Assembly: GCF_030253575.1 (NCBI RefSeq)
Contig: NC_080559.1
Coordinates: 9,142,501 to 9,206,500 of the forward strand
Direction: 5' to 3'
DNA from: Rhododendron vialii
Taxonomy: Eukaryota; Streptophyta; Magnoliopsida; Ericales; Ericaceae
Length of the DNA stretch: 64,000 nt
Both the position numbers and the translations under genes were made by a program. Shown in pieces: positions 1 to 64,000 of this stretch. The stretch's first letter is position 1. Each line of letters begins with the position of its first letter. Under the pieces are notes generated by a model. That model did not search any database. It saw nothing but the letters and a program-made list of their open reading frames with translations, and was not told the DNA's origin.

Positions 1-455
1 AAACATACACACTCACATTTACATTAATTTGTGAATCCCACACACACTGTGGGTTCCCTACGAATGTGAGTATGTTTGTGAAAGCGTTTTTACAACTATT
101 TATGGTGTAAAAGAATTGATTCCTGACTTCACCCCAAGTTATATACGCTATTATGCCAGAGATTCGACGCACGATTTCTACAAACCAGTAGAACAAATTT
201 TTGCCACTTTCCCACTAAAAGTCATTCTCGCACATTGAGGGTGTTTGGAAGCTTACTTTTTGGCTTTTTGTGGCTTTTGGCTTTTTGGTAAAAATGTAGT
301 TTGAATCTGGTAAAATATTTTGGGGGTGTTTGGTTCCCATATTTTCAACTTCTCTTTTTTTTTTTTTTTTTGGCCACTTTTCCACTACAATTCATGAATC
401 ATGTTTGCCACTCTTCCATTAAAAGTCATGAATCATGTTTGCTACAACTAATTGC
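1..455. other. Left part of duplicated unit 1, non-coding
   Basis: No gene is visible. The stretch aligns with 38757-39180, sharing the runs around 'gtgaatcccacacaca' and 'gtgtttgtgaaagcgttttt'. The window therefore opens inside the left copy of the segmental duplication and the true left edge lies outside. Positions 236-345 hold a G/T-rich patch not seen at the matching place in unit 2. Confidence 0.7.
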
Positions 456-676
456 TTCTTTCTTTTTTTGGTAATGCAGCGTGTTCTGGGTCAGTTTGCG
501 CACATCTCGGACTAATCCTTACAGTCCCTCTCACTGCCGTTTCACACACATACACGTGAGAGTGAGGTGGCCCCAAGAGTTGTTGGCAACTTGGCAAGGA
601 GAATCGAATCTAAGACTTTAAGATAAAGCAAACACCTAAGTCTCAAGCCAAGACCACTTGGCCAACCCCTGGAGTT
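456..676 (-). mobile_element. tRNA-derived SINE
   Basis: On the minus strand this begins with a tRNA-like head: a box A-like 'tggccaagtggt' and a box B-like 'agattcgattctc'. It ends in an A-rich tail, seen on the plus strand as T-rich sequence near 457-469. It is flanked by a 13-bp target-site duplication with one mismatch, 443-455 (tacaactaattgc) and 677-689 (tacaacttattgc). A diverged relative in plus orientation lies at 34311-34526. It is absent from the matching place in unit 2, so it probably inserted after the duplication. It encodes no protein. Confidence 0.75.
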
Positions 677-933
677 TACAACTTATTGCCTTTAGTTAAG
701 TTGTTCATTCTAAACTAAAGTATTTTCAAAAGTTAAGTTGTTTCCATTAAACTAAAACATTCAACGCGTTTTCTTCCACTAACACTACACATTTTCTACA
801 ACTTTTAGTTTAGTGAAAATAACTTAACTAGCTAGAAATAGCTACTAGAAGTTGTCCATCAAACTTAACGGCATGTTTGTTATGGCTCCAATATGACCGG
901 ATGTAACACATAGTTCCGGATATGGAAATCCAG

Positions 934-1847
934 TTCTTTTTTGATCCAATTGGCATGGATAAAGAAATTAAAATATAGTTCTGAGGAGCTTAACTCCCCT
1001 TATATCATCTGGGATAACCTGATTAATACAAACTGGAATAGTCTGAATAACAACAAGACTACCATTACTACTACTTAAATAAGCCTTAGCGATTGCATCT
1101 GCACTTCGATTGGCCTCCCGAAAAACATGACATATTTCTGCTTTAAGCCGGTCCAGCAACACCCTGCAATCAGCAAGAAAGTTACTTAACTCATGGTTTC
1201 CCAGCTCTTTTCCTTAAAGGAGATGCATCAAAGTCACAGAATCTATTTCCATCAAAATACCCTGCAAATTTCGCTCTAAAGCAAGTTGCAAACCATCCCG
1301 TAGTGCCCAACACTCCACTACTGCAGTACTAGAATAAGCTGCAACAATTTTCCTTTGGAAACCCACAACCCAATTACCATGGCTGTCTCGTATGAGACCA
1401 CCTGCCACGCCAGATTTCAGATTCAGGTTGAAAGCTCCATCACAATTTAGTTTGAAGCAACCAGTTGGGGGAGGGTTCCATCCCACAAGTACAGTCCGCG
1501 TGCCACGGTTTACCTGATCGTGCTCACAAGCAAGAGCCCATTCAAGAGCTAGATTGGTAACATTCCTGATCGTAACCGAAATGTCAGAATTAGAGTAATC
1601 AAAAACACGACGAGTCCTGGAAAGCCAAATAGCACAAAGGGTTATAGGGAAAAGAACACGCCACGGAGCACCACAAGGATGAAATTTTTTTGAAACGCAA
1701 TTCACATGGACCCAGCATTCAAAGGGAAGTAGGAAAGAACTTCTAACATAATAAGGGACCCCAACACCGCACCACAACTGTTGCGCCGAGTCACAATCAC
1801 GCAACACTGTTGATAACGATCTTTGTCCAGCTGGTTGTCCGGTTCAA
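934..1847 (-). mobile_element. 5'-truncated LINE (L1-type), RNase H end
   Basis: A non-LTR retrotransposon fragment on the minus strand. It carries the end of the zinc-binding RT-associated region and an RNase H-like domain of the RVT_3 type (translated around 1214-1500, with 'KLNCDGAF' and 'GGLIRDSHG'). The C-terminal RNase H part continues at 968-1162 in another frame ('FREANRSADAIAK'), so the reading frame is broken near 1163-1213. The 3' end has a short A run (T6 at 937-942 on plus). A target-site duplication flanks it: 'ggaaatccag' at 924-933 and 1848-1857. Unit 2 around 39380-39420 keeps the uninserted sequence. No reverse transcriptase remains, so the copy is dead on arrival. Confidence 0.8.
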
Positions 1848-1857
1848 GGAAATCCAG

Positions 1858-2570
1858 CTCTACTCATACACGGAGGGTTTTTTCTTTTCTTTTTTGGATC
1901 CCTTCGCAGTCCGCCAATGTGTCCGAAGAATCTTCTCATCTAAACCAAACTCCTGGGTATGCCATAAAATTAAATGGAAAGGTAAATTTGCAAGTGGTAG
2001 CATATCCAAGGTAGCATCTCCAACCATTTCTATTTTTCCAAAACTAGGGTGGATCGATGTGACACATTGAGGATAAATTTTATAATTTTTTTTTTCTTTA
2101 TTTTTGTACTTTTTGGGAGAATTTTAAAGGGATTCATAGTTCTTTTTAGAGATTTGGTCCTCTTAAAATATTGTGATATCTTCTAAATACAAAGGACTAA
2201 AAGTAAAATTGGAGACCAAATCTATAAAAAAGATGATGAGTTCCTTCAAGATTCTTTCAAAAAGTAATAAAAAAAGGGGGGTAAATTATAAAATTCTCTC
2301 TTAATGTGTCACATCTATCCTCCATTTTGGACAAAAAATAGATGAGTTGGAGATATAGAGTTCGCCTTATTTAGTGTTTCAAGGGCATTGTCAAATGATG
2401 CCCCAAGTCATGCTCCATTACACATTTTGTGTGGGCTTCACATACATTATGGTGGAATCACACAAATATGTTGAGGCACCACGCGGCAATGCTTCTAAGG
2501 CAATGAATATTGATTTTTCTCGCATAAAAGTGAGCAAGAAAAATTAGCATGTGGTTTTGAGATAAAACAA
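1858..2570. other. Intergenic, homologous to 39420-39770, with a foldback MITE
   Basis: No gene. The outer parts match unit 2 (for example the run ending 'gtccgaagaatcttctcat'). Positions 2013-2356 form an inverted repeat absent from unit 2: the left arm starts 'agcatctccaacca' and the right arm ends with the complement near 'gagttggagatat'. Both arms carry a 'gtgacacatt'/'aatgtgtcac' block. I read this as a non-autonomous MITE of about 345 bp. Confidence 0.6.
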
Positions 2571-2579
2571 TGCTACGTC

Positions 2580-3120
2580 CAAGGACAGATCTAAAGGGGG
2601 GCACGTGCCCACACTCAAATGCGTGCCCGCACTCGAAATTAAAATATATTTATATATAAATTAGCATAATTATGAAAGTGTGCTAATATATATAAACATA
2701 CGCACTTGCATATATCTCGAAAGCACACATATAAAATTAGTTTTATGCCTGAATTTCATCATATGGTGCATTTGTATTTGTTACTTTACGAGTTGCTTGT
2801 CTATTTGGAGCTATTCTTTCTTCATTATCTTTATTTTTAACCGTCTAGAAGAAATATTTTAAAATAAAATCATTAACAAAATTAGCTCGATCATTATAAA
2901 ACTTGTCGATGTTTATTTAAAATATATTTTAAAATTTGCGTCTAAGATTTTGTGCTCATCTTTACTTAATTTAACTTAAAGTACGCGTTTTAAAATTTTG
3001 TAGTTAGTAATGCATGCCTTAATTTTGTATAATCTTACTATGGTTGACTTAAAAAAATGAACTTTTGCCATTATGATTAACAGGTGCCCCCACTAGGCTT
3101 TATTCTTGGATCCGTCCCTG
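2580..3120. mobile_element. Non-autonomous hAT-like element
   Basis: Terminal inverted repeats are imperfect: left 'CAaGGACaGATCtAA', right (reverse complement) 'CAgGGACgGATCcAA'. Flanks are an 8-bp duplication with two mismatches: gctacgtc (2572-2579) and tctacgtt (3121-3128). An 8-bp duplication and CAGGG-like ends fit the hAT superfamily. The interior is AT-rich with no transposase. It is missing from unit 2, so it is probably younger than the duplication. Confidence 0.6.
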
Positions 3121-3130
3121 TCTACGTTCA

Positions 3131-3405
3131 TCGCACATCACGTGGGGCCTATTCCGGGCCCCATAAAAATATTTTCCTCTAAAAAATCAGCTCTAACGGA
3201 TATCGGTAGATATCTTTTCTGAATTTGTAGGGTCGAAACTACTCAACTGCTCAATTTCACCCCTATGAATTCAGAAAATATATCTCCTAATATCCGTTGA
3301 AGCTGATTTTTTACAAGACCCCGTAAAAAAATATTTTAAAATTTATAAATATTTCTCTATATTTTTATGGGATCCGAACTAGGCCGCACGTGGCGTGCGG
3401 TTGTT
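3131..3405. repeat. Palindromic MITE next to the hAT
   Basis: Two arms can fold back: 'cacgtggggcctattccgggcccc' near 3139-3162 pairs with the region near 3368-3400, and inner blocks 'aatcagctctaacggatat' and its complement also pair. No coding capacity. The whole interval is absent from unit 2. Confidence 0.5.
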
Positions 3406-4575
3406 GACTTAGACTTACTGTAATCGTAATTGAGACATGTCCCCGCAGTATATCAATTCATTAGCCGACCGGGCTACGTGGTTTGATGAATGAGGGTGAC
3501 TTTAGGGGTTGGGTTTGGCAGTGATTAGATGAATGATGGTGTGTGTACTCAAGGGGTAGTAATTATATTTGAGACTTTTTGGTTGCTTAATTTGACTTGC
3601 AACAAACAATATTGATTGATTATTGGTCCCAAAAAAAAGAAAAAGATACGGTTTATTGCCTTATTGGGATGGTGGTGGAATTTCAAAATGGGTGAAAATG
3701 ACTGGTTGGAGTACTGCAGAATTTATATTTGGACAGGGGCCGGTGATGGTTGTTCAGTCAGTTCATCTATGGTTCAATTCGTTCTTCAAAGTACTCCAGT
3801 GAGCAATAATTGACTTAATTTGGTGAAGGTTGAAAATTAGTACCCCAGAAGATGACAAGGGAGCTAATCAAGTGTTGGCACGTTTACAAGTTCTTGAAGG
3901 AGAAGGAAACAGATAAAGATGACTGTGCCCACCTGGCAAAAAAATACGATTTTTTCTTCCCTTTTTGTTTTTGTTAAAAGAAGTGCATTAAAACTAAATT
4001 AAGAGTTTACAATTCGGGAGTACTTGAGCATTTGAAAACTCAAATCTAATAAGGATTCGATACAATTAATGGGAATAGAAGCATAATAACAAACCGCATC
4101 CGTGTCAATGGTGGTGTGTGGTGTCACTTGCAAATGCATCGACACTCAGCACGCTTAATTTGGTTGAGACAACCGTCGTGGTGGGTGGGTCTGGGTGCAG
4201 TGAGGGGTACAAGTATTTTTGGCAATGGTGGCACAGGTTTGGTGGGTTGTAGACAATTATAGATGGTCCAAAATAGGAAATAAAAATTAAAGGACCTTAA
4301 GCAAACTGCTACACATGACTTCATTCTCCTGAGTGTTTACAAATGAATTAAGTATTAATCTAGCTAGGATCCTAATGAATCAATTGGTGCCCATGAATGC
4401 AGTGTCACCGGTTCAACATTCTTGAACATCTTCTCAACTCAAATCTCTAACACATATTGAAATGGAACCAAAAGTTTAATTTGCAGCTTTGTTTTTGCTT
4501 GATTTTACTTGATTGAGCAAAGACACAGTAAGGATTTTAACTTGATGGTGGAGAACGTGGATAAATAAATAAATA
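3406..4575. other. Intergenic, homologous to 39780-41740, no gene seen
   Basis: Long matches to unit 2 include the runs around 'atgaatgatggtgtgtg' and 'gacaattatagatggtcc'. No open frame here resembles a known protein. The unit 2 counterpart is interrupted by a hAT (40158-40518) and a Stowaway-like MITE. Confidence 0.6.
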
Positions 4576-4949
4576 AATATATATATATATATATATATGG
4601 AGTTAGGTTCCGGTGAGGGATTCCTCATTTTATTAAAATGCGGGACTCCCCTTCCCGATTGAATTTGGATGATCCGAACCGCTCAAAGTGATCAGAACGT
4701 GATTTTAAGGGTCCCCTTGAGAAATCAACAAAAAAAATGACCGGGAATGGCTTCATCCGAGCAGTTTTCATTGAACGGTTCAAAAAAAACTGCTCGGATG
4801 ACATCCTTCACGGTCATTTTTTTTGCTGATTTCTCTTGAGGACCCTTAAAATTACGTTCTGCACACATTGAACGGTTCGGATTTTCAAAATTTGATCGGA
4901 AAATGAAAGTCCCTCATTTTAATAAAATGAGGGATCCCTCACTTGAAAA

Positions 4950-5034
<85 letters not shown>

Positions 5035-5460
5035 AGTCTTAAATGAGGGAGTCCGCATTTTAGTTAAAATGCGGACCTCCTCATTTCTCTCATTTCCTGA
5101 TCGAATTTTGTAGATTCGAGCCGCTCAATGTGTTCAGAACGTGATTTTAAGGGTACCCTCTAGAAATCGGCTGAAAAAATGACCGGGAAGGGCTTCATCC
5201 GAGCAGTTTTTGTTTAAACTGTTCGATAAAAAACAAACAAAAACTGATCGGACGAAGTCCTTCCCGGTCTTTTTTTTTTTGTTGATTTCTTGCGAGTATC
5301 CTTAATCATATTATGAACACATTGAGCGGCTCAGATCATCGAAATTCGATCGGGAAAGAGAGGTCCGCATTTTATTAAAATGTGATGGTCCTCATAAGAG
5401 AGCGACTGATATACGGTCAGTCTCAAATGAGAAAGTCCGCATTTTAGTTTTATATATATA
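4576..5460. repeat. Two palindromic MITEs embedded in (TA)n/(CT)n microsatellites
   Basis: A TA tract (to 4598) precedes a first foldback element, about 4599-4954, whose two arms of about 160 bp are near-complementary ('tcatccgagcagtttt' mirrored around 4765-4800). Then come (CT)n 4954-4984, (TA)n 4985-5031, and a second related element at about 5032-5413. A left-end scrap of a third copy (5414-5440) and more TA follow. A third full relative lies at 30385-30761, also bounded by TA repeats on both sides. There is no coding capacity. Unit 2 lacks these elements here. Confidence 0.75.
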
Positions 5461-6200
5461 TATTATAAAAAAAACACTGAAAAGATGGATATATCACAAT
5501 AGAACTATTTATCGACTTTTAAAATATCAAAATAACATCATAAAACTACGGTAAACAGTGTTTTTCACATACATCCACAGAGAGACTAATTTCAATGTCC
5601 ACCGGTGGGGACTCAATTAAATACACGCATGTATAGGGAGAGTTAAAATCAGATAGTACTAATTAGTAACTCAAAGTTTGATTTTATCAACAAGAGACTT
5701 GCTATCAAATCCCTTGCTATAGAAATTTTCAGAGAACTCCTGCATCGTGAAATCTCGGTAGATAGCTGGTTTTTCAGGACTCAGCAACTCCGGCAAGGGT
5801 CCGTAGTATCCAGATCCTTTTCACTTGCAAAGATTGAAGAATATGACAATGGAGATTCTCGGTTCCGGGTTAGAGTTAGCCAACACGCGGTGTTCCACAC
5901 TTTTGTAATCGCCATTAGAGACTATCTGCAGAACCAAATTACGATAGATTAAGCATTACTTAATACCATAGCAACTAAACTATTAGGGTATTCAAAGATT
6001 GCAAGTTTTTACAAAGCGTTATACCAATTTATTAAATTCTTTGTATGTGATTTTTGTCGCAAAACTGTTACTAGAATTTAAGTTAATCAATTTCGAACAC
6101 CCTCAAAAAAAAATTCTGGAGCCGCCACTGTTTATACACACCCGATGGCATATACCTCTAGCAAACTTCCATAAGCTTTTCTATGTGATTTTTGAACCTG

Positions 6201-6377
6201 GGGATGGGGATGGTGCTGTGCGGGCCATGTTGTGCACCATATGAGCCGTCCGTTCGGAAATCCAACGGTCAAGATCATCTCCATCATTTGAGCATCCGTA
6301 TTGTTCATTGTCGAGATGAGATATGCACCATTAAATTACAAAACGGGCGACTCGGGTGGTGCACAGCACTGTCCCCA
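6201..6377. repeat. Small palindromic MITE in intron 2 of copy A
   Basis: The ends are inverted ('gggatggtgctgtgc' versus 'gggtggtgcacagcac') and the interior contains 'gagccgtccgttcgg'. The same element sits at the same intron position in the intact gene (42475-42660), so it inserted before the duplication. Other relatives are at 29424-29592, 49235-49425 and 59350-59525. Confidence 0.6.
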
Positions 6378-7012
6378 GTTCCCAATTTTTTGTACCTGCG
6401 TTTTTCCAAACAAAAATTGTGTTACCTGAAGGAAATCTCCAACGTTGATTATCAACCCACCCTCCAAAGGCTTGACATCCACCCACTCCCCACCGTGCTT
6501 AACCTGCAACCCCTGCACCTGATTCTGCAACAAAACCGTCACTACCCCAGGATCCGTATGCGACGTAATCCCTACCGTCAGATCAGGCTGCGGACAGTAC
6601 GGATAGCAGTGGCCCACAAGAGACCTAGCGCCCAAAAAACTCAACTCTTTGAATTTTTCAGCTTCCAGTCCTAACCCTTCGGACAAGAGCCCCATCACCC
6701 TCTCGGCCACCTCCGTCGAGTGCCGGTCCCACTCCGGCACGCGGCCGGGATGTCCTCCGCCGGAGCCGGCTCCGGCGACAACCATACTTGCAGCGAGTCG
6801 TGCCAGCACGCGGCCTTCGCTCTGTACAAGTCGTTGTTGCTCGCGTACATGACGCCGCGTCCTTCCTCTCGTACGTAGTATTTTGATTTCTCCTCGGTTG
6901 GTTGTTCGTGAAACGCTTTGATGGCGGCAATTGTTTCGTCAAGTGCCTGTTAAGAACAACTTTGTAATATCTTCAACACAATAAATTGGAAATGGACCCA
7001 TGTCTTGCTTAG

Positions 7013-8165
7013 CCGGGTGACATGTGTAGGTTTGGTCAAAATAATGGATTGTTGACTAAAAGAAAAACTTTGACCAACCACTTACAAAGTGACACGTGGA
7101 AGTGACAAAAGAACGGAATTCATGTAGTCTGTTCTATGATGAGAACCTCAGCGCCAGGTGGCATAGAGTGGGACCCGCGTGCAGACATAGCGCGAGGGGG
7201 TGGACTTCAAAGAAATCAAATAAAATAATAAAATGATTAAAAGAGAACAAAGAGATGGTGAGAATCATCGCAATGGGGGATCGGTCCGCGCAAGCTCCAG
7301 AAAGCCAAAGAACGCAAAAAAGACCTAGATACCTAAAGATCACTTACATAATAGAGTGTGCCCTAGTCAAAGGCAGAACCAATGGGTTTAGCAAAGATAC
7401 GATCGTCGCGGGTCGCGACCTTGCTTCTACGGAAATTGGGGGAGATCTAGTGGTTTGTTGTCTAAGGAAAAGGGGTCCGTCGCGGGGTAGCGCACGTCAC
7501 CCGCACGCTATGCCCGCGCAATGATGTCACCCTCGCGACCTCGGGAACAGAAGGGACACGTGTCGAGATTAGATTGGACCGCTTTGGGAACCACCTTAGG
7601 CCCAGAGGCCTATAAATAAAGGTCCGACGTTCCTTTTTTGGACACACTAAGAGAGAGACAGAAACAGGCTTTTCTAGAGAAAAGATTAGAGGATATTAGA
7701 CTTAGGAGGGATAACATTCTTCTTGGGCTAATATCATATGATCCATATGGGATACATAACTAATGGAATGCTTAGAGTATCTCCAATACCTGATAAAACG
7801 ATCTTGTCAGTAAGAACTACGAGATCACCCCAAGGACGCCTTCGGCATCCAAGGGTCATGGACTGTCAAAGTTCGACAAAAATATAGATGCTAATCCAGA
7901 AAAAAAAATAGAATTATTCCTTGTTTTCCAAAATAATCTTTTATTGAAGTCTTAAGAAAAAAAGATGTCATTTGTTCAGTCGGTAGGAACAAGTTTTACC
8001 TGTATGCGACATGCTGTCTTTGTCCTTTCTGTTTCCACGCCATTTTCTTTCACCCCACTAGACTACTCCTCTTTCCCCCATTCTTTTAACTACTAACCAA
8101 TCATACCTCTCCAACTCACGTAAGATCTACACGTCAGCTACCTAGCGCAAAATACGAACCTACAA
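7013..8165. mobile_element. About 1.15-kb insertion in intron 1, class unresolved
   Basis: Unit 2 joins the flanks directly (around 43315-43340), so this block is an insertion or an old segment lost from unit 2. It contains a promoter-like stretch: 'cctataaataaagg' near 7609-7622, then a purine-rich leader. The ends share a short imperfect inverted repeat ('tgtaggtt' at about 7024 and 'aacctaca' at about 8157). A solo LTR or a short DNA transposon would both fit. No protein is recognised. Confidence 0.4.
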
Positions 8166-8817
8166 CATGCACATGTCATTTTAGGAGTATTTCGGTCATT
8201 TTTCGGCCGTTACCCAAGGACCTGCTAGCAGGAGAAATTGTAGCCAAACGACCAAGCAGATGTCGTTTGGCATGCCCATGACGTACAAAGGAATCAAAAG
8301 TATTTGACCAAAGATTAATACTCCGGCCGATCAAAAAAAAAGCATTTGACCAAAGATTTACAGACATATAAAGCACGTTGATAAAACTATGAAATCGATC
8401 CATGTTTTCGGCTTTCGCAGCTTCTTGGATTCGCTCCACAATCTTTGCCCGATGACTATCGAAGTTTATGTTAAGAGAGATCAATAATGGAATGGGTATA
8501 CTTACCGACCGGAGAAAATAAAACATCCGGAGTAGTTTTGCAACACAAGTCTTTTGGAAATAAAAATATGGCTTATGTTGTAGAGGACAGTCCAAGAAAT
8601 CGTAACTGTCCCAAAGTATTTTTAGGGGTACAGAATTCAGATTTGTCAATACGCACTCTCTTATCCGTAAGTTACTATTCTCACCGACTGAACTATTTCT
8701 TGTCGAAATGAATTATCGAGATTGATTTAACTACAGTGCTTCTGCGGTGATGGACTACATATGAGTCGGGTCCTTATAAAATTACTACTAATTAACAAAC
8801 CAGGAACGATCAGAGAA

Positions 8818-9289
8818 TCTATTCTAATATATAAAGGGAAAGCACTTCTTTGGTGTCTCCCCTCCTGTCATGTATTTTCATTTTCCATAAATACCCTTAC
8901 AGTTACCCAACTCTTAACCCCAATTCTCAAGGATATATTCGCACAACAAAGTTTAATAACTGCTTATACACGATGCAAGTAACTGCCACAAAATGGGCGA
9001 CCCCACGTACAAACACTACTTGCGGTTACTCACCGAACAGTTACTCTTCACCTTCCGCAGCCCAATCCCAAAATGGTGGAATTTCATTTTACTGGCTGCT
9101 GGCAAAAGCTTTGTATACCTACAAAGTAACTCCAAAAGAGATAATCTATGCTTCACACGAAAATCAAGAAATCAAAAGAAGGTATCCTTCGTCCTCTTTC
9201 ATGGTTCCTATGAATTCCTCTTCCAGTTTTTGTGTTTTTTATGAATATCTCTTCCAGTTCATGGTTCCCATAAACTGGTGTTTTCTATG

Positions 9290-9379
<90 letters not shown>

Positions 9380-10539
9380 TTTGTACCCGTTAATTTAATA
9401 ATCAGTGTTGGTAAGTTATGTCTAATGCTAAGCCTCTCATTCTATAGATTTTCGTTAATTTGTTGTCGGAGAAGTCGTTCGAGGTTTTTGGAGGGCCAGA
9501 GAAGCAACGGTTGTGAAAAAAGGTAATATATTTGATATTCTTCATCTTTTTGGACCCTAAAATTTCTTCACGCCATTGGCACTGTCCATAATGATTAGCC
9601 AATTTTAATAATTTTGTATTTGTTTTTTTCCCTAATTTCAGTTTCTTACAGAAGAAGAGTTTTAAACCGTGGAGGGACTTTGAAATACAGAGTTGCGTCA
9701 AAAACACCCCTTATATGCACATGCCATTCCTAAGCTTTGTTAACCGATCGAAAGGGGTACACATGTAAATGAAGCACTCAATTATAACTGTTGGCGGTTC
9801 TCCATGCCATCAAACTCCACTTGGACCACTTCAAAGACACACTCCACGCCTCCACTCTAATAATTGCTATGGAGGAAGTTGAACAGGTAGAATTTTGGAA
9901 TTTTACGTCAATGTATTTTTTCCCCAATGTCAATGTATTTAATGAACATGAGCCCCTTTTGGGTTTTTTTAATCCCTATTTTAAAATTTAGGTACGTGAG
10001 AGCCCTATTGTTTTGGTGATCATAAACGTGAATTGTTGTATTACATGCTCAAGAGAATAATGAGGTATGTGTCTATATATTCATAGTTTATTTTTTCGCT
10101 TTTCTTTTATTCTTTTCTGAGAATAATATGTGCAATAAGTACTTTTTTCCATGACCGATTTCGTACAAGGCAACGTTGGCGCATGAGACAAGTTTTCTAA
10201 CTTAGATTTTGAGAGGGACAAAATTGAAAGAGATAAAACAGATCTTCTCTTCTGTCAGTGGTGTATATGTTATATACTATTCATCTTCTTCATTTTTCCC
10301 CCAGTGTTTTGTTTTATCTTTTTGTTGTTAGCGTCACTGTAATTTCACTTAAATCTTTACAATCGTCATAATTTTATGCAATTGAATTGTTAATCTATCT
10401 TAGCATAATTTTAAACTAGAGGCCGGGACATATGGGATGCATGTGCAAGTCTGATTTCCACAACATTTTTGTAAAAATGCTTCCTACTTATTGTTTGATC
10501 AAATTTTTACAAATGTTGTAAAAATTCTCCGGCCTCTAG
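8818..10539 (+). mobile_element. Non-autonomous Helitron, 1722 bp
   Basis: It starts 5'-TCTATTCTAATATATAAAGGG and ends ...CTAG-3' (10536-10539). It sits between A (8817) and T (10540) without target-site duplication, as Helitrons do. A hairpin with stem TTTTACAA/TTGTAAAA and loop ATG (10505-10523) precedes the end. The paralogous intron in unit 2 (about 44028-44040) reads 'agagaatatatata', the exact empty site. The interior holds (CT)n(CA)n at 9294-9379 and no Rep/helicase, so movement would need proteins from elsewhere. It lies inside intron 1 of pseudogene copy A. Confidence 0.9.
9294..9379. repeat. (CT)n-(CA)n compound microsatellite
   Basis: About 33 CT units (9294-9360) run directly into about 9 CA units (9361-9379), inside the small Helitron. 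Open frames through it (SLSLSL, THTH) are artefacts of the repeat. Confidence 0.95.
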
Positions 10540-10939
10540 TATATATAATAACTCTGCTTTCACACAAAAAAAAAAAATTGCAAACAATACCGAGACGGGC
10601 ACGCCATGGTTGATCACTTGGAAAAAACCCCATGTTTTCGCAGCATCTCGGATTTGCTCCACAATCTTTGCCCGATTACTGTCGGACTTCATGTTAGAGA
10701 GATCGATAACGGGTATTCCGGTGGACGTGGACGAGGATTTGAGATCGGAAAGAGTTTCCGGTGGGTGTACGAAGAACTTAGGGATGGTGGTGATGCCGGA
10801 GTCGGACAGACCTTTGACACCCATCTTTGATTCATCGAATTCCTTCAGTTCCTTCATCCGGTCATAACCGGCAATCGTACCGGCGGCTGCCATTTGCTTC
10901 CTCTGTGTGAGGTTGTGATTGTTGACTAGAAGTTTATAC

Positions 10940-12600
10940 ATGCACCCCTAACTTTACCATATATGGGGAGACTCTTGTTTGGTAACAAGGGTGGGGTTGG
11001 ATGCATAAATTAATCCGGACACTTGAATTATCACAGAAAACAAGGGGCGTTGGTGGCCAAAACAAATAATTTGAGAATTAATAGGACTGCTATTTAGATA
11101 TTTTTGTTGCATATTCATGAAAGAAACATAAAATAATGCCAATATTGAAAGAGAATTTTTTTTAATAACCAGATGTTCGGGCCAACTTACAAACATGTTA
11201 ATTAATTTCAAGACACTAAAGTTACCAATCGGACAAATCCTCTAACGGCACCAAAGTTTGTAATGTTTGGCCACCGTAAAATTTGACTTACGTGGCCTCA
11301 TGGAGGACGATTATTTAGTAGTATTTGTTTTGATGCCCACTTGATCAAAACCCTTCTGGTTAAGACAACATAAATCGTCAAATATTTGAAAACAATAAGA
11401 TATAGGGAATGATACTTTTGGATCTCGATGAGATTATTTGTCAATGAGTACTGTACATGTTAGCACCAATAGAAGTATATTGATTTATTCTCAAATTTCT
11501 TAATTATAAACCTCGAATGAATGAACTTTGAAAAAAGATATCCGAGGAAAATTTGTCTAATTATATAACTTTGATAACTTAAATAACACAAAGTTGAAGT
11601 TGCTTAGAGAATGAAGATTTCCTTTTTTGTGGTGTTAGCTACTCTTATGGAGTAGTGGCAATTTTACCTAAAGTCAGTCTTATGTAGTTTATATTTTCTA
11701 GTTTTATTTAAGAGCAAATTTTATTTATTTATTTTTCAAAATAAATTACAAAAATTAATAGGACCCTAAACATGAAGCCTCGCGACGGGACAAAGAGAAA
11801 CCGAGGAATAGCAACGCTACACACCAACGATCAAATGCAGCTAAGAAACAAAGAGGAAATAACAACACGAGATTGACAAGATGTCAACCAAGACACAAAA
11901 AGATACCCCACCCCCCCCCCCCCCCCCCCCCCCCCCCAAAAAAAATAACTCCCATGCACCCAATAACAAAGAGGAACACCAGCCCGAAACCCACAAAATC
12001 ACTCTCAAACACAAATGGTCCAATTTGGATCATTTGTGGGCCCTTCTCGGACTCACAACAATAATTGAAATCTTTCACGTATTAGAGCTCGTCGAGAACA
12101 TTTGCCATGCCAAAAATTACATTGCTCGAATATGGATTGATATGATTTCAAAATGAATTAAGTTTGGGGAAAAAAAGTGTGCAACACTGTATTGCAAACT
12201 CATTTGATACAATTATCCGAAAATAAATGCATTTCGAAATCATATCAAACTATATTTGATCAACGTTATTTTTCGCATGATCAATATTCTCAACGAGTTC
12301 TAAATTAAAAATAAACGGTTTCAATCATTACTGTGGACTCAGAAAAGGCCCACAAATGGGACCAAACTAGTTGTAATGGGGACTGGACTTGACCCTTGAC
12401 CCCAGTGTTAGGTGTACGCGTTGATTGAGCAAAGATTGAAAACCACTTTTTCTTAATTTGTGTAAACAGTATATGGATTTCCTTTTTTCCTTTCGATTAT
12501 TGTATCCTGAGTCACACCCACAGCTTTATCTTGTCTAGTGTCTCTTGTTTGTTATCGAGGGCGGTTTCTTAATAACCAGATGACGAAAAAAATTTGTCGA
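10940..12600. other. Intergenic; left part homologous to 44415-45275; poly-C tract
   Basis: No gene. 10940-11570 is the 5' flank of copy A and aligns with the flank of the intact paralog up to 'gtctaattatat', where unit 2 is interrupted by an LTR-like block. Beyond that the sequence is unique in the window. It includes a 27-base C run at 11911-11937 followed by A's, a region prone to replication or sequencing slippage. Confidence 0.6.
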
Positions 12601-13110
12601 CTAAAGGTTGTCGAGAATTTCTACCTGATGACGAAATTTATTTTTCGTCATTTATAGTGTTTTTTGATGACCAATAAGCACACAATATTGTATATTATTG
12701 TGCTTAATATATCTCATTTTCTATATAATTATGTTTATTGTTGAATATGTTAGATGATATTGCGCGTAAGATATGTTTCTCTTAATTTCAAGTAATTTAA
12801 GATAAAATGTTACTGTTGACATCTAATTTGGCCTACCCATTCAAGCGCGAAAAAATGACGCAGATATCGTCACCATGAAGTGCAAATAAAAATAAAAATT
12901 TTGACTGCACCCAATCGAACACAAAATGGAGCGCTGCAGAGCAGAGTCTCAGTAGAGATACCAAAATAATCTGAAGGAACGAAAATTGGACAACGTGCAT
13001 TGAATTTGCCGGAGATAAATAATGCAATTGTCGGCATGTCCATGAGATAGTGACATTGAGACAATGACAGTAGCAAAATTATTCAACGTGGTTGCCTAAT
13101 AGCCATCGCA
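12590..13110. repeat. Remnants of a CACTA-like end and an LTR-like sequence
   Basis: 12590-12665 has the 'gatgacgaaa'/'ttcgtcat' repeats seen in the CACTA remnant at 26905-27804. From 12666 ('tgatgacca...caatattgta') it resembles the start of the LTR-like block at 45276, including a shared 'gcgcgtaag'/'gcacgtaag' stretch. Both are degraded and encode nothing. Confidence 0.35.
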
Positions 13111-13138
13111 CAACACTGGATCATTTTTTCAGCTTCGA

Positions 13139-13495
13139 CCGTTAGGCTAAATAAGTCAAGTGACTTATTTTTTTATTCTTATTCAAAAAAAATTCGCATT
13201 TGTTAATTTTTCTTCAAATTTTTTAAGAATTATTGTTTTGTCATGTCGAAAGGAATTTAAAAAGTAAAAAATTACGATCGAAACTTAATTTTTTTGAATA
13301 AAGACAAAAATAAATTAATAAACTAATTTTTTCGTCTTTATTTAAAAAAATTTGGATTTCGATAGTAATTTTTTATTTTTTAGATTCCTTTTGTCATGAA
13401 GAAGCAATAATTTCTAAAAAATTAACGTAAAACTAACAAATGCAAAAAAAATTTGAATAAGAACAAAAAAATAAGCCAAGTGACTTGCCGAACGG
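13139..13495. repeat. Foldback MITE, about 355 bp
   Basis: The two halves are complementary: 'aagtcaagtgacttattttttt' near 13156 pairs with 'aaaaaaataagccaagtgactt' near 13466, and inner 'tcgaaa'/'tttcga' blocks mirror each other. The outer ends are related to 'ggccgttcggc'. I could not settle a target-site duplication. Confidence 0.6.
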
Positions 13496-14372
13496 CCCAG
13501 TCACTGTGGGAGCACAGTAATTACACATGGGTCACACAGCCTTTCAAATCGGCAAGATGGAATTCAACCCCAGCCCACGTGTTGGCTCCCAGAGCATCCG
13601 ATCGTACTTCGGAATTGATCTAAACCGTTGATCTATATCTCTCAATTCATTGCGCACACCACACCAGATACTATCACTCTCTCAGCTTTGTGTGTGTATA
13701 TATATATATATCCATATAATAAGGGAGGGGGGTGTTTTCAAAATACCCCCTCACAAACTAACTTTTTGGCCATTCCAAGGGCTGTGATTGAATTGGACTT
13801 TTAGACCAAGGGCCAAGATCAAACTCTTTTTTCTCACTTCCCCCTCAAAACTGTCCAGTCACATACCAAAGCCCGTAAAAATAAAATAAAATACAAACTG
13901 TGTATATCTCTCTCTTTCTCTCACAGCCCAAAACCAACGATCTCTCTCTCGCGCGTTCTCTGTCTCTCTGCTCTCTCTCCGCTCCGACCTACCAATCTCA
14001 CTGCTATCTCGCCACTCCCACCCACCGACCCACCAATTTCACTGGATCTCCTTCCGTTTCCCTCAAGGTTCGTCGGTAGTCGGATTCTCAGTTTTACAGA
14101 GCAAAATTGGTTGGAGAATTCACCGGGTTTGAGATGGTAATCCGATCTTCTGAACTCCCTTTTTTTCTTCTGGTTTTATGGCTTTTTGTGTGTTGATTTT
14201 AATTGAAAATTCTGGTTTTAGGGCTTTCTTCTGATTTTAGTGGCTTTCATGGAATCAGAGCAATCATGCATCAACGATCAGAGCAGAGAGCGGCTTCATC
14301 ATTAGCCAATGGGTGCCTTAAATTTCAGGTTCGCTCTTAAGTATATCTCTTCCCTATTGCTCTATTCCCTAT

Positions 14373-14474
14373 TGCTCTATTTTTTCACTTGCAAGAAAAG
14401 TATGGTTCCATGACTGTCTATACTGCTCTATTTTTTCACTTGCAAGAAAAGTATGGTTCCATGACTGTCTATAC
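14373..14474. repeat. 51-bp tandem duplication
   Basis: Two copies in direct tandem of a 51-bp unit beginning 'tgctctattttttcacttgc' (14373-14423 and 14424-14474). They lie inside the Helitron, upstream of its gene. Confidence 0.9.
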
Positions 14475-14726
14475 TACTTCAATAAGGAAGTGGTGTTTAG
14501 ACCCCCCTGATGGATCGAAGTGTAGGGGCTATTCTTAGCGGCGAGCGGAGCGGGCTAAAGGCGTATCAGTTGTCCTATATCGGCGTCGCCTTTTATCGCC
14601 CTTTTAGCCACTAGAACCCCCTCTCTGTGGTCAGTAGTTAGCTGTGGAGCTCCTTAGTTAGAGTTCACTGCCAAGCATCATCTGGCCCGAGCGTAACGGT
14701 TTGAAGTATGCCTTCATAAAATAAAA

Positions 14727-15030
14727 GTATGGGCAATTTTCACCGATGTCACTGTGGTAATCACTAAGTAGTAAGTACAGGGTACATAGGTTCTAAGCAC
14801 AAATATGGCCTACTATCCATGTTATCATTAACTTGGCATTTGTTAGTTTAAGCATTGTTTTTGGTTAGTATGAAATGTGTATGGGCAATTTTCACCGATG
14901 TCACTGTGGTAATCACTAAGTAGTAAGTACAGGGTACATAGGTTCTAAGCACAAATATGGCCTACTATCCATGTTATCATTAACTTGGCATTTGTTAGTT
15001 TAAGCATTGTTTTTGGTTAGTATGAAATGT
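14727..15030. repeat. 152-bp perfect-looking tandem duplication
   Basis: The unit beginning 'gtatgggcaattttcaccga' is present twice in direct tandem (14727-14878 and 14879-15030). I see no difference between the copies, so the event is recent or the copies are being homogenised. It is non-coding, within the Helitron leader. Confidence 0.9.
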
Positions 15031-15047
15031 GTATCCTATGTTATTAA

Positions 15048-15547
15048 GGGCTTGTTTGATAACCTAAATTCAGCACTTAATACTGAATCAATTAAGTAAT
15101 AAGTGATTCAGTAGGTTTGATAACCACATTTCATATTACTTAACAAATTAAGTACCACTTAAAATATAGGCTAAAAAGTTGAAAAAAATTAAGTAGCTTT
15201 GAGCTACTTAATTCTGGCTGAATTTTTGTGTACTTATGTCATACCACCACCACAACCACTTTCACCAACACCTCCACCACTCCTCCACCACCTCCACTAC
15301 CACCACTCCTCCTCCACCATATCACCACCACCACCACTCCCCCCACTACCACCACCACCACCACCACATCACCACCACCAACTCCACCCCCACCACTTCC
15401 ACCACTACCACCACCACCACCACATCACCACCACCAGCTCCACCACTCCACCACCACCACAACTCCACCACCACTACCATCACTACACCACCACCACCAC
15501 CGCTCCTACCACCACCACCACCGCTCCACCACCACCACTACCACTTC

Positions 15548-15578
<31 letters not shown>

Positions 15579-15976
15579 ACATCACCACCACCACCACCAC
15601 TCCACCACTACCATCATTACACCACCACACACCACCGCTCCTACCACCACCTCCACCACCATCACCACCACCGCCACTCCACCACCACTACCATCACTAC
15701 ACCACCACCACCACTCCACCACCACCACTACCAGCACTCCTACTACCTCCACCACTCCCCCACCACCACTCCACCACTCCACCACCATTACCAAAAGTAT
15801 ATTGTGACCGTTAATAAATTAAGATAGAATTGGAACAAAATTAATTCATCATTTTTTTAATTCAGTACTTAATATATTTATCAAACAGCTTTTCAGCTTA
15901 AAAATTTCAGCATTCAGTTTCCAGTACTTAATTTTTCAGCTTTCAGTTTCAGTTTTCAGTTTTATCAAACAGCCCC
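15048..15976. mobile_element. Harbinger/Tourist-like MITE with an internal CCA array
   Basis: The ends are inverted repeats: left GGGCTTGTTTGATAA, right (reverse complement) GGGGCTGTTTGATAA. They are flanked by a 3-bp TAA duplication (15045-15047 and 15977-15979), which fits the PIF/Harbinger superfamily. The body near both ends repeats 'ttcagtacttaa'-like motifs. The core, 15244-15792, is an irregular (CCA/CCT)n array of about 550 bp that reads as Pro/Thr/His in all three plus frames. It is nested inside the Helitron. Confidence 0.75.
15244..15792. repeat. Irregular (CCA/CCT)n satellite-like array
   Basis: A strongly strand-biased pyrimidine-rich tract. The long plus-strand open frames through it are low-complexity and not genes. 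Its size is unusual for a simple repeat inside a MITE. Confidence 0.9.
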
Positions 15977-15979
15977 TAA

Positions 15980-17116
15980 GTCTAAGACTTGATTTGCATT
16001 TGGATTTTTTACTTGGGAACTGAAAGGCAACCCTATGCTTTGTACCCATCTGATTGTTAGTTCTGAAAAAGCAGTTTCGACCTGATTGTTAGTTCTTCTT
16101 TGTACCCATCAATTGTAAATTCACCGTGTCAATTAAACTTGGAGCATAACTAAGCCTAATGGACCCCGGGCTGGTGCCAACGAGTCGTGAATACATTCTT
16201 TCCAAATGCAAGCTGTCTTTATTCTCTGATGTTGACTGTAATGATTTCTCAATCTTTTACTCTGGCATTTCCTCGATAAAGTAAATTAACAGATTGTGTA
16301 GGAATGCTTCAAACTGGTAAGTTGAAGTTGATAAACGGAAGTTTAAGCCTCTCATGACCGGACGGATATGAGCAGTTTTATTGGAAATATCAAGTCTTGA
16401 GGCACGTGATATCTTTTGGTAAAGCAAATTAACACATATTATGTTTGTAAGAAAATATCAACCATGACCCAGTTTTTGGGAAAGTCCTCTAAACCTCCTT
16501 ATGCGGTTAGTAGGAATGGCCTTTTTTCTGAAACTTTTTGTTGTACTTTGTGGCTTGCTTCTGTTGTGTTTATTCTGAAAGTAGTGAAAACTTGCATGGA
16601 GTATTACTTTTTTGTTATATGGATATTTATATTGATTGTTGCCTCATTTGGATTGATCACCTCGATGTTGTTTTATTTTCTTTGCATGCAAGTCTAATTT
16701 AGGAAATCATTTTTTGAGAGTGGATCTACAAACTGCCAAGGAAGACTTTGACTCAGTTCTGAAACCTTCCATTGGGGATGAAGATTAATAGGATATTCAT
16801 ATGCTTTTTGATCGTTGTACTCTGCTTTCACTTTTGTATTATTTTTTTAGGACAATGTGAGCCAACCTCAAAAGGAGTCCACACAAATGGTGCTCTCCCT
16901 TTGTATATTAGAATAGATATTATAATAGATGTCTCATGTTCCCGTCGTGTCCCTCATGATAGTAAGTGGGCATTTTCACTAAGTTATTGATTGAGGTTAT
17001 TTATGTTAAGAGAAATTGTGGACTGCTTAGCTCTACATTCTAACTATTTGTCTTGGAACATCTTCACTGCAGAAACCTCTTAAGCAACTACTAAGCCTCC
17101 ATTCAATCCACAAGCT
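15980..17116. other. Helitron interior upstream of the Rep/helicase gene, no gene recognised
   Basis: This stretch lies between the MITE and the first recognisable coding exon. It has no frame with a recognisable domain. It may be 5' untranslated or intron sequence of the Helitron transcript. Confidence 0.5.
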
Positions 17117-20100
17117 ATGGACAATGTCTTCAAAAACGTCAGTGTTGTGCTTCGAGAGGAATGCGATATGAATATGATCCGCTTTCTTAGGGTAAGCACA
17201 TCCTATTTTTCATGAAAGGGACGAAAAAATCTTCTCTTACATGCTTTTTTACTTACTAGGATAAAGAAATGGAGCACGCAAAGTCCAAGGGAAAAGAGAA
17301 AGTCATCTATGCAAATAAGAGAAAAGATAATTCATGTCCGGGAGTATGTTTCTTTAACCATTCATTCGTCTTTTTTTTTAAAATAATATATTTAGCGATT
17401 ATATGACGTATTTCTCTACAGATTGGACATCTTCGAGATAAAAACATCGGTATTGTGATCCGGGAGGGGCGAGACCTTGAAATGGCGCAGGCAAAGTCCA
17501 AGGAAAAAGAGAAATTAATCTCTGCAAGTAAGGGAAAAGAAAATGCATTTCCAATGGTATGATTCTTTTGCCCTTTCTTACCAAATTGAAACAACTTGAT
17601 TACACACTCTCTTTTTTGGGAACAAGGTCTAACAAATTGTGCTCATATTTCTATGTGCTCATATTTTTAGGGAACTAATGGTAGCACGATATCAAAAGCT
17701 TCCTTGGCCCAACGTAAAAGGCGAGAACGCGAAAGAAGTGATAAAAATCGCCCTTCATATCAATCGGGCCAACGCTTGCGACGAGAGAGGGATAGAGCGC
17801 TATCGTGCATCCAACCGATAAAAGCCACCTACTTCCCTTCTCTGACACCTACCCGTCGAGACATCACGGAGCATGAAGCACTTACAGTCCAACAACCCTA
17901 TAAGCGACAGATGGTTAGTCGTCTTTCATGTTCGATCTCTGCGCAGAGCACATCTTGGGCTACACAAAATGAAAGGTAACAACTACATAAATTTAATTGC
18001 TAATATATGAATTTAATCTTATCCTTTCAAATCTTATCCTTTCATCCTTTCATATTTGAAGATCTACCCCTAACAATCAACTCCATGAAGAACAAACGAC
18101 GGCTATGGAATTAGAGATTGATGCTAGAGCCCACGTAAACTCATACCCTTTGAATCTCACGCACGAAGATAATCTATGTAGTGAAGAAGAAGAAGATATG
18201 ACTTTGGAATTAGAGGTTGATGCTAGAGCCCGCGTAAATTCATGTCGGCATTTTCTTGGCAAGATGGATGCATTATGTCGCTTTTGTAAAGCTTTACATT
18301 GGGTGGACGAAAAATTGGTAAAATCGTCTAAAAAAAATCCCTTATTCGGAACTTGCTGCTTGCAAGGAAAGGTTAAGCTACCTTTGCTTATGACACCTCC
18401 TCCACCAATTCAAGCATTGTATGATGGGAATGATGTTCGGTCTAAATCGTTTCGGGATAAAACTCGAGTTTACAATGCAGCCAATGCTTTCACGAGTCTT
18501 GGAGCCACATTAGATACAAGAGTTTTAAGTGGAAGGGGTCCAACATCATTCACTATTCATGGAGAATTGCGACATCGTACAGGATCACTAATGCCACTAC
18601 CGAACCAAGAAGCATCCTATGCTCAACTTTACATTTATGACCCTAATTCAGCTCTTGATATTCGCAACCGTAGAAATCCTAAATTGAGAAGGGATGTCCT
18701 TGGAACTATTCAAGATTGTTTGTTGCAAGTTAATCCATTTGTTGGTAAATTTCGCCAGGCTCATGCGATTTTAAATCAACTAGCGGAGAGAGAACAAACT
18801 TTACCTGCTCATCTCCATTATAGTCCGTCAACAGATCGTCGACGATATAATTTACCAACTGCAGATGAGATTGCTGTCATTATACCAGGAGATGGGACTA
18901 AAACAAGTGGGTTAAGAGACATTGTTTTACATCTAAGGGGAAACAATGGGCTTATGCGGATAAATGAATGCCACCCAGCATACTTGCCGTTGCATTATGT
19001 TCTGTTATTTCCACAAGGTGAGCTTGGATGGGACCCTGATTTCAAGCAATGGAATGTTAGTAATGATGAGGCTTCAACTGATCGACTCACCCAATTGCAG
19101 TTTTACAGCCATCGTTTGTTTGAGCGTCGTATCGAGTATTCAACTATTTTGAGAGGAGGCAAACTATTCCAAGAATTCTTGGTAGATGCTTGGGCCTCAA
19201 CAGAACAAAATCGATTGACATTCTATAAGATGAATCAAGGAAAACTTCGTGTTGAGCTTTATGAAGATTTGAAAGATATTGGTCCAGATGAATTGGGACC
19301 CAATCAAATTGGTAAAAGGGTCGTTTTGCCATCTTCATTTACTAGTGGTCCAAGACATATGTTCGAAATTTTTCAAGACTCAATGGCTATCACACGATAT
19401 AACCACCACCCTGATATCTTTCTCACAATGACTGCAAATCCCAGTTGGCCAAAAATTATCGCAGCTTTGTTACCACATCAGAAATCTATTGACCGCCCGG
19501 ATTTAATTGCCCGTGTTTTCGAGTTGAAAAGGAAGGCATTGATGAAGGAGATAGAAACAAACAAAGTGTTTGGTAAGAAAGTTGCACATGTTTTTACTAT
19601 TGAATACCAAAAGCGGGGGCTACCACACATGCACGAACTAACATTTCTTGGAGGTCCTGATAAAATTCGAACATGTGCTAAGGTACATAAATTAGTGCCG
19701 CATTCCTTATTTATTTGATTCTTCTTTATTGGTTTTTTTATTTTCTTGGTATTATCTCATGGTTATGGTCATGGTCCATTTTTTGTTCTTAGTCATATGT
19801 ATGGTCTATTTTTTAAATACCGGAACATATGAAGATATTTATTTAAGTTGTAAGCATTTCCAAGCTTCTTTACTAATAAATTTGAACATGTGCTCAGGTA
19901 GACAAATTAGTGTGCGCCGAATTCCCAGATCCAATAGATGATCCAGCACTTTTTGAAACTGTCCTGCGTTGTATGGTACATGGACCATGTGGAGCACGAA
20001 ATCCTCAAGCACCATGTATGGAAAACGGGATATGCACTAAAAGATACCCACGAGACTTTGCGGAAGAAACTACCATGGACCAAGATGGTTATCCCATTTA

Positions 20101-22653
20101 TCGTCGTCGCAATACTGGAAAAGTCTATATTGTGAGGGGCCACCCAGTCGATAATAGGGATATTGTTCCCTACAATCCACATCTCTCAAGGATGTTCAAC
20201 TGTCACATTAATGTGGAAGTTTGTGCGGGATTACGATGTGTAAAATATATCCACAAGTATATTTACAAGGGTTATGATTGCACAACGATGGTGTTGGGAG
20301 GGGACAATGAGATTCAACAATATCTTGATGCAAGGTATATTGGACCTCCTGAAGCAGCTTGCCGAATATTTGGTCATCGTCTTCATGAAGAGGTGCCAGC
20401 AGTTGTTCGATTAGAAGTTCATTTACCCGGAATGCACAGTTGTATTTTCAATCCATCCGAAAGCTTGGAAACAATCAGAGCTAGAGGTGCTCATCAAAAG
20501 TCAACCCTCACGGCCTTCTTTTCATGGTACGCTTCTAACAAAGATGCACCCAAATACACTTATCAAGAGTTTCCACAACATTTTACGTGGAACAAGACAA
20601 GTAAGATCTGGACACCGAGAGTATCTGGGTTTGCAATTGGCCGAATGTACTTTGCGAGTCCTAACTGTGGGGAGAGATTTTATTTGCGTTTGCTACTAAC
20701 TGTTGTCAAAGGACCAACATCCTTTGAATGCTTACGCACGGTTGAAAATGTGGTGCACCATACATTTAAATCAGCCTGTGTTGCGAGAGGGCTATTGGAG
20801 GACGATGATGAATGGGTACAATGTTTACAGGAAGCTGCTGTTATGAAAACTGGATACCAATTGAGGAGATTATTCAGTATAATTCTCACGCAGTGCTCTC
20901 CGATACACCCATATGCTTTATGGAAACATTTCTCAATTCATATATGTGATGATCTCGCACACAAAATTCATACATTGTTTGCCATATCTAACCCATCAGA
21001 GGCTCAGATTGAGGACTATGGTCTATATCTTTTAAATCATTTACTACAAGAATCTAGCAAGACCTTGCTTGACTTCCCTCCCATGCCGCAACCAAATGAA
21101 AATTGGAGTGCAATAGTTGGGAACAGATTGATTCTTGAACATCGACAACTTCAGATTGAGGCGCAACAAGCAGATGCACCATTTAATGTTCATTGTCTGA
21201 ATAGTGGACAAAGCATTGCGTACGATGCCATCACTTCTTCAGTATTTGAAAACAAAGGGACTATGTTCTTTTTGAATGGGGGTGCTGGAACAGGAAAAAC
21301 TTATTTGTACAACACAATTGCTGAAAAATGTCGAACTCTCGGCCATATTGTTGTCTCTGTGGCCTCATCTGGAATTGCATCATTGCTATTGACAGGAGGT
21401 CGTACTGCACATTCGACCTTTTGCATCCCATTAGATGTGATGGAAGATTCATTTTGTGGGTTTAAAAAGCAATCCATACAAGCAGAGCTGTTTAGAGAGA
21501 CAAAACTCATAATCTGGGATGAAGTTCCTATGCAACATAGATATTGTGTTGAAGCTGTTGATCGGACACTTCGAGACATTTGCGACAATGATAAGCCATT
21601 TGGGGGAATCACTATTGTTCTTGGTGGAGACTTTCGACAAATCTTACCAGTTGTTACTAGAGGAAGTCGTGAGCAAATTGTGAATGCATCATTGAGACGA
21701 TCTACGTTGTGGAAGGAGATTGTTGTCTTGACATTGGATGTAAATATGCGTTTAGATCAAGCCGATTTTGGAAATGCTAATTTTGCGACATTTTTGACTG
21801 AGGTATCAAAACTCTTCTTTCTAATTAAATTGGTGCTTTTAATTTGAGGAAATGCTTACACTTATGGGTTCTATTAATTCATTTTATTGGTGTTCCTAGG
21901 TCGGAACCATCCCACAAGAAACCGTAAAACTTCCATCAACAATACGCAAATGTCGGGATCTCAATGAATTATTGTCTACAGTTTATCCACAGCTGGATGT
22001 CGTAGATGCATCAACTCCCACATTTTTAACTGAGCGTACTATTCTTTCTGCGAGGAATGAGGATGTCAATGCAATCAATGCTGTTGCATTGAATATCTTT
22101 CCAGGTGATGCTATTAGTTATTTAGCGGCAGATAAAATGTCTGAAGATGAAGAAGTTGATCGTACCATTGCAAATCGATATCCGAATGAGTACTTGAACT
22201 CATTAGATCCAACTGGGCTACCACCGTTTAAGGTAGAGGTGAAAGTAGGTTGTCCTATAATTTTATTAAGAAACATTGCACCGAAAGACGGCCTTTGTAA
22301 CGGCACAAGGATGATGGTTGTTAGATGTGCCCCGCGCATAATTGAAGTCCTAATATTAACAGGAGGACATTTTGGCAAATTTGCATTCCCCCTCATCTTC
22401 AGATTTACCTTTTCGAATGACAAGACGTCAATTTCCAATTAGATTGGCATATGCACTGACCATTAATAAATCCCAAGGACAATCAGTAAAATTTGTTGGG
22501 GTTGATTTGCGTACACCCGTATTTAGTCATGGACAGTTATATGTGGCGCTATCAAGATGCACCTCTTTTGATCGTGTCAGCGTTCTTCTCCCTAATAATG
22601 AGCTTGATGATTCCACAACAAACATTGTTTATCCTGAAGTGTTATTGTCGTGA
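17117..22653 (+). pseudogene. Helitron Rep/helicase, frameshifted
   Basis: Plant-type Helitron replication initiator-helicase for rolling-circle transposition. Inferred exons: 17117-17191, 17260-17343, 17422-17556, 17671-17975, 18062-19682, 19898-21802 and 21900-22653; all junctions are GT-AG and phases agree. The N-terminal part has a basic 'AQRKRRERERS' stretch. Next come the Rep HUH motif ('GLPHMHEL', near 19620) and a two-tyrosine motif ('[10 protein letters not shown]', near 20240). A PIF1-type SF1 helicase follows: Walker A 'GGAGTGKT' (about 21278), 'IIWDEVPM', 'GGDFRQILP', and motif VI '[10 protein letters not shown]' to 'VALSRC'. Total about 1625 codons. The frame changes at about 22385-22400, between motifs V and VI, where homologs have a longer linker; the last exon is 754 nt, so one frame cannot cover it. 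A single small deletion thus disables it unless another copy supplies the protein. Confidence 0.9.
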
Positions 22654-25500
22654 TGTGTAATCAAAACAACCAGTAGCCAATATTTAAAGGTAGGATTCAT
22701 TTGTCATTCTCTGTATAATTTTGTTTAATCAACTCTTAAAAGGGCACTCCACAGTCTTTGTGTATTTTTGTAGGATTGGGATGAAAAGGCTATGGATCTC
22801 AAAAAGGAACAATATGACATCAACAATACTGCAATGGAAACGTAATAAGGTAGTTTCATACTCATATGGTGTCCATGTGTATATGACCAACTGGATACTA
22901 ACACACTATTGTTTTCCTAAATACTTAGGTTGTCGTGCATTCTCCTAAATGGAGGCATTAGATCAAGACTTTTGAGAGGCATATTCAGGCGTATTTTGGA
23001 TAGCCGTATTGAGAAGCATTTGGGGACTTTATTAGAGGCATGTTGAAGACTTTTGAACCGGTAAAGTAAACACATTTTGTAAACAAGACACTATATTGGA
23101 ATGACACTATTGTAATGTGAATACACTCTTTTCAACAAAAGACACTTTAGCATTTGACTTACACTTCCCTTATATATTCCTACCTGGATAATGCGTGTGT
23201 AGACATTGTTTTAATGGCTCAAATTAGCACTTCTAATGATGTTCTACGTGTATTTAACCCCATTCCCTGCTGTGTCCCTCCTGTGTTTTATTTAATGACA
23301 CACCGCGTGGTGTCCCCAATGTGTCAGACACAGATACATATACTTCTTTGAGTGTTGGTGATTCCTTTGTTTAGTTTCCCTTCTTATGGTTACTTCTCCT
23401 TCTTAATAGAAATCCAACACTGTGCTCATTAGTTCTCTATAGAAATCCAACAATGTCTCCTTCTTAATCAACATTATATTTTTGGCATTTTTTAGTGTTT
23501 TTTTTTGAATTGGAAGTATTGATTTTACCAATGCTTATTAGTTTTCTATTGAATTTTACATTTACGCAGAAATACAACTCAAGTACGTGGATTGTGAGGC
23601 TTCCGATCTGTAAGTATGAAACTACCTTATTACGCATTTGGTTGGTGTGCTTAGATGTACTTATGTTGTTAAATGCAGAGCACTGGCTGGTGTGCTTAGA
23701 TTTGCTCTTATGTTGTTACATGCAAACCATTAACTGGTGTATTTAGATCCTGAGCCTGATTTAGTTAATGCATAGCACTGGCGGGTATGCATCTTCAAAT
23801 GTTGGATGGATGGTGTTTTTTGTTTTATCAAGTCTTATGCGTTTTGTTGGGGAAAGAAAAGCTGTTAGGGATTTTTTAAGATAGGGAAAGGGAAGCTAGG
23901 GGGAACATATGTTAAGTTCATAACTAACTATGCACACAGAGAGATGATAAAAGATTATGTATTTTCAGGCTCATCTATTTAATTGTTTGATTCGTTGATA
24001 TAGTAGTTGAATTTTGGGGACTTCATTAAGCCTCTTGGGATGGGGTGTCTAGCTTGAGCTCGATCCTACTTTATTTTACTTTAAAGGAAACTGATTTCTG
24101 CTCCTATTTCGGACATGACACCATAATAGGGGTGTTGAATTTTAAAATTTAGTGTATATATTCATGTCCTTTTTGTGGAATCAATAGTAGGGAAGACTGG
24201 TTTAGTTTAATTGTATTAATAACAATCCACATCGTGCCTTTGGGCACAAGCAATTCATAGAACACAAGCTTTAACTCTAGAATATTGATGCTCCATTGCA
24301 AAGGGATATTCATATAACAACCACATTGCTTAAAACCAAGTTTTGTATATCTATGAGTAAAGCTCAGTGGAATAGGTTGTGGGAAGTTATGAGATTTTCT
24401 TGAAAAAATTAACCTAATTTGGTTAGGTGAGTCGCCAATACTCCTAGAAATTGCCATATCCGTTTTGGACACTCCAAATACACTAGAGACACCGGGAACA
24501 TGTACGTGTCCATTAGATTTTAATATGATTAATGGTGGGACGAGCCGGGGACACAATAATGTGAATTATAAAATTTAAAAGCTTTGTGTTGGATTAAAGT
24601 CTTCGAGAAATACGAGTTTACATATCACTATAACATTATTTCCATAGCTCTTCGGCTATAGTTCCTATCTATTTTTTATAAACTTTTTTTAGTTTCTATG
24701 CGAACAGGAGGTGAATTGAAGTGATAGTAAAGGGAGCATTGCTGGAAAGTTGAACTGATAGTAACGGGTTTTGTCAGATTTTAGCGGTAAGCACCTTCTG
24801 GCACGACACAATCCCTATGGATTGTCATCGGATTATGTTTACCATAGTAGGATCGTGTCGTTATAAGTTCGGGAAAAAAATCTGATTATATAACCTTTTG
24901 TACTGATTTGTGGTGTGCTTGGTTAGGTAACTTATTGACTATTCTATGGAATGAAGGCAACAACTCTTTGGTAGTACGTGATTTTTGCGTTTGGTTTTGA
25001 TTTTGGTTTCTGTTAGGTAATTTGCACACGGAATTATGCTTTCTATCATGGTCCCTATCTCGATCAGCTTGATTTTTATCTAGGAGTTTTGGCGAAGATC
25101 CTCAATATTGAAAGATGCCATTTTGAAAGTGTAGAGTTGAAGGTTAAAGTTGGACGATGCAACCATTCATTTGTTGTATCACATGCTTAATGCTGAACGA
25201 TTCTATGACACGTTATTCTTACTATGGTATTATGAGTAGTTCTGTGAATCTCATATGATGTGTTTGTGGTGTTGTTAAAAAGGGTTGCTAGGACAGTAAT
25301 ATTGGGTAAACGTAGGAAATCCACAACAATATCAGCTTGGTATTACCAGTTTTGGGGGATCTATTTTGATCTTTCTTCTCAGGCGGCGGAACCATTTTCT
25401 TTTAATTTCTTGATGTTCATATCTAAGGCGGCATGTCTATTTTTTTACTCTGTTGTTGTCTTTGTTTCCAACCCATTTGTAATTCTAGATAGTTACAAGC
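22654..25500. other. Helitron 3' region, no recognised gene
   Basis: 2.85 kb between the Rep/helicase stop and the terminal hairpin. Short open frames exist but none resembles a known protein. The part after 24260 lies beyond a degenerate copy of the Helitron terminus and may be host DNA picked up by read-through. Confidence 0.5.
24234..24260 (+). other. Degenerate internal copy of the Helitron 3' terminus
   Basis: Hairpin GTGCC-TTTG-GGCAC, then 13 nt 'aagcaattcatag'. The true end has GTGCC-TTCA-GGCAC plus 13 nt 'aggcaatttctag'. Stem, loop length and spacing are identical; the terminal CTAG reads ATAG here. Confidence 0.65.
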
Positions 25501-25545
25501 TCGCCATTACATCGCGCCGTGCCTTCAGGCACAGGCAATTTCTAG

Positions 25546-26904
25546 TATATATATATGGGCATCCAGCCAAAAGGAAAAAGTTAGTAGGCTGGGTAGCAGC
25601 CAAAAGAAATCAGTAGAATAAAAACCCCTCTCTCTCTTTTTCTCCGTTATTTCTCTCTCTTTCGGAAGAATTTTCGGTGCCAAGTAGGTACCACGTGGAG
25701 CCCGCTCGTATATTTAAGCCGTCAATTTCGTGTTTGAACGGCTCAGATTTGAAGAAAGAAAGTGTTGGATGAAAAAAGAGAAAGTTTCAATCTGAGCCGT
25801 CTAAAAGTGTATCGGACAACTCGGATGCGCCGAACAGATACCATGTAGGATATACCCGCTCGGCACTGAAAAATCTCTCCTCACTTTCTGTCTTTCCTTT
25901 TTCATTTCTTAGCCAATTTGCGCAACCCACTTCCCTCTAGAATAATTTCCTTTACCAGCATATTTCTCTTCGGGGCTTGGCCCTTGTAATCTGTTTGTGT
26001 TCCGTTTGTAATGAATTTAGTTTTCAATTAAAATTCCTTATTTCAATTCTGTTTATATATTTTTAGTCTGTTAAATAATTTTCATTAATGAGTAAAGATT
26101 GAGGTTTGGTTGTGGGAATTCGCAAACTATTCAGCTGTTTCTCGCACCAAACTTAAATCTAAGGTTGATATTAGTGCAGTTCCCTTAAAGGTTGAGAACG
26201 GTACGCCTTTGGCTTACCTCCATTGTAAACACCTTTTTGGCGCGCACTCGTACCGATCTTTTATAATCGCACTAATAATAATTAATTATATTTTTAGTTG
26301 TTTCTAACCATTCCTTGGCAAGTCCTTTGTCAATGGAGGGGTAGTCGTATAAGTATGGTCGCGGGGTGATTAGTACACCGTGACCAGACCGGACACGTTC
26401 TGCTCCTGTTTCGAAATAATAATGAAAATGCAATTTTAGGTTAGCAAAGAATTTTCGTTAGACGAACCTGAGTATTGTCGGAGCCTATGAGTGGTGGGGA
26501 ACGGGAGACCAAAACTTGTCCTCCGCTGCGCATGGGTGAACGACGACCATAAAGGTTCGCATCTTTCGGGGTAGTTTTTTCTCTCTAAAGTCAAACGTTT
26601 TTAAGAACACCAAATGGAGCAGACAAGTCTAGGACTGGTTACGAGTGCTATGAACCCTACGTCCGTACCTCTTTTTTAATTATTTAAAGAAAACCAAACA
26701 ATTTCCTAGGTTTAGTTAATCTTTTCATCAAACGACAAGGGGTGGCCGCCTAAAAACCAGTTTAACTAGTAGTAACCCAAGTTTTGGTTCAGCACACATC
26801 ACTGTCTCTGTGGATTCTCCGATCTTACCAGATATTGTGTTATGTCGATCCCAGCCCTACGCTTGGGGCAACCTGTTATTTTAGGTTTAGGAATCCACGA
26901 AAGC
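25546..26904. other. Intergenic, with a foldback MITE at about 25665-25885
   Basis: No gene recognised. The MITE has ends 'tttcggtgccaagtaggtacca' and the complement of 'ctcggcactgaaa', plus inner arms 'gtttgaacggctcagattt' and 'caatctgagccgtc'. 25886-26904 is unique sequence in this window; a retrotransposon leader is possible but I cannot support it. Confidence 0.5.
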
Positions 26905-27804
26905 AACGATGAAATATTTCGTCATTAAAAAGTGAATAATTGGTGATGAAATTTTTTTCCTTGCCTATTGTGTTTTTTGATGACGAAAATTTTTGACATC
27001 AATTATTTCTTTTGGCGACGAAAAAATTCGTCACCGATGGGTCACATCGGTGACGAAAATTTTCGTCACCAATGTAAGAAATCGGTGACGGAATTTTTCG
27101 TTGCAAAAGACGTTTTCATATGAGAAAAAAATCTCTCTTTCTTACTCCTACTGGGTTTTGAACCCAAATCCCTTGAGTTTTTCGCACAAGATTCGACCAA
27201 TCACACCACACACACTTTTCAATATATATTTGAAATATCTAATATATAACATATATGTTTAACATGAAAATATATTTCGAATGTAGTTTTGAACCTTTAA
27301 ACATTAAAACTAGCAATTTTGATAAACATGAAAGTTATAGGCATTTGAATTATTGTTCAAACCCAATTCGAATCATCTCAATCGGAGTTCTTAGTAAAAA
27401 GTTATGTTCGAAATACATTTGTGACAAAGCACAATTCATAAATTTCGTCACCAAAGGTACCCATTTGACGACAAAATATATTTTTCGTGGCCGAACTGTT
27501 AAAATGGTGAGAAAATTATTTTTCATCACCAAAGTTAAGTATTTGGTGACGAAAAAAATATTTTGTTACTAAATTGGTCCCATTTGGCGACGAAAAATAA
27601 TTTAGTCACATATTTTAAGCTTTCGGCGATGGAAAATGTATTTCATCGCCAAATGGATATCTTTGGTGATGAAAATATTTTTTTTGGTCACTAAACAGGT
27701 ATAATTGGTGACAAAATTATTTCGTCACGGAAGTTGTCAAACCAGTGACGAAATTAAATTTCGTCGCTACTTTTTCGTCACCAAATTTCATTTTTCTTGT
27801 AGTG
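26905..27804. mobile_element. CACTA (En/Spm-like) transposon remnant, right end
   Basis: It ends ...TTTCTTGTAGTG at 27804, the complement of the classic CACTACAAGAAA terminus. The preceding 0.9 kb is filled with variants of 'ttcgtcaccaaa' and 'tggtgacgaaa' in both orientations, typical of CACTA subterminal transposase-binding repeats. I found no matching left CACTA end and no transposase, so it is truncated. The right flank resumes the duplicated unit (27810 matches 47040). Confidence 0.7.
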
Positions 27805-27809
27805 TATCC

Positions 27810-28285
27810 GGGCTAGATGTCCGAAGCCCTGAAATTAACAAGCGAGCAAACCCTCTAATGACTCCAAGATTTGAAATGTTTGACCTTTGGCATCATCAAA
27901 GGCAGGTGTTAAAAAAGGGTCAAGTACTTACTTGCTTTCGAACTTTTTTCGTCTTATTTCAACTTTGATGTATATTGTTAAACTTTTTCGATTTCTACAA
28001 ACGATTTAATCCAAAAATTGACCCGAATCTACTAAGAATTATAAGAAAACAAAGAAAAAACCCGTCACAAAGGCCTAAAAAATTAGGCCCAACAACACAA
28101 AGCTAAGAGTCATATGTTGGAATATCCTTATGTGAGATATAGGAATACACACATATGTATATATATTCGTCTTGATCGGAGTGTAATTTATCTCACCATG
28201 TTTGAGTTTACTTTTTGCATAGAGCTTTTCGTCATACTCCTATTAGATAGTCACCTCTGAATGAAAATTCCGGAGTCACCCATCA
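27810..28285. other. Duplicated-unit flank, no gene
   Basis: 27810-27990 matches 47040-47250 ('gtccgaagccctgaaattaac'). After that the units differ: unit 2 has about 1.65 kb (47255-48909) where unit 1 has about 250 bp. Confidence 0.6.
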
Positions 28286-28287
28286 AC

Positions 28288-28683
28288 ATTTGTGTTAGAA
28301 AGATCAATGACGGGTATTCCAGTGGACGTGGAAGAGGATTTAAGACGGGAGAGAGATTCATGGAGGTGTACAAAAAACTTAGGAGGTGTTTCAACTAAAC
28401 TATATGTACTAAATGGACTAAAAAGCTCATATTTTCACAAATTTATGGGAATGTCATTCTTTTCATAATCATCAACTAAAATACCATTTAGCAAAAAAAA
28501 CTTGATTTTTGTCATTGGCCTAAAGAAAAAAATATAGCTAAAACGCACCCTAGAAATGGTGGTGATGCCGGAATCAGACACACCTTCGACACCAATCCTT
28601 GGTTCATCATACTGCTTCACTTCTAGCTTCATCCGGTCATAACTGGTAATCGTACGGGCGGCTGCAATTTCTTCCTCCTCCAT
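28288..28683 (-). pseudogene. Dioxygenase exon-1 fragment (copy E) split by a MITE
   Basis: On the minus strand the start (ATG at 28681-28683) encodes 'SYDRMKLEVKQYDEPRIGVEG' and 'SDSGITTI', matching exon 1 of the ACC-oxidase-homolog genes. An insertion of about 165 bp at about 28388-28553 follows, with inverted ends (AGGTGTTTCAACTAAA versus AGGGTGCGTTTTAGCT). Exon-1 homology then resumes with 'KFFVH' to 'STGIPVIDLSN' and stops near 28288. No exon 2 or 3 is nearby. Unit 2 keeps only a shorter piece (48957-49045). Confidence 0.8.
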
Positions 28684-28989
28684 TGGATGTTATGTATGTA
28701 TGTATGTTTTTTTCTATATATGCACGACTGACTTTACCATCTAGAGTACTGTGGATCTTTAACTATATAATCTCAAATTAGTCGAGGTTCGCGTATACTG
28801 ATATATATGAACACTCTCGTCAAAAACATTATCCTATGCAGGAGTACTCTTGGCTTAGTGAGACTAACAATAGCTAGCTTTATAGAATTATTATATACTT
28901 GTCCGGCCCAAATCTTCTGTCCACTTTGGCCTTTTGGGACGTTTCAAAATGCTTCTTAATTTAGAAGAATTAAAGTGCTAAATCTATAA

Positions 28990-29237
28990 CCAACTCGAGC
29001 CAGGGCTCTTACATGTCTCTAGGAGATTAGGAGTTCGAGTCTTTTTATCTGCGTGTGGATGTTCTTCCATTGGAATGATTTCTTTTCCTAATGGGGACTT
29101 GTAGATGGGTTTATATATAGTGGTTGAATTGCTGTGCTTATCTTGTAAATTCTCACACAATTAATATAGTGTCTCGTGATTTGTACTTTGTAATTTATAC
29201 ATGATGTAATAACCTCTCATATCGATTGAAAAAAAAG
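28990..29237 (+). mobile_element. SINE with long target-site duplication
   Basis: The head contains a box B-like 'ggagttcgagtc' near 29028; the element ends in an A-rich tail (29228-29236). The flanking duplication is gtgctaaatctataa (28975-28989) and gtgctaaaatctataa (29238-29253). It is absent from the matching part of unit 2. It is a different family from the SINEs at 456 and 34311. Confidence 0.7.
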
Positions 29238-29253
29238 GTGCTAAAATCTATAA

Positions 29254-30324
29254 TCTTTTGCTCCTGTTATTTACTTATTCAATTCAATTTTGGCCAAGGG
29301 TAAATGGTAATTATGTTAAGAGGAACTTAAATAATGGCCGCCTAACTTTGAACGTCCCCTTTTGGTCGTGTTTGGCTTCTCCCCTGTAGCCTTGGATTCT
29401 AAGAACCACTATCGCTGAATCGGGGATGGTGTTGTGTTGTACCGTGCTATGCACATTCGGATCGTCTGTTCAGCAATTCAACTGCTCAAATTTCATGTCC
29501 ACCATCCGAGCATTCGAGCCGTTCATTACCGAGATAAAACCTAGACCGTTGAATTGCCGAACGGACGGCCGGATGTGCACAACACTCCATTGCTGACTAG
29601 TTAGTTCTACTTATCGTAAACTTTCATTTTTTCTTTGTAGACAATATACTTTTGACATTTGAAAGGCACCTAGCTTCATCACAATTTAATCACCAAACTT
29701 TCATTTCTTTGTAGACCGAAGATTTTGACATTCCTGAAAGGAAAAAAAAACAAATAAATAAAAAACTGAGTGTTAAGGCTTTGAAGGGTTCCTCCACCAT
29801 CTGTCTTACAGCTTTAGGCTCTAAGGAAATGGCTTGAACCGGGGGCGGCCCAACTTCATTGGAAGCCCGAGGCGAAATCTGAGTGTGAAGCCTTTAAAAT
29901 CCTCCAATTGGACCCGCCGCTCAGATAAATTAAGCCGACTACATTACTGATCCGTCCACTTTTTAATTTCCTTAGTCTAACATTTTTCATCACCAAAAAT
30001 ATATATTGATAACTAGATAAAGGATACATCGAAGAAAGAAAAAGAAAGAACGGCACACAAACACAAACCCATGGGTGCACCATGTAGCAAGAGCAAAGCC
30101 AAAGAGGAAAAAAAACACAACCTCCAACGAAATATAGAGGGCAACCTCATATTGCTCTTCCGATATTCATTAGTATTAGTCGGTATTGGGTTGTCTAAAT
30201 CTGAAGTCATCAACGAGCAAGGCAAACAACGGACCAACACTGTAATCTTCCCGATAGGTAGTAGCGCAATGTCCATAGTAGAAGTCCGAATTCAAGCCAT
30301 GTATATATGCTTATTTAAAATTCT

Positions 30325-30330
<6 letters not shown>
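29254..30330. other. Duplicated intergenic DNA with a shared MITE
   Basis: 29270-29720 matches 49078-49590 and 29900-30330 matches 50990-51415. A small palindromic MITE at 29424-29592 ('gggatggtgttgtg...gccgttcattacc') is shared with unit 2 (49235-49425). No coding gene. The hAT element of unit 2 (49610-50399) is absent here. Confidence 0.6.
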
Positions 30331-30387
<57 letters not shown>

Positions 30388-30758
30388 CCATTCTCCTAAG
30401 GACCACCTTATTTTAATAAAATAAGGACCTCCCTTTTCCGATCAAATTTTGATGATCCGAGCCGCTCAATATATTCAGATTGTGATCTTATGGGTATCCG
30501 CGAGAAATCAGCAAAAAAAAAACTGGGAAGGGCTTCATCCGAGCAGTTTTTATTATGTTTTTATCAAACGGTTCAAATAAAAACTGCTCAAATCAAGCCC
30601 TTTACGGTCTTTTTTTTTTGCCGATTTCTCGCGGGTACCCTTAAAATCACGTTCTAAACACATTGAGCGGCTCGGATCATCGAAATTCAATCGGAAAATG
30701 GGAGAAATGGGGAGGTCCTTATTTTAGTTAAAATAAGGACATCTTTATTTGAAAATAA

Positions 30759-30810
<52 letters not shown>
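30331..30810. repeat. Palindromic MITE (30385-30761) between TA microsatellites
   Basis: (TA)n 30331-30384, a foldback element with arms such as 'tcatccgagcagtttttat' and its complement, then (TA)n 30762-30810. Unit 2 at about 53757-53770 has only a short uninterrupted 'atatatatatta', the empty target. Same family as 4599-4954 and 5032-5413. Confidence 0.8.
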
Positions 30811-30813
<3 letters not shown>

Positions 30814-31118
30814 AGGCGCAACCAATACAGTCATACAATCTTCTTCATTCGGTAGATCATGAAAACTACTGTGAGAAAATCACACAAATTTCTGTGTCAT
30901 GCTTTTCTGTTAGCATTCTTTCCTTTATTTATTCTTTCGTGCTTTTCTTGTGTATTGGTTGAGCGATTTCAAAACATATCTCTTTTAATCTTGAATATAT
31001 ATTATACAGTATTCTTTGAAGAATTATCTTTTTCCATTTCGGTGCTACTATTGTATCATGGTTAGAACATGAGAGAGAATAATATGTCTCGTAAAACAAA
31101 AATAAATATTTAAAAAAT

Positions 31119-32281
31119 AAGAACCTTAGCGAAACAGAGCGTTACAGTGGAAGGAGGGACAAACCTGTGCAGCTGTAATTCCTTTGATTAATTTCAAAAC
31201 GGTCTCCCAAATTGAGCTGTTGATTCAGGTGAACTTTCCTCCCTCTTAGGGTTTCTAATTCTTCAGTCGGTCATTGTAGCAATTGTTTTCCACTTGGATC
31301 AAGCCACACCTTCCTCGGGATTGTCTACGACACACAAAAGAAAAAAACGAAAATGTTGAGATCCATGAAAGATAAATTGACGGTTCAGATTTATAGTGAT
31401 CAAATATCAGCATGTACAACTTGAACTCCAACTCATCATTTCTAAACATCCTCCTGAGCAGTATCCGATTCATTAGCCCATCCCCGGCCACAAGATCCTT
31501 CTATTTTTACCCGCATTGTAAAACGTCTTTGATAGGGGTGTTCAAGAAAACCGCCCGAACCGTAGAACCGATCCGATCCGGACCGAACCGTCTTATTTGG
31601 TCAGGTTCTGCGGATCTACAGTCAGGTTATGGTTCCAAAAAAATAAGAATCATTAATTTTGGTTCGGTTATTGGTTCTCAATTAATGAACCGTGGTTAGA
31701 ACCGAACCGAACCGTTTAAAACTAAAATAATATAGATATACATATGTGTGTGTAATTAAATAAGTATTTGAATTTGGTAGGTTAATCTTTTCCTTGCTAA
31801 ACTTAATTTATTTAGAGATGAAATTTCATTTATTAGGAAAACTTTTATTTTCTTCCTTCCTTTCTTATTCCAACAGATTATCTTGTTATTTCTTTAATTT
31901 TATGAGTTCATATTTTGTGAATAAGTGTTTGGATGCTTATTGGATAGAACCGGAACCGGACCAAAATCGGACCGGTCTTGCGGTTTGGTTCTGGTTAGGT
32001 TCCATGCATATACTGGTTAGGTTCTGGTTCTCAATTTTCTAGAACCGTTTGAAATGGTTCGGTTACTGGTTTTCTAGAGAACCGGACCAATCCAGACCGT
32101 GTACACCCCTAGTCTTTGAGGCGTAAAAATTCCCCTAGTCGTACCTCAAGCCGGCCCAACTGTCAATGGAAGTATTATCCGGTACGTATCTATCCTTTTC
32201 TCGGAAATACGTCCCGATCGTGTGGTACTCGTACCTTGTCACATCGAGGCTCACTTTCAACACATGCTTAATATTTCCCTC
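31119..32281 (-). pseudogene. Truncated cell-wall invertase relic
   Basis: Minus-strand homolog of invertase exon 4 (31119-31330 matches 54117-54320) and part of exon 3 (31415-31532 plus 32112-32281 match 54417-54680). The exon 3 part is split by a hAT element (31533-32111). Homology ends abruptly at 32281. Exons 5-7 were lost through a deletion joining sequence equivalent to unit 2 positions 51417 and 53745, visible near 30318. Exons 1-2 are also missing. It cannot make an enzyme. Identity to the intact gene is high, so the duplication is not very old. Confidence 0.9.
31533..32111. mobile_element. Non-autonomous hAT element inside the invertase relic
   Basis: 579 bp. Terminal repeats: left TAGGGGTGTTCAAG, right (reverse complement) TAGGGGTGTACACGG. 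Perfect 8-bp target duplication 'gtctttga' at 31525-31532 and 32112-32119. The intact invertase has the empty site ('cgtctttgacgcg', about 54510). Near both ends are many copies of 'accgaacc'/'ggttcggtt', probably transposase-binding motifs. No coding capacity. Confidence 0.9.
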
Positions 32282-32514
32282 AATAAAAGGCATCACAACC
32301 GAGGAGGACAAACATCGATCCCAACAAGATTAACACACAAGCCTTACACAACCACACGCCATCCACGATCCAGAAATAGAGGTTTTGGCAAGTACCAAAC
32401 ACAAACGAAACAGAAGGAAAAACCAATGCACCAAAAGGTAGTTACAATCTCCCCAACTGAGTCAATCGTGCACTTTCGAATTCTCAATAATACATCTCCA
32501 ATATAACGTTTAAC

Positions 32515-32928
32515 CAATGTTATCAATAACGTTCCGTACCGGCCGGTATATACCGTTTTTGACAAAATTCGGTATCCTATACCTCTAATTCCATTTCGGC
32601 TCAAATACCGGTCTGTACCGGCCGGTACCGCGGACATACCGGTCAGTACCGGCCGATACTGGATAGTACCGGACTACTTTTAAATTTATTTTTTTCTTCA
32701 AGTACCGGACGGTACCGGGCAAATACCGGATGGTACCGGACAAATACCGAAATTTTTATTTTTTATTTATTTTAAAAAAGTGTATATTATACTATAAATT
32801 CTTTTAAGTAAGAAAATAACACTAATAGCGATCAATCCGAAACGGTACCCGGTATTTGACCGGTACCGGTACATACCGTACCAGTAGGAAAACCGATACC
32901 CTGATCCGTACGGTATTCAGAACATTGT
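32515..32928. mobile_element. Non-autonomous DNA element rich in CCGGTAC repeats
   Basis: The flanks share 'gtttaac' (32508-32514 and 32929-32935), and the inverted ends resemble CAATGTTATCAATAAC / ACAATGTTCTGAATACC. Inside both ends are dense copies of 'taccgg' and 'ggtaccgg' in both orientations. A 7-8-bp duplication points to hAT, but the superfamily is uncertain. Confidence 0.6.
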
Positions 32929-33636
32929 GTTTAACATTATTCCAACTCTCACAATACAGGAATCTAACCACAAATACTTCTATTGTTATTGACCTGACTG
33001 ATCCCCTCATTTAAATTATCTAATTTGGACACCTGAATTAGTTCTTCCCATAATAACCATTCAATTAAAACCAACGATATGCAAAGTTTCTTATATCTCG
33101 AAAGTTCTTGTGTCTCACACCATAAGTTTCTCGACAAGGGACTTGCTATCCAACCCCTTGCTAAAGAAGTTGTCGTGAAATTCCTTGACGGTGAAGTTTT
33201 GATACCGGGCCGGACTCTCTGGCGTGACCAACTCTGGAAGAGGCCCGTAGCGACGGGATTCCACCCGTTTGTCCATGTTGAAGAATTCGACTATTGAGAT
33301 TCGTTCGAAGAGTTGGCTAGCACCCGATGCTTCACGCTACTGTACTCACCATTAGAGATAATCTGCAACACAAATTGATGGAGGCTGTTAGTACACTTCA
33401 TACGATATGCATGAAAAATCTAATCACGTAGTATTTTTTTCATTTTCAACAAAAATTTGTTTGAAATCCGAAAAACGAATGATCAATGCTTCTCTATTTC
33501 GGGAGAACACAACAGAATATATTGGATACTAATATTACTGAACATAAAGTGGAGGATAACAAAGAGTATAAACATTTCGGAGATGTACAACCCTAAAGCC
33601 GTACATATCGCTAGAGCTCCAATCCCAGGAAACTCA

Positions 33637-34064
33637 GGGCGTGTTTGATAGGAGGTTTGGAGGGGAGGATTGGATTAATAATCCCATGGGGTTGTTAATA
33701 CCTTGTTTGGTTAGGTTTTTGTAGGGGGGATTAGTTATCCCATGGGATTGTTAATCCCCCAAAATGGGGGTATTAGCAATACCATGGGGGGGGTGTTACT
33801 AATAATCCCATCCCCATGGGATTGAGCAATACATGCTTAAAAACCCACTTCAATCCCAATCCCAATCCTAATCCTAGCCAAAACAAACATGTTATTTACA
33901 ATCCCTTCCCATTCTCAATCGAATCCCAATCCTAATCCCGTGCAAAACAAACATGAATAAATAATTCATCTCCTCATTAATAATCCCACCTCATTCTCAA
34001 TCCCAATCCTAATCCCATATCATTACGAATCCCCTCAAAACGAAATCTGCAATCAAACACGCCC
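33637..34064. mobile_element. Harbinger-like MITE in intron 2 of copy D
   Basis: 428 bp, ends GGGCGTGTTTGAT and ATCAAACACGCCC, flanked by the 3-bp duplication TCA (33634-33636 and 34065-34067). The interior has repeated 'aatcccat' motifs in both orientations. No transposase. Confidence 0.8.
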
Positions 34065-34310
34065 TCAATACCTTAATTTTTTACTGTTTCGTCATCCATG
34101 TTTTTCATCTTTAGTGATTTTTTGTCAAATTTTTTACTTCTTTTTACTTTTTGGATGTACATAGCGTATCTTTATTCAAAAAATAAAAGAGTTTATTAAA
34201 ATGTTAAAAAAATTTACTAAAGACAAAAAAATACGCAAACCTATAAAACTTTTTTATCTCAAAACTGCAAATCAAACACAATGTAAACACTCAACAAGAT
34301 GATCTTTATT

Positions 34311-34526
34311 AACCCCAAGGGGTTGGGCAAATGGTTTTGACGTGGATTTAGGTGTTTGCTCAATTCTAAGGTTTCAGTGTTGATTCTCTTTGCCAACAAC
34401 TCTTGGGACCATGGGTCACCTCACTCCCAAGCGTTAGCATGTGAAACGGCTGAGGAATGGACTGTAGAGATTAGTCCGAGGTACGTGCAAGCTGATCCGA
34501 AATACCCTACATTACTATAAAAAAAA
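34311..34526 (+). mobile_element. tRNA-derived SINE in intron 2 of copy D
   Basis: A diverged relative of the SINE at 456-676. It begins 'ggggttgggcaaatggtttt' (box A-like), has a decayed box B ('gtgttgattctc'), and ends in an A run (34519-34526). The flanking duplication is 'atctttatt' at 34302-34310 and 34527-34535. Confidence 0.7.
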
Positions 34527-34839
34527 ATCTTTATTTTTTCTCCAACTCTTTCTTCTCTACTTTCCATCACATCATTATCACTCGTTTACATTGGTATTTA
34601 TAGCCTCCTAGTGTTACGAATCTAGCCAAGTATATGAATCTCTACATTCATGACCATTCATCTACGTATATATGAATACTTCAACTAGACTCTTCAATTA
34701 CATACATGAACAACATCATTCATGTATCGCGTGTCTACACAATTCTTTACAATTCACAAATTCTTAAAATCAAGTTTACTTTTCCAGCAAAATTAGTTTT
34801 TGAGGTTTCATAACAAAACTAATGACAAAAATATAAACT

Positions 34840-35215
34840 CCCTCTATACGTCCAATTTGATAATGTATTACGAAAAGACGTGTAATTAATATTTTGGATA
34901 AAAAAATCAAGCACCGCCATTCATAGTTTTTTAATATGTTCGCACTATATTAAAGAATTAATCAAGATATTTTGGTGCGAAGAAACTCAAAAAATTATGT
35001 GCAGAAGAACTTTATTTTTTGATCCAAAAATAGCCCTTATCGATAAAAAATTACAAATTTTTAGTATAAAAGTAACGATATAAAATAAAATGTAGCATGA
35101 ATGATCGGTCCTACAAATAATTTTTTATGAAGTGATTCAATATGAACCACATAAATATGTGCCTATGGTACACACCTTAAAGAGGCGTGTATTGAAGATT
35201 TTTCCAATTATAGTG
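34840..35215. repeat. Repeat remnant in intron 2 of copy D
   Basis: 35040-35215 is the reverse-complement relative of the foldback element at 58214-58464 ('ggtacacaccttaaagaggcgtgtattgaag'). The left part begins with 'ctccctctatacgtcc', a Stowaway-like end without a clear partner. Confidence 0.45.
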
Positions 35216-35938
35216 GACTATCATTTTGAGACGGATGAGACACTAATTTGTGTATAACTAGTACTTATTCTTCCATTCCGCTAAGATAAATGAGTAGTTA
35301 TTTTTTAAATAAAATAACAACCTTCGGCCTAATAACTTCCATTACCTGAAGAGCATCTCCAATGTTAATAATCAACGACCCAGGGACGGGCTTAACATCC
35401 ACCCACTCTCCACCATGCTTCACTTGCAACCCAACCACTTGATTCTCCAACAATACCGTCAATACCCCTGGATCCGTGTGGTGGTTAAGCCCCAGCGTCA
35501 AATCCGGCTGAGGGCAAAACGGGTAGTACACCCCCGCAATTGTCTTGGTGAACAAAAGCCCCGCCTCCCTCAGCTTTCCCGCCGCCACTCCCAGCCCTTC
35601 CGACAACAGCTCCGCAACCGTCTCCGCCACCATCGTGGCCTCATTATCCCAGGCCACGATCTCCGACCGACACACATCCGGGATCTGGTCGACGTCAGCT
35701 GGCTCCGGCGACATCCACACGTGGACGAAGTCGTGCCAGCTGGCGGCCTTCGACCGGAATAAGTCGTTGTTGGTTGCGTACATTACGCCGCTCTGCTCTG
35801 TCCGGACGTAGTGCTTTGCTTTCAGCTCTTGGGGTTGCTCGTGGAATGATTTGCTGGATTCTATTGTCTTGTTGAGAACTGAAAAGGAAAAAATCAATGA
35901 AACAGTTATGTGTGTAAGGGGGTGTGGCGGTGGGAATG

Positions 35939-36150
35939 AGAGATGCTATCAAGCACGGGGTGGTTGGCAGTGGTGCCTAGCGGCCGATTCAGCCGCTTAT
36001 CTTGGCATGAACGGCTTTAATCTAATCTAACTGGATAAAGATTCGAGCCGTCCGTTTCTCGAATTAATATTCGAGCCGTCGATTGACGAGATAAACGACC
36101 GGATTAACCACTCGACACTGCTGCCAAGCGGGGTGCTTGGCAGCATCTCC
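35939..36150. repeat. Foldback MITE in intron 1 of copy D
   Basis: Ends AGATGCTATCAAGCACGGGG and (reverse complement) AGATGCTGCCAAGCACCCCG, with inner arms around 'gagccgtccgtttctc' and 'gagccgtcgattgacgag'. No coding capacity. Confidence 0.65.
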
Positions 36151-36837
36151 GAGTCTGAGGTGGGTGTGGCACCTGGGGAATCAATAGGCACGTTGTCAAA
36201 CCTTGTATATGTGTGTCATGCTTTCTTTTCTTGCGTACGTTTTCATTCAATTTAATTTTCTCATGCATTACGAGGATAAAAATAAATAAAATCTGTAAAA
36301 TAAGAGAAGAAAAGGCATTGAGAGAGTCTCAAAGAATACGCAATACGCTCCTACTACTGCTACTCACCCACATAACCAAAACTCAATTCTGCTTTTCTCA
36401 ACTATCTACTGATTTTTAATCGAACTTACCCGAAACGGGTACGCCGTGGTTGATCACTTGGAAGAAACCCCAGTTCTTGGCGGCTTCTCGGAGCTCGTCC
36501 ACTATCCTTGGCCGGTGATCAGGGGAGTTCATTCGAGAAAGATCAATGAGGGGAATTCCGGCATGATCTTCCGAACAAGGCTTCAGAGTAGAGCGAACTT
36601 CCGGCATCTGTACGAAGAATTTAGGGACCGTTGTGATGCCGGAATCGGTGAGACCTTTCACACCCATTTTGGTTTCGTCAAATTCTTTCACTTCCTTCAT
36701 GCGATTGTATTCGGCTGATGAACTCACGGCTGCCATTTCTCTCCGACGGTTTGTAAGTAGTGGTGCTGGGGATCTACTCAGTTGTATTTCATAGGAGTGT
36801 TACAGATATAGGTAGATGTGAAAATCTATTTAACGAG

Positions 36838-37066
36838 GGTTCCGTGAATAGTTGTTTACGGACATGAGTCGCAACCGTCCAAGAATGTTTTGGACGGTCC
36901 GGATTTGGATTAAATTTTTCCAAGAAAGAATTAAATTATTCCCCGAAAAAGTTTCATTTAAATCCAGACCGTCTAATTAAGCTGAAATGGATGACCGAGA
37001 TTACGCGACTCCGTGAATAAAAATAAGAGATTCATGGAGTCTCCGTGAATAAGCCAACCTCTAGGT
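36838..37066. repeat. Palindromic MITE upstream of copy D
   Basis: Inverted blocks 'ccgtgaatag'/'ctccgtgaataagcc' at the ends and 'gacggtccggatttggatt' against 'aaatccagaccgtc' inside. It lies about 100 bp upstream of the start codon, so it may affect the promoter. Confidence 0.5.
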
Positions 37067-37126
37067 AGATATATACATGTAGAGAAAATATGTTCCTTTT
37101 CTAGACGGGGGAGAGTGAGTGGAAAC

Positions 37127-37529
37127 CGAGGGCAGTTCTAGGATTTTGACGGTCGGCTTGATAGACCTCTATTTTTTATCCGAACGTATATTTATTAGTA
37201 TATTATAGAGTTTTTGCTTTTTAATACATTATATTTATACATTAAAATAATTCTAATCTAATGAAATTAAAGTATATCAATCATTTTATTTTTTTCTTTA
37301 GACTACTTCAATAATCCCGTTCTTTATTTTTTATTTTTATGAAAGTAATTGAGAAATAAAAATATAAAATAACTGGTTTTTTATCAAATCAAACCAAAAA
37401 AATTAGGATTATAAGTAGTTATATATATACGAATAATTATCAATAATATTCAAAATCAAGTATATGCAAAATAGAAATTTTAAAACTCGGGGACTCGGCT
37501 CCCCGAACTCCAACATAGCTCCGCCCCCG
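37127..37529. mobile_element. Non-autonomous hAT element
   Basis: 403 bp, ends CGAGGGCAGTTCTAGG and (reverse complement) CGGGGGCGGAGCTATG. Perfect 8-bp duplication 'gtggaaac' at 37119-37126 and 37530-37537. The element at 40158-40518 is a reverse-orientation relative (shared 'aataattattcgtgtat'-like core). Confidence 0.85.
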
Positions 37530-37746
37530 GTGGAAACATCTCTTCGTGTCAAAATAGTTGGGTCAAAAATTACTTTTTAACTAGCCTCCACGTGTTTTGT
37601 TTTTTTTTTCCAAGGAATATCAACTTGCTTTAGAAGACGTATGAGATTTGACAAAGCCATAGTTGGAGTCAAATTTGGCACACAAAATGACTCCTCTTTT
37701 TTTTTACAGCAAAGAAATTTTTGCGTGTCGTACTGCCTAACTATAA

Positions 37747-37984
37747 GGCTGCGTTCTTTTGGCCTTAACTTAAATTTGAAAATTTTGTCTATATTTGGAT
37801 TTTTTTTTCATTTTTTAGTTTTGCGCCAAATTTTTTGAGTTATTAATTCGTCTCGACGAGAGTAATCAGAAAAGTAAAATTTTGGCACCAAGTATTTTTT
37901 TGCGCTAAAAAGTGAACCAAATTTCAAAAAAAGACAATTTTCAGATTTAAATTAAATTTTAATTAAGTCCAAAAGAAAGAAGCC
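37747..37984. mobile_element. Harbinger/Tourist-like MITE
   Basis: 238 bp with imperfect inverted ends (GGCTGCGTTCTTTTGGCCTTAA and, reversed, GGCTTCTTTCTTTTGGACTTAA) and the 3-bp duplication TAA (37744-37746 and 37985-37987). Confidence 0.75.
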
Positions 37985-37989
37985 TAAGT

Positions 37990-38427
37990 AGTCTTTGTTT
38001 CTATTTTGTAGGTTTGAACTTTTTGTCATAGGCTCAACCATGACCACTGGATATCTATATATAGAAGCCCGGTGACCATCCCATACAAAACTGGTGCACG
38101 TTAATTGAGCAAAAATTAAAAAAAAAAAAAAAACCATTTCCTTTGTGTAAACAATACGTACTGGTTGTTGTATGCGCAAAATTGATTTGGACACCCGAGT
38201 TATAGAAAAAAAATATGGTATTTTAAGTCATGGGCGGGGGCCGGGGAGGCATGTAGGTATAAGTTGAGTCACTAGACCATACTCACGTTGATTTCTCACA
38301 AGAACGCATACAAGTTTGCAATCGATTTTGGATATTTTGACCTCCAAAAAAATCTGTAAATTTGCTCAACTTGTTACAAATGCATAGAAAACTAATGCAT
38401 TCTCTTCCTTTTGAGAGTGGATATATA
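37990..38427. other. Intergenic, nothing recognised
   Basis: AT-rich sequence without an open frame resembling a known protein and without a clear repeat. Confidence 0.5.
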
Positions 38428-38444
38428 ATATTATGAATGAAGTT

Positions 38445-38578
38445 TTTTTTTTTTCTCAGTGAAAGCTAGTATTGTTACTATAGTTAGATTAGCATCCTTA
38501 CAAGAGTCGAACTCCTGACTTTCTTACTCTTACCATCTAAGTGCACCCCCAATGCTGTAGGGCTAAAGACTTCTTCGC
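38445..38578 (-). mobile_element. SINE, 134 bp
   Basis: Minus-strand SINE with box B-like 'ggagttcgactct' and a poly-A tail (T-rich at 38445-38455 on plus). Target duplication of 17 bp with one mismatch: 38428-38444 and 38579-38595 (atattatSaatgaagtt). Small size and long duplication are typical of plant SINEs. Confidence 0.8.
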
Positions 38579-38756
38579 ATATTATCAATGAAGTTATCAT
38601 GCATTGATTTCAAAATATAATAGGTATTTGGGACAAATTATATTAACCTCTTAATATAGTTATTTTTTAGATTAGTAAATAGAAAAAATATCTTGGGCGT
38701 GATTTATTGATTTTCATCCCACTAACCAAAATTTCAGGCGGAAAATTCTACCACCA

Positions 38757-40148
38757 CAAACATACACACCAATACTTCACACTCACAATATTGATTTGTG
38801 AATCCCACACACATCAGGGGCAGAATCAGAAATCAATTCTTATACAACCACAATTCCTTAATTACAAAAACGCTTAACACATTCATATTCATATGGAATC
38901 CATACACACTGGATCCCATATGAATGCGAGTGTGTTTGTGAAAGCGTTTTTGTAAGTATTTGCGGTTGTAGAAGAATTGATTTCTGACTCTGCCCCTGAT
39001 TATATACACTGTTATGCCAAGAGAGTCACACGATTTCTACAAAACAAGCGGAACAAATTATTCATCCTCAACAAAACTGATAGTAGTACAATAGCAACAT
39101 TCTCCCATTCAATAGTGGAGAGAGGACGAATCCCATTAAAAGTCATGAATCATGTTTTAAGGCCACTTTTCAACTAAATTTTTTTCACTATAACTTTTTG
39201 CCTTTAGTTAACGGTGTGTTTGTTATGCCGCAAACATGACCGGATATATATAACACATGGCCATATTCGGTTTGAGACTTGAGGAAATTTTTTGGGGTAA
39301 TAATCGGAGAGAAAATTTATTGGGGACCGTATCCAGAAAGAAAAAGTTGGGTCTAGAGTCCCAAAACGAACATGGACATAGTTTCCAGATATGAAAATCC
39401 AGCCCAACTCATATCCGAAGGGTTTTTTTTTTTTTTTATCCCTTCGCAGTCCCCCCCAATATGTGTCCGAAGAATCTTCTCATCTAAACAAACTCCTGGG
39501 TATGCCATAAAATTAAATGGAAATTAAAGTAAATTTGCAAGTGGTTTATAGAGATGGCCATGTGCTTCAATTCCTTTAGCCATCTCATAATCATAAAGAG
39601 TAATTATTCAGTGTTCCTGGGCATTGTCAAGCGATGTCCCAACTCACGCTCCATTACACAAATGTGTGGTGGAAAGAATATATGGTTGGAGCACCACGAG
39701 ATAATGTCTCTGAGACAATGAAAGATTTTTCTCACATAAACGTGGCCAGGAAAAATTAGCAGGTGATTTTGAAACATGTCTGTGCAGTACATCAATTCAC
39801 GTAGCCTGATTGGGCTACATGATTTGATGAATGATGGTGTGTGCTCGATCAGTGGGTATTGGGCCTGGCAGTAATTTGAGACCTTTGGTTGCTTAATTTG
39901 ACTTGCAGCAACAATGGTGGATAGAGATTCATTATCATTTGGTTGGATTATTGGTCAAAAAGACAAGATTAGGCTTATTAGGATGGTGGTGGAATTTCAA
40001 CAAGCATGGGTGAAAATGACTGGTTGGAGTGCAGAATATTTGGACAGGGGTGGTGGTTGTTCAGTTCATCTATGATTCATTTCGTTTTTCAAACTAGTGA
40101 GTTATAATTTACTTAATTTGGTGAAGGTTGAAAATTAGAAGAAGATGA
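38757..40148. other. Start of duplicated unit 2, non-coding
   Basis: 38757-39180 matches 1-455, and 39180-40148 matches unit 1 with the LINE, hAT and MITE insertions removed. No gene. It gives the empty-site sequence for the insertions at 456, 934 and 2580. Confidence 0.65.
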
Positions 40149-40157
40149 CAAGGGTGC

Positions 40158-40518
40158 AAGGGGGGAGGTATGTAGGGGTCCGGCTCTCCGAGTGTTCGAA
40201 TTTTTAAAATTTTTATTTTATATATATTTGATTTTAAATATTATTAATAATTATTCGTGTATAGTTACTTATAATCTTAATAATTTTGCTTCGATTTGAT
40301 AAAAAATTGGTTATTTTACATTATCATTTCTCAATTTCTTTCATAAATAAAAAAATAAGCACGTGACAGTTGAATTAATAGCCTAAAGAATCAATTTAAT
40401 GTACAAATGTAATGAATTGAAAAGTAAAAATTTTATGATATAATAATTATACGTTCCGATAAAACATATATGTCTGTTAAGCCGGCCCCCCGGTAACAAA
40501 AGTCTAACTCCATCGCTG
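40158..40518. mobile_element. Non-autonomous hAT element
   Basis: 361 bp flanked by 'caagggtgc' at 40149-40157 and 40519-40527; the unit 1 counterpart (about 3858) is uninterrupted. The ends resemble those of 37127-37529 (GGGGGGAGGTATGTAG and, reversed, GCGATGGAGTTAG). AT-rich, no coding. Confidence 0.75.
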
Positions 40519-40564
40519 CAAGGGTGCCAATCAAGTGTTTGCAGGTTTGGATTCACAATGATTA

Positions 40565-40770
40565 ATCCCTCCGTCCTAATTTGTTTGTTCTAATTTTGAG
40601 ATTCCAACTTATTAAGAAAGCATAATAATTACACTCAAAATGTTTTTAGTTTTCAAAAATACCCTCATTTTTTGAACAATTAATGAGAGTGCACATTTTC
40701 CAATACATGATTTTGTGAAAAATGAAAGGACATTAAAAAAAAATTTCCTAGTCAACTTGTATTTGGACAA
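40565..40770. repeat. Stowaway-like MITE, degraded right end
   Basis: It begins 'ccctccgtcctaatttgttt', the typical Stowaway terminus, and the right side has the partial complement 'ggacaaacaat'. The unit 1 counterpart lacks it. Confidence 0.5.
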
Positions 40771-41984
40771 ACAATATTTATGGCAATGGTGGCACAGGTT
40801 TGGTGGGTCCTAGACAATTATAGATGGTCCAAAACCGGAAATAAAAATGAACCGTAAGCAAACCACACATGACTTCATTCACCGGCTCAACATTCTTTAA
40901 CATCTTCTCACCACCTTTGTCAAATTTCTTGATAAATTTTTTGCCATTTCAAAAAAAAAAAAAATGTTATTGATCGAGTTTGTGTTGTTGTGCTTCCTTC
41001 ATAGTAGTATTTCATTTATGTAATTAGGAAGACATTTTCCTTTTTGACAACCCTTTCGCACTTTGAAATCAACTCTGTCAACTCAAGTCTGTAAGAGCAT
41101 CTCGAGCAGTGTAGCCATAATTCTAGCCATTTACCATAGGATTTCCCTCTTGGCTGGCTAGCCACCAAACATGTCCACCACCCAATAGCCTCAATAAAAA
41201 CCTCAACAAAGTAAAAAAAATAAAAAATCAGATGGGCGCGTGACCAACACGCGCAAGAGTAGATATTACTCTCGCTCAAGCACAGCCTTTTATCGGCGCA
41301 AAAGAGCCCCGGTAACGTAAGTTGCTGACGGGATTGGTGGCGTTGAAATCGTCTCGACAATATCTACAATCCTCTGGGCTCAAAACGATTTTAGGATTAA
41401 GTCGATCCGTTGAAGCCATTGTCGCCAGAAAACGGAGAGAAACCACGGTCTTCGATCTGTCTGATGAAGCGAGCCTCCGTACTTGCTCAAACGAACGAGG
41501 GGCTGGAGTGAGGGGGGAACTGGTGAGTTCGTGGCGAGGCTGCTGGGAACTCAATTTTGATGGTTTTGCTCGAAAATCTGGTCTTATCGGAGGAAATGGC
41601 TACACTGCTGGTGATGCTCAAATATACTGTATATTGAAATGGAACCAATAGTTTTCAAGTTTTGTTTTTGCTTAATTTTACTTGATTGTGCAAAGACATA
41701 GCAAGGATTTTAACTTGATGGTTGATAACGTGTGTGCGCGCGCATTAAAAAAGACACTGATAAGATGGATCACAATAGGACTATTTATGGGCTTTAAGAA
41801 TATTGGAATAACATTACAGTAAACAATGCTCACATATCATGTCAAAAAAAAAAAAAACAATGATCACACACCTCTTGACTAATTCCAGAGAGACTAATTT
41901 TAATGTCCACCGGTGAGGACTCAATTAAATACACACGTATATAGAGAGAGTTGATATCGGTTACTAGTAGTACTACTAATTAAC
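40771..41984. other. Intergenic 3' flank of the intact dioxygenase
   Basis: Partly homologous to unit 1. Positions 41095-41640 include a segment absent from unit 1 with 'gagcatctcgagcagtg', a MITE-like end. Open frames here are not recognisable. Confidence 0.5.
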
Positions 41985-44370
41985 TCAAAGTTTGATTTTA
42001 TCAACAAGAGACTTGCTATCCAATCCCTTGCTATAGAAATTTTCATAGAACTCCTGCATCGTGAAATCCCGGTAGATAGCTGGTTTTTCAGGACTCAGTA
42101 ACTCCAGCAAGGGTCCGTAGTATCCAGATCCTTTCCACTTGCAAAGATTGAAGAATATGACAATGGAAATTCTTGGTTCCGGATTAGAGTTAGCTAACAC
42201 TCGGTGTTCCACACTTTTGTACTCGCCGTTAGAGACTATCTGTAGAAAATTACCATAGATTAAAGCATTACTTAAAAGCGTTATACCAATTTATTAAATT
42301 CTTAATTTATATGTGATTTTTGCTACAAAACACTGATAGAATTTAAGTTACTCAATTACAAACACCCTAAAAAAAAAAATTTTTTTGGAGCCAGGACGGT
42401 TTATACGCACACGATGGCAAATACCTGTAGCACATTTCCATAAGCTTTTTCTATGTGATTTTTGAACCCGGAGATGGTGTTGTGTGGGTGGTATGTGTAC
42501 AACAGCACTATACTATACAACATTCGAGCCGTCCGTTTGGCAATTCAATGGATCAATATCTCATCTCTGTCTTCTGAGCATTTGAGCTGTTCATTATCGA
42601 AATGAAATCTAAATCATTGAATTGCCGAACGGACGACTAGGATGGTGCACAGCACGGCCAATTCATGAGTTTTGTACCTATGTTTTTTCAAACAAAAAAT
42701 TGTGTTACCTGGAGGAAATCTCCAACGTTGATTATCAACGCCCCCTCCAAAGGCTTGACATCCACCCACTCCCCACCGTGCTTAACCTGCAGCCCCTGCA
42801 CCTGATTCTGCAACAAAACCGTCACAACCCCAGGATCCGTATGCGACGTAATCCCCACCGTCAGATCTGGCTGGGGACAGTACGGATAGCAGTGGCCCAC
42901 AAGAACCCTGGCGCCTGAAAAACTCAACTCTTTGAATTTTCCAGCTTCCAGACCTAACCCCTCGGACAAGAGCCCCATCACGCTCTCGGCCACCTCCGTC
43001 GCGTGCCGGTCCCACTCCGCCACCTCCCTCCGGCACGCGGCCGGGATGTCCTCCGCCGGAGCCGGCTCCGGCGACATCCATACTTGCAGCGAGTCGTGCC
43101 AGCACGCCGCCTTGGCTCTGTACAAGTCGTTGTTGCTCGCGTACATGACGCCGCGTCCTTCCTCTCGTACGTAGTATTTTGATTTCTCCTCGGTTGGTTG
43201 TTCGTGAAACGCTTTGATGGCGGCGATCGTTTCATCGAGTGCCTGTTAAGAACAACTTTGTAATATCTTCAACACAAAAAATTGGGAATAGACCCATATC
43301 TTGCCTAGCCCGGCCACGGTGACTAGCACACGTCATTTTATGGGTATTTTGGTCATTTTTCAGCCGTTTCCCAAAGGACCTGTCAAACGACTAAACAGAT
43401 GTCGTTTGGCATGCCCACGACGTACCAAGGAATGCAATAGTATTTGACCAAAGATTTTCAGATATAAAGCACGTCGATAAAACTACGAAGATTTTCAGAT
43501 ACAAAGCACGTTGATAAGACTATGAAATCGACCCATGTTTTGCAACAAAAGTATTTAGAAAATAAATATGGCTTATGTTGAGGACTATGAAATAGTAACT
43601 GTCCCAAAGTATTTTCAGTAGCTCAAATTTGTCAATACTCTCTTATCCGTAAGTTACTATTCTCACAGACTAAACTTTTATTGTCAAGATGAATTATCGA
43701 GATTTAACTACAAGTGCTTCTGCGGTGTTAGACTACAGATGTGTCGGGTCCTTAAAAAATTACTACTCCATCCGTTCCAAAATGAGTGACCTTTTTGGGA
43801 CTCCTTGACATTTTAAAATGCTTATATCTTTCGATTTATGAAGTTTTATGTGATTTTGAAAACTTTGTTTAGTAGAACTAATTAAAATCTATCAAATAAG
43901 ATCTATATTGTATATTTTTTAACATTTATATTGAAAGATATAAGCAATTAAAAATATCACGCTTTTTTGAAAATGTCACTCATTTTGAAACGGGGAGTAC
44001 TAATTAACAAACCAGGAACGGCCAGAGAATATATATAATAGCTCTGCTTTCACCAAAAAAAAAAAATTGCAAACAATACCGAGACGGGCACGCCATGGTT
44101 GATCACTTGGAAAAACCCCCATGTTTTCGCAGCATCTCGGATTTGCTCCACAATCTTTACCCGATTAGTATCGGACTCCATGTTAGAGAGATCAATAACG
44201 GGTATTCCAGTGAATGTCGACGAGGATTTGAGACCGGAAAGAGTTTCCGGTGGGTGTACGAAGAACTTAGGGATGGTGGTGATGCCGGAGTCGGACAGAC
44301 CTTTGACACCCATCTTTGATTCATCGAACTCCTTGACTTCCTTCATCCGGTCATAGCCGGCGGCTGCCAT
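41985..44370 (-). CDS. 2-oxoglutarate/Fe(II)-dependent dioxygenase, ACC-oxidase-homolog family (copy C, intact)
   Basis: Three exons on the minus strand: 44080-44370, 42709-43242 and 41985-42239. GT-AG junctions and phases agree and give 359 aa, the usual family length. The N-terminal DIOX_N part ends with 'WGFFQVINHGVPVS'. The jelly-roll domain has the iron ligands HxD in 'GITSHTDPGVVTVLLQNQ' and the distal His in 'SVEHRVLAN'; the 2-oxoglutarate-binding RxS is in 'EPRISI'. The family acts in the cytosol on small specialised metabolites (hydroxylation or demethylation). It includes deacetoxyvindoline 4-hydroxylase and the ACC-oxidase homologs; these are not ethylene-forming enzymes. The substrate cannot be read from sequence. 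A TATA box (TATATAAAC on minus, 44413-44421) lies about 45 bp upstream of the ATG. It is the only undamaged copy among five related loci here. Confidence 0.92.
42475..42660. repeat. Small palindromic MITE in intron 2 of copy C
   Basis: Orthologous to the element at 6201-6377. Contains 'gagccgtccgtttggcaatt' and its complement 'aattgccgaacggac'. Inserted before the unit duplication. Confidence 0.6.
43766..43997. mobile_element. Stowaway MITE in intron 1 of copy C
   Basis: 232 bp, ends CTCCATCCGTTCCAAAATGAG and its near-complement, flanked by TA (43764-43765 and 43998-43999). Copy A keeps the empty site 'attactactaatt' near 8782. Tc1/mariner-type, non-autonomous. Confidence 0.9.
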
Positions 44371-44412
44371 TTGCTTCCTCTGTATGAAGTTGTGATTATA
44401 CGTTGAGTAGAT

Positions 44413-44421
44413 GTTTATATA
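44413..44421 (-). promoter_or_regulatory. TATA box of the intact dioxygenase gene
   Basis: Minus-strand TATATAAAC about 45 bp before the start codon at 44370. The corresponding site of pseudogene copy A (10933-10938) is also TATAAA-like. Confidence 0.6.
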
Positions 44422-44558
44422 CATGCGCCCCTAACTTTTATCATATGGGGTGACTGTTGTTTGGTAACAAAGGTGGGGTTGAGCGTGTAAAGCTAATCCG
44501 AATAAATGAATTATGGGTTGGTGGCCGAAACAAATGATTTTAGAATTAATACTATTTA

Positions 44559-44793
44559 CTCCCTCTGTTTTCATTCTTTAGTCTCTTTTGGAGTTTGTAA
44601 CACTTTTCAATTAATTATATCTTGCAATCTATAATTTTTTAGGTGATTTTGAAAATATCGTTTAAAAGAGCTTATTGAGATCTATCAAACAAGATCCATA
44701 TTGCATATAAATAGTATAATCAATTAAAAGTTATAATTAGTTTTTTATTTAATTGAGAAAGTATGAGAGACAAAAGAATAAGAACGGATGGAG
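44559..44793. mobile_element. Stowaway MITE upstream of the intact dioxygenase
   Basis: 235 bp with ends CTCCCTCTGTTTTCATTC and (reversed) CTCCATCCGTTCTTATTC, flanked by TA (44557-44558 and 44794-44795). Unit 1 has the empty site near 11092 ('ctatttagata'). It lies about 190 bp upstream of the start codon, within reach of the promoter. Confidence 0.9.
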
Positions 44794-45275
44794 TAGATAG
44801 TTTTGTTGCATATTCGTAAGAGAAACATAAAATTGTGCCTATATTAATAGAGATTTTTTTATATATATAATATGATGTCCGGACCAACTTACAGGCATGT
44901 CATCCGATTCGAAAATCTAGAACTTAATAACCGGGCAAACCCATTAGTGTCCTGAAAGTTTACAATATTTGACCTCCGTAAAATTCGACATATATGTAGC
45001 CTCATGGAAGACAATCTTTTATTTGTTTTGATGCCCAATTGATCAAAACCCTTCTAGTTAATTAAGACAAGATAAATCCTCAATTTGAAAAAAAAAAAAA
45101 ATTAGATCATATAGGGATACTTTTGGATCTCGATGGTATTATGTGTCAATGAGTAATGTGTCAGCGCAAATGGAAGTATATTGATTTATTTTCACATTTC
45201 TTAAAATCGTTCTATGAACCTCGAATGAATGAACTTTGAAAAAATATATATCCTAGGAAAATTTGTCTAATTATA

Positions 45276-46200
45276 TGATGAGCACCCAATATTGTAGATA
45301 TTTGGTGCGACTAGTCCCGCTTTATGTTGTTTTATCTTGCATTTATTTAACTTTTATAGCGATAATGCACGTAAGGTAGGTTTTTGTATGTTTCAGGTAA
45401 TTCGTATAAATAAAGCGCGTTTGAACGCCAAGAAATGCTCCGGATGTTTTCAAGTACCCGAAGACCCTGTCGACCGCTTAAAATCTGTCTAAGTATGGAA
45501 AAATAACTTTCTGGAAAAATATCGATTTTCGAGATAAAAAATGGCGGTAATTGATCCTTGAATTTTTCTAAGAGTAACTACAAAGTTGCAAGATTTTATT
45601 TGAAGAGTAAGGTCATGTTTTGATTCATTTTCTCTTGAGAAAAATGTGTAGTTTTTCATTTTACACTAAAAGTGGGGGGTTAACATATTGATATGATTGA
45701 AATTTTGAAATTCTGGTAATGTCATTGTTTTCAAATAGGGAGTACTTTCTTAATTTCATTAAATAAAGAAAAGGTTTAAAATGTAGTCTTTACTTAAATT
45801 TAGAGAATGAAAATAAGATGCTGAGGAGCTGTGAAGTTGCTGGGAGTTGTTTGCTGAAGCAAAAGCCTCAACCTGGAATCTGCAGTTTTGCAAATTGTTA
45901 TTGATACCATTTGCTCCATCTTGGTCCAGAAGCTATCCAGACCTAAGGGTATCGATAACCTTTGGTGTACGTATCGATACCAGTCTTCTCCGAAGAGATA
46001 TTTGAGTGATGTTATCGATACCATTTTTGTAGGTATCAATGGTATCGATAACATTGGTTTTCTGCAGATATTTTTGTTGCTTTTCAGACTTTCCACTTAA
46101 GAAAACTTTCTTTTAATGGGTAGCTTTTTGGGTTATTTTCTGACTTTTGTAGAGAGAGAAAGCCCTTGTGTAGAGAGAGAAAGCCCGGGTGCAAATCTTA
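45276..46200. repeat. LTR-like sequence with repeated TATCGATA motifs
   Basis: It begins 'tgatgagcacccaatattg', where unit 1 continues without it. The middle part carries at least four 'gtatcgata'/'ttatcgata' motifs (45950-46045). The end has a duplicated 'tgtagagagagaaagccc'. The layout suggests an LTR of a retrotransposon, but no primer-binding site, polypurine tract or second LTR is visible. Confidence 0.4.
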
Positions 46201-46379
46201 TCGTCCAACAAGTAACATGACAATTAATTATTGGGCATCATTTACATCAAGAAACCCACATCTCAACAAAAAAAAAATCTGAGAAACTCCATGAAAGTTA
46301 TTGGGCATTCTTTACCAGACAAATCGAGAGACCAGAATCAAGAACTCGTAGGTATATTATTTGGTGTTTTTAACACCTG

Positions 46380-46384
<5 letters not shown>

Positions 46385-46461
<77 letters not shown>
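46385..46461. repeat. (GA)n microsatellite
   Basis: About 38 GA units in a row. The frames across it (ERER, SLSL) are artefacts. Confidence 0.95.
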
Positions 46462-46464
<3 letters not shown>

Positions 46465-48956
46465 CAGATCTATGGCGGCGATAGATTTTGGAGCAGGAAA
46501 AGTGCGATCTTGGAGTTGTACGGGTAAAACCTACCTGTTGCAGCCGATGAGTGACTTCGACGTCGGCGCCTCCATGAGATAGAGGGACACATAGAGGTGA
46601 GAAAAAACAAAATCGAAATCGAGATAACCCTAAAAACACTTTGAACAGGAGGTCGAGAGGTCGAGAGAGATTACCCATGAATATCGGCGATCAAAGCGTT
46701 GACGGTCTTTGCTCTTCCAAGTTGAAAGCACAGAGGGGATGAGAGAGAAAGAAAACCAAGGGGAAAATAAACCAGTGGAGCTGGATGGAAAGGTCTGGAC
46801 TCTGGGGGAAGTTGCCAGAGAAGACAGTAAAGGAACGGGCGAGATACTTCACGCATCCCGTAGGGCACTCAGATCATGCCAGCTAGCCCACTACCCCAGG
46901 CCCGTGCGAAATTACGATTTTAGACACCCAAAACCCTCTGGCCTGAAACTTCGGAGGACATTATTGGAAAAATTGGACAAAAAATGCCATCCCCCAATCC
47001 GATCCTTATTATTTAGGAGGATGGAAATGTCTGGGCAAGTGTCTTGGTTAGGTGTCCGAAGTCCTGAAATTAACGAGCAAACAAATCTTTTAGTGGCTAT
47101 AATATTTGGAGGAATGTTTGACCTTTGGCATCAGCAAAGGCGGGTGTTAAAAAGAACAAACACTTACTTGCTTTCGAAATTTTTTCGTCTTATTGAACTT
47201 ATCACAACTTTGGTCTATATTGTTAAACTTTTTCAATTTCTACAAACGATTGAAAACTAATGTTTTTTGTACCAGGTTAAAGATGAGTTGGAAGTTGAGT
47301 TCCTAATGCATTAACTTCCAGCAATTTGTAGTTTATAACTACCTACAAATTTGCTTCTTTGCTAACCAACTCATCTTTTTCAATTTCAATAGAGAACGCA
47401 TTAAGAAAGTACAAAACCACCAAATACTACCAGAGAAATCAGCTTCAATGTTCCAAATTCGTGAGTTCCCCCTTCATATTTACTACGCTATTTGCCACAA
47501 AGCTAACCTGTCATTAAACACAGCTACACTATCTGCTCCAACAAAAGAAAATACTAATCTCCAGGTGGAAACAGAAAATGGAGACCAAAACAGACTACAA
47601 CAAAGTAAGAAAATGGTTCCGCCGTTAGAGAAGAAGATCAAAACAGATACCAGCAAAACTCTCGACCTCCTATTTGGTCGGGTATTCCTCCAAGAGATAT
47701 ACACATAGTAACTACAAAAGATACCAACAATACCGTTGGGAAAAATATGAAACATTACTTGAAAATAACACTCAGTCAGCTAAATATGAATTACGGGTTG
47801 AAAAAAATAATTAGGGCAGATATTCAAGTGCTTCAATGACATGCAAAAGTTTCAAGGGCAAAACAGAACCGACAATATCGGAAATAGAAAAGACCAAAAA
47901 AATCTATTATATCTGGGCGCAACGTATATTTGTTTCAGATTTTATCAAGCAAGAAGTGTTTGTGAAATCCTACCACTCGAGTGCACCAATTTCATCGTTG
48001 GGTTTTTGGAAAGATCAAATTCTAATTTTACATTAAAGATACTGGCCTAATTGCATGCTTTTACACATGCAATTCATCCAGAGGTAAACTGGAGTTTTGT
48101 TGTGAAACTGGAGAAAGGTTTCAAGTCCTTAGCAAGTAGATATTCAGCCCATGAAATTTTTAGGTTAGTTCATTCTTAGTTGGAGTATATGTAGACACTG
48201 AAGGCGAAAATACGACTTAAGGGTCAAGGCCTCTACGTTCCGTGGCAATTGGCTTTGAATTCTCTTGGAAATATTTATAGTTCCCAAATCACTCATTCTT
48301 CATAGGTCTCTCGCACATTCCGTCGAACGCATAAACTGCGCGTGTAAATTTTAAGTAGAAATTTCTACTCGCACATTCATCTTCCACGCAGCTTTCAACG
48401 TTGTTCTTGATGTCGAGACCTCAGTCGATTTCGTCGCTGTGACACATTGCGGTGGATTTCGTTGCCGGTGGCACCAGTAAGAGAGGTGGATTTCGTCGAA
48501 GTAAGAGATGAGAGAGAGAGGGGGAGCAGTGTAGATGAGAGTGAGAGAGATAAAAGATTACCAGGGAAACCCATTCTTCTTGCCAATGGTGCAGGGCCAG
48601 AGAATCCCATTACCAAGGGGTTCCAAACGACGCTGATTTTTTTTTTCCTGGCCAAACCCATTATTCTACTCGACTAAGCTTAGTTTTTTTCTTCTTCTAA
48701 TCAACACAACAGAAGCTGATTGGTAAGGGGGAGGGAAAAAAATACTGATTGCGTTTTTTAATATATTTGAAAGAGTGTGGTTACGTTATTAAAAGTAGGA
48801 GAACACATCTCAGCCCTTGGATCAAATGAATCTCAACCTTTCTAACAACTTGTGTTTGTCTGGGGTCCACATCCTTGTGTTTTATTATATAGAATTATAT
48901 AGATATAGATATTAGATAGTCACTCCGGAATCAAAATCCCAGAGCCGACAATCGAC
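46462..48956. other. Intergenic; no gene recognised; part of duplicated unit
   Basis: 47040-47250 matches 27810-27990. 46470-46900 and 47255-48909 have no counterpart in unit 1. 48880-48909 read on the minus strand resembles a Helitron 5' end (TCTATATCTATATAATTC... then 'caagggctgagatg'), starting right where homology to unit 1 resumes. No matching CTAG-type 3' end was found, so only the terminus is suggested. Confidence 0.4.
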
Positions 48957-49045
48957 ATTTTATGTTAGAGAGATTAATGATGGGTATTCCAGTGGACGCG
49001 GAAGAGGATTTAAGATTGGAAAAAGATTCATGTAGGTGTACAAAG
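48957..49045 (-). pseudogene. Dioxygenase exon-1 scrap (copy E')
   Basis: Minus-strand translation resembles the 'FVHLHESFS...SSASTGIP' part of exon 1 of the dioxygenase genes. It is the unit 2 counterpart of 28288-28390. The start codon half has been lost. Confidence 0.7.
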
Positions 49046-49609
49046 TACTTAGGGGATTTGTACTTGATGTAATGTTTTGCTCCTGTTATTTACTCATTCA
49101 ATTCAATTTTGGCCAAGGGTAAAGGGTAATTATGCCAAGAGGAACTTAAATAATGGCCACCTAACTTTGAACACCCCCTTTTGGTCGTGTTTGGCTTCTC
49201 CCCTGTTGCCTTCGATTCTAAGAAACACTCTGGCTGAACCAGGGATGGTGTTGTGTGGCACCTTGTTGTGCATATTTGGGTCTTTCGTTTAGTAATTTAA
49301 CGGTTCAAATTTTATGTCCACCATCCGAGTCGTTTATTACTGAGATAAAATATAAACCGTTGGATTGTCAAACCAACGGACTAATGTGCATAGCACGGTA
49401 CCGCAGGTATAGCACCCCATTGCTGACTAGTTAGTTTTACTTATCGTAAACTATCATTTTCTTTCTAGACCAATACACTTTTTGACATTTAAGGCCTACC
49501 TAAAGCATGACTTTGACATTTGAAAGGCACCTAGCTTCATCACAAGTTATTATCACCAAACTTTCGGTTCTTTGTAGACCGAAGATCTTGACATTCGTGA
49601 TAATGGGGG
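49046..49609. other. Duplicated intergenic DNA with a shared MITE
   Basis: 49078-49590 matches 29270-29720, including the palindromic MITE at 49235-49425. No gene. Confidence 0.6.
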
Positions 49610-50399
49610 TAGAGCCGGCTTATAGCCAAGGCGAGGGAAGCGAGCGCTTCGGGCCTCCGAAAAAAATTAAAAACGATGGTTTCCAAATTTTTAGGATTCC
49701 TATATATATATATATGTATGTATATATGGTTCACAAAAAATTGCACTAGACTTCTTTACACAAAATAGGCCCAATTGAAATTTAAGAACCACAAAATAAG
49801 CCCAAATTGTGGAATTATTCATTAGAAACACTAATGCATTAAAAAAGAAGAAGAAGAAAATAACTTAAGGGTCAGCAGGAACTAGCAAGGAAGATATGGC
49901 CAATCAAAAAAGATCAAAAAAGAAAAAGAAGATATAACCGATCATAAGGAGTAAGTACGGCAGAAACTAGAAACGCTTCATGCTTGAGGAGTAGAAGGGG
50001 GGAGGAAGACAACAACCAACGACTGTGGACGGAAAATACTTGCACACGGAATTCCTTGAGGCCTCTCTTTTACTATCTCTACCTCTACCAAGTAAGTTTA
50101 AATGGGTTGACTATGTTGTCTATCGAGAAGGAGTTGGTGAAGCAGCTTGACTATGGAGACTTAATCAGTGCGTTTGCAGCAAAAAGTGCGAGAAGAATAA
50201 TTTTTCAAATGATGGATGTTGAGGTATTGTAATAGTTGCATTTTTTTTGGGATAATTATATGCTTCTATTTTGTAATGGTAAATCTTTTGTATTGATTTT
50301 TTTTTATGACTCTTTGTAGATCACGTTTGTATGAAAAATATAGGGTGGCCTCATTCAAGAGGTTCGCTTCCGACCTCCAAAACTTATGAGCCGGCCCTG
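49610..50399 (+). mobile_element. Deleted hAT transposon with transposase C-terminus
   Basis: 790 bp, ends TAGAGCCGGCTTATAG and (reverse complement) CAGGGCCGGCTCATAAG. Perfect 8-bp duplication 'aatggggg' at 49602-49609 and 50400-50407. Unit 1 is uninterrupted at the corresponding place near 29735. It is an internal deletion derivative retaining the last piece of its transposase gene. Confidence 0.85.
50098..50232 (+). pseudogene. C-terminal remnant of a TTF-type zinc-finger/hAT transposase
   Basis: Encodes 'LNGLTMLSIEKELVKQLDY' followed by 'LISAFAAKSARRI', then a stop at 50230-50232. This is the characteristic end of plant TTF/MYM-zinc-finger hAT transposases, where 'L..LSIE..L....DY..LI..FA..KARR' is conserved in the dimerisation domain. 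The rest of the protein is missing. It lies inside the hAT ends, confirming the element's class. Confidence 0.8.
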
Positions 50400-50407
50400 A
50401 ATGGGGG

Positions 50408-51420
50408 GACAAAAAAACCGAGTGTGAAGGCTTTAAAGGGTTCCTCCACCAGCTGTGTTGCAGCTTTGGGCTCTGAGGAAATGGCTTGAACCGGGGGCGG
50501 CCCAACTTCATTGGAAGTCCAAAGCGAAATCTAAGATTTGAGAAGTATTCATGTTGAACATTTTAATGTGATATATATTTTTTGTACGTATTTGAAAATT
50601 AAAATTCTTTCTTTTTGAGATGTAAATTAAGTTACTACTCAATAATATACCTAGTCTCTAGGATCTACAATTCTAGTAAAATCTGAAATATGAGAGAGTT
50701 TAACATTATGACCGATCAATCCTTAATTGTTTAAAAAAAAAAGATCTTGTTTTTGGAGACATTTCACCTAAATGAAGCTTTTTTATTGATTGAGAATTTT
50801 TTGAAAGTTGCATATACTACATACACATGAATCATGGACGAAATCGATCTAGGTCCTTCAAAATTGGAGGCCGGCCTTGGGCATGCACTAGCCTCAATGG
50901 CCTGCGGGTGCTTGGGCCGCTCAAGCTTTGCAACTTGCTCCAAAATAGCCAGAACTTGCAAAATGTTGACATCAAAACGGATCTTAGGTCAGAAAGAAAA
51001 TCCTCCAATTGGGCCCGCCGCTCAGATAAATTAAGCCGACTACAACATTAGTGATCCGTCCACTTTTTAATTTCCTTAGATAACATTTTTCATCACCAAA
51101 AATATAGTATATTGATAACTCGATAATGGGTACATCGAAGAAAGAAAAGGAAAGAACGGCACACAAACACAAACCCATGGATGCACCATGTAGCAAGAGC
51201 AAAGCCAAGAGGAAAAAAAACACAACCTCCCACGAAATATCAAGGCGCAACCTCATGTTGCTCTTCCGATATTCATCAATATTAGTCATTATTGGGTTGT
51301 CTAAATCTGAAGTCATCAACCAGGCAAAAAACGGACCAGCACTATAATCTTCCCGATAGGTAGTAGCGCAATGTCCATATTAGAAGTCCGAATTCGAGCC
51401 GTATATATATATATGCTTAG
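50408..51420. other. Duplicated intergenic DNA with a degenerate hAT-like insertion
   Basis: 50410-50540 matches 29780-29905 and 50990-51415 matches 29900-30330. Between them, about 50540-50985, is extra sequence whose right part reads 'ggccggccttgggcatgcac' and 'cttgggccgctc', typical of hAT termini. No gene. Confidence 0.45.
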
Positions 51421-52282
51421 GTCCCGACCACATTTTGATCGCGACAAAGTCCTGACACACCCGCTGGTCCCTCACAATCATCTACCCAATCACCTCCTTC
51501 TACTAGGTGAATGAAATCTATCCGAAAGGACCCAAACACTTTGAGAATATTAAACTAGAATTCAGAAGTCAGTATCAACAACAAACACCTGTTTGACTAG
51601 TTTTATATTATTCTGAAGTTAAACTAGAATTCAGAAATCAATATCAACAACCACCACCACCCGCTTTTGCTAATTCGGATATGTTTGGTTTGGGTTCTGA
51701 GAGAGGTGAAAATCTTATTCACGCAGGAGCCATGAATAAATTTTATGATACTCATTCTTGGCATCCGGATTCAAAATAATAATAATAACTATTAATAGTA
51801 ATAGATTCCGGATTCAAAATAATCTATTACCGTTGATAGATTATTTTGAATCCGGACTATCCAAATCACTTTTGAATGGTTGAAAACGCCCGTGAATAAG
51901 TTTCTCTCTTTTTATAGTAATAAGTGGAGAAAGATGGATATAGAAAATTTATTAGAGACCGTACCCAAAAATTTGAAGACCCCAAAACTAACAAGGCGGC
52001 CATCTAACAGCAACGATTGGAATATGGAAAGCAGCTCAGTGCAAACGACATTCAGGTGGATCACTTTCCTTGAATAGTCTAATCAAAACCAAATTAGTTA
52101 CATACAGTAGCTTAACTAATTAATTCCCGATTAACCATCTTTAATTAGAGTGCTAATCAACTACTTGTTCCCCAGTTTTATTACTAACCTAGGAACACAG
52201 AACACACACGCAAGAGAGAGAGAGAGGAGTTTCTTTATTTCTAGATTTTTATAACGGATCTGGGGCTATTCTCTATCTGGTC
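51421..52282. other. 3' flank of the invertase gene, with a foldback MITE at about 51712-51905
   Basis: The MITE has arms 'ccggattcaaaataat' mirrored by 'attattttgaatccgg' near 51840, and outer 'cttattcacg' blocks in opposite orientation. This part of unit 2 is missing from unit 1, where a deletion joins 30318 to the equivalent of 53745. Confidence 0.55.
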
Positions 52283-55200
52283 TCAGTTCATGAGAAGAGG
52301 ATTGGCCATGCTCCAGGCGTTGAGAGATTCGACTGTTATTTTCTCCGTGCCGTTGTTGAATGCAAATAGACGAGCATCCTTCGATACTGCTACGGTGGGG
52401 TAAACCCTAGATGTTATGCATGTTTTCCCTCCTGCTCCGAAACTTTCCACGACCGAGTGATCAATCTGGATTGTATAGAACACAAACTCGCAGTTAGCAA
52501 CCACATTCGTAGCTAGGGAGGAAGACACAAGACACTACAAGGTGTTAAATAGCAGTAGTAGCGGTATCAGGAGTATCAAATGATACGTAGTGAAAATGGG
52601 TGTAGCGATGGTAAAAAAAATTTCAAATATATAGTGCCCATGAAGCGGGCAAAATCAGTTTCAACGCTATACGTAGATAGATGGAGGATCGAAAAATTGC
52701 TACGTACGTAGATATTTAAATCCATGCATGAGAGAGAGAGGCGTACCAAAGTCCTTAGGGAAAGCTTCTTATCAGTTAAATCTACGTCCACAAAGCCAGC
52801 AAATGAAGGCTTATACGGTTTTTCATTCAATGAGGAACTGCACAAATGTACGAAATGTAGAAAAACCAAGTAAGAACTCAGAAGGAATCACGAAAAACAA
52901 TAAACAAATTCCAAAAAAAAAAAAAACTCAGTAGAAATATCCTAAAGAACAAAAAAAAAAAATGATAGATGTGTATCCAGTATCCACCAACCACACCTCC
53001 AAACTCACCTTTCTCTTACGCACATGGGCCCACTATTCTATGTGGACCCCATATTTCTACGATCCACGTGAATCCGTAAACGTGGGAGGGGTCTGGTCGG
53101 AGATGTGGTGGATGGATGTGTACGTAACACTGCTCGACAAGAGAAATGACTAGAACGAACATGTTACCAAATAAGTTAATTACAAATCCAATGAGAGGAA
53201 CCTTCAGGAGGAGTGTTTTAACAAACCTTGTTGCATCGGAGCACATGAGGACCACGTGCTTGTCTCCTCTTCTGAAAACCCTAAAGAAGACAGGGGTGTA
53301 TTCCGACAGGTCCTCGGAAGCCAGAGTCAAGAGCCCAAACGGTCCAACCCCACCTTTGTTGGTTGAACCCTTGCGGCTGCAAAGCTGTTGGGCGTCCATG
53401 GCTGCCCAGCTAGGATCGAATTTCTCAGCCTTGTCCAGACTTGGGAATGTGAAAGTCACTTCCACATCAGCCTAATCACACAAATAAACAAAAACAAATA
53501 AGCAATTTTGGAAAAAAAAAATACAAAATAGTATGTGGAACAAAATCAATGCACGTAGCACGTACGACGTGGGTGTGTAGTCTGTTGAGTTTGTGAAGCT
53601 TAATTTCATTTTATTAGAGTTTGTGAAGCCTAATTTCATCTAGCTAGTTTTCCGCTTCTCTAACTTTGTTGAGGTTCGGGGGGTTTCTGAGCGCGCAGAA
53701 AACATTCACAGCAGGATTAAATAGGGCATCACGGTAATCAATTATGTAAAATTCTGGGATATATATATTAGGCGCAACCAGTACAGTCATACATTCATCT
53801 TCATTCGGTAGATCATGAAAACTATTGTGAGCCGTTGATGTATACAGCTATCCAAGTCCGAAATCACACAAATTTCTGTGTCATGCTTTTCTGTTAGCGT
53901 GTTCTTTCCTTATTTATTCTTTCGTGCTTTTTTTTTGTGTATTGGTTGAGCGATTTGAAAACATATCCCATTTAATCTTGAATCTATATTATAGAGTATT
54001 CTCTGAAGAATTATCTTTTCCATTTCGGTGCCACTGTTGTATCATGGTTAGAACAAGAGAGAGAATAACTTATTTCGTAAAACGAAAAATAAGTACTTAC
54101 TAAAAAAATAAGAAACTTAGCGAAACGGGACCTTACAGTAGAAGGAGGGACAAACCTGTGCAGCTGTAATTCCTTTGATTTCAAAACGATCTCCCAACTT
54201 GAGCTGTTGATTGTTCAGGTGAACTTTCCTCCCTCTTAGGGTTTCTAATTCTTCTATCGGCCATTGTAGCAATTGTTTCCCACTTGGATCAAGCCACACC
54301 TTCCTCGGAATTGTCTACGACACACAAAAGAAAAAAACGAAAATGTTAAGATTCATAAAAGATAAATTGACGGTTTAGATTCACAATGATCAAATATCAG
54401 TATGTACAACCTGAACTCCAGCCCATCCTTTCTGAACATCCTCCTGAGTAGTATCCGATTCATTAGTCCATCCCCACAAGATCCTTCTGTTTTTACCCGC
54501 ATCATAAAACGTCTTTGACGCGTAAAAATTTCCGTAGTCATACCTCAACCCGGCCCAACTGTCAACGGAAGTATTATCCGGGACGTATCTATCCTTTTCT
54601 CGGAAATACGTCCCGATCGTGTAGTACTCGTACCTTGTCACATCGAGGCTCACTTTGAACACATGCTTAATATTTCCCTCGATCACCGAGGTCTCCAGCC
54701 CGGTTTCGCCATCCAACGAAACCGGATAAAAATCCGGGCATTCCCACATACCCGATCTCGCGGAGGAGTGTAAAGGGTGTTGGGCCTTGGTCCATTTCAT
54801 GAAATCCCTACTCCTATACAAATATACCAACCCCCTTTGCCTTCTCCTACTGCCCACCACCATCCTCCAATGCCCATCTTTGCCCCACCAAGCGGTTGTT
54901 GGGTCGCGGAAAGCGGATCCGTTCACGCCGACATCCGCGGACACCAAGGGGTTGTTGTCGGGTTTTACCCATTCCCGGAGGTACGGATCCGAATAGTTGG
55001 CGGGTATCGCGTAGTTTTGGACCTGGGTTTGGTTTTGGTCCACTATCCCTGTGTAGAGTATGATGGGCTTGTTACCCGGAAGGATTGTGGCCGACCCGGA
55101 CCAGCAACCGTATCGATCGAACGGCTTGGACGGGTAGATTGCCGGATCAAGTGAAGTCCAGTTGATCATGTCCGTCGATACCGAATGGGCCCACACAATG

Positions 55201-55824
55201 TTGCCCCAAACCGCACCCTTGGGATTGTACTGGTAGAACAGGTGATAGATTCCGTTATAGTACATTGGCCCTGTTTTTTACATGGTAATAATAATCACAA
55301 GGGATAGAAAGCATTAGAAGATAAAAATAGACCAAACAAAAAATAATATGGAAAAAGGATATTTCTGAAATTAAGATTGTGATGAAATAACTCACCATTT
55401 GGATCTGTTTGTTTGCAACCAAAATTGACCATGAAAAAAATAGAGGAAAAAGAAAGAAAAGAAAGGTCAGTGCAGTGGTAATGACAGCTGAAACGACTTA
55501 GGAAACAATAATTTTTCAATGCGGAAGATAAAAATAAAGGTAAAATCACTAAGATCATAACCATCAGAAACAAAGAGAAAAAAGATGACAAGAATGATTT
55601 GCGAATTGTTGCTGTATATACCCATTAAATATGATTGCGTTCGACATTGTATTACTAGACTTTGAATTCCTGATAACGAACTTGTTTTCAATTGAGATTA
55701 TAGTCATTCGAACATTACAGTATCTCATTAATTATAGTCTTATCGGTATATTTTGAATTGGATCATGAGAGGTTAAATATATGAACCGGAAAAAGATTAA
55801 TTTGAAGCTAGAGAGACCACCCCC

Positions 55825-55855
<31 letters not shown>

Positions 55856-57598
55856 AAAAACTAATGGAGTATAGGCTACGTTGAAAGCGAAATGAAGGTG
55901 GAAGGCTCAAGATTCAAATTGATGAAGTGGGATCATGGATGTACGTACAGGGACGAAAGCAAAAAAATTCCGAAAAGTATAGGGACCAAAATGAAACCTT
56001 TTGTCAGTTTGTGGAGGTGGCCCTGCAAATAACTTTATATCGTGTGAAAGAGTTACTCATCAAAGACCCACTATGATCCACTTTGTGATATTTCAACTTC
56101 CAACTACATAGATTGACACTAACATCCAACAAAAAAATAAGGGCAAAAGAGTCCCACGATTTTGATTCCAAAAAATAAAATGCCTAGGATATCAAAAAGA
56201 CAAAGTTGTTTCGGGAATTTCTTAATTCGGTTCGTTTCTGACTATGTAAAGGGCGAGTTTGGCGTAACTTTTCAGGGGATTTTTGGTACGGGTTTTTTTG
56301 GTTGCTCTCTTAATCTTTACAAGATTTGGAATAAATTTTTAGACCATAGTTTTCGTCTCGACAAGTGGAATCGAAATAGTTTACAAACATATATCAAAGT
56401 TGAAAAATCTACTTTCCTTTGCAATTCAATATCTATATATAGTCAAGCCTGAAGTAAACAGTGATTGTTGATAATCTTACAAAACTCGTTTACCATAGTA
56501 GTATTTTATTTCATTTATTATCAAACAATATAGAACCGTCACCTCTAGATTTTATTGTAGATGAAAATTAAATAGTATATCTCGATAAAACTTGAATAGT
56601 AATAATGGCTTCTAATCTAGGAACGTCGACAATATATGGTTAGTTGGTGATGAGAGATGTCGAGCCCTACCGCCATTCGACCTCCTCTTTAATTTACCCG
56701 TACAATGCTATGACATCTTAAACCTAATATGCATGCAAGACCAAAAATCACAACTTGGGCACCTACGATGTGTTATCATGCAGCACAGAACACATTCTAC
56801 TAGTACAATGATCACCAAAAATATGATACCGTAGCATTGCTCGTCTAATTAAGATATGATCGATATACCCTAGCAACTAATGGCATTTGGTTCCCACAAA
56901 TTGACAATTCCCACTTTACGGGCAAAATTTTGACGCTATAGATGCCCAAACAAATCGTCTAAAATCTCGATCTATATGTGTATTCATACTTTTGTTTTTT
57001 TGGTACTTTAAAATATTATAAAACAGTCAAACGAGAGAGTTATGCATCAGGTATGCGGACATAAGAGATACAAATTGACGCATGGGACTCACCCTTAGAA
57101 CAAACGAGAGTTATGCATCGGATATGCGGACATAAAAATACTTTATGTTTCCAATCCTAATTGCAAACTGTCACCCTAATTTCTTGCTTGAGGTTAAAAA
57201 GATCTAATTAAATAATTATGCGTCACAAAAAAATTGTTATAAAAAATTAATTAAGAACTGCAAAGATCCATCTGACTGGTAAATTTGCAGAGAGCTTTTT
57301 TATGTGATTTTTTTTTATGCATATATAATACGTCACTTGCAGACAAATAGATATATATTCGACGTCCAAGGAGGCGATATATAGGGCCGGTTCAAGGGAC
57401 AAAACATATAATACCATTGATCCAATGCCTTTTAGGTTGAAAGTGGAAGCCAGTTCTGTGCAGTTGCTTCACTTGAACAGCTTCGACGGATTCGAACCCG
57501 GTATAGACCTTGTGAGAGGCTTCAACTCCTGCATTGTTAAGTATCACTGCCGTTCCATACAGTACCAATATTACCCAAAGAAACCTGGTGGCCTCCAT
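52283..57598 (-). CDS. Cell-wall (acid) invertase, beta-fructofuranosidase, complete
   Basis: Hydrolyses sucrose to glucose and fructose in the cell wall; glycoside hydrolase family 32. Seven exons on minus: 57415-57598, 55396-55404 (9 nt), 54411-55270, 54156-54314, 53227-53471, 52747-52837 and 52283-52465. All junctions are GT-AG and in phase, giving 576 aa, normal for the family. Residues 1-28 form a signal peptide ('[15 protein letters not shown]'). The nucleophile motif WINDPNG is assembled across exons 1-3. Downstream are 'WSGSAT', 'FRDPT' (stabilising Asp) and 'WECPDF' (acid/base Glu). The Pro in WECPD marks the cell-wall type rather than the vacuolar WECVD type. 'KVSLDVTR' keeps an Asp associated with sucrose-cleaving enzymes rather than fructan exohydrolases. 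The C-terminal beta-sandwich includes '[13 protein letters not shown]' and 'NAWSM'. A relic of the paralog is at 31119-32281. Confidence 0.95.
55396..55404 (-). other. 9-nt mini-exon of the invertase gene
   Basis: On minus: ...AACAG|ATCCAAATG|GTGAG. It supplies the middle of the DPN codons (exon 1 ends in G, exon 3 starts GG), completing the catalytic NDPNG motif. Skipping it would keep the frame but remove the nucleophile Asp. Such a mini-exon is a known feature of most plant acid invertase genes. Confidence 0.95.
55405..57414 (-). other. Invertase intron 1, 2.0 kb
   Basis: Long first intron before the mini-exon. Contains a 20-base C run at 55826-55845 followed by A's. No repeat or gene inside is recognised. 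Confidence 0.7.
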
Positions 57599-57600
57599 GC

Positions 57601-57624
57601 AGAGAGAGAGAGAGAGAGAGAGAG
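57601..57624. repeat. (GA)n tract in the invertase 5' leader
   Basis: About 12 GA units (CT on the coding strand) directly upstream of the start codon at 57598. CT-rich leaders are common in plant 5' UTRs. Confidence 0.9.
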
Positions 57625-57675
57625 AAGGAGAGACGGGGTTTGAGTTTGAAAGAATTGTGGGGAGTTTGTTTGGTG

Positions 57676-57685
57676 ATATATATAG
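57676..57685 (-). promoter_or_regulatory. Probable TATA box of the invertase gene
   Basis: Minus-strand CTATATATATC about 80 bp upstream of the ATG, leaving room for a short CT-rich leader. Confidence 0.6.
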
Positions 57686-58213
57686 AGGGAGAGGGAGAGG
57701 GAGATGGAGGGATTAGTATAGGGTAGACATTGGATAAGTTCTTATCAATAACTGATTTGGTTTTTGGGTTAGTTTTCTAATATTCGGAGTAAATACTATC
57801 CTGATAAGATTTTGTTGGGATGCTGATTTTGTCATTTCCTTTTTTTTAACGCCACTCCCCTGCAAGTGTATTTTTTGTGTAAAAATACGCTTGCAGGAGA
57901 GTAACGTTAACAAAAAAGAAAGTGGCAAAATCATTTCTCTTTTTTTATTATTATTATTATTGGCACTTGGTTTTAGAATCCAAAAACAAGATTTTTTTTT
58001 TCCCATTCATTTCATTATTTGCTTCTTCTTTTTCCCCTTTATATATGAACGTAATAATCATACTTGGTAATTATATTTGAAAAGAAGAACAAGGACACGA
58101 TTTATAGCTGGGGGTTCATAGATTAACTTTTTTCTTACTTGCCTTTTCCATTTTTCGCATTTGTATAATTATATATTATTTTCCTTTTTTTCAAAAAAAC
58201 AATGTAATTATAA
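57686..58213. other. Invertase promoter flank, no gene
   Basis: AT-rich 5' flank. Contains a short inverted pair 'tcctgcaagcg'-type (57850-57905: 'cctgcaagtgtattttt' and 'aaaaatacgcttgcagg') that could form a hairpin. Confidence 0.5.
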
Positions 58214-58464
58214 CTAGGGAAAGTCTTCAATACACACCTCTTTAAGGTGTGTACCATATGCACATATTGTGCCACCTTATAAAAAATTACTTGGTCATTC
58301 ATAATATTTTATTTCGTATCGTAACTTTTATATTAAAAATTCGTAACTTTTTAGTAATAGATTCATAACATTTTGAAAATCATAACATTTTTATATGTTT
58401 CAATGAGGGTGCATATGATACACACCTAAATAACGGATGTGTATTGTAGCACTTCCCAACTAAC
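58214..58464. repeat. Foldback MITE upstream of invertase
   Basis: Inverted ends of about 43 bp: left 'ttcaatacacacctctttaa', right (reverse complement) 'acaatacacatccgttattt'. A reverse-complement partial copy lies at 35040-35215. Confidence 0.65.
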
Positions 58465-59349
58465 TAATTCTACTTTGTTATACTTTTAGGCTCCATTAAG
58501 TTATTGGGTTTTTTGCCAAGAAACTAAAAGTTGGAGTGAAGTAAAGGAAAAGAAAATTTTGCTTTTGTGTGTGTTCTATCGACAAGAATTTAGCAGGAAA
58601 ATTGAATTTATTCTTTTCTGTATAATCTATTTTGCAGGAAAAGTTTTTCATTGGGAAATTAGAAGTTGTGAGTCACGCGACGACATTACGAAAATAAAAT
58701 AACATTATGAAAATATAACATTGTGAAAGAAGTAAAATTATTGGAATGAATAAGTAAAGAGAAACTTGTGACCAGGTCCGATACTTAGAATACATGCACG
58801 TCCAAAATAACAAGTAGATGCTTATGGTATACACTTCGACTAAAATTTTTAAGCAACCAAAACAATAGTAATTAAAATTAAATATTTTTGTAACTTGCCA
58901 AAATAATCTGTAACATTTTTATGCATATCGTACACCACATTCCTAACCAAAAAAAAATATCGTACATAACAATCAGCATCCAAAGTTGTACCAAATTTTT
59001 ATTACTCACCAAAGGAAAAATTTTATACATAAAAAGCTCAACAAGGATACATCGAGAAAATAAAAGAATCCAACAAGGAAGTTGGATGGAACAGAATTTA
59101 ATGAGAAGGTAGGTACAGATTAAGCCAATTTCATTCCCTCAAATCTTGATTGACTACTTTCCAATGTACCCAAAAAAAAATGCTTGAGTTACCAAAAAAT
59201 ATGTTAGAAATTGAACTATAAAAAGTGTAAAGCACATGAACCGTGAAGTTCGTACCTTATAAATGAGGATAAATTTACTTTTCTACGGTATGCACTCATT
59301 CCTAACTATATGTGCCAAAAAAGAACATATATAATATAAACCAAAAAGC
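58465..59349. other. Intergenic, nothing recognised
   Basis: AT-rich sequence without a recognisable gene or a bounded repeat. Confidence 0.5.
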
Positions 59350-59525
59350 GGAATGTGAGATGGTGCATGTTGTGCACATCCAGACCGTCTGTTTCGGCAA
59401 TCAATGGTCAGGATTGCCGAGATGGTTGAACGGTTGAGATTACGCACAACACTGAGCAATCCGGACCATTGATTGCTGAAACGAACAGTCCGGATACGCA
59501 CATAACATTGTTGCGGTGCACACAA
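59350..59525. repeat. Palindromic MITE, same family as 6201-6377
   Basis: Ends 'gagatggtgcatgttgtgcac' and 'gttgcggtgcacacaatg'; the interior has 'gattgctgaaacga' mirrored by 'tttcggcaatc'. Confidence 0.5.
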
Positions 59526-59782
59526 TGTGCGGATGTTATATTAACAGTGAAATATGTCCAAAGTAAAATGAAAAAGAAGAACTTTATTTGTTTGCAGGGT
59601 TCTACTAAAATCATGTGGGAGACGTTTGTTGCTTTCTACTTGTTCTTGAATTTCTTTCTACTTCTCTTATGTGAACTAGTTAATTAGTGCTCTTCGAGCA
59701 CAGTCATGTGGTGCTCCAAGACACTTTAACACTACACATTCTCATGCGGTTGACAGAGTGCATCAATCATCAATACATACTG

Positions 59783-60155
59783 TCATATACTATATATAAA
59801 TGTATTTGTGCCTCCTAAGCCTCCAAACACCCCCTTCCTAATTTTGTAGATTTTTTAGTATTTTTTAAAGATTGGGAGAGAAAAGAGGGAACGTGGAGAG
59901 AGAGAGATTGAGATTCAGAGAGAGATTTTAGGGGAGGTGATAAAAAAAAAACCTGGGGGAGGCCGGGGGTGTGAATAGGGGAGAGAGATTTTAGGAGAAT
60001 TGGGTTTGAGTTTTACTAAAAAAAAAAAAAAGATACATTTTTTTTACAAATGCAAATTAATTTGAACTAGTGTTATGTCCATTCGATCACAAGAATGAGA
60101 AAAAAACACCAACGTGAATTTTTTTGTCCCGTGCATAAAACGGGTACAACGCTAG
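59783..60155 (+). mobile_element. Helitron-like element, 3' end clear
   Basis: The 3' end has the classic plant Helitron form: a hairpin-forming CCCGTGCATAAAACGGG (60128-60144), then 'tacaacgCTAG' with T following (60156). The start at 59783 (TCATATACTATATATAAATG) resembles a Helitron 5' end, but the preceding base is G, not A, so the left edge is uncertain. No coding capacity. Confidence 0.5.
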
Positions 60156-60533
60156 TAGACCTTACATAAATAAATGTGTGTAGTGCTGAAACGAGGCTAT
60201 ACTCCGACAGTAATGAATAAAATTACCCGTTTCTGTGTAGAACAGGAAACCACTCTCAAACATGACTCAAAACACACTTCAAACTGAAGTGAAGAAAGTT
60301 TTGGCTGGAAGCGATCATTTTCAAGTGGCGTGAAGATGGTTGTGGTCACCACAACTCACAAGTTGCTAGATAGTGGTTCTCATCTTTTAGAAAAAGGTAA
60401 TTTGGCCTTACAGAACTTTTTAAAAATATTGGAAAATTTTTGTCAACTCTATTTTCCAAAATCCACCCAAAAATCACCTTTCTTTGGTGCGTCTAACGTT
60501 TAGTGTGTCAAGGCAATGCTGTATGGAACAACC
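60156..60533. other. Intergenic, nothing recognised
   Basis: No gene or bounded repeat seen. Confidence 0.5.
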
Positions 60534-60548
60534 TTGCAAAAGCTGATT

Positions 60549-61140
60549 AAAACCATGCAAGGAGTGGATATGGTGGTGTGGCAATGTCGTTAGATCTCAA
60601 GTTCAAAATCTCTCAGGTGTTATCAATTTTTGGAGGTCAAGCCGGCCATGTGGAGCAAAGTCCCAGCTTTAATTGCCTCTTCACTGAGGGACGGTTGCCG
60701 GTGGGATTAGTTCTTCGAGGATTAATAGAACGTGTAAGTGGAAAGGATCAATGCTCTTGATGACTTGGAGGACGTGGTTTTAGAAGATGATGGTGACTTC
60801 GAGGAAGGTGCCCCTCTCTCTCTCCCTCTCTCTCTCTCTCTCAAACTTTAATTCCGAGTTTTTTGTGGTTCTCGGTTTGTCCTCTTGGTTTTCGGATTTG
60901 TTTCATTCAATCTGTCCTTTGGGTTTCACTTTGTTCTTTTGTCTTTCCGTTGCTTTGGTAGTAGGTTGTTGGGTTGTTTTAACAAGTGTGCATTTTTTTG
61001 TTGTGTTGTCTTGTTTGGCATCTTGCTATTCTTTGGGTATGATTATCGGGTGGCATTTGTCGGTATCCCTATGATCCTTTTAATCTTTATAATCCCTTTC
61101 GAAGATTAATAAAAAAAAATATTGCCGATAAAAAAAAAAA
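60549..61140 (+). mobile_element. Poly-A retroposon with tRNA-like head
   Basis: 592 bp flanked by a 15-bp duplication with one mismatch: ttgcaaaagctgatt (60534-60548) and ttgcaaaaggtgatt (61141-61155). It ends in an A-rich tail (61108-61140). The head has a box A-like 'tggcaatgtcgttag' and box B-like 'agttcaaaatctc', so it reads as a SINE, but it is long for one. The T-rich body resembles a LINE 3' region. Frames inside are not recognised. Confidence 0.65.
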
Positions 61141-61155
61141 TTGCAAAAGGTGATT

Positions 61156-61394
61156 TTGCTTTTCTATGGAGTGCATAACACATCAAAAAGGAAGAAGCTA
61201 ACACACTAAGGTTTTTACACAAGGATGTGTTCCCACTAGCTGGGGGGATTGAAAGCATGCGTTATGTAATGCACATTCATATCATACATATACTCCTACA
61301 AGATTCTTCCAAATTTCTTCAAATGTCATAAAGCATAAGCTAGAACAAGAAAAGTTATAAATTTTGGGTGGTGTGTTTTTGTTTGACTTTGTTT
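61156..61394. other. Intergenic, nothing recognised
   Basis: Short AT-rich spacer between two retroposed elements. Confidence 0.4.
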
Positions 61395-61605
61395 TTTTTA
61401 ACGGAGGAATAGCCCTACAAGCTTACAGCCAAGCTACTATATGGATCCGACTGCGCAACCCAAACCTCCGGCGAGCTAGTGCAGCCACACCAGTCACGAA
61501 CCCCCACTTACTACAGGGTACTAGCCCGGTGGAAAATCGAACCCCAAACCTTGAGAAGTATTTTCAAAACCTGCATATCTACCGAAGCACCATAGAAATC
61601 TAAGT
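61395..61605 (-). mobile_element. Probable SINE
   Basis: Minus strand has a box B-like 'ggttcgattttcc' near 61530 and an A-rich 3' end (T8 at 61391-61398 on plus). No convincing target duplication was found. Confidence 0.45.
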
Positions 61606-62431
61606 GTGTTATGGTACGCGGTATGTGTGGACAGTGTTGCAGTAGACTGACTTCTGCTTGAACACTAAACTGAGTAAAATCAATGGGACAAAAAAAATTG
61701 CATCAAGTGCTCGATCAACTTCAATCCCCAAAACTAAATTGCATCAGGAATGTATTTGTTTACTCTTTGGCTCGGCAACAGTTCCTTGCTACATTTGCCT
61801 AGGTTCTGTAGCAATTTGTATAATACCTAGGCCGATACCTAGACTGCTGGAGGATAATTCCCCTAATTTGGCTCTCTACTCTACCTAAAAAGTAAAATTA
61901 GCAAGTCTCTTGCACTTGCCCTAAGGTTAAATGCCAATCCATAAGAAAACAAGAAAAAGATAACCCTTTTTTTAACCGTTATTGGACTGCAATCTGAACA
62001 TCCCGTTAGCGCTATGCACAGCCCAAAAGTGAGTGAAAGAAAACACCTGGTAAATTTCGCAGTAAAAAAATTGAGTCTCCTACTATCAAGAGGATTAGCT
62101 ACAAAAGGTATTTATCCAGCTGTGAAATTCTCAAATTCGGAAAGGGGGGAAGAAAAAAAAACGAGTACTTAAATAACAGAATATCCAGCTTTCCGGTAAT
62201 CTAACAGAAAATCTTACATTAGATAACAAATTCCTCAACAGAACAAACATTTGGTAAATCCCGAGTAGGGATTTATTTCAGATTCATTAAGATATTACAT
62301 TCAACACTACCCAGTATTGCTAACCCCCTGAGACCAGCCAGCCACATCGCTGTATTTTTCGAAAGCGAATAATAACAGTATACAAGAAGAATACAACTAC
62401 AAGTCAGACAAATGGGCATGAGTGATGCCTC
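61606..62431. other. 3' flank and probable 3' UTR of the kinesin gene
   Basis: No separate gene. The part adjoining 62431 should include the kinesin-5 3' UTR, whose end I cannot place. Confidence 0.5.
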
Positions 62432-64000
62432 TTACGAATTGAGTTGAGTGAGAGGCGAGCGTGGTATAAGAGACGGCTTCAGGCCCTTTACTTCAAATGA
62501 TTCGTACGAATGGTTTTCTCGGAATTCCTCTACCAGGGATTCCATGGGCATGGCTCGAAGCGATTCAATTGTCCCCTTGCTGGGAATGTCTGGCTCGCTT
62601 CTGATTGGTGTTGTGCCGGTAGGCTCGTAATCCTAATCATCAATTTTGAAACAATCAAGATGACAATCTAACGACTTATCAAAAAAAAAAAGGATGACAA
62701 TCTAACTCTATTTTGATCGGGCAACAGAAAATGTGTAACTATTGTGAAGTAACAGAATATCTCAAACCGGTACAATTTGGAAGTAAATAGCAAACGAGAG
62801 TTGACAAATAGTTGTGAACACGTGTTCTCAGCCTATATCCGGAAATGAATGAGTAAAATACAGATGGTAATGCCACAATGATTCGTTCTTAAACAAGCAG
62901 GAATAGTCATGGTAGAGCCCTCAGTAGGTCTTGAAACAAACAGAAAAACAGATGTATCAGACGGTCAAAGAAGCATATTATGACTCTGGTTGATGATCCA
63001 AAAAAAAATTTATGACATTGGTTTTATGACTCTAAATATATTGGCCAGAGCAACAACACATAGGTCACAAGTCTCATATGTACATTACAAGGACAATAGC
63101 AGAAACTTTCAATCTTAATTTGTGCAGGAAAAGAAAAAAGGAAGAGAAACAAAAGGACAGATTTCCTCTCCCCACAATTTTTTGTATTTCCCATGAAACA
63201 TCCAAGAGAAAGAGGAAACACATTGTTTTTATAGTTATGTTCCTCAACATTCGCTAGATCAGATTTCTGTATTCTTCGGCCAAAAACGTGGACTAGGTGG
63301 CCAAAAGGTTTTTGTTAAAGTCTGAAGAACTGGATAGTTCAGGTTAGAGTGGGGCGGCCAAGAATGCACAAGCAAGATGCAACTTATCTGGAATCACAAG
63401 TACGATGCAAGATCGCATACCATGTATTTCTGTTGGAAGGTGTCCAGTGCTTTTTGTTCAATAGAAGCCGATTGGCCGGAATGATTCTCCCGGAGAACCT
63501 CAAGAGTAGTCACATGAGCCTTGACTGCACTCAAAATACCACTTACAGAGCCACATTCCTGCTCTGATACACCTGGGAAAAAAATTCAAACCATTTCCAT
63601 TAAAAACTGAAAAACAACAATAAATTAGTTTCAGCAGCACTTGTTATGCTTCTAGAAATGGTACCCTGACCCCTGTAAGGATACAAGGATGCATATAAAC
63701 AAGAGGGAATAGGCATATAAATGCTTCACAACCACAAAGAACTAGAGTGTCCTCGTCTTAAAATTTTACAGAGCACCAGCAGCTGATAGAGTCCAATCAA
63801 AGCGCAAAACTGGCTTACACATCCAGCAATCACTCTTCCATACTCTTCCATGGTCCCAAGTTGTTGGTCCTTCCAATTTGGGAAGTTCCAAAATAATCCA
63901 CTTTGAAAAGTCATGACTATGAAGATATTAAGACGTGAGAATAAACGGCAATTATAAAGGGCACTTTTGAAAATCGGTGCCTTTGGATATGATTGACCTT
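62432..64000 (-). CDS. Kinesin-5 (BimC) motor, C-terminal exons, partial
   Basis: The last two exons on minus are 63421-63572 (50 codons plus 2 nt) and 62432-62632 (67 codons including stop). They join in phase across a 788-bp GT-AG intron. The first encodes a coiled-coil-like tail ('SGILSAVKAHVTTLEVLREN', 'EQKALDTFQQKYM'). The second encodes 'DYEPTGTTPIRSEPDIPSKG', then 'IESLRAMPMESLVEEFRENH', and ends 'LIPRSPLTQLNS'. The TGTTPxR stretch matches the BimC box, where a CDK-phosphorylated Thr controls spindle binding of kinesin-5. The family crosslinks antiparallel microtubules in spindle and phragmoplast. The motor domain lies beyond the right edge; 63573-64000 is presumably intron, as no further exon could be supported. 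Confidence 0.78.

Follow-up and report, generated by a model that had tools for sequence, protein, structure and literature searches.

A window of 64,000 nucleotides from Rhododendron vialii (contig NC_080559.1, positions 9,142,501 to 9,206,500) contains most of two abutting direct copies of a block of dioxygenase and invertase genes. These copies probably arose by one head-to-tail duplication whose right edge lay in exon 3 of an invertase gene and whose ends were joined through microhomology, after which one copy of each of two dioxygenases was lost, in opposite units. The features are listed in Table 1, with coordinates relative to the window and negative numbers lying to its left.

In a chained block comparison, we found that 34 colinear blocks scoring 10,948 bits pair unit 1 with unit 2, with order kept throughout the chain, compared to 3 to 6 blocks and 203 to 520 bits for four comparably long stretches of flanking sequence and 4 blocks and 421 bits when unit 2 was reversed. 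A first-pass annotation had reported that blocks of 1-32281 recur in order and orientation at 38757-54681, and the length of this chain relative to the controls shows that the recurrence is real; in our self-comparison of the window, blocks of 14-32284 recur at 38878-54683, also in unchanged order and orientation. The same annotation had described the duplication as interrupted. We predicted, before any comparison was made, that a copy of the supposed spacer at 32285-38756 would lie to the left of the window, and we then found it at -4767..46, a stretch that matches 32283-38813 colinearly from a start outside the window. The supposed spacer is therefore the start of unit 2, and the units abut at 32283/32284, where one junction joins unit end to unit start. 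There were 50 matches off the chain, and the four of these above 100 bits are all cross-matches between inner- and outer-type dioxygenases. No match in the 20 kb beyond each unit end continues the colinear chain, and the four short matches found there (78 to 170 bp) are mostly (3 of 4) on the opposite strand. Abutting similar blocks are a usual look of haplotype-assembly errors, which counts in favor of an artefact in which two haplotypes were placed end to end. We consider such an artefact extremely improbable, since the noncoding divergence of 0.136 between the units (taken, like all divergences here, from BLAST-aligned blocks only, so that the most diverged sequence is uncounted) and the many separate insertions would be far above ordinary allelic divergence, and since the junction truncates a gene whereas end-to-end haplotypes would be expected to repeat whole flanks.

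Table 1. Positions of the two units, their genes and other features, relative to the window.
Feature	Coordinates	Strand	Details
Unit 1	-4767..32284 (start = C3:9137733; inside window 1..32284)	.	From block alignment
Unit 2	32283..54683	.	Complete; from block alignment
Unit junction	32280..32287	.	Parental breakpoints share GAT; junction reads AAT
D4, outer-type dioxygenase, unit 1	-2066..-4305, left of window	-	Intact, 366 aa; partner of D3
D1, inner-type dioxygenase, unit 1	5671..10893; exons 10893-10591, 6946-6426, 5925-5671	-	Pseudogene; 13-bp deletion in exon 2, in-frame stop in exon 3
D3, outer-type dioxygenase, unit 2	33115..36736; exons 36736-36430, 35878-35346, 33362-33115	-	Pseudogene; 7-bp deletion in exon 3
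D2, inner-type dioxygenase, unit 2	41985..44370; exons 44370-44080, 43242-42709, 42239-41985	-	Intact, 359 aa
Dc, remnant of further dioxygenase, unit 1	28282..28647	-	Exon 1
Dc, same remnant, unit 2	48958..49053	-	
I1, invertase fragment, unit 1	31190..32284	-	Tail of exon 3 and exon 4 only; hAT-like element inside
I2, cell-wall-type invertase (GH32)	52283..57598	-	Intact, 576 aa; 7 exons including 9-bp mini-exon; part up to 54683 duplicated
Stretch without counterpart in unit 2	11567..27810	.	16,244 bp; Helitron_like_N and PIF1 helicase frames at 18060-22442
Low-divergence noncoding tract	29587..31105	.	About half the usual divergence between units
hAT-like element in I1	31533..32111	.	579 bp; 14-bp terminal inverted repeats; 8-bp target duplication GTCTTTGA

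The junction cuts exon 3 of the cell-wall-type invertase gene, and the left breakpoint is some 0.5 kb beyond the outer dioxygenase's 3' end. Microhomology at the junction is 3 bp, with no longer homology; the parental breakpoints are identical at 33 of 121 bases in register, which is about chance, and the best of six weak matches within 2 kb of the breakpoints (32 bp, E 0.047) is not at a breakpoint. The junction departs from the parental triplet as would fit CpG decay of TCGAT to TCAAT. With no long homology between the breakpoints, we rejected an origin by recombination between repeats (NAHR), and inspection of the junction found neither a transposon end nor a target duplication, as a transposon-driven origin (hAT alternative transposition) would call for. 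With roughly 3 bp of microhomology, the repair route was probably end joining or a replication-template switch and not NAHR.

The matching segment ends in invertase exon 3, and the 5' part of the gene (54684-57598) is single in the stretch examined, with no second copy of the 5' exons found beside the units; exons 5 to 7 of I1 were not found either. Because the junction lies in exon 3, the visible duplicated block contains the invertase only in part. It is thus doubtful that a whole gene pair was duplicated, as had been proposed at first, though a later deletion could have removed a second 5' copy. Most simply, the copy in unit 1 would have been incomplete from the moment it formed. I2 carries NDPNG, FRDP and WECPDF together with the GH32 N and C domains and is predicted from its sequence to be an invertase; the WECPD motif, which it contains, is a mark of cell-wall invertases. 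The best match of its exon 3 frame is to chains of CWINV1 (PDB 2XQR and 2AC1), which we take to be Arabidopsis cell-wall invertases (GH32), and its motifs, 9-bp mini-exon and domains are the same as theirs, with no difference noted.

The region contains four 2OG-Fe(II) dioxygenase genes or pseudogenes (D4, D1, D3 and D2) and, in both units, remnants of a further one, where one dioxygenase per unit followed by an invertase had been annotated; an invertase does follow them in each unit, but it is only partial in unit 1. D2 and D4 have both Pfam domains (DIOX_N and 2OG-FeII_Oxy) in an open reading frame, while D1 and D3 are broken. The fates of the two pairs are reciprocal, in that unit 1 keeps outer D4 and lost inner D1 and unit 2 keeps inner D2 and lost outer D3. 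The earlier view that unit 1 lost both of its genes and unit 2 kept both therefore holds for D1/D2 and I1/I2 and fails for the outer pair. The outcome is one apparently working gene of each kind (D2, D4 and I2), as judged from their reading frames. Since two single losses have a chance of one half of falling in opposite units, little can be concluded from the reciprocal pattern by itself. It is very doubtful that the pattern reflects something other than chance, with the outer dioxygenase surviving only beside the original left flank and the inner one only beside the complete invertase, each needing regulatory DNA in or next to one unit; if this were true, the duplication would have rewired a small cluster while restoring single copies.

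The block divergences are alike at synonymous sites of three gene pairs and heterogeneous in noncoding sequence. The dS values, calculated without codons that had gaps or stops (for the dioxygenases, out of 359 shared) or I2 codons not fully aligned to I1, are 0.158 for D1-D2 (35 of 246 sites, 352 codons), 0.169 for D3-D4 (37.5 of 248 sites, 355 codons) and 0.149 for I1-I2 (13 of 96 sites, 143 codons; interval 0.078 to 0.261), with overlapping intervals, compared to 1.31 to 1.53 between the inner and outer dioxygenase types. The noncoding blocks differ among themselves (chi-square 77.6, 22 df, over 23 of the 34 blocks, the other 11 being left out for having fewer than 100 noncoding sites), and the tract at 29587-31105 has just 65 differences in 1,000 sites (block-permutation p 0.0005). 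Both observations favor a block-by-block origin of the units, through a number of independent duplications or through gene conversion at a later time. We regard such a history as quite improbable, given the similar dS in three gene pairs spread over the unit, the single junction and the unchanged order; at the tract itself, the adjoining I1-I2 exons give conversion no support, though their dS interval is wide. We also considered gene conversion of exon 2 of D3/D4, which is 93.8% identical compared to about 80% in its neighbors, and rejected it, as its dS of 0.135 is in line with exons 1 and 3 (0.188 and 0.226) and with D1-D2 (0.154 to 0.164); coding constraint suffices to explain the high identity. 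The similar dS over three gene pairs fits one event, though a noncoding tract of about 1 kb is too similar. With order kept and one junction, the analysis supports the first-pass reading, in which a single direct tandem segmental duplication preceded separate insertions and gene decay.

The dN/dS values of the two dioxygenase pairs are 0.16 and 0.20. When dioxygenase changes were polarised, the dead copies had 25 nonsynonymous and 21 synonymous changes and the living copies 13 and 27, a borderline difference (Fisher p 0.052). D1 and D3 together reject neutrality over their whole history (p 0.0005 to 0.005, depending on the assumed ts/tv bias), while D1 alone does not clearly do so (p 0.03 to 0.09). 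On the I1 branch, polarised against paralogues with at most 64% identity, there are 8 synonymous and 11 nonsynonymous changes (4 of them stops), with 3 of 27 differences unpolarised; nonsynonymous changes are fewer than expected had I1 been neutral from birth (p 0.03 to 0.09 by assumed bias; omega 0.36 to 0.48), so that the counts lean slightly against that possibility. An omega below the fully neutral value favors a larger duplication that included the whole invertase, followed by a deletion that ran from exon 3 of I1 to somewhere left of D3 and took with it both the first junction and the 5' sequence of I1, and this course would give the same final sequence. It is nevertheless unlikely, as it needs a second event erasing all trace of the first junction; in addition, the decay of I1 (5 stops in the 143 codons aligned to I2, in the I2 frame, a hAT-like insertion and lost exons) suggests that its death came before those of D1, which has two disabling changes, and D3, which has one. 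The sequence in hand otherwise does not discriminate between the two.

Under a single duplication with truncation at birth, the ancestral block would have held, in order of plus-strand coordinates, an outer dioxygenase, an inner dioxygenase, a decayed dioxygenase remnant and an invertase, all on the minus strand. It would have been duplicated once, head to tail, between a right breakpoint in invertase exon 3 and a left one about 0.5 kb beyond the outer dioxygenase, with the ends joined via about 3 bp of microhomology. The left unit would have gained just the 3' part of the invertase, without its promoter, with the complete gene staying single at the right end. Purifying selection would then have acted on both dioxygenase pairs through much of the subsequent time, until one copy of each died, in opposite units.

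Unit 2 holds 1,769 unmatched bases opposite the 16,244-bp stretch of unit 1, and the gaps elsewhere total 10.2 kb for unit 1 and 11.9 kb for unit 2. The excess of large insertions first ascribed to unit 1 is thus real as one 16.2-kb stretch and absent from the remaining gaps. Two of 21 clean one-sided gaps (31533-32111 and 49601-50411) have terminal inverted repeats of at least 14 bp and an 8-bp direct repeat. Several of the transposon classes named earlier were recovered, through the Helitron proteins, the hAT-like element with its target duplication and a Pfam RVT_3 "Reverse transcriptase-like" domain at 1214-1843, which presumably fits a LINE. Stowaway-like ends were seen by eye. Rfam gave no matches at gathering scores within the window, and Pfam searches of single window ORFs, in four sets of 10, gave matches for 0, 4, 6 and 1.

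We found no account of this locus among the papers listed in literature searches, which could hardly have shown one. With its junction resolved to the base, its three dated gene pairs and its matched pair of mostly neutral sequences, the locus allows the rates of insertion, deletion and gene death to be compared inside a single stretch of chromosome. It also illustrates that gene number can come out of a duplication the same, with the surviving copies now farther apart, and that a gene counted as "lost" may have been incomplete from the start.

Tandem direct segmental duplications with a microhomology junction are a known kind of rearrangement, and this one shares their head-to-tail units, single 3-bp junction and gene cut at the breakpoint. 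The mechanism is no different, and the locus is old enough (dS about 0.16) to show reciprocal decay. It is a clean example of known processes, that is, of ordinary genome evolution that is unusually clear. In plants, tandem direct duplications can also come from reversed-ends transposition of hAT/Ac elements, as a maize study describes (PMC3744419). The Ac/Ds duplication junctions reported there carry 8-bp target duplications, and none was seen at 32283/32284; unlike those elements, the hAT-like element at 31533-32111 lies 0.2 kb from the junction, inside unit 1; it has a target duplication of its own, and the matching place in unit 2 lacks a copy. According to a study of plant pseudogenes, those from tandem and proximal duplication exceed functional loci (PMC7935947); compared to the tandem-duplication pseudogenes covered there, the present case differs in the decay of two gene pairs in opposite units and in a third gene that the breakpoint interrupts.

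The window spans C3:9142501-9206500, so that window position p equals C3:9142500+p. Its gene content marks it as plant DNA: spliced genes, Helitron proteins, a cell-wall invertase of plant type, and 2OG dioxygenases, likewise of plant type. In a self-comparison of the window, plus-strand matches of 71 to 94% identity joined 14-32284 to 38878-54683 in the same order, bearing out the first-pass annotation as to block order and orientation. That annotation had also called the duplication interrupted, with a spacer at 32285-38756. A third dioxygenase gene was found within this supposed spacer, so we suspected that the unit began further left. The copy that we foresaw left of the window before comparing was confirmed, with 32283-38813 colinear with -4767 to 46 (negative positions lie left of the window), and the interruption therefore disappears. 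With borders corrected, a chain of 34 blocks (10,948 bits) joins unit 1 (-4767 to 32284, 37,052 bp) and unit 2 (32283 to 54683), compared to 3 to 6 blocks (203 to 520 bits) between unit 1 and four flanking stretches and 4 blocks (421 bits) between unit 1 and reversed unit 2. Only 4 of 50 off-chain matches exceeded 100 bits, all of them cross-matches between the inner (D1 in unit 1, D2 in unit 2) and outer (D4 and D3, respectively) dioxygenase types. The locus represents one direct tandem duplication, with abutting units, of a block of dioxygenases and invertase; its breakpoint falls within the invertase, and the two dioxygenase types were lost reciprocally.

Near 32283, right-parent sequence (from 54682 leftwards) is followed by left-parent sequence (from -4767 rightwards), with one base differing at the join: GAT is common to both parents, while the junction itself reads AAT. 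In-register identity between the parents is 33/121, and the six weak matches between them within 2 kb all fall away from the breakpoints, which excludes recombination between long repeats. The junction fits end joining or template switching.

All genes of both units lie on the minus strand. The complete invertase, I2, encodes a 576-aa GH32 protein in seven exons, including a 9-bp mini-exon that completes NDPNG, and among solved structures its exon 3 frame best matched CWINV1 chains. The duplicated segment ends at 54683 and leaves out I2 exons 1 and 2 and most of exon 3, which are further right, and the unit 1 fragment, I1, consists of the exon 3 tail and exon 4 only; no match to exons 5 to 7 was found in the unit comparison or by tblastn. 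I1 has 5 stops within the 143 codons alignable to I2 and is interrupted by a hAT-like element of 579 bp, flanked by an 8-bp target duplication. Across the 532.6-Mb genome (13 contigs), the invertase exon had 13 matches, the nearest besides I1 and I2 being on C8 (64% identity). When changes were polarised with four paralogues (3 of 27 unassignable), the I1 branch carried 11 nonsynonymous changes, 4 of them stops, and 8 synonymous ones, compared to 1 and 4, respectively, on the I2 branch. The simplest reading, based on the junction and parsimony, is that I1 was truncated at birth, although its test against lifelong neutrality (P = 0.03 to 0.09, varying with the assumed transition bias) leans slightly against this.

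Reading frames run uninterrupted from start to stop codon in D2 (359 aa) and D4 (366 aa), whose introns have GT/AG borders and whose products contain both dioxygenase domains. In contrast to these living copies, D1 is disrupted by a 13-bp deletion (exon 2) and by a stop that arose through a TGG-to-TGA change (exon 3), and D3 by a 7-bp deletion (exon 3). No additional copies of D2, D4, or I2 were found within 80 kb on either side (tblastn, E up to 1e-4). Both units hold a remnant of a further dioxygenase's exon 1, so the ancestral block already had a decaying third copy. The dN/dS values of the dioxygenase pairs, 0.16 and 0.20, show that they evolved under constraint over much of their history since duplication. 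Polarised nonsynonymous and synonymous changes numbered 25:21 in dead and 13:27 in living copies (P = 0.052). Lifelong neutrality was rejected for D1 and D3 pooled (P = 0.0005 to 0.005; tested singly, D3 gave 0.005 to 0.02 and D1 0.03 to 0.09, no clear rejection), and both probably lost function late.

Locations of features in the two units
Feature	Unit 1	Unit 2
Remnant of one more dioxygenase exon 1	28282-28647	48958-49053
Low-divergence noncoding tract (about half the divergence of the rest)	29587-31105	50997-51419, 53759-54065
Stretch of 16,244 bp containing Helitron proteins	11567-27810	
Near-continuous Helitron frames	18060-22442	
Perfect two-copy tandem repeat (152-bp period)	14727-15034	
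ACC-type trinucleotide array (545 bp), after the 152-bp-period repeat	15243-15787	
Insertion of 811 bp		49601-50411
Short insertions		43768-43997, 44552-44793

Similar dS in the three gene pairs (D1-D2, 0.158; D3-D4, 0.169; I1-I2, 0.149; overlapping 95% intervals), compared to 1.31 to 1.53 between inner and outer types, supports one event, which would long postdate the split of those types. Assuming about 6.5e-9 substitutions per site per year, which may not be this species' rate, the duplication would be ~12 million years old. The uniform block divergence anticipated for one event holds for these synonymous sites but not for noncoding blocks, which are significantly heterogeneous (chi2 = 77.6, 22 df; 23 of 34 blocks). 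Across 7,438 noncoding sites, K2P is 0.136 (0.146 left and 0.076 right of 29700), and the scan detected a tract with 65 differences per 1,000 sites (P = 0.0005). Gene conversion is a possible cause of this low divergence, but the adjoining invertase exons have a dS of 0.149, though with a wide interval. Most of segment 50997-51419, located ~0.9 kb downstream from the I2 stop codon, is covered by one open minus frame (50984-51379), for which a Pfam search gave no hit.

Unit 1 has 26.4 kb of unpaired DNA and unit 2 has 11.8 kb. Unit 1 had been described as taking most large insertions; without the single 16,244-bp stretch, gap sums are 10.2 and 11.9 kb, respectively, so insertions are not generally biased towards unit 1. 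The Helitron frames carry Helitron_like_N, PIF1, and Pif1 2B domains across three adjacent open frames; a candidate 3' end lies at ~25545 (a hairpin, then CTAG|T), with four candidate 5' ends, 13638 among them. The 811-bp insertion ends in terminal inverted repeats of 15 bp and is accompanied by the 8-bp direct repeat AATGGGGG. The short insertions, ~78% alike over 105 bp, have CTCC...GGAG-like ends adjoining TA, and we take them to resemble Stowaway elements. A repeat family adjoining AT dinucleotide runs occurs in both orientations (4561-5413, 30328-30810, and, right of the window, 79985-80578). Every process involved at this locus is already known, and the locus is a tidy example of them.
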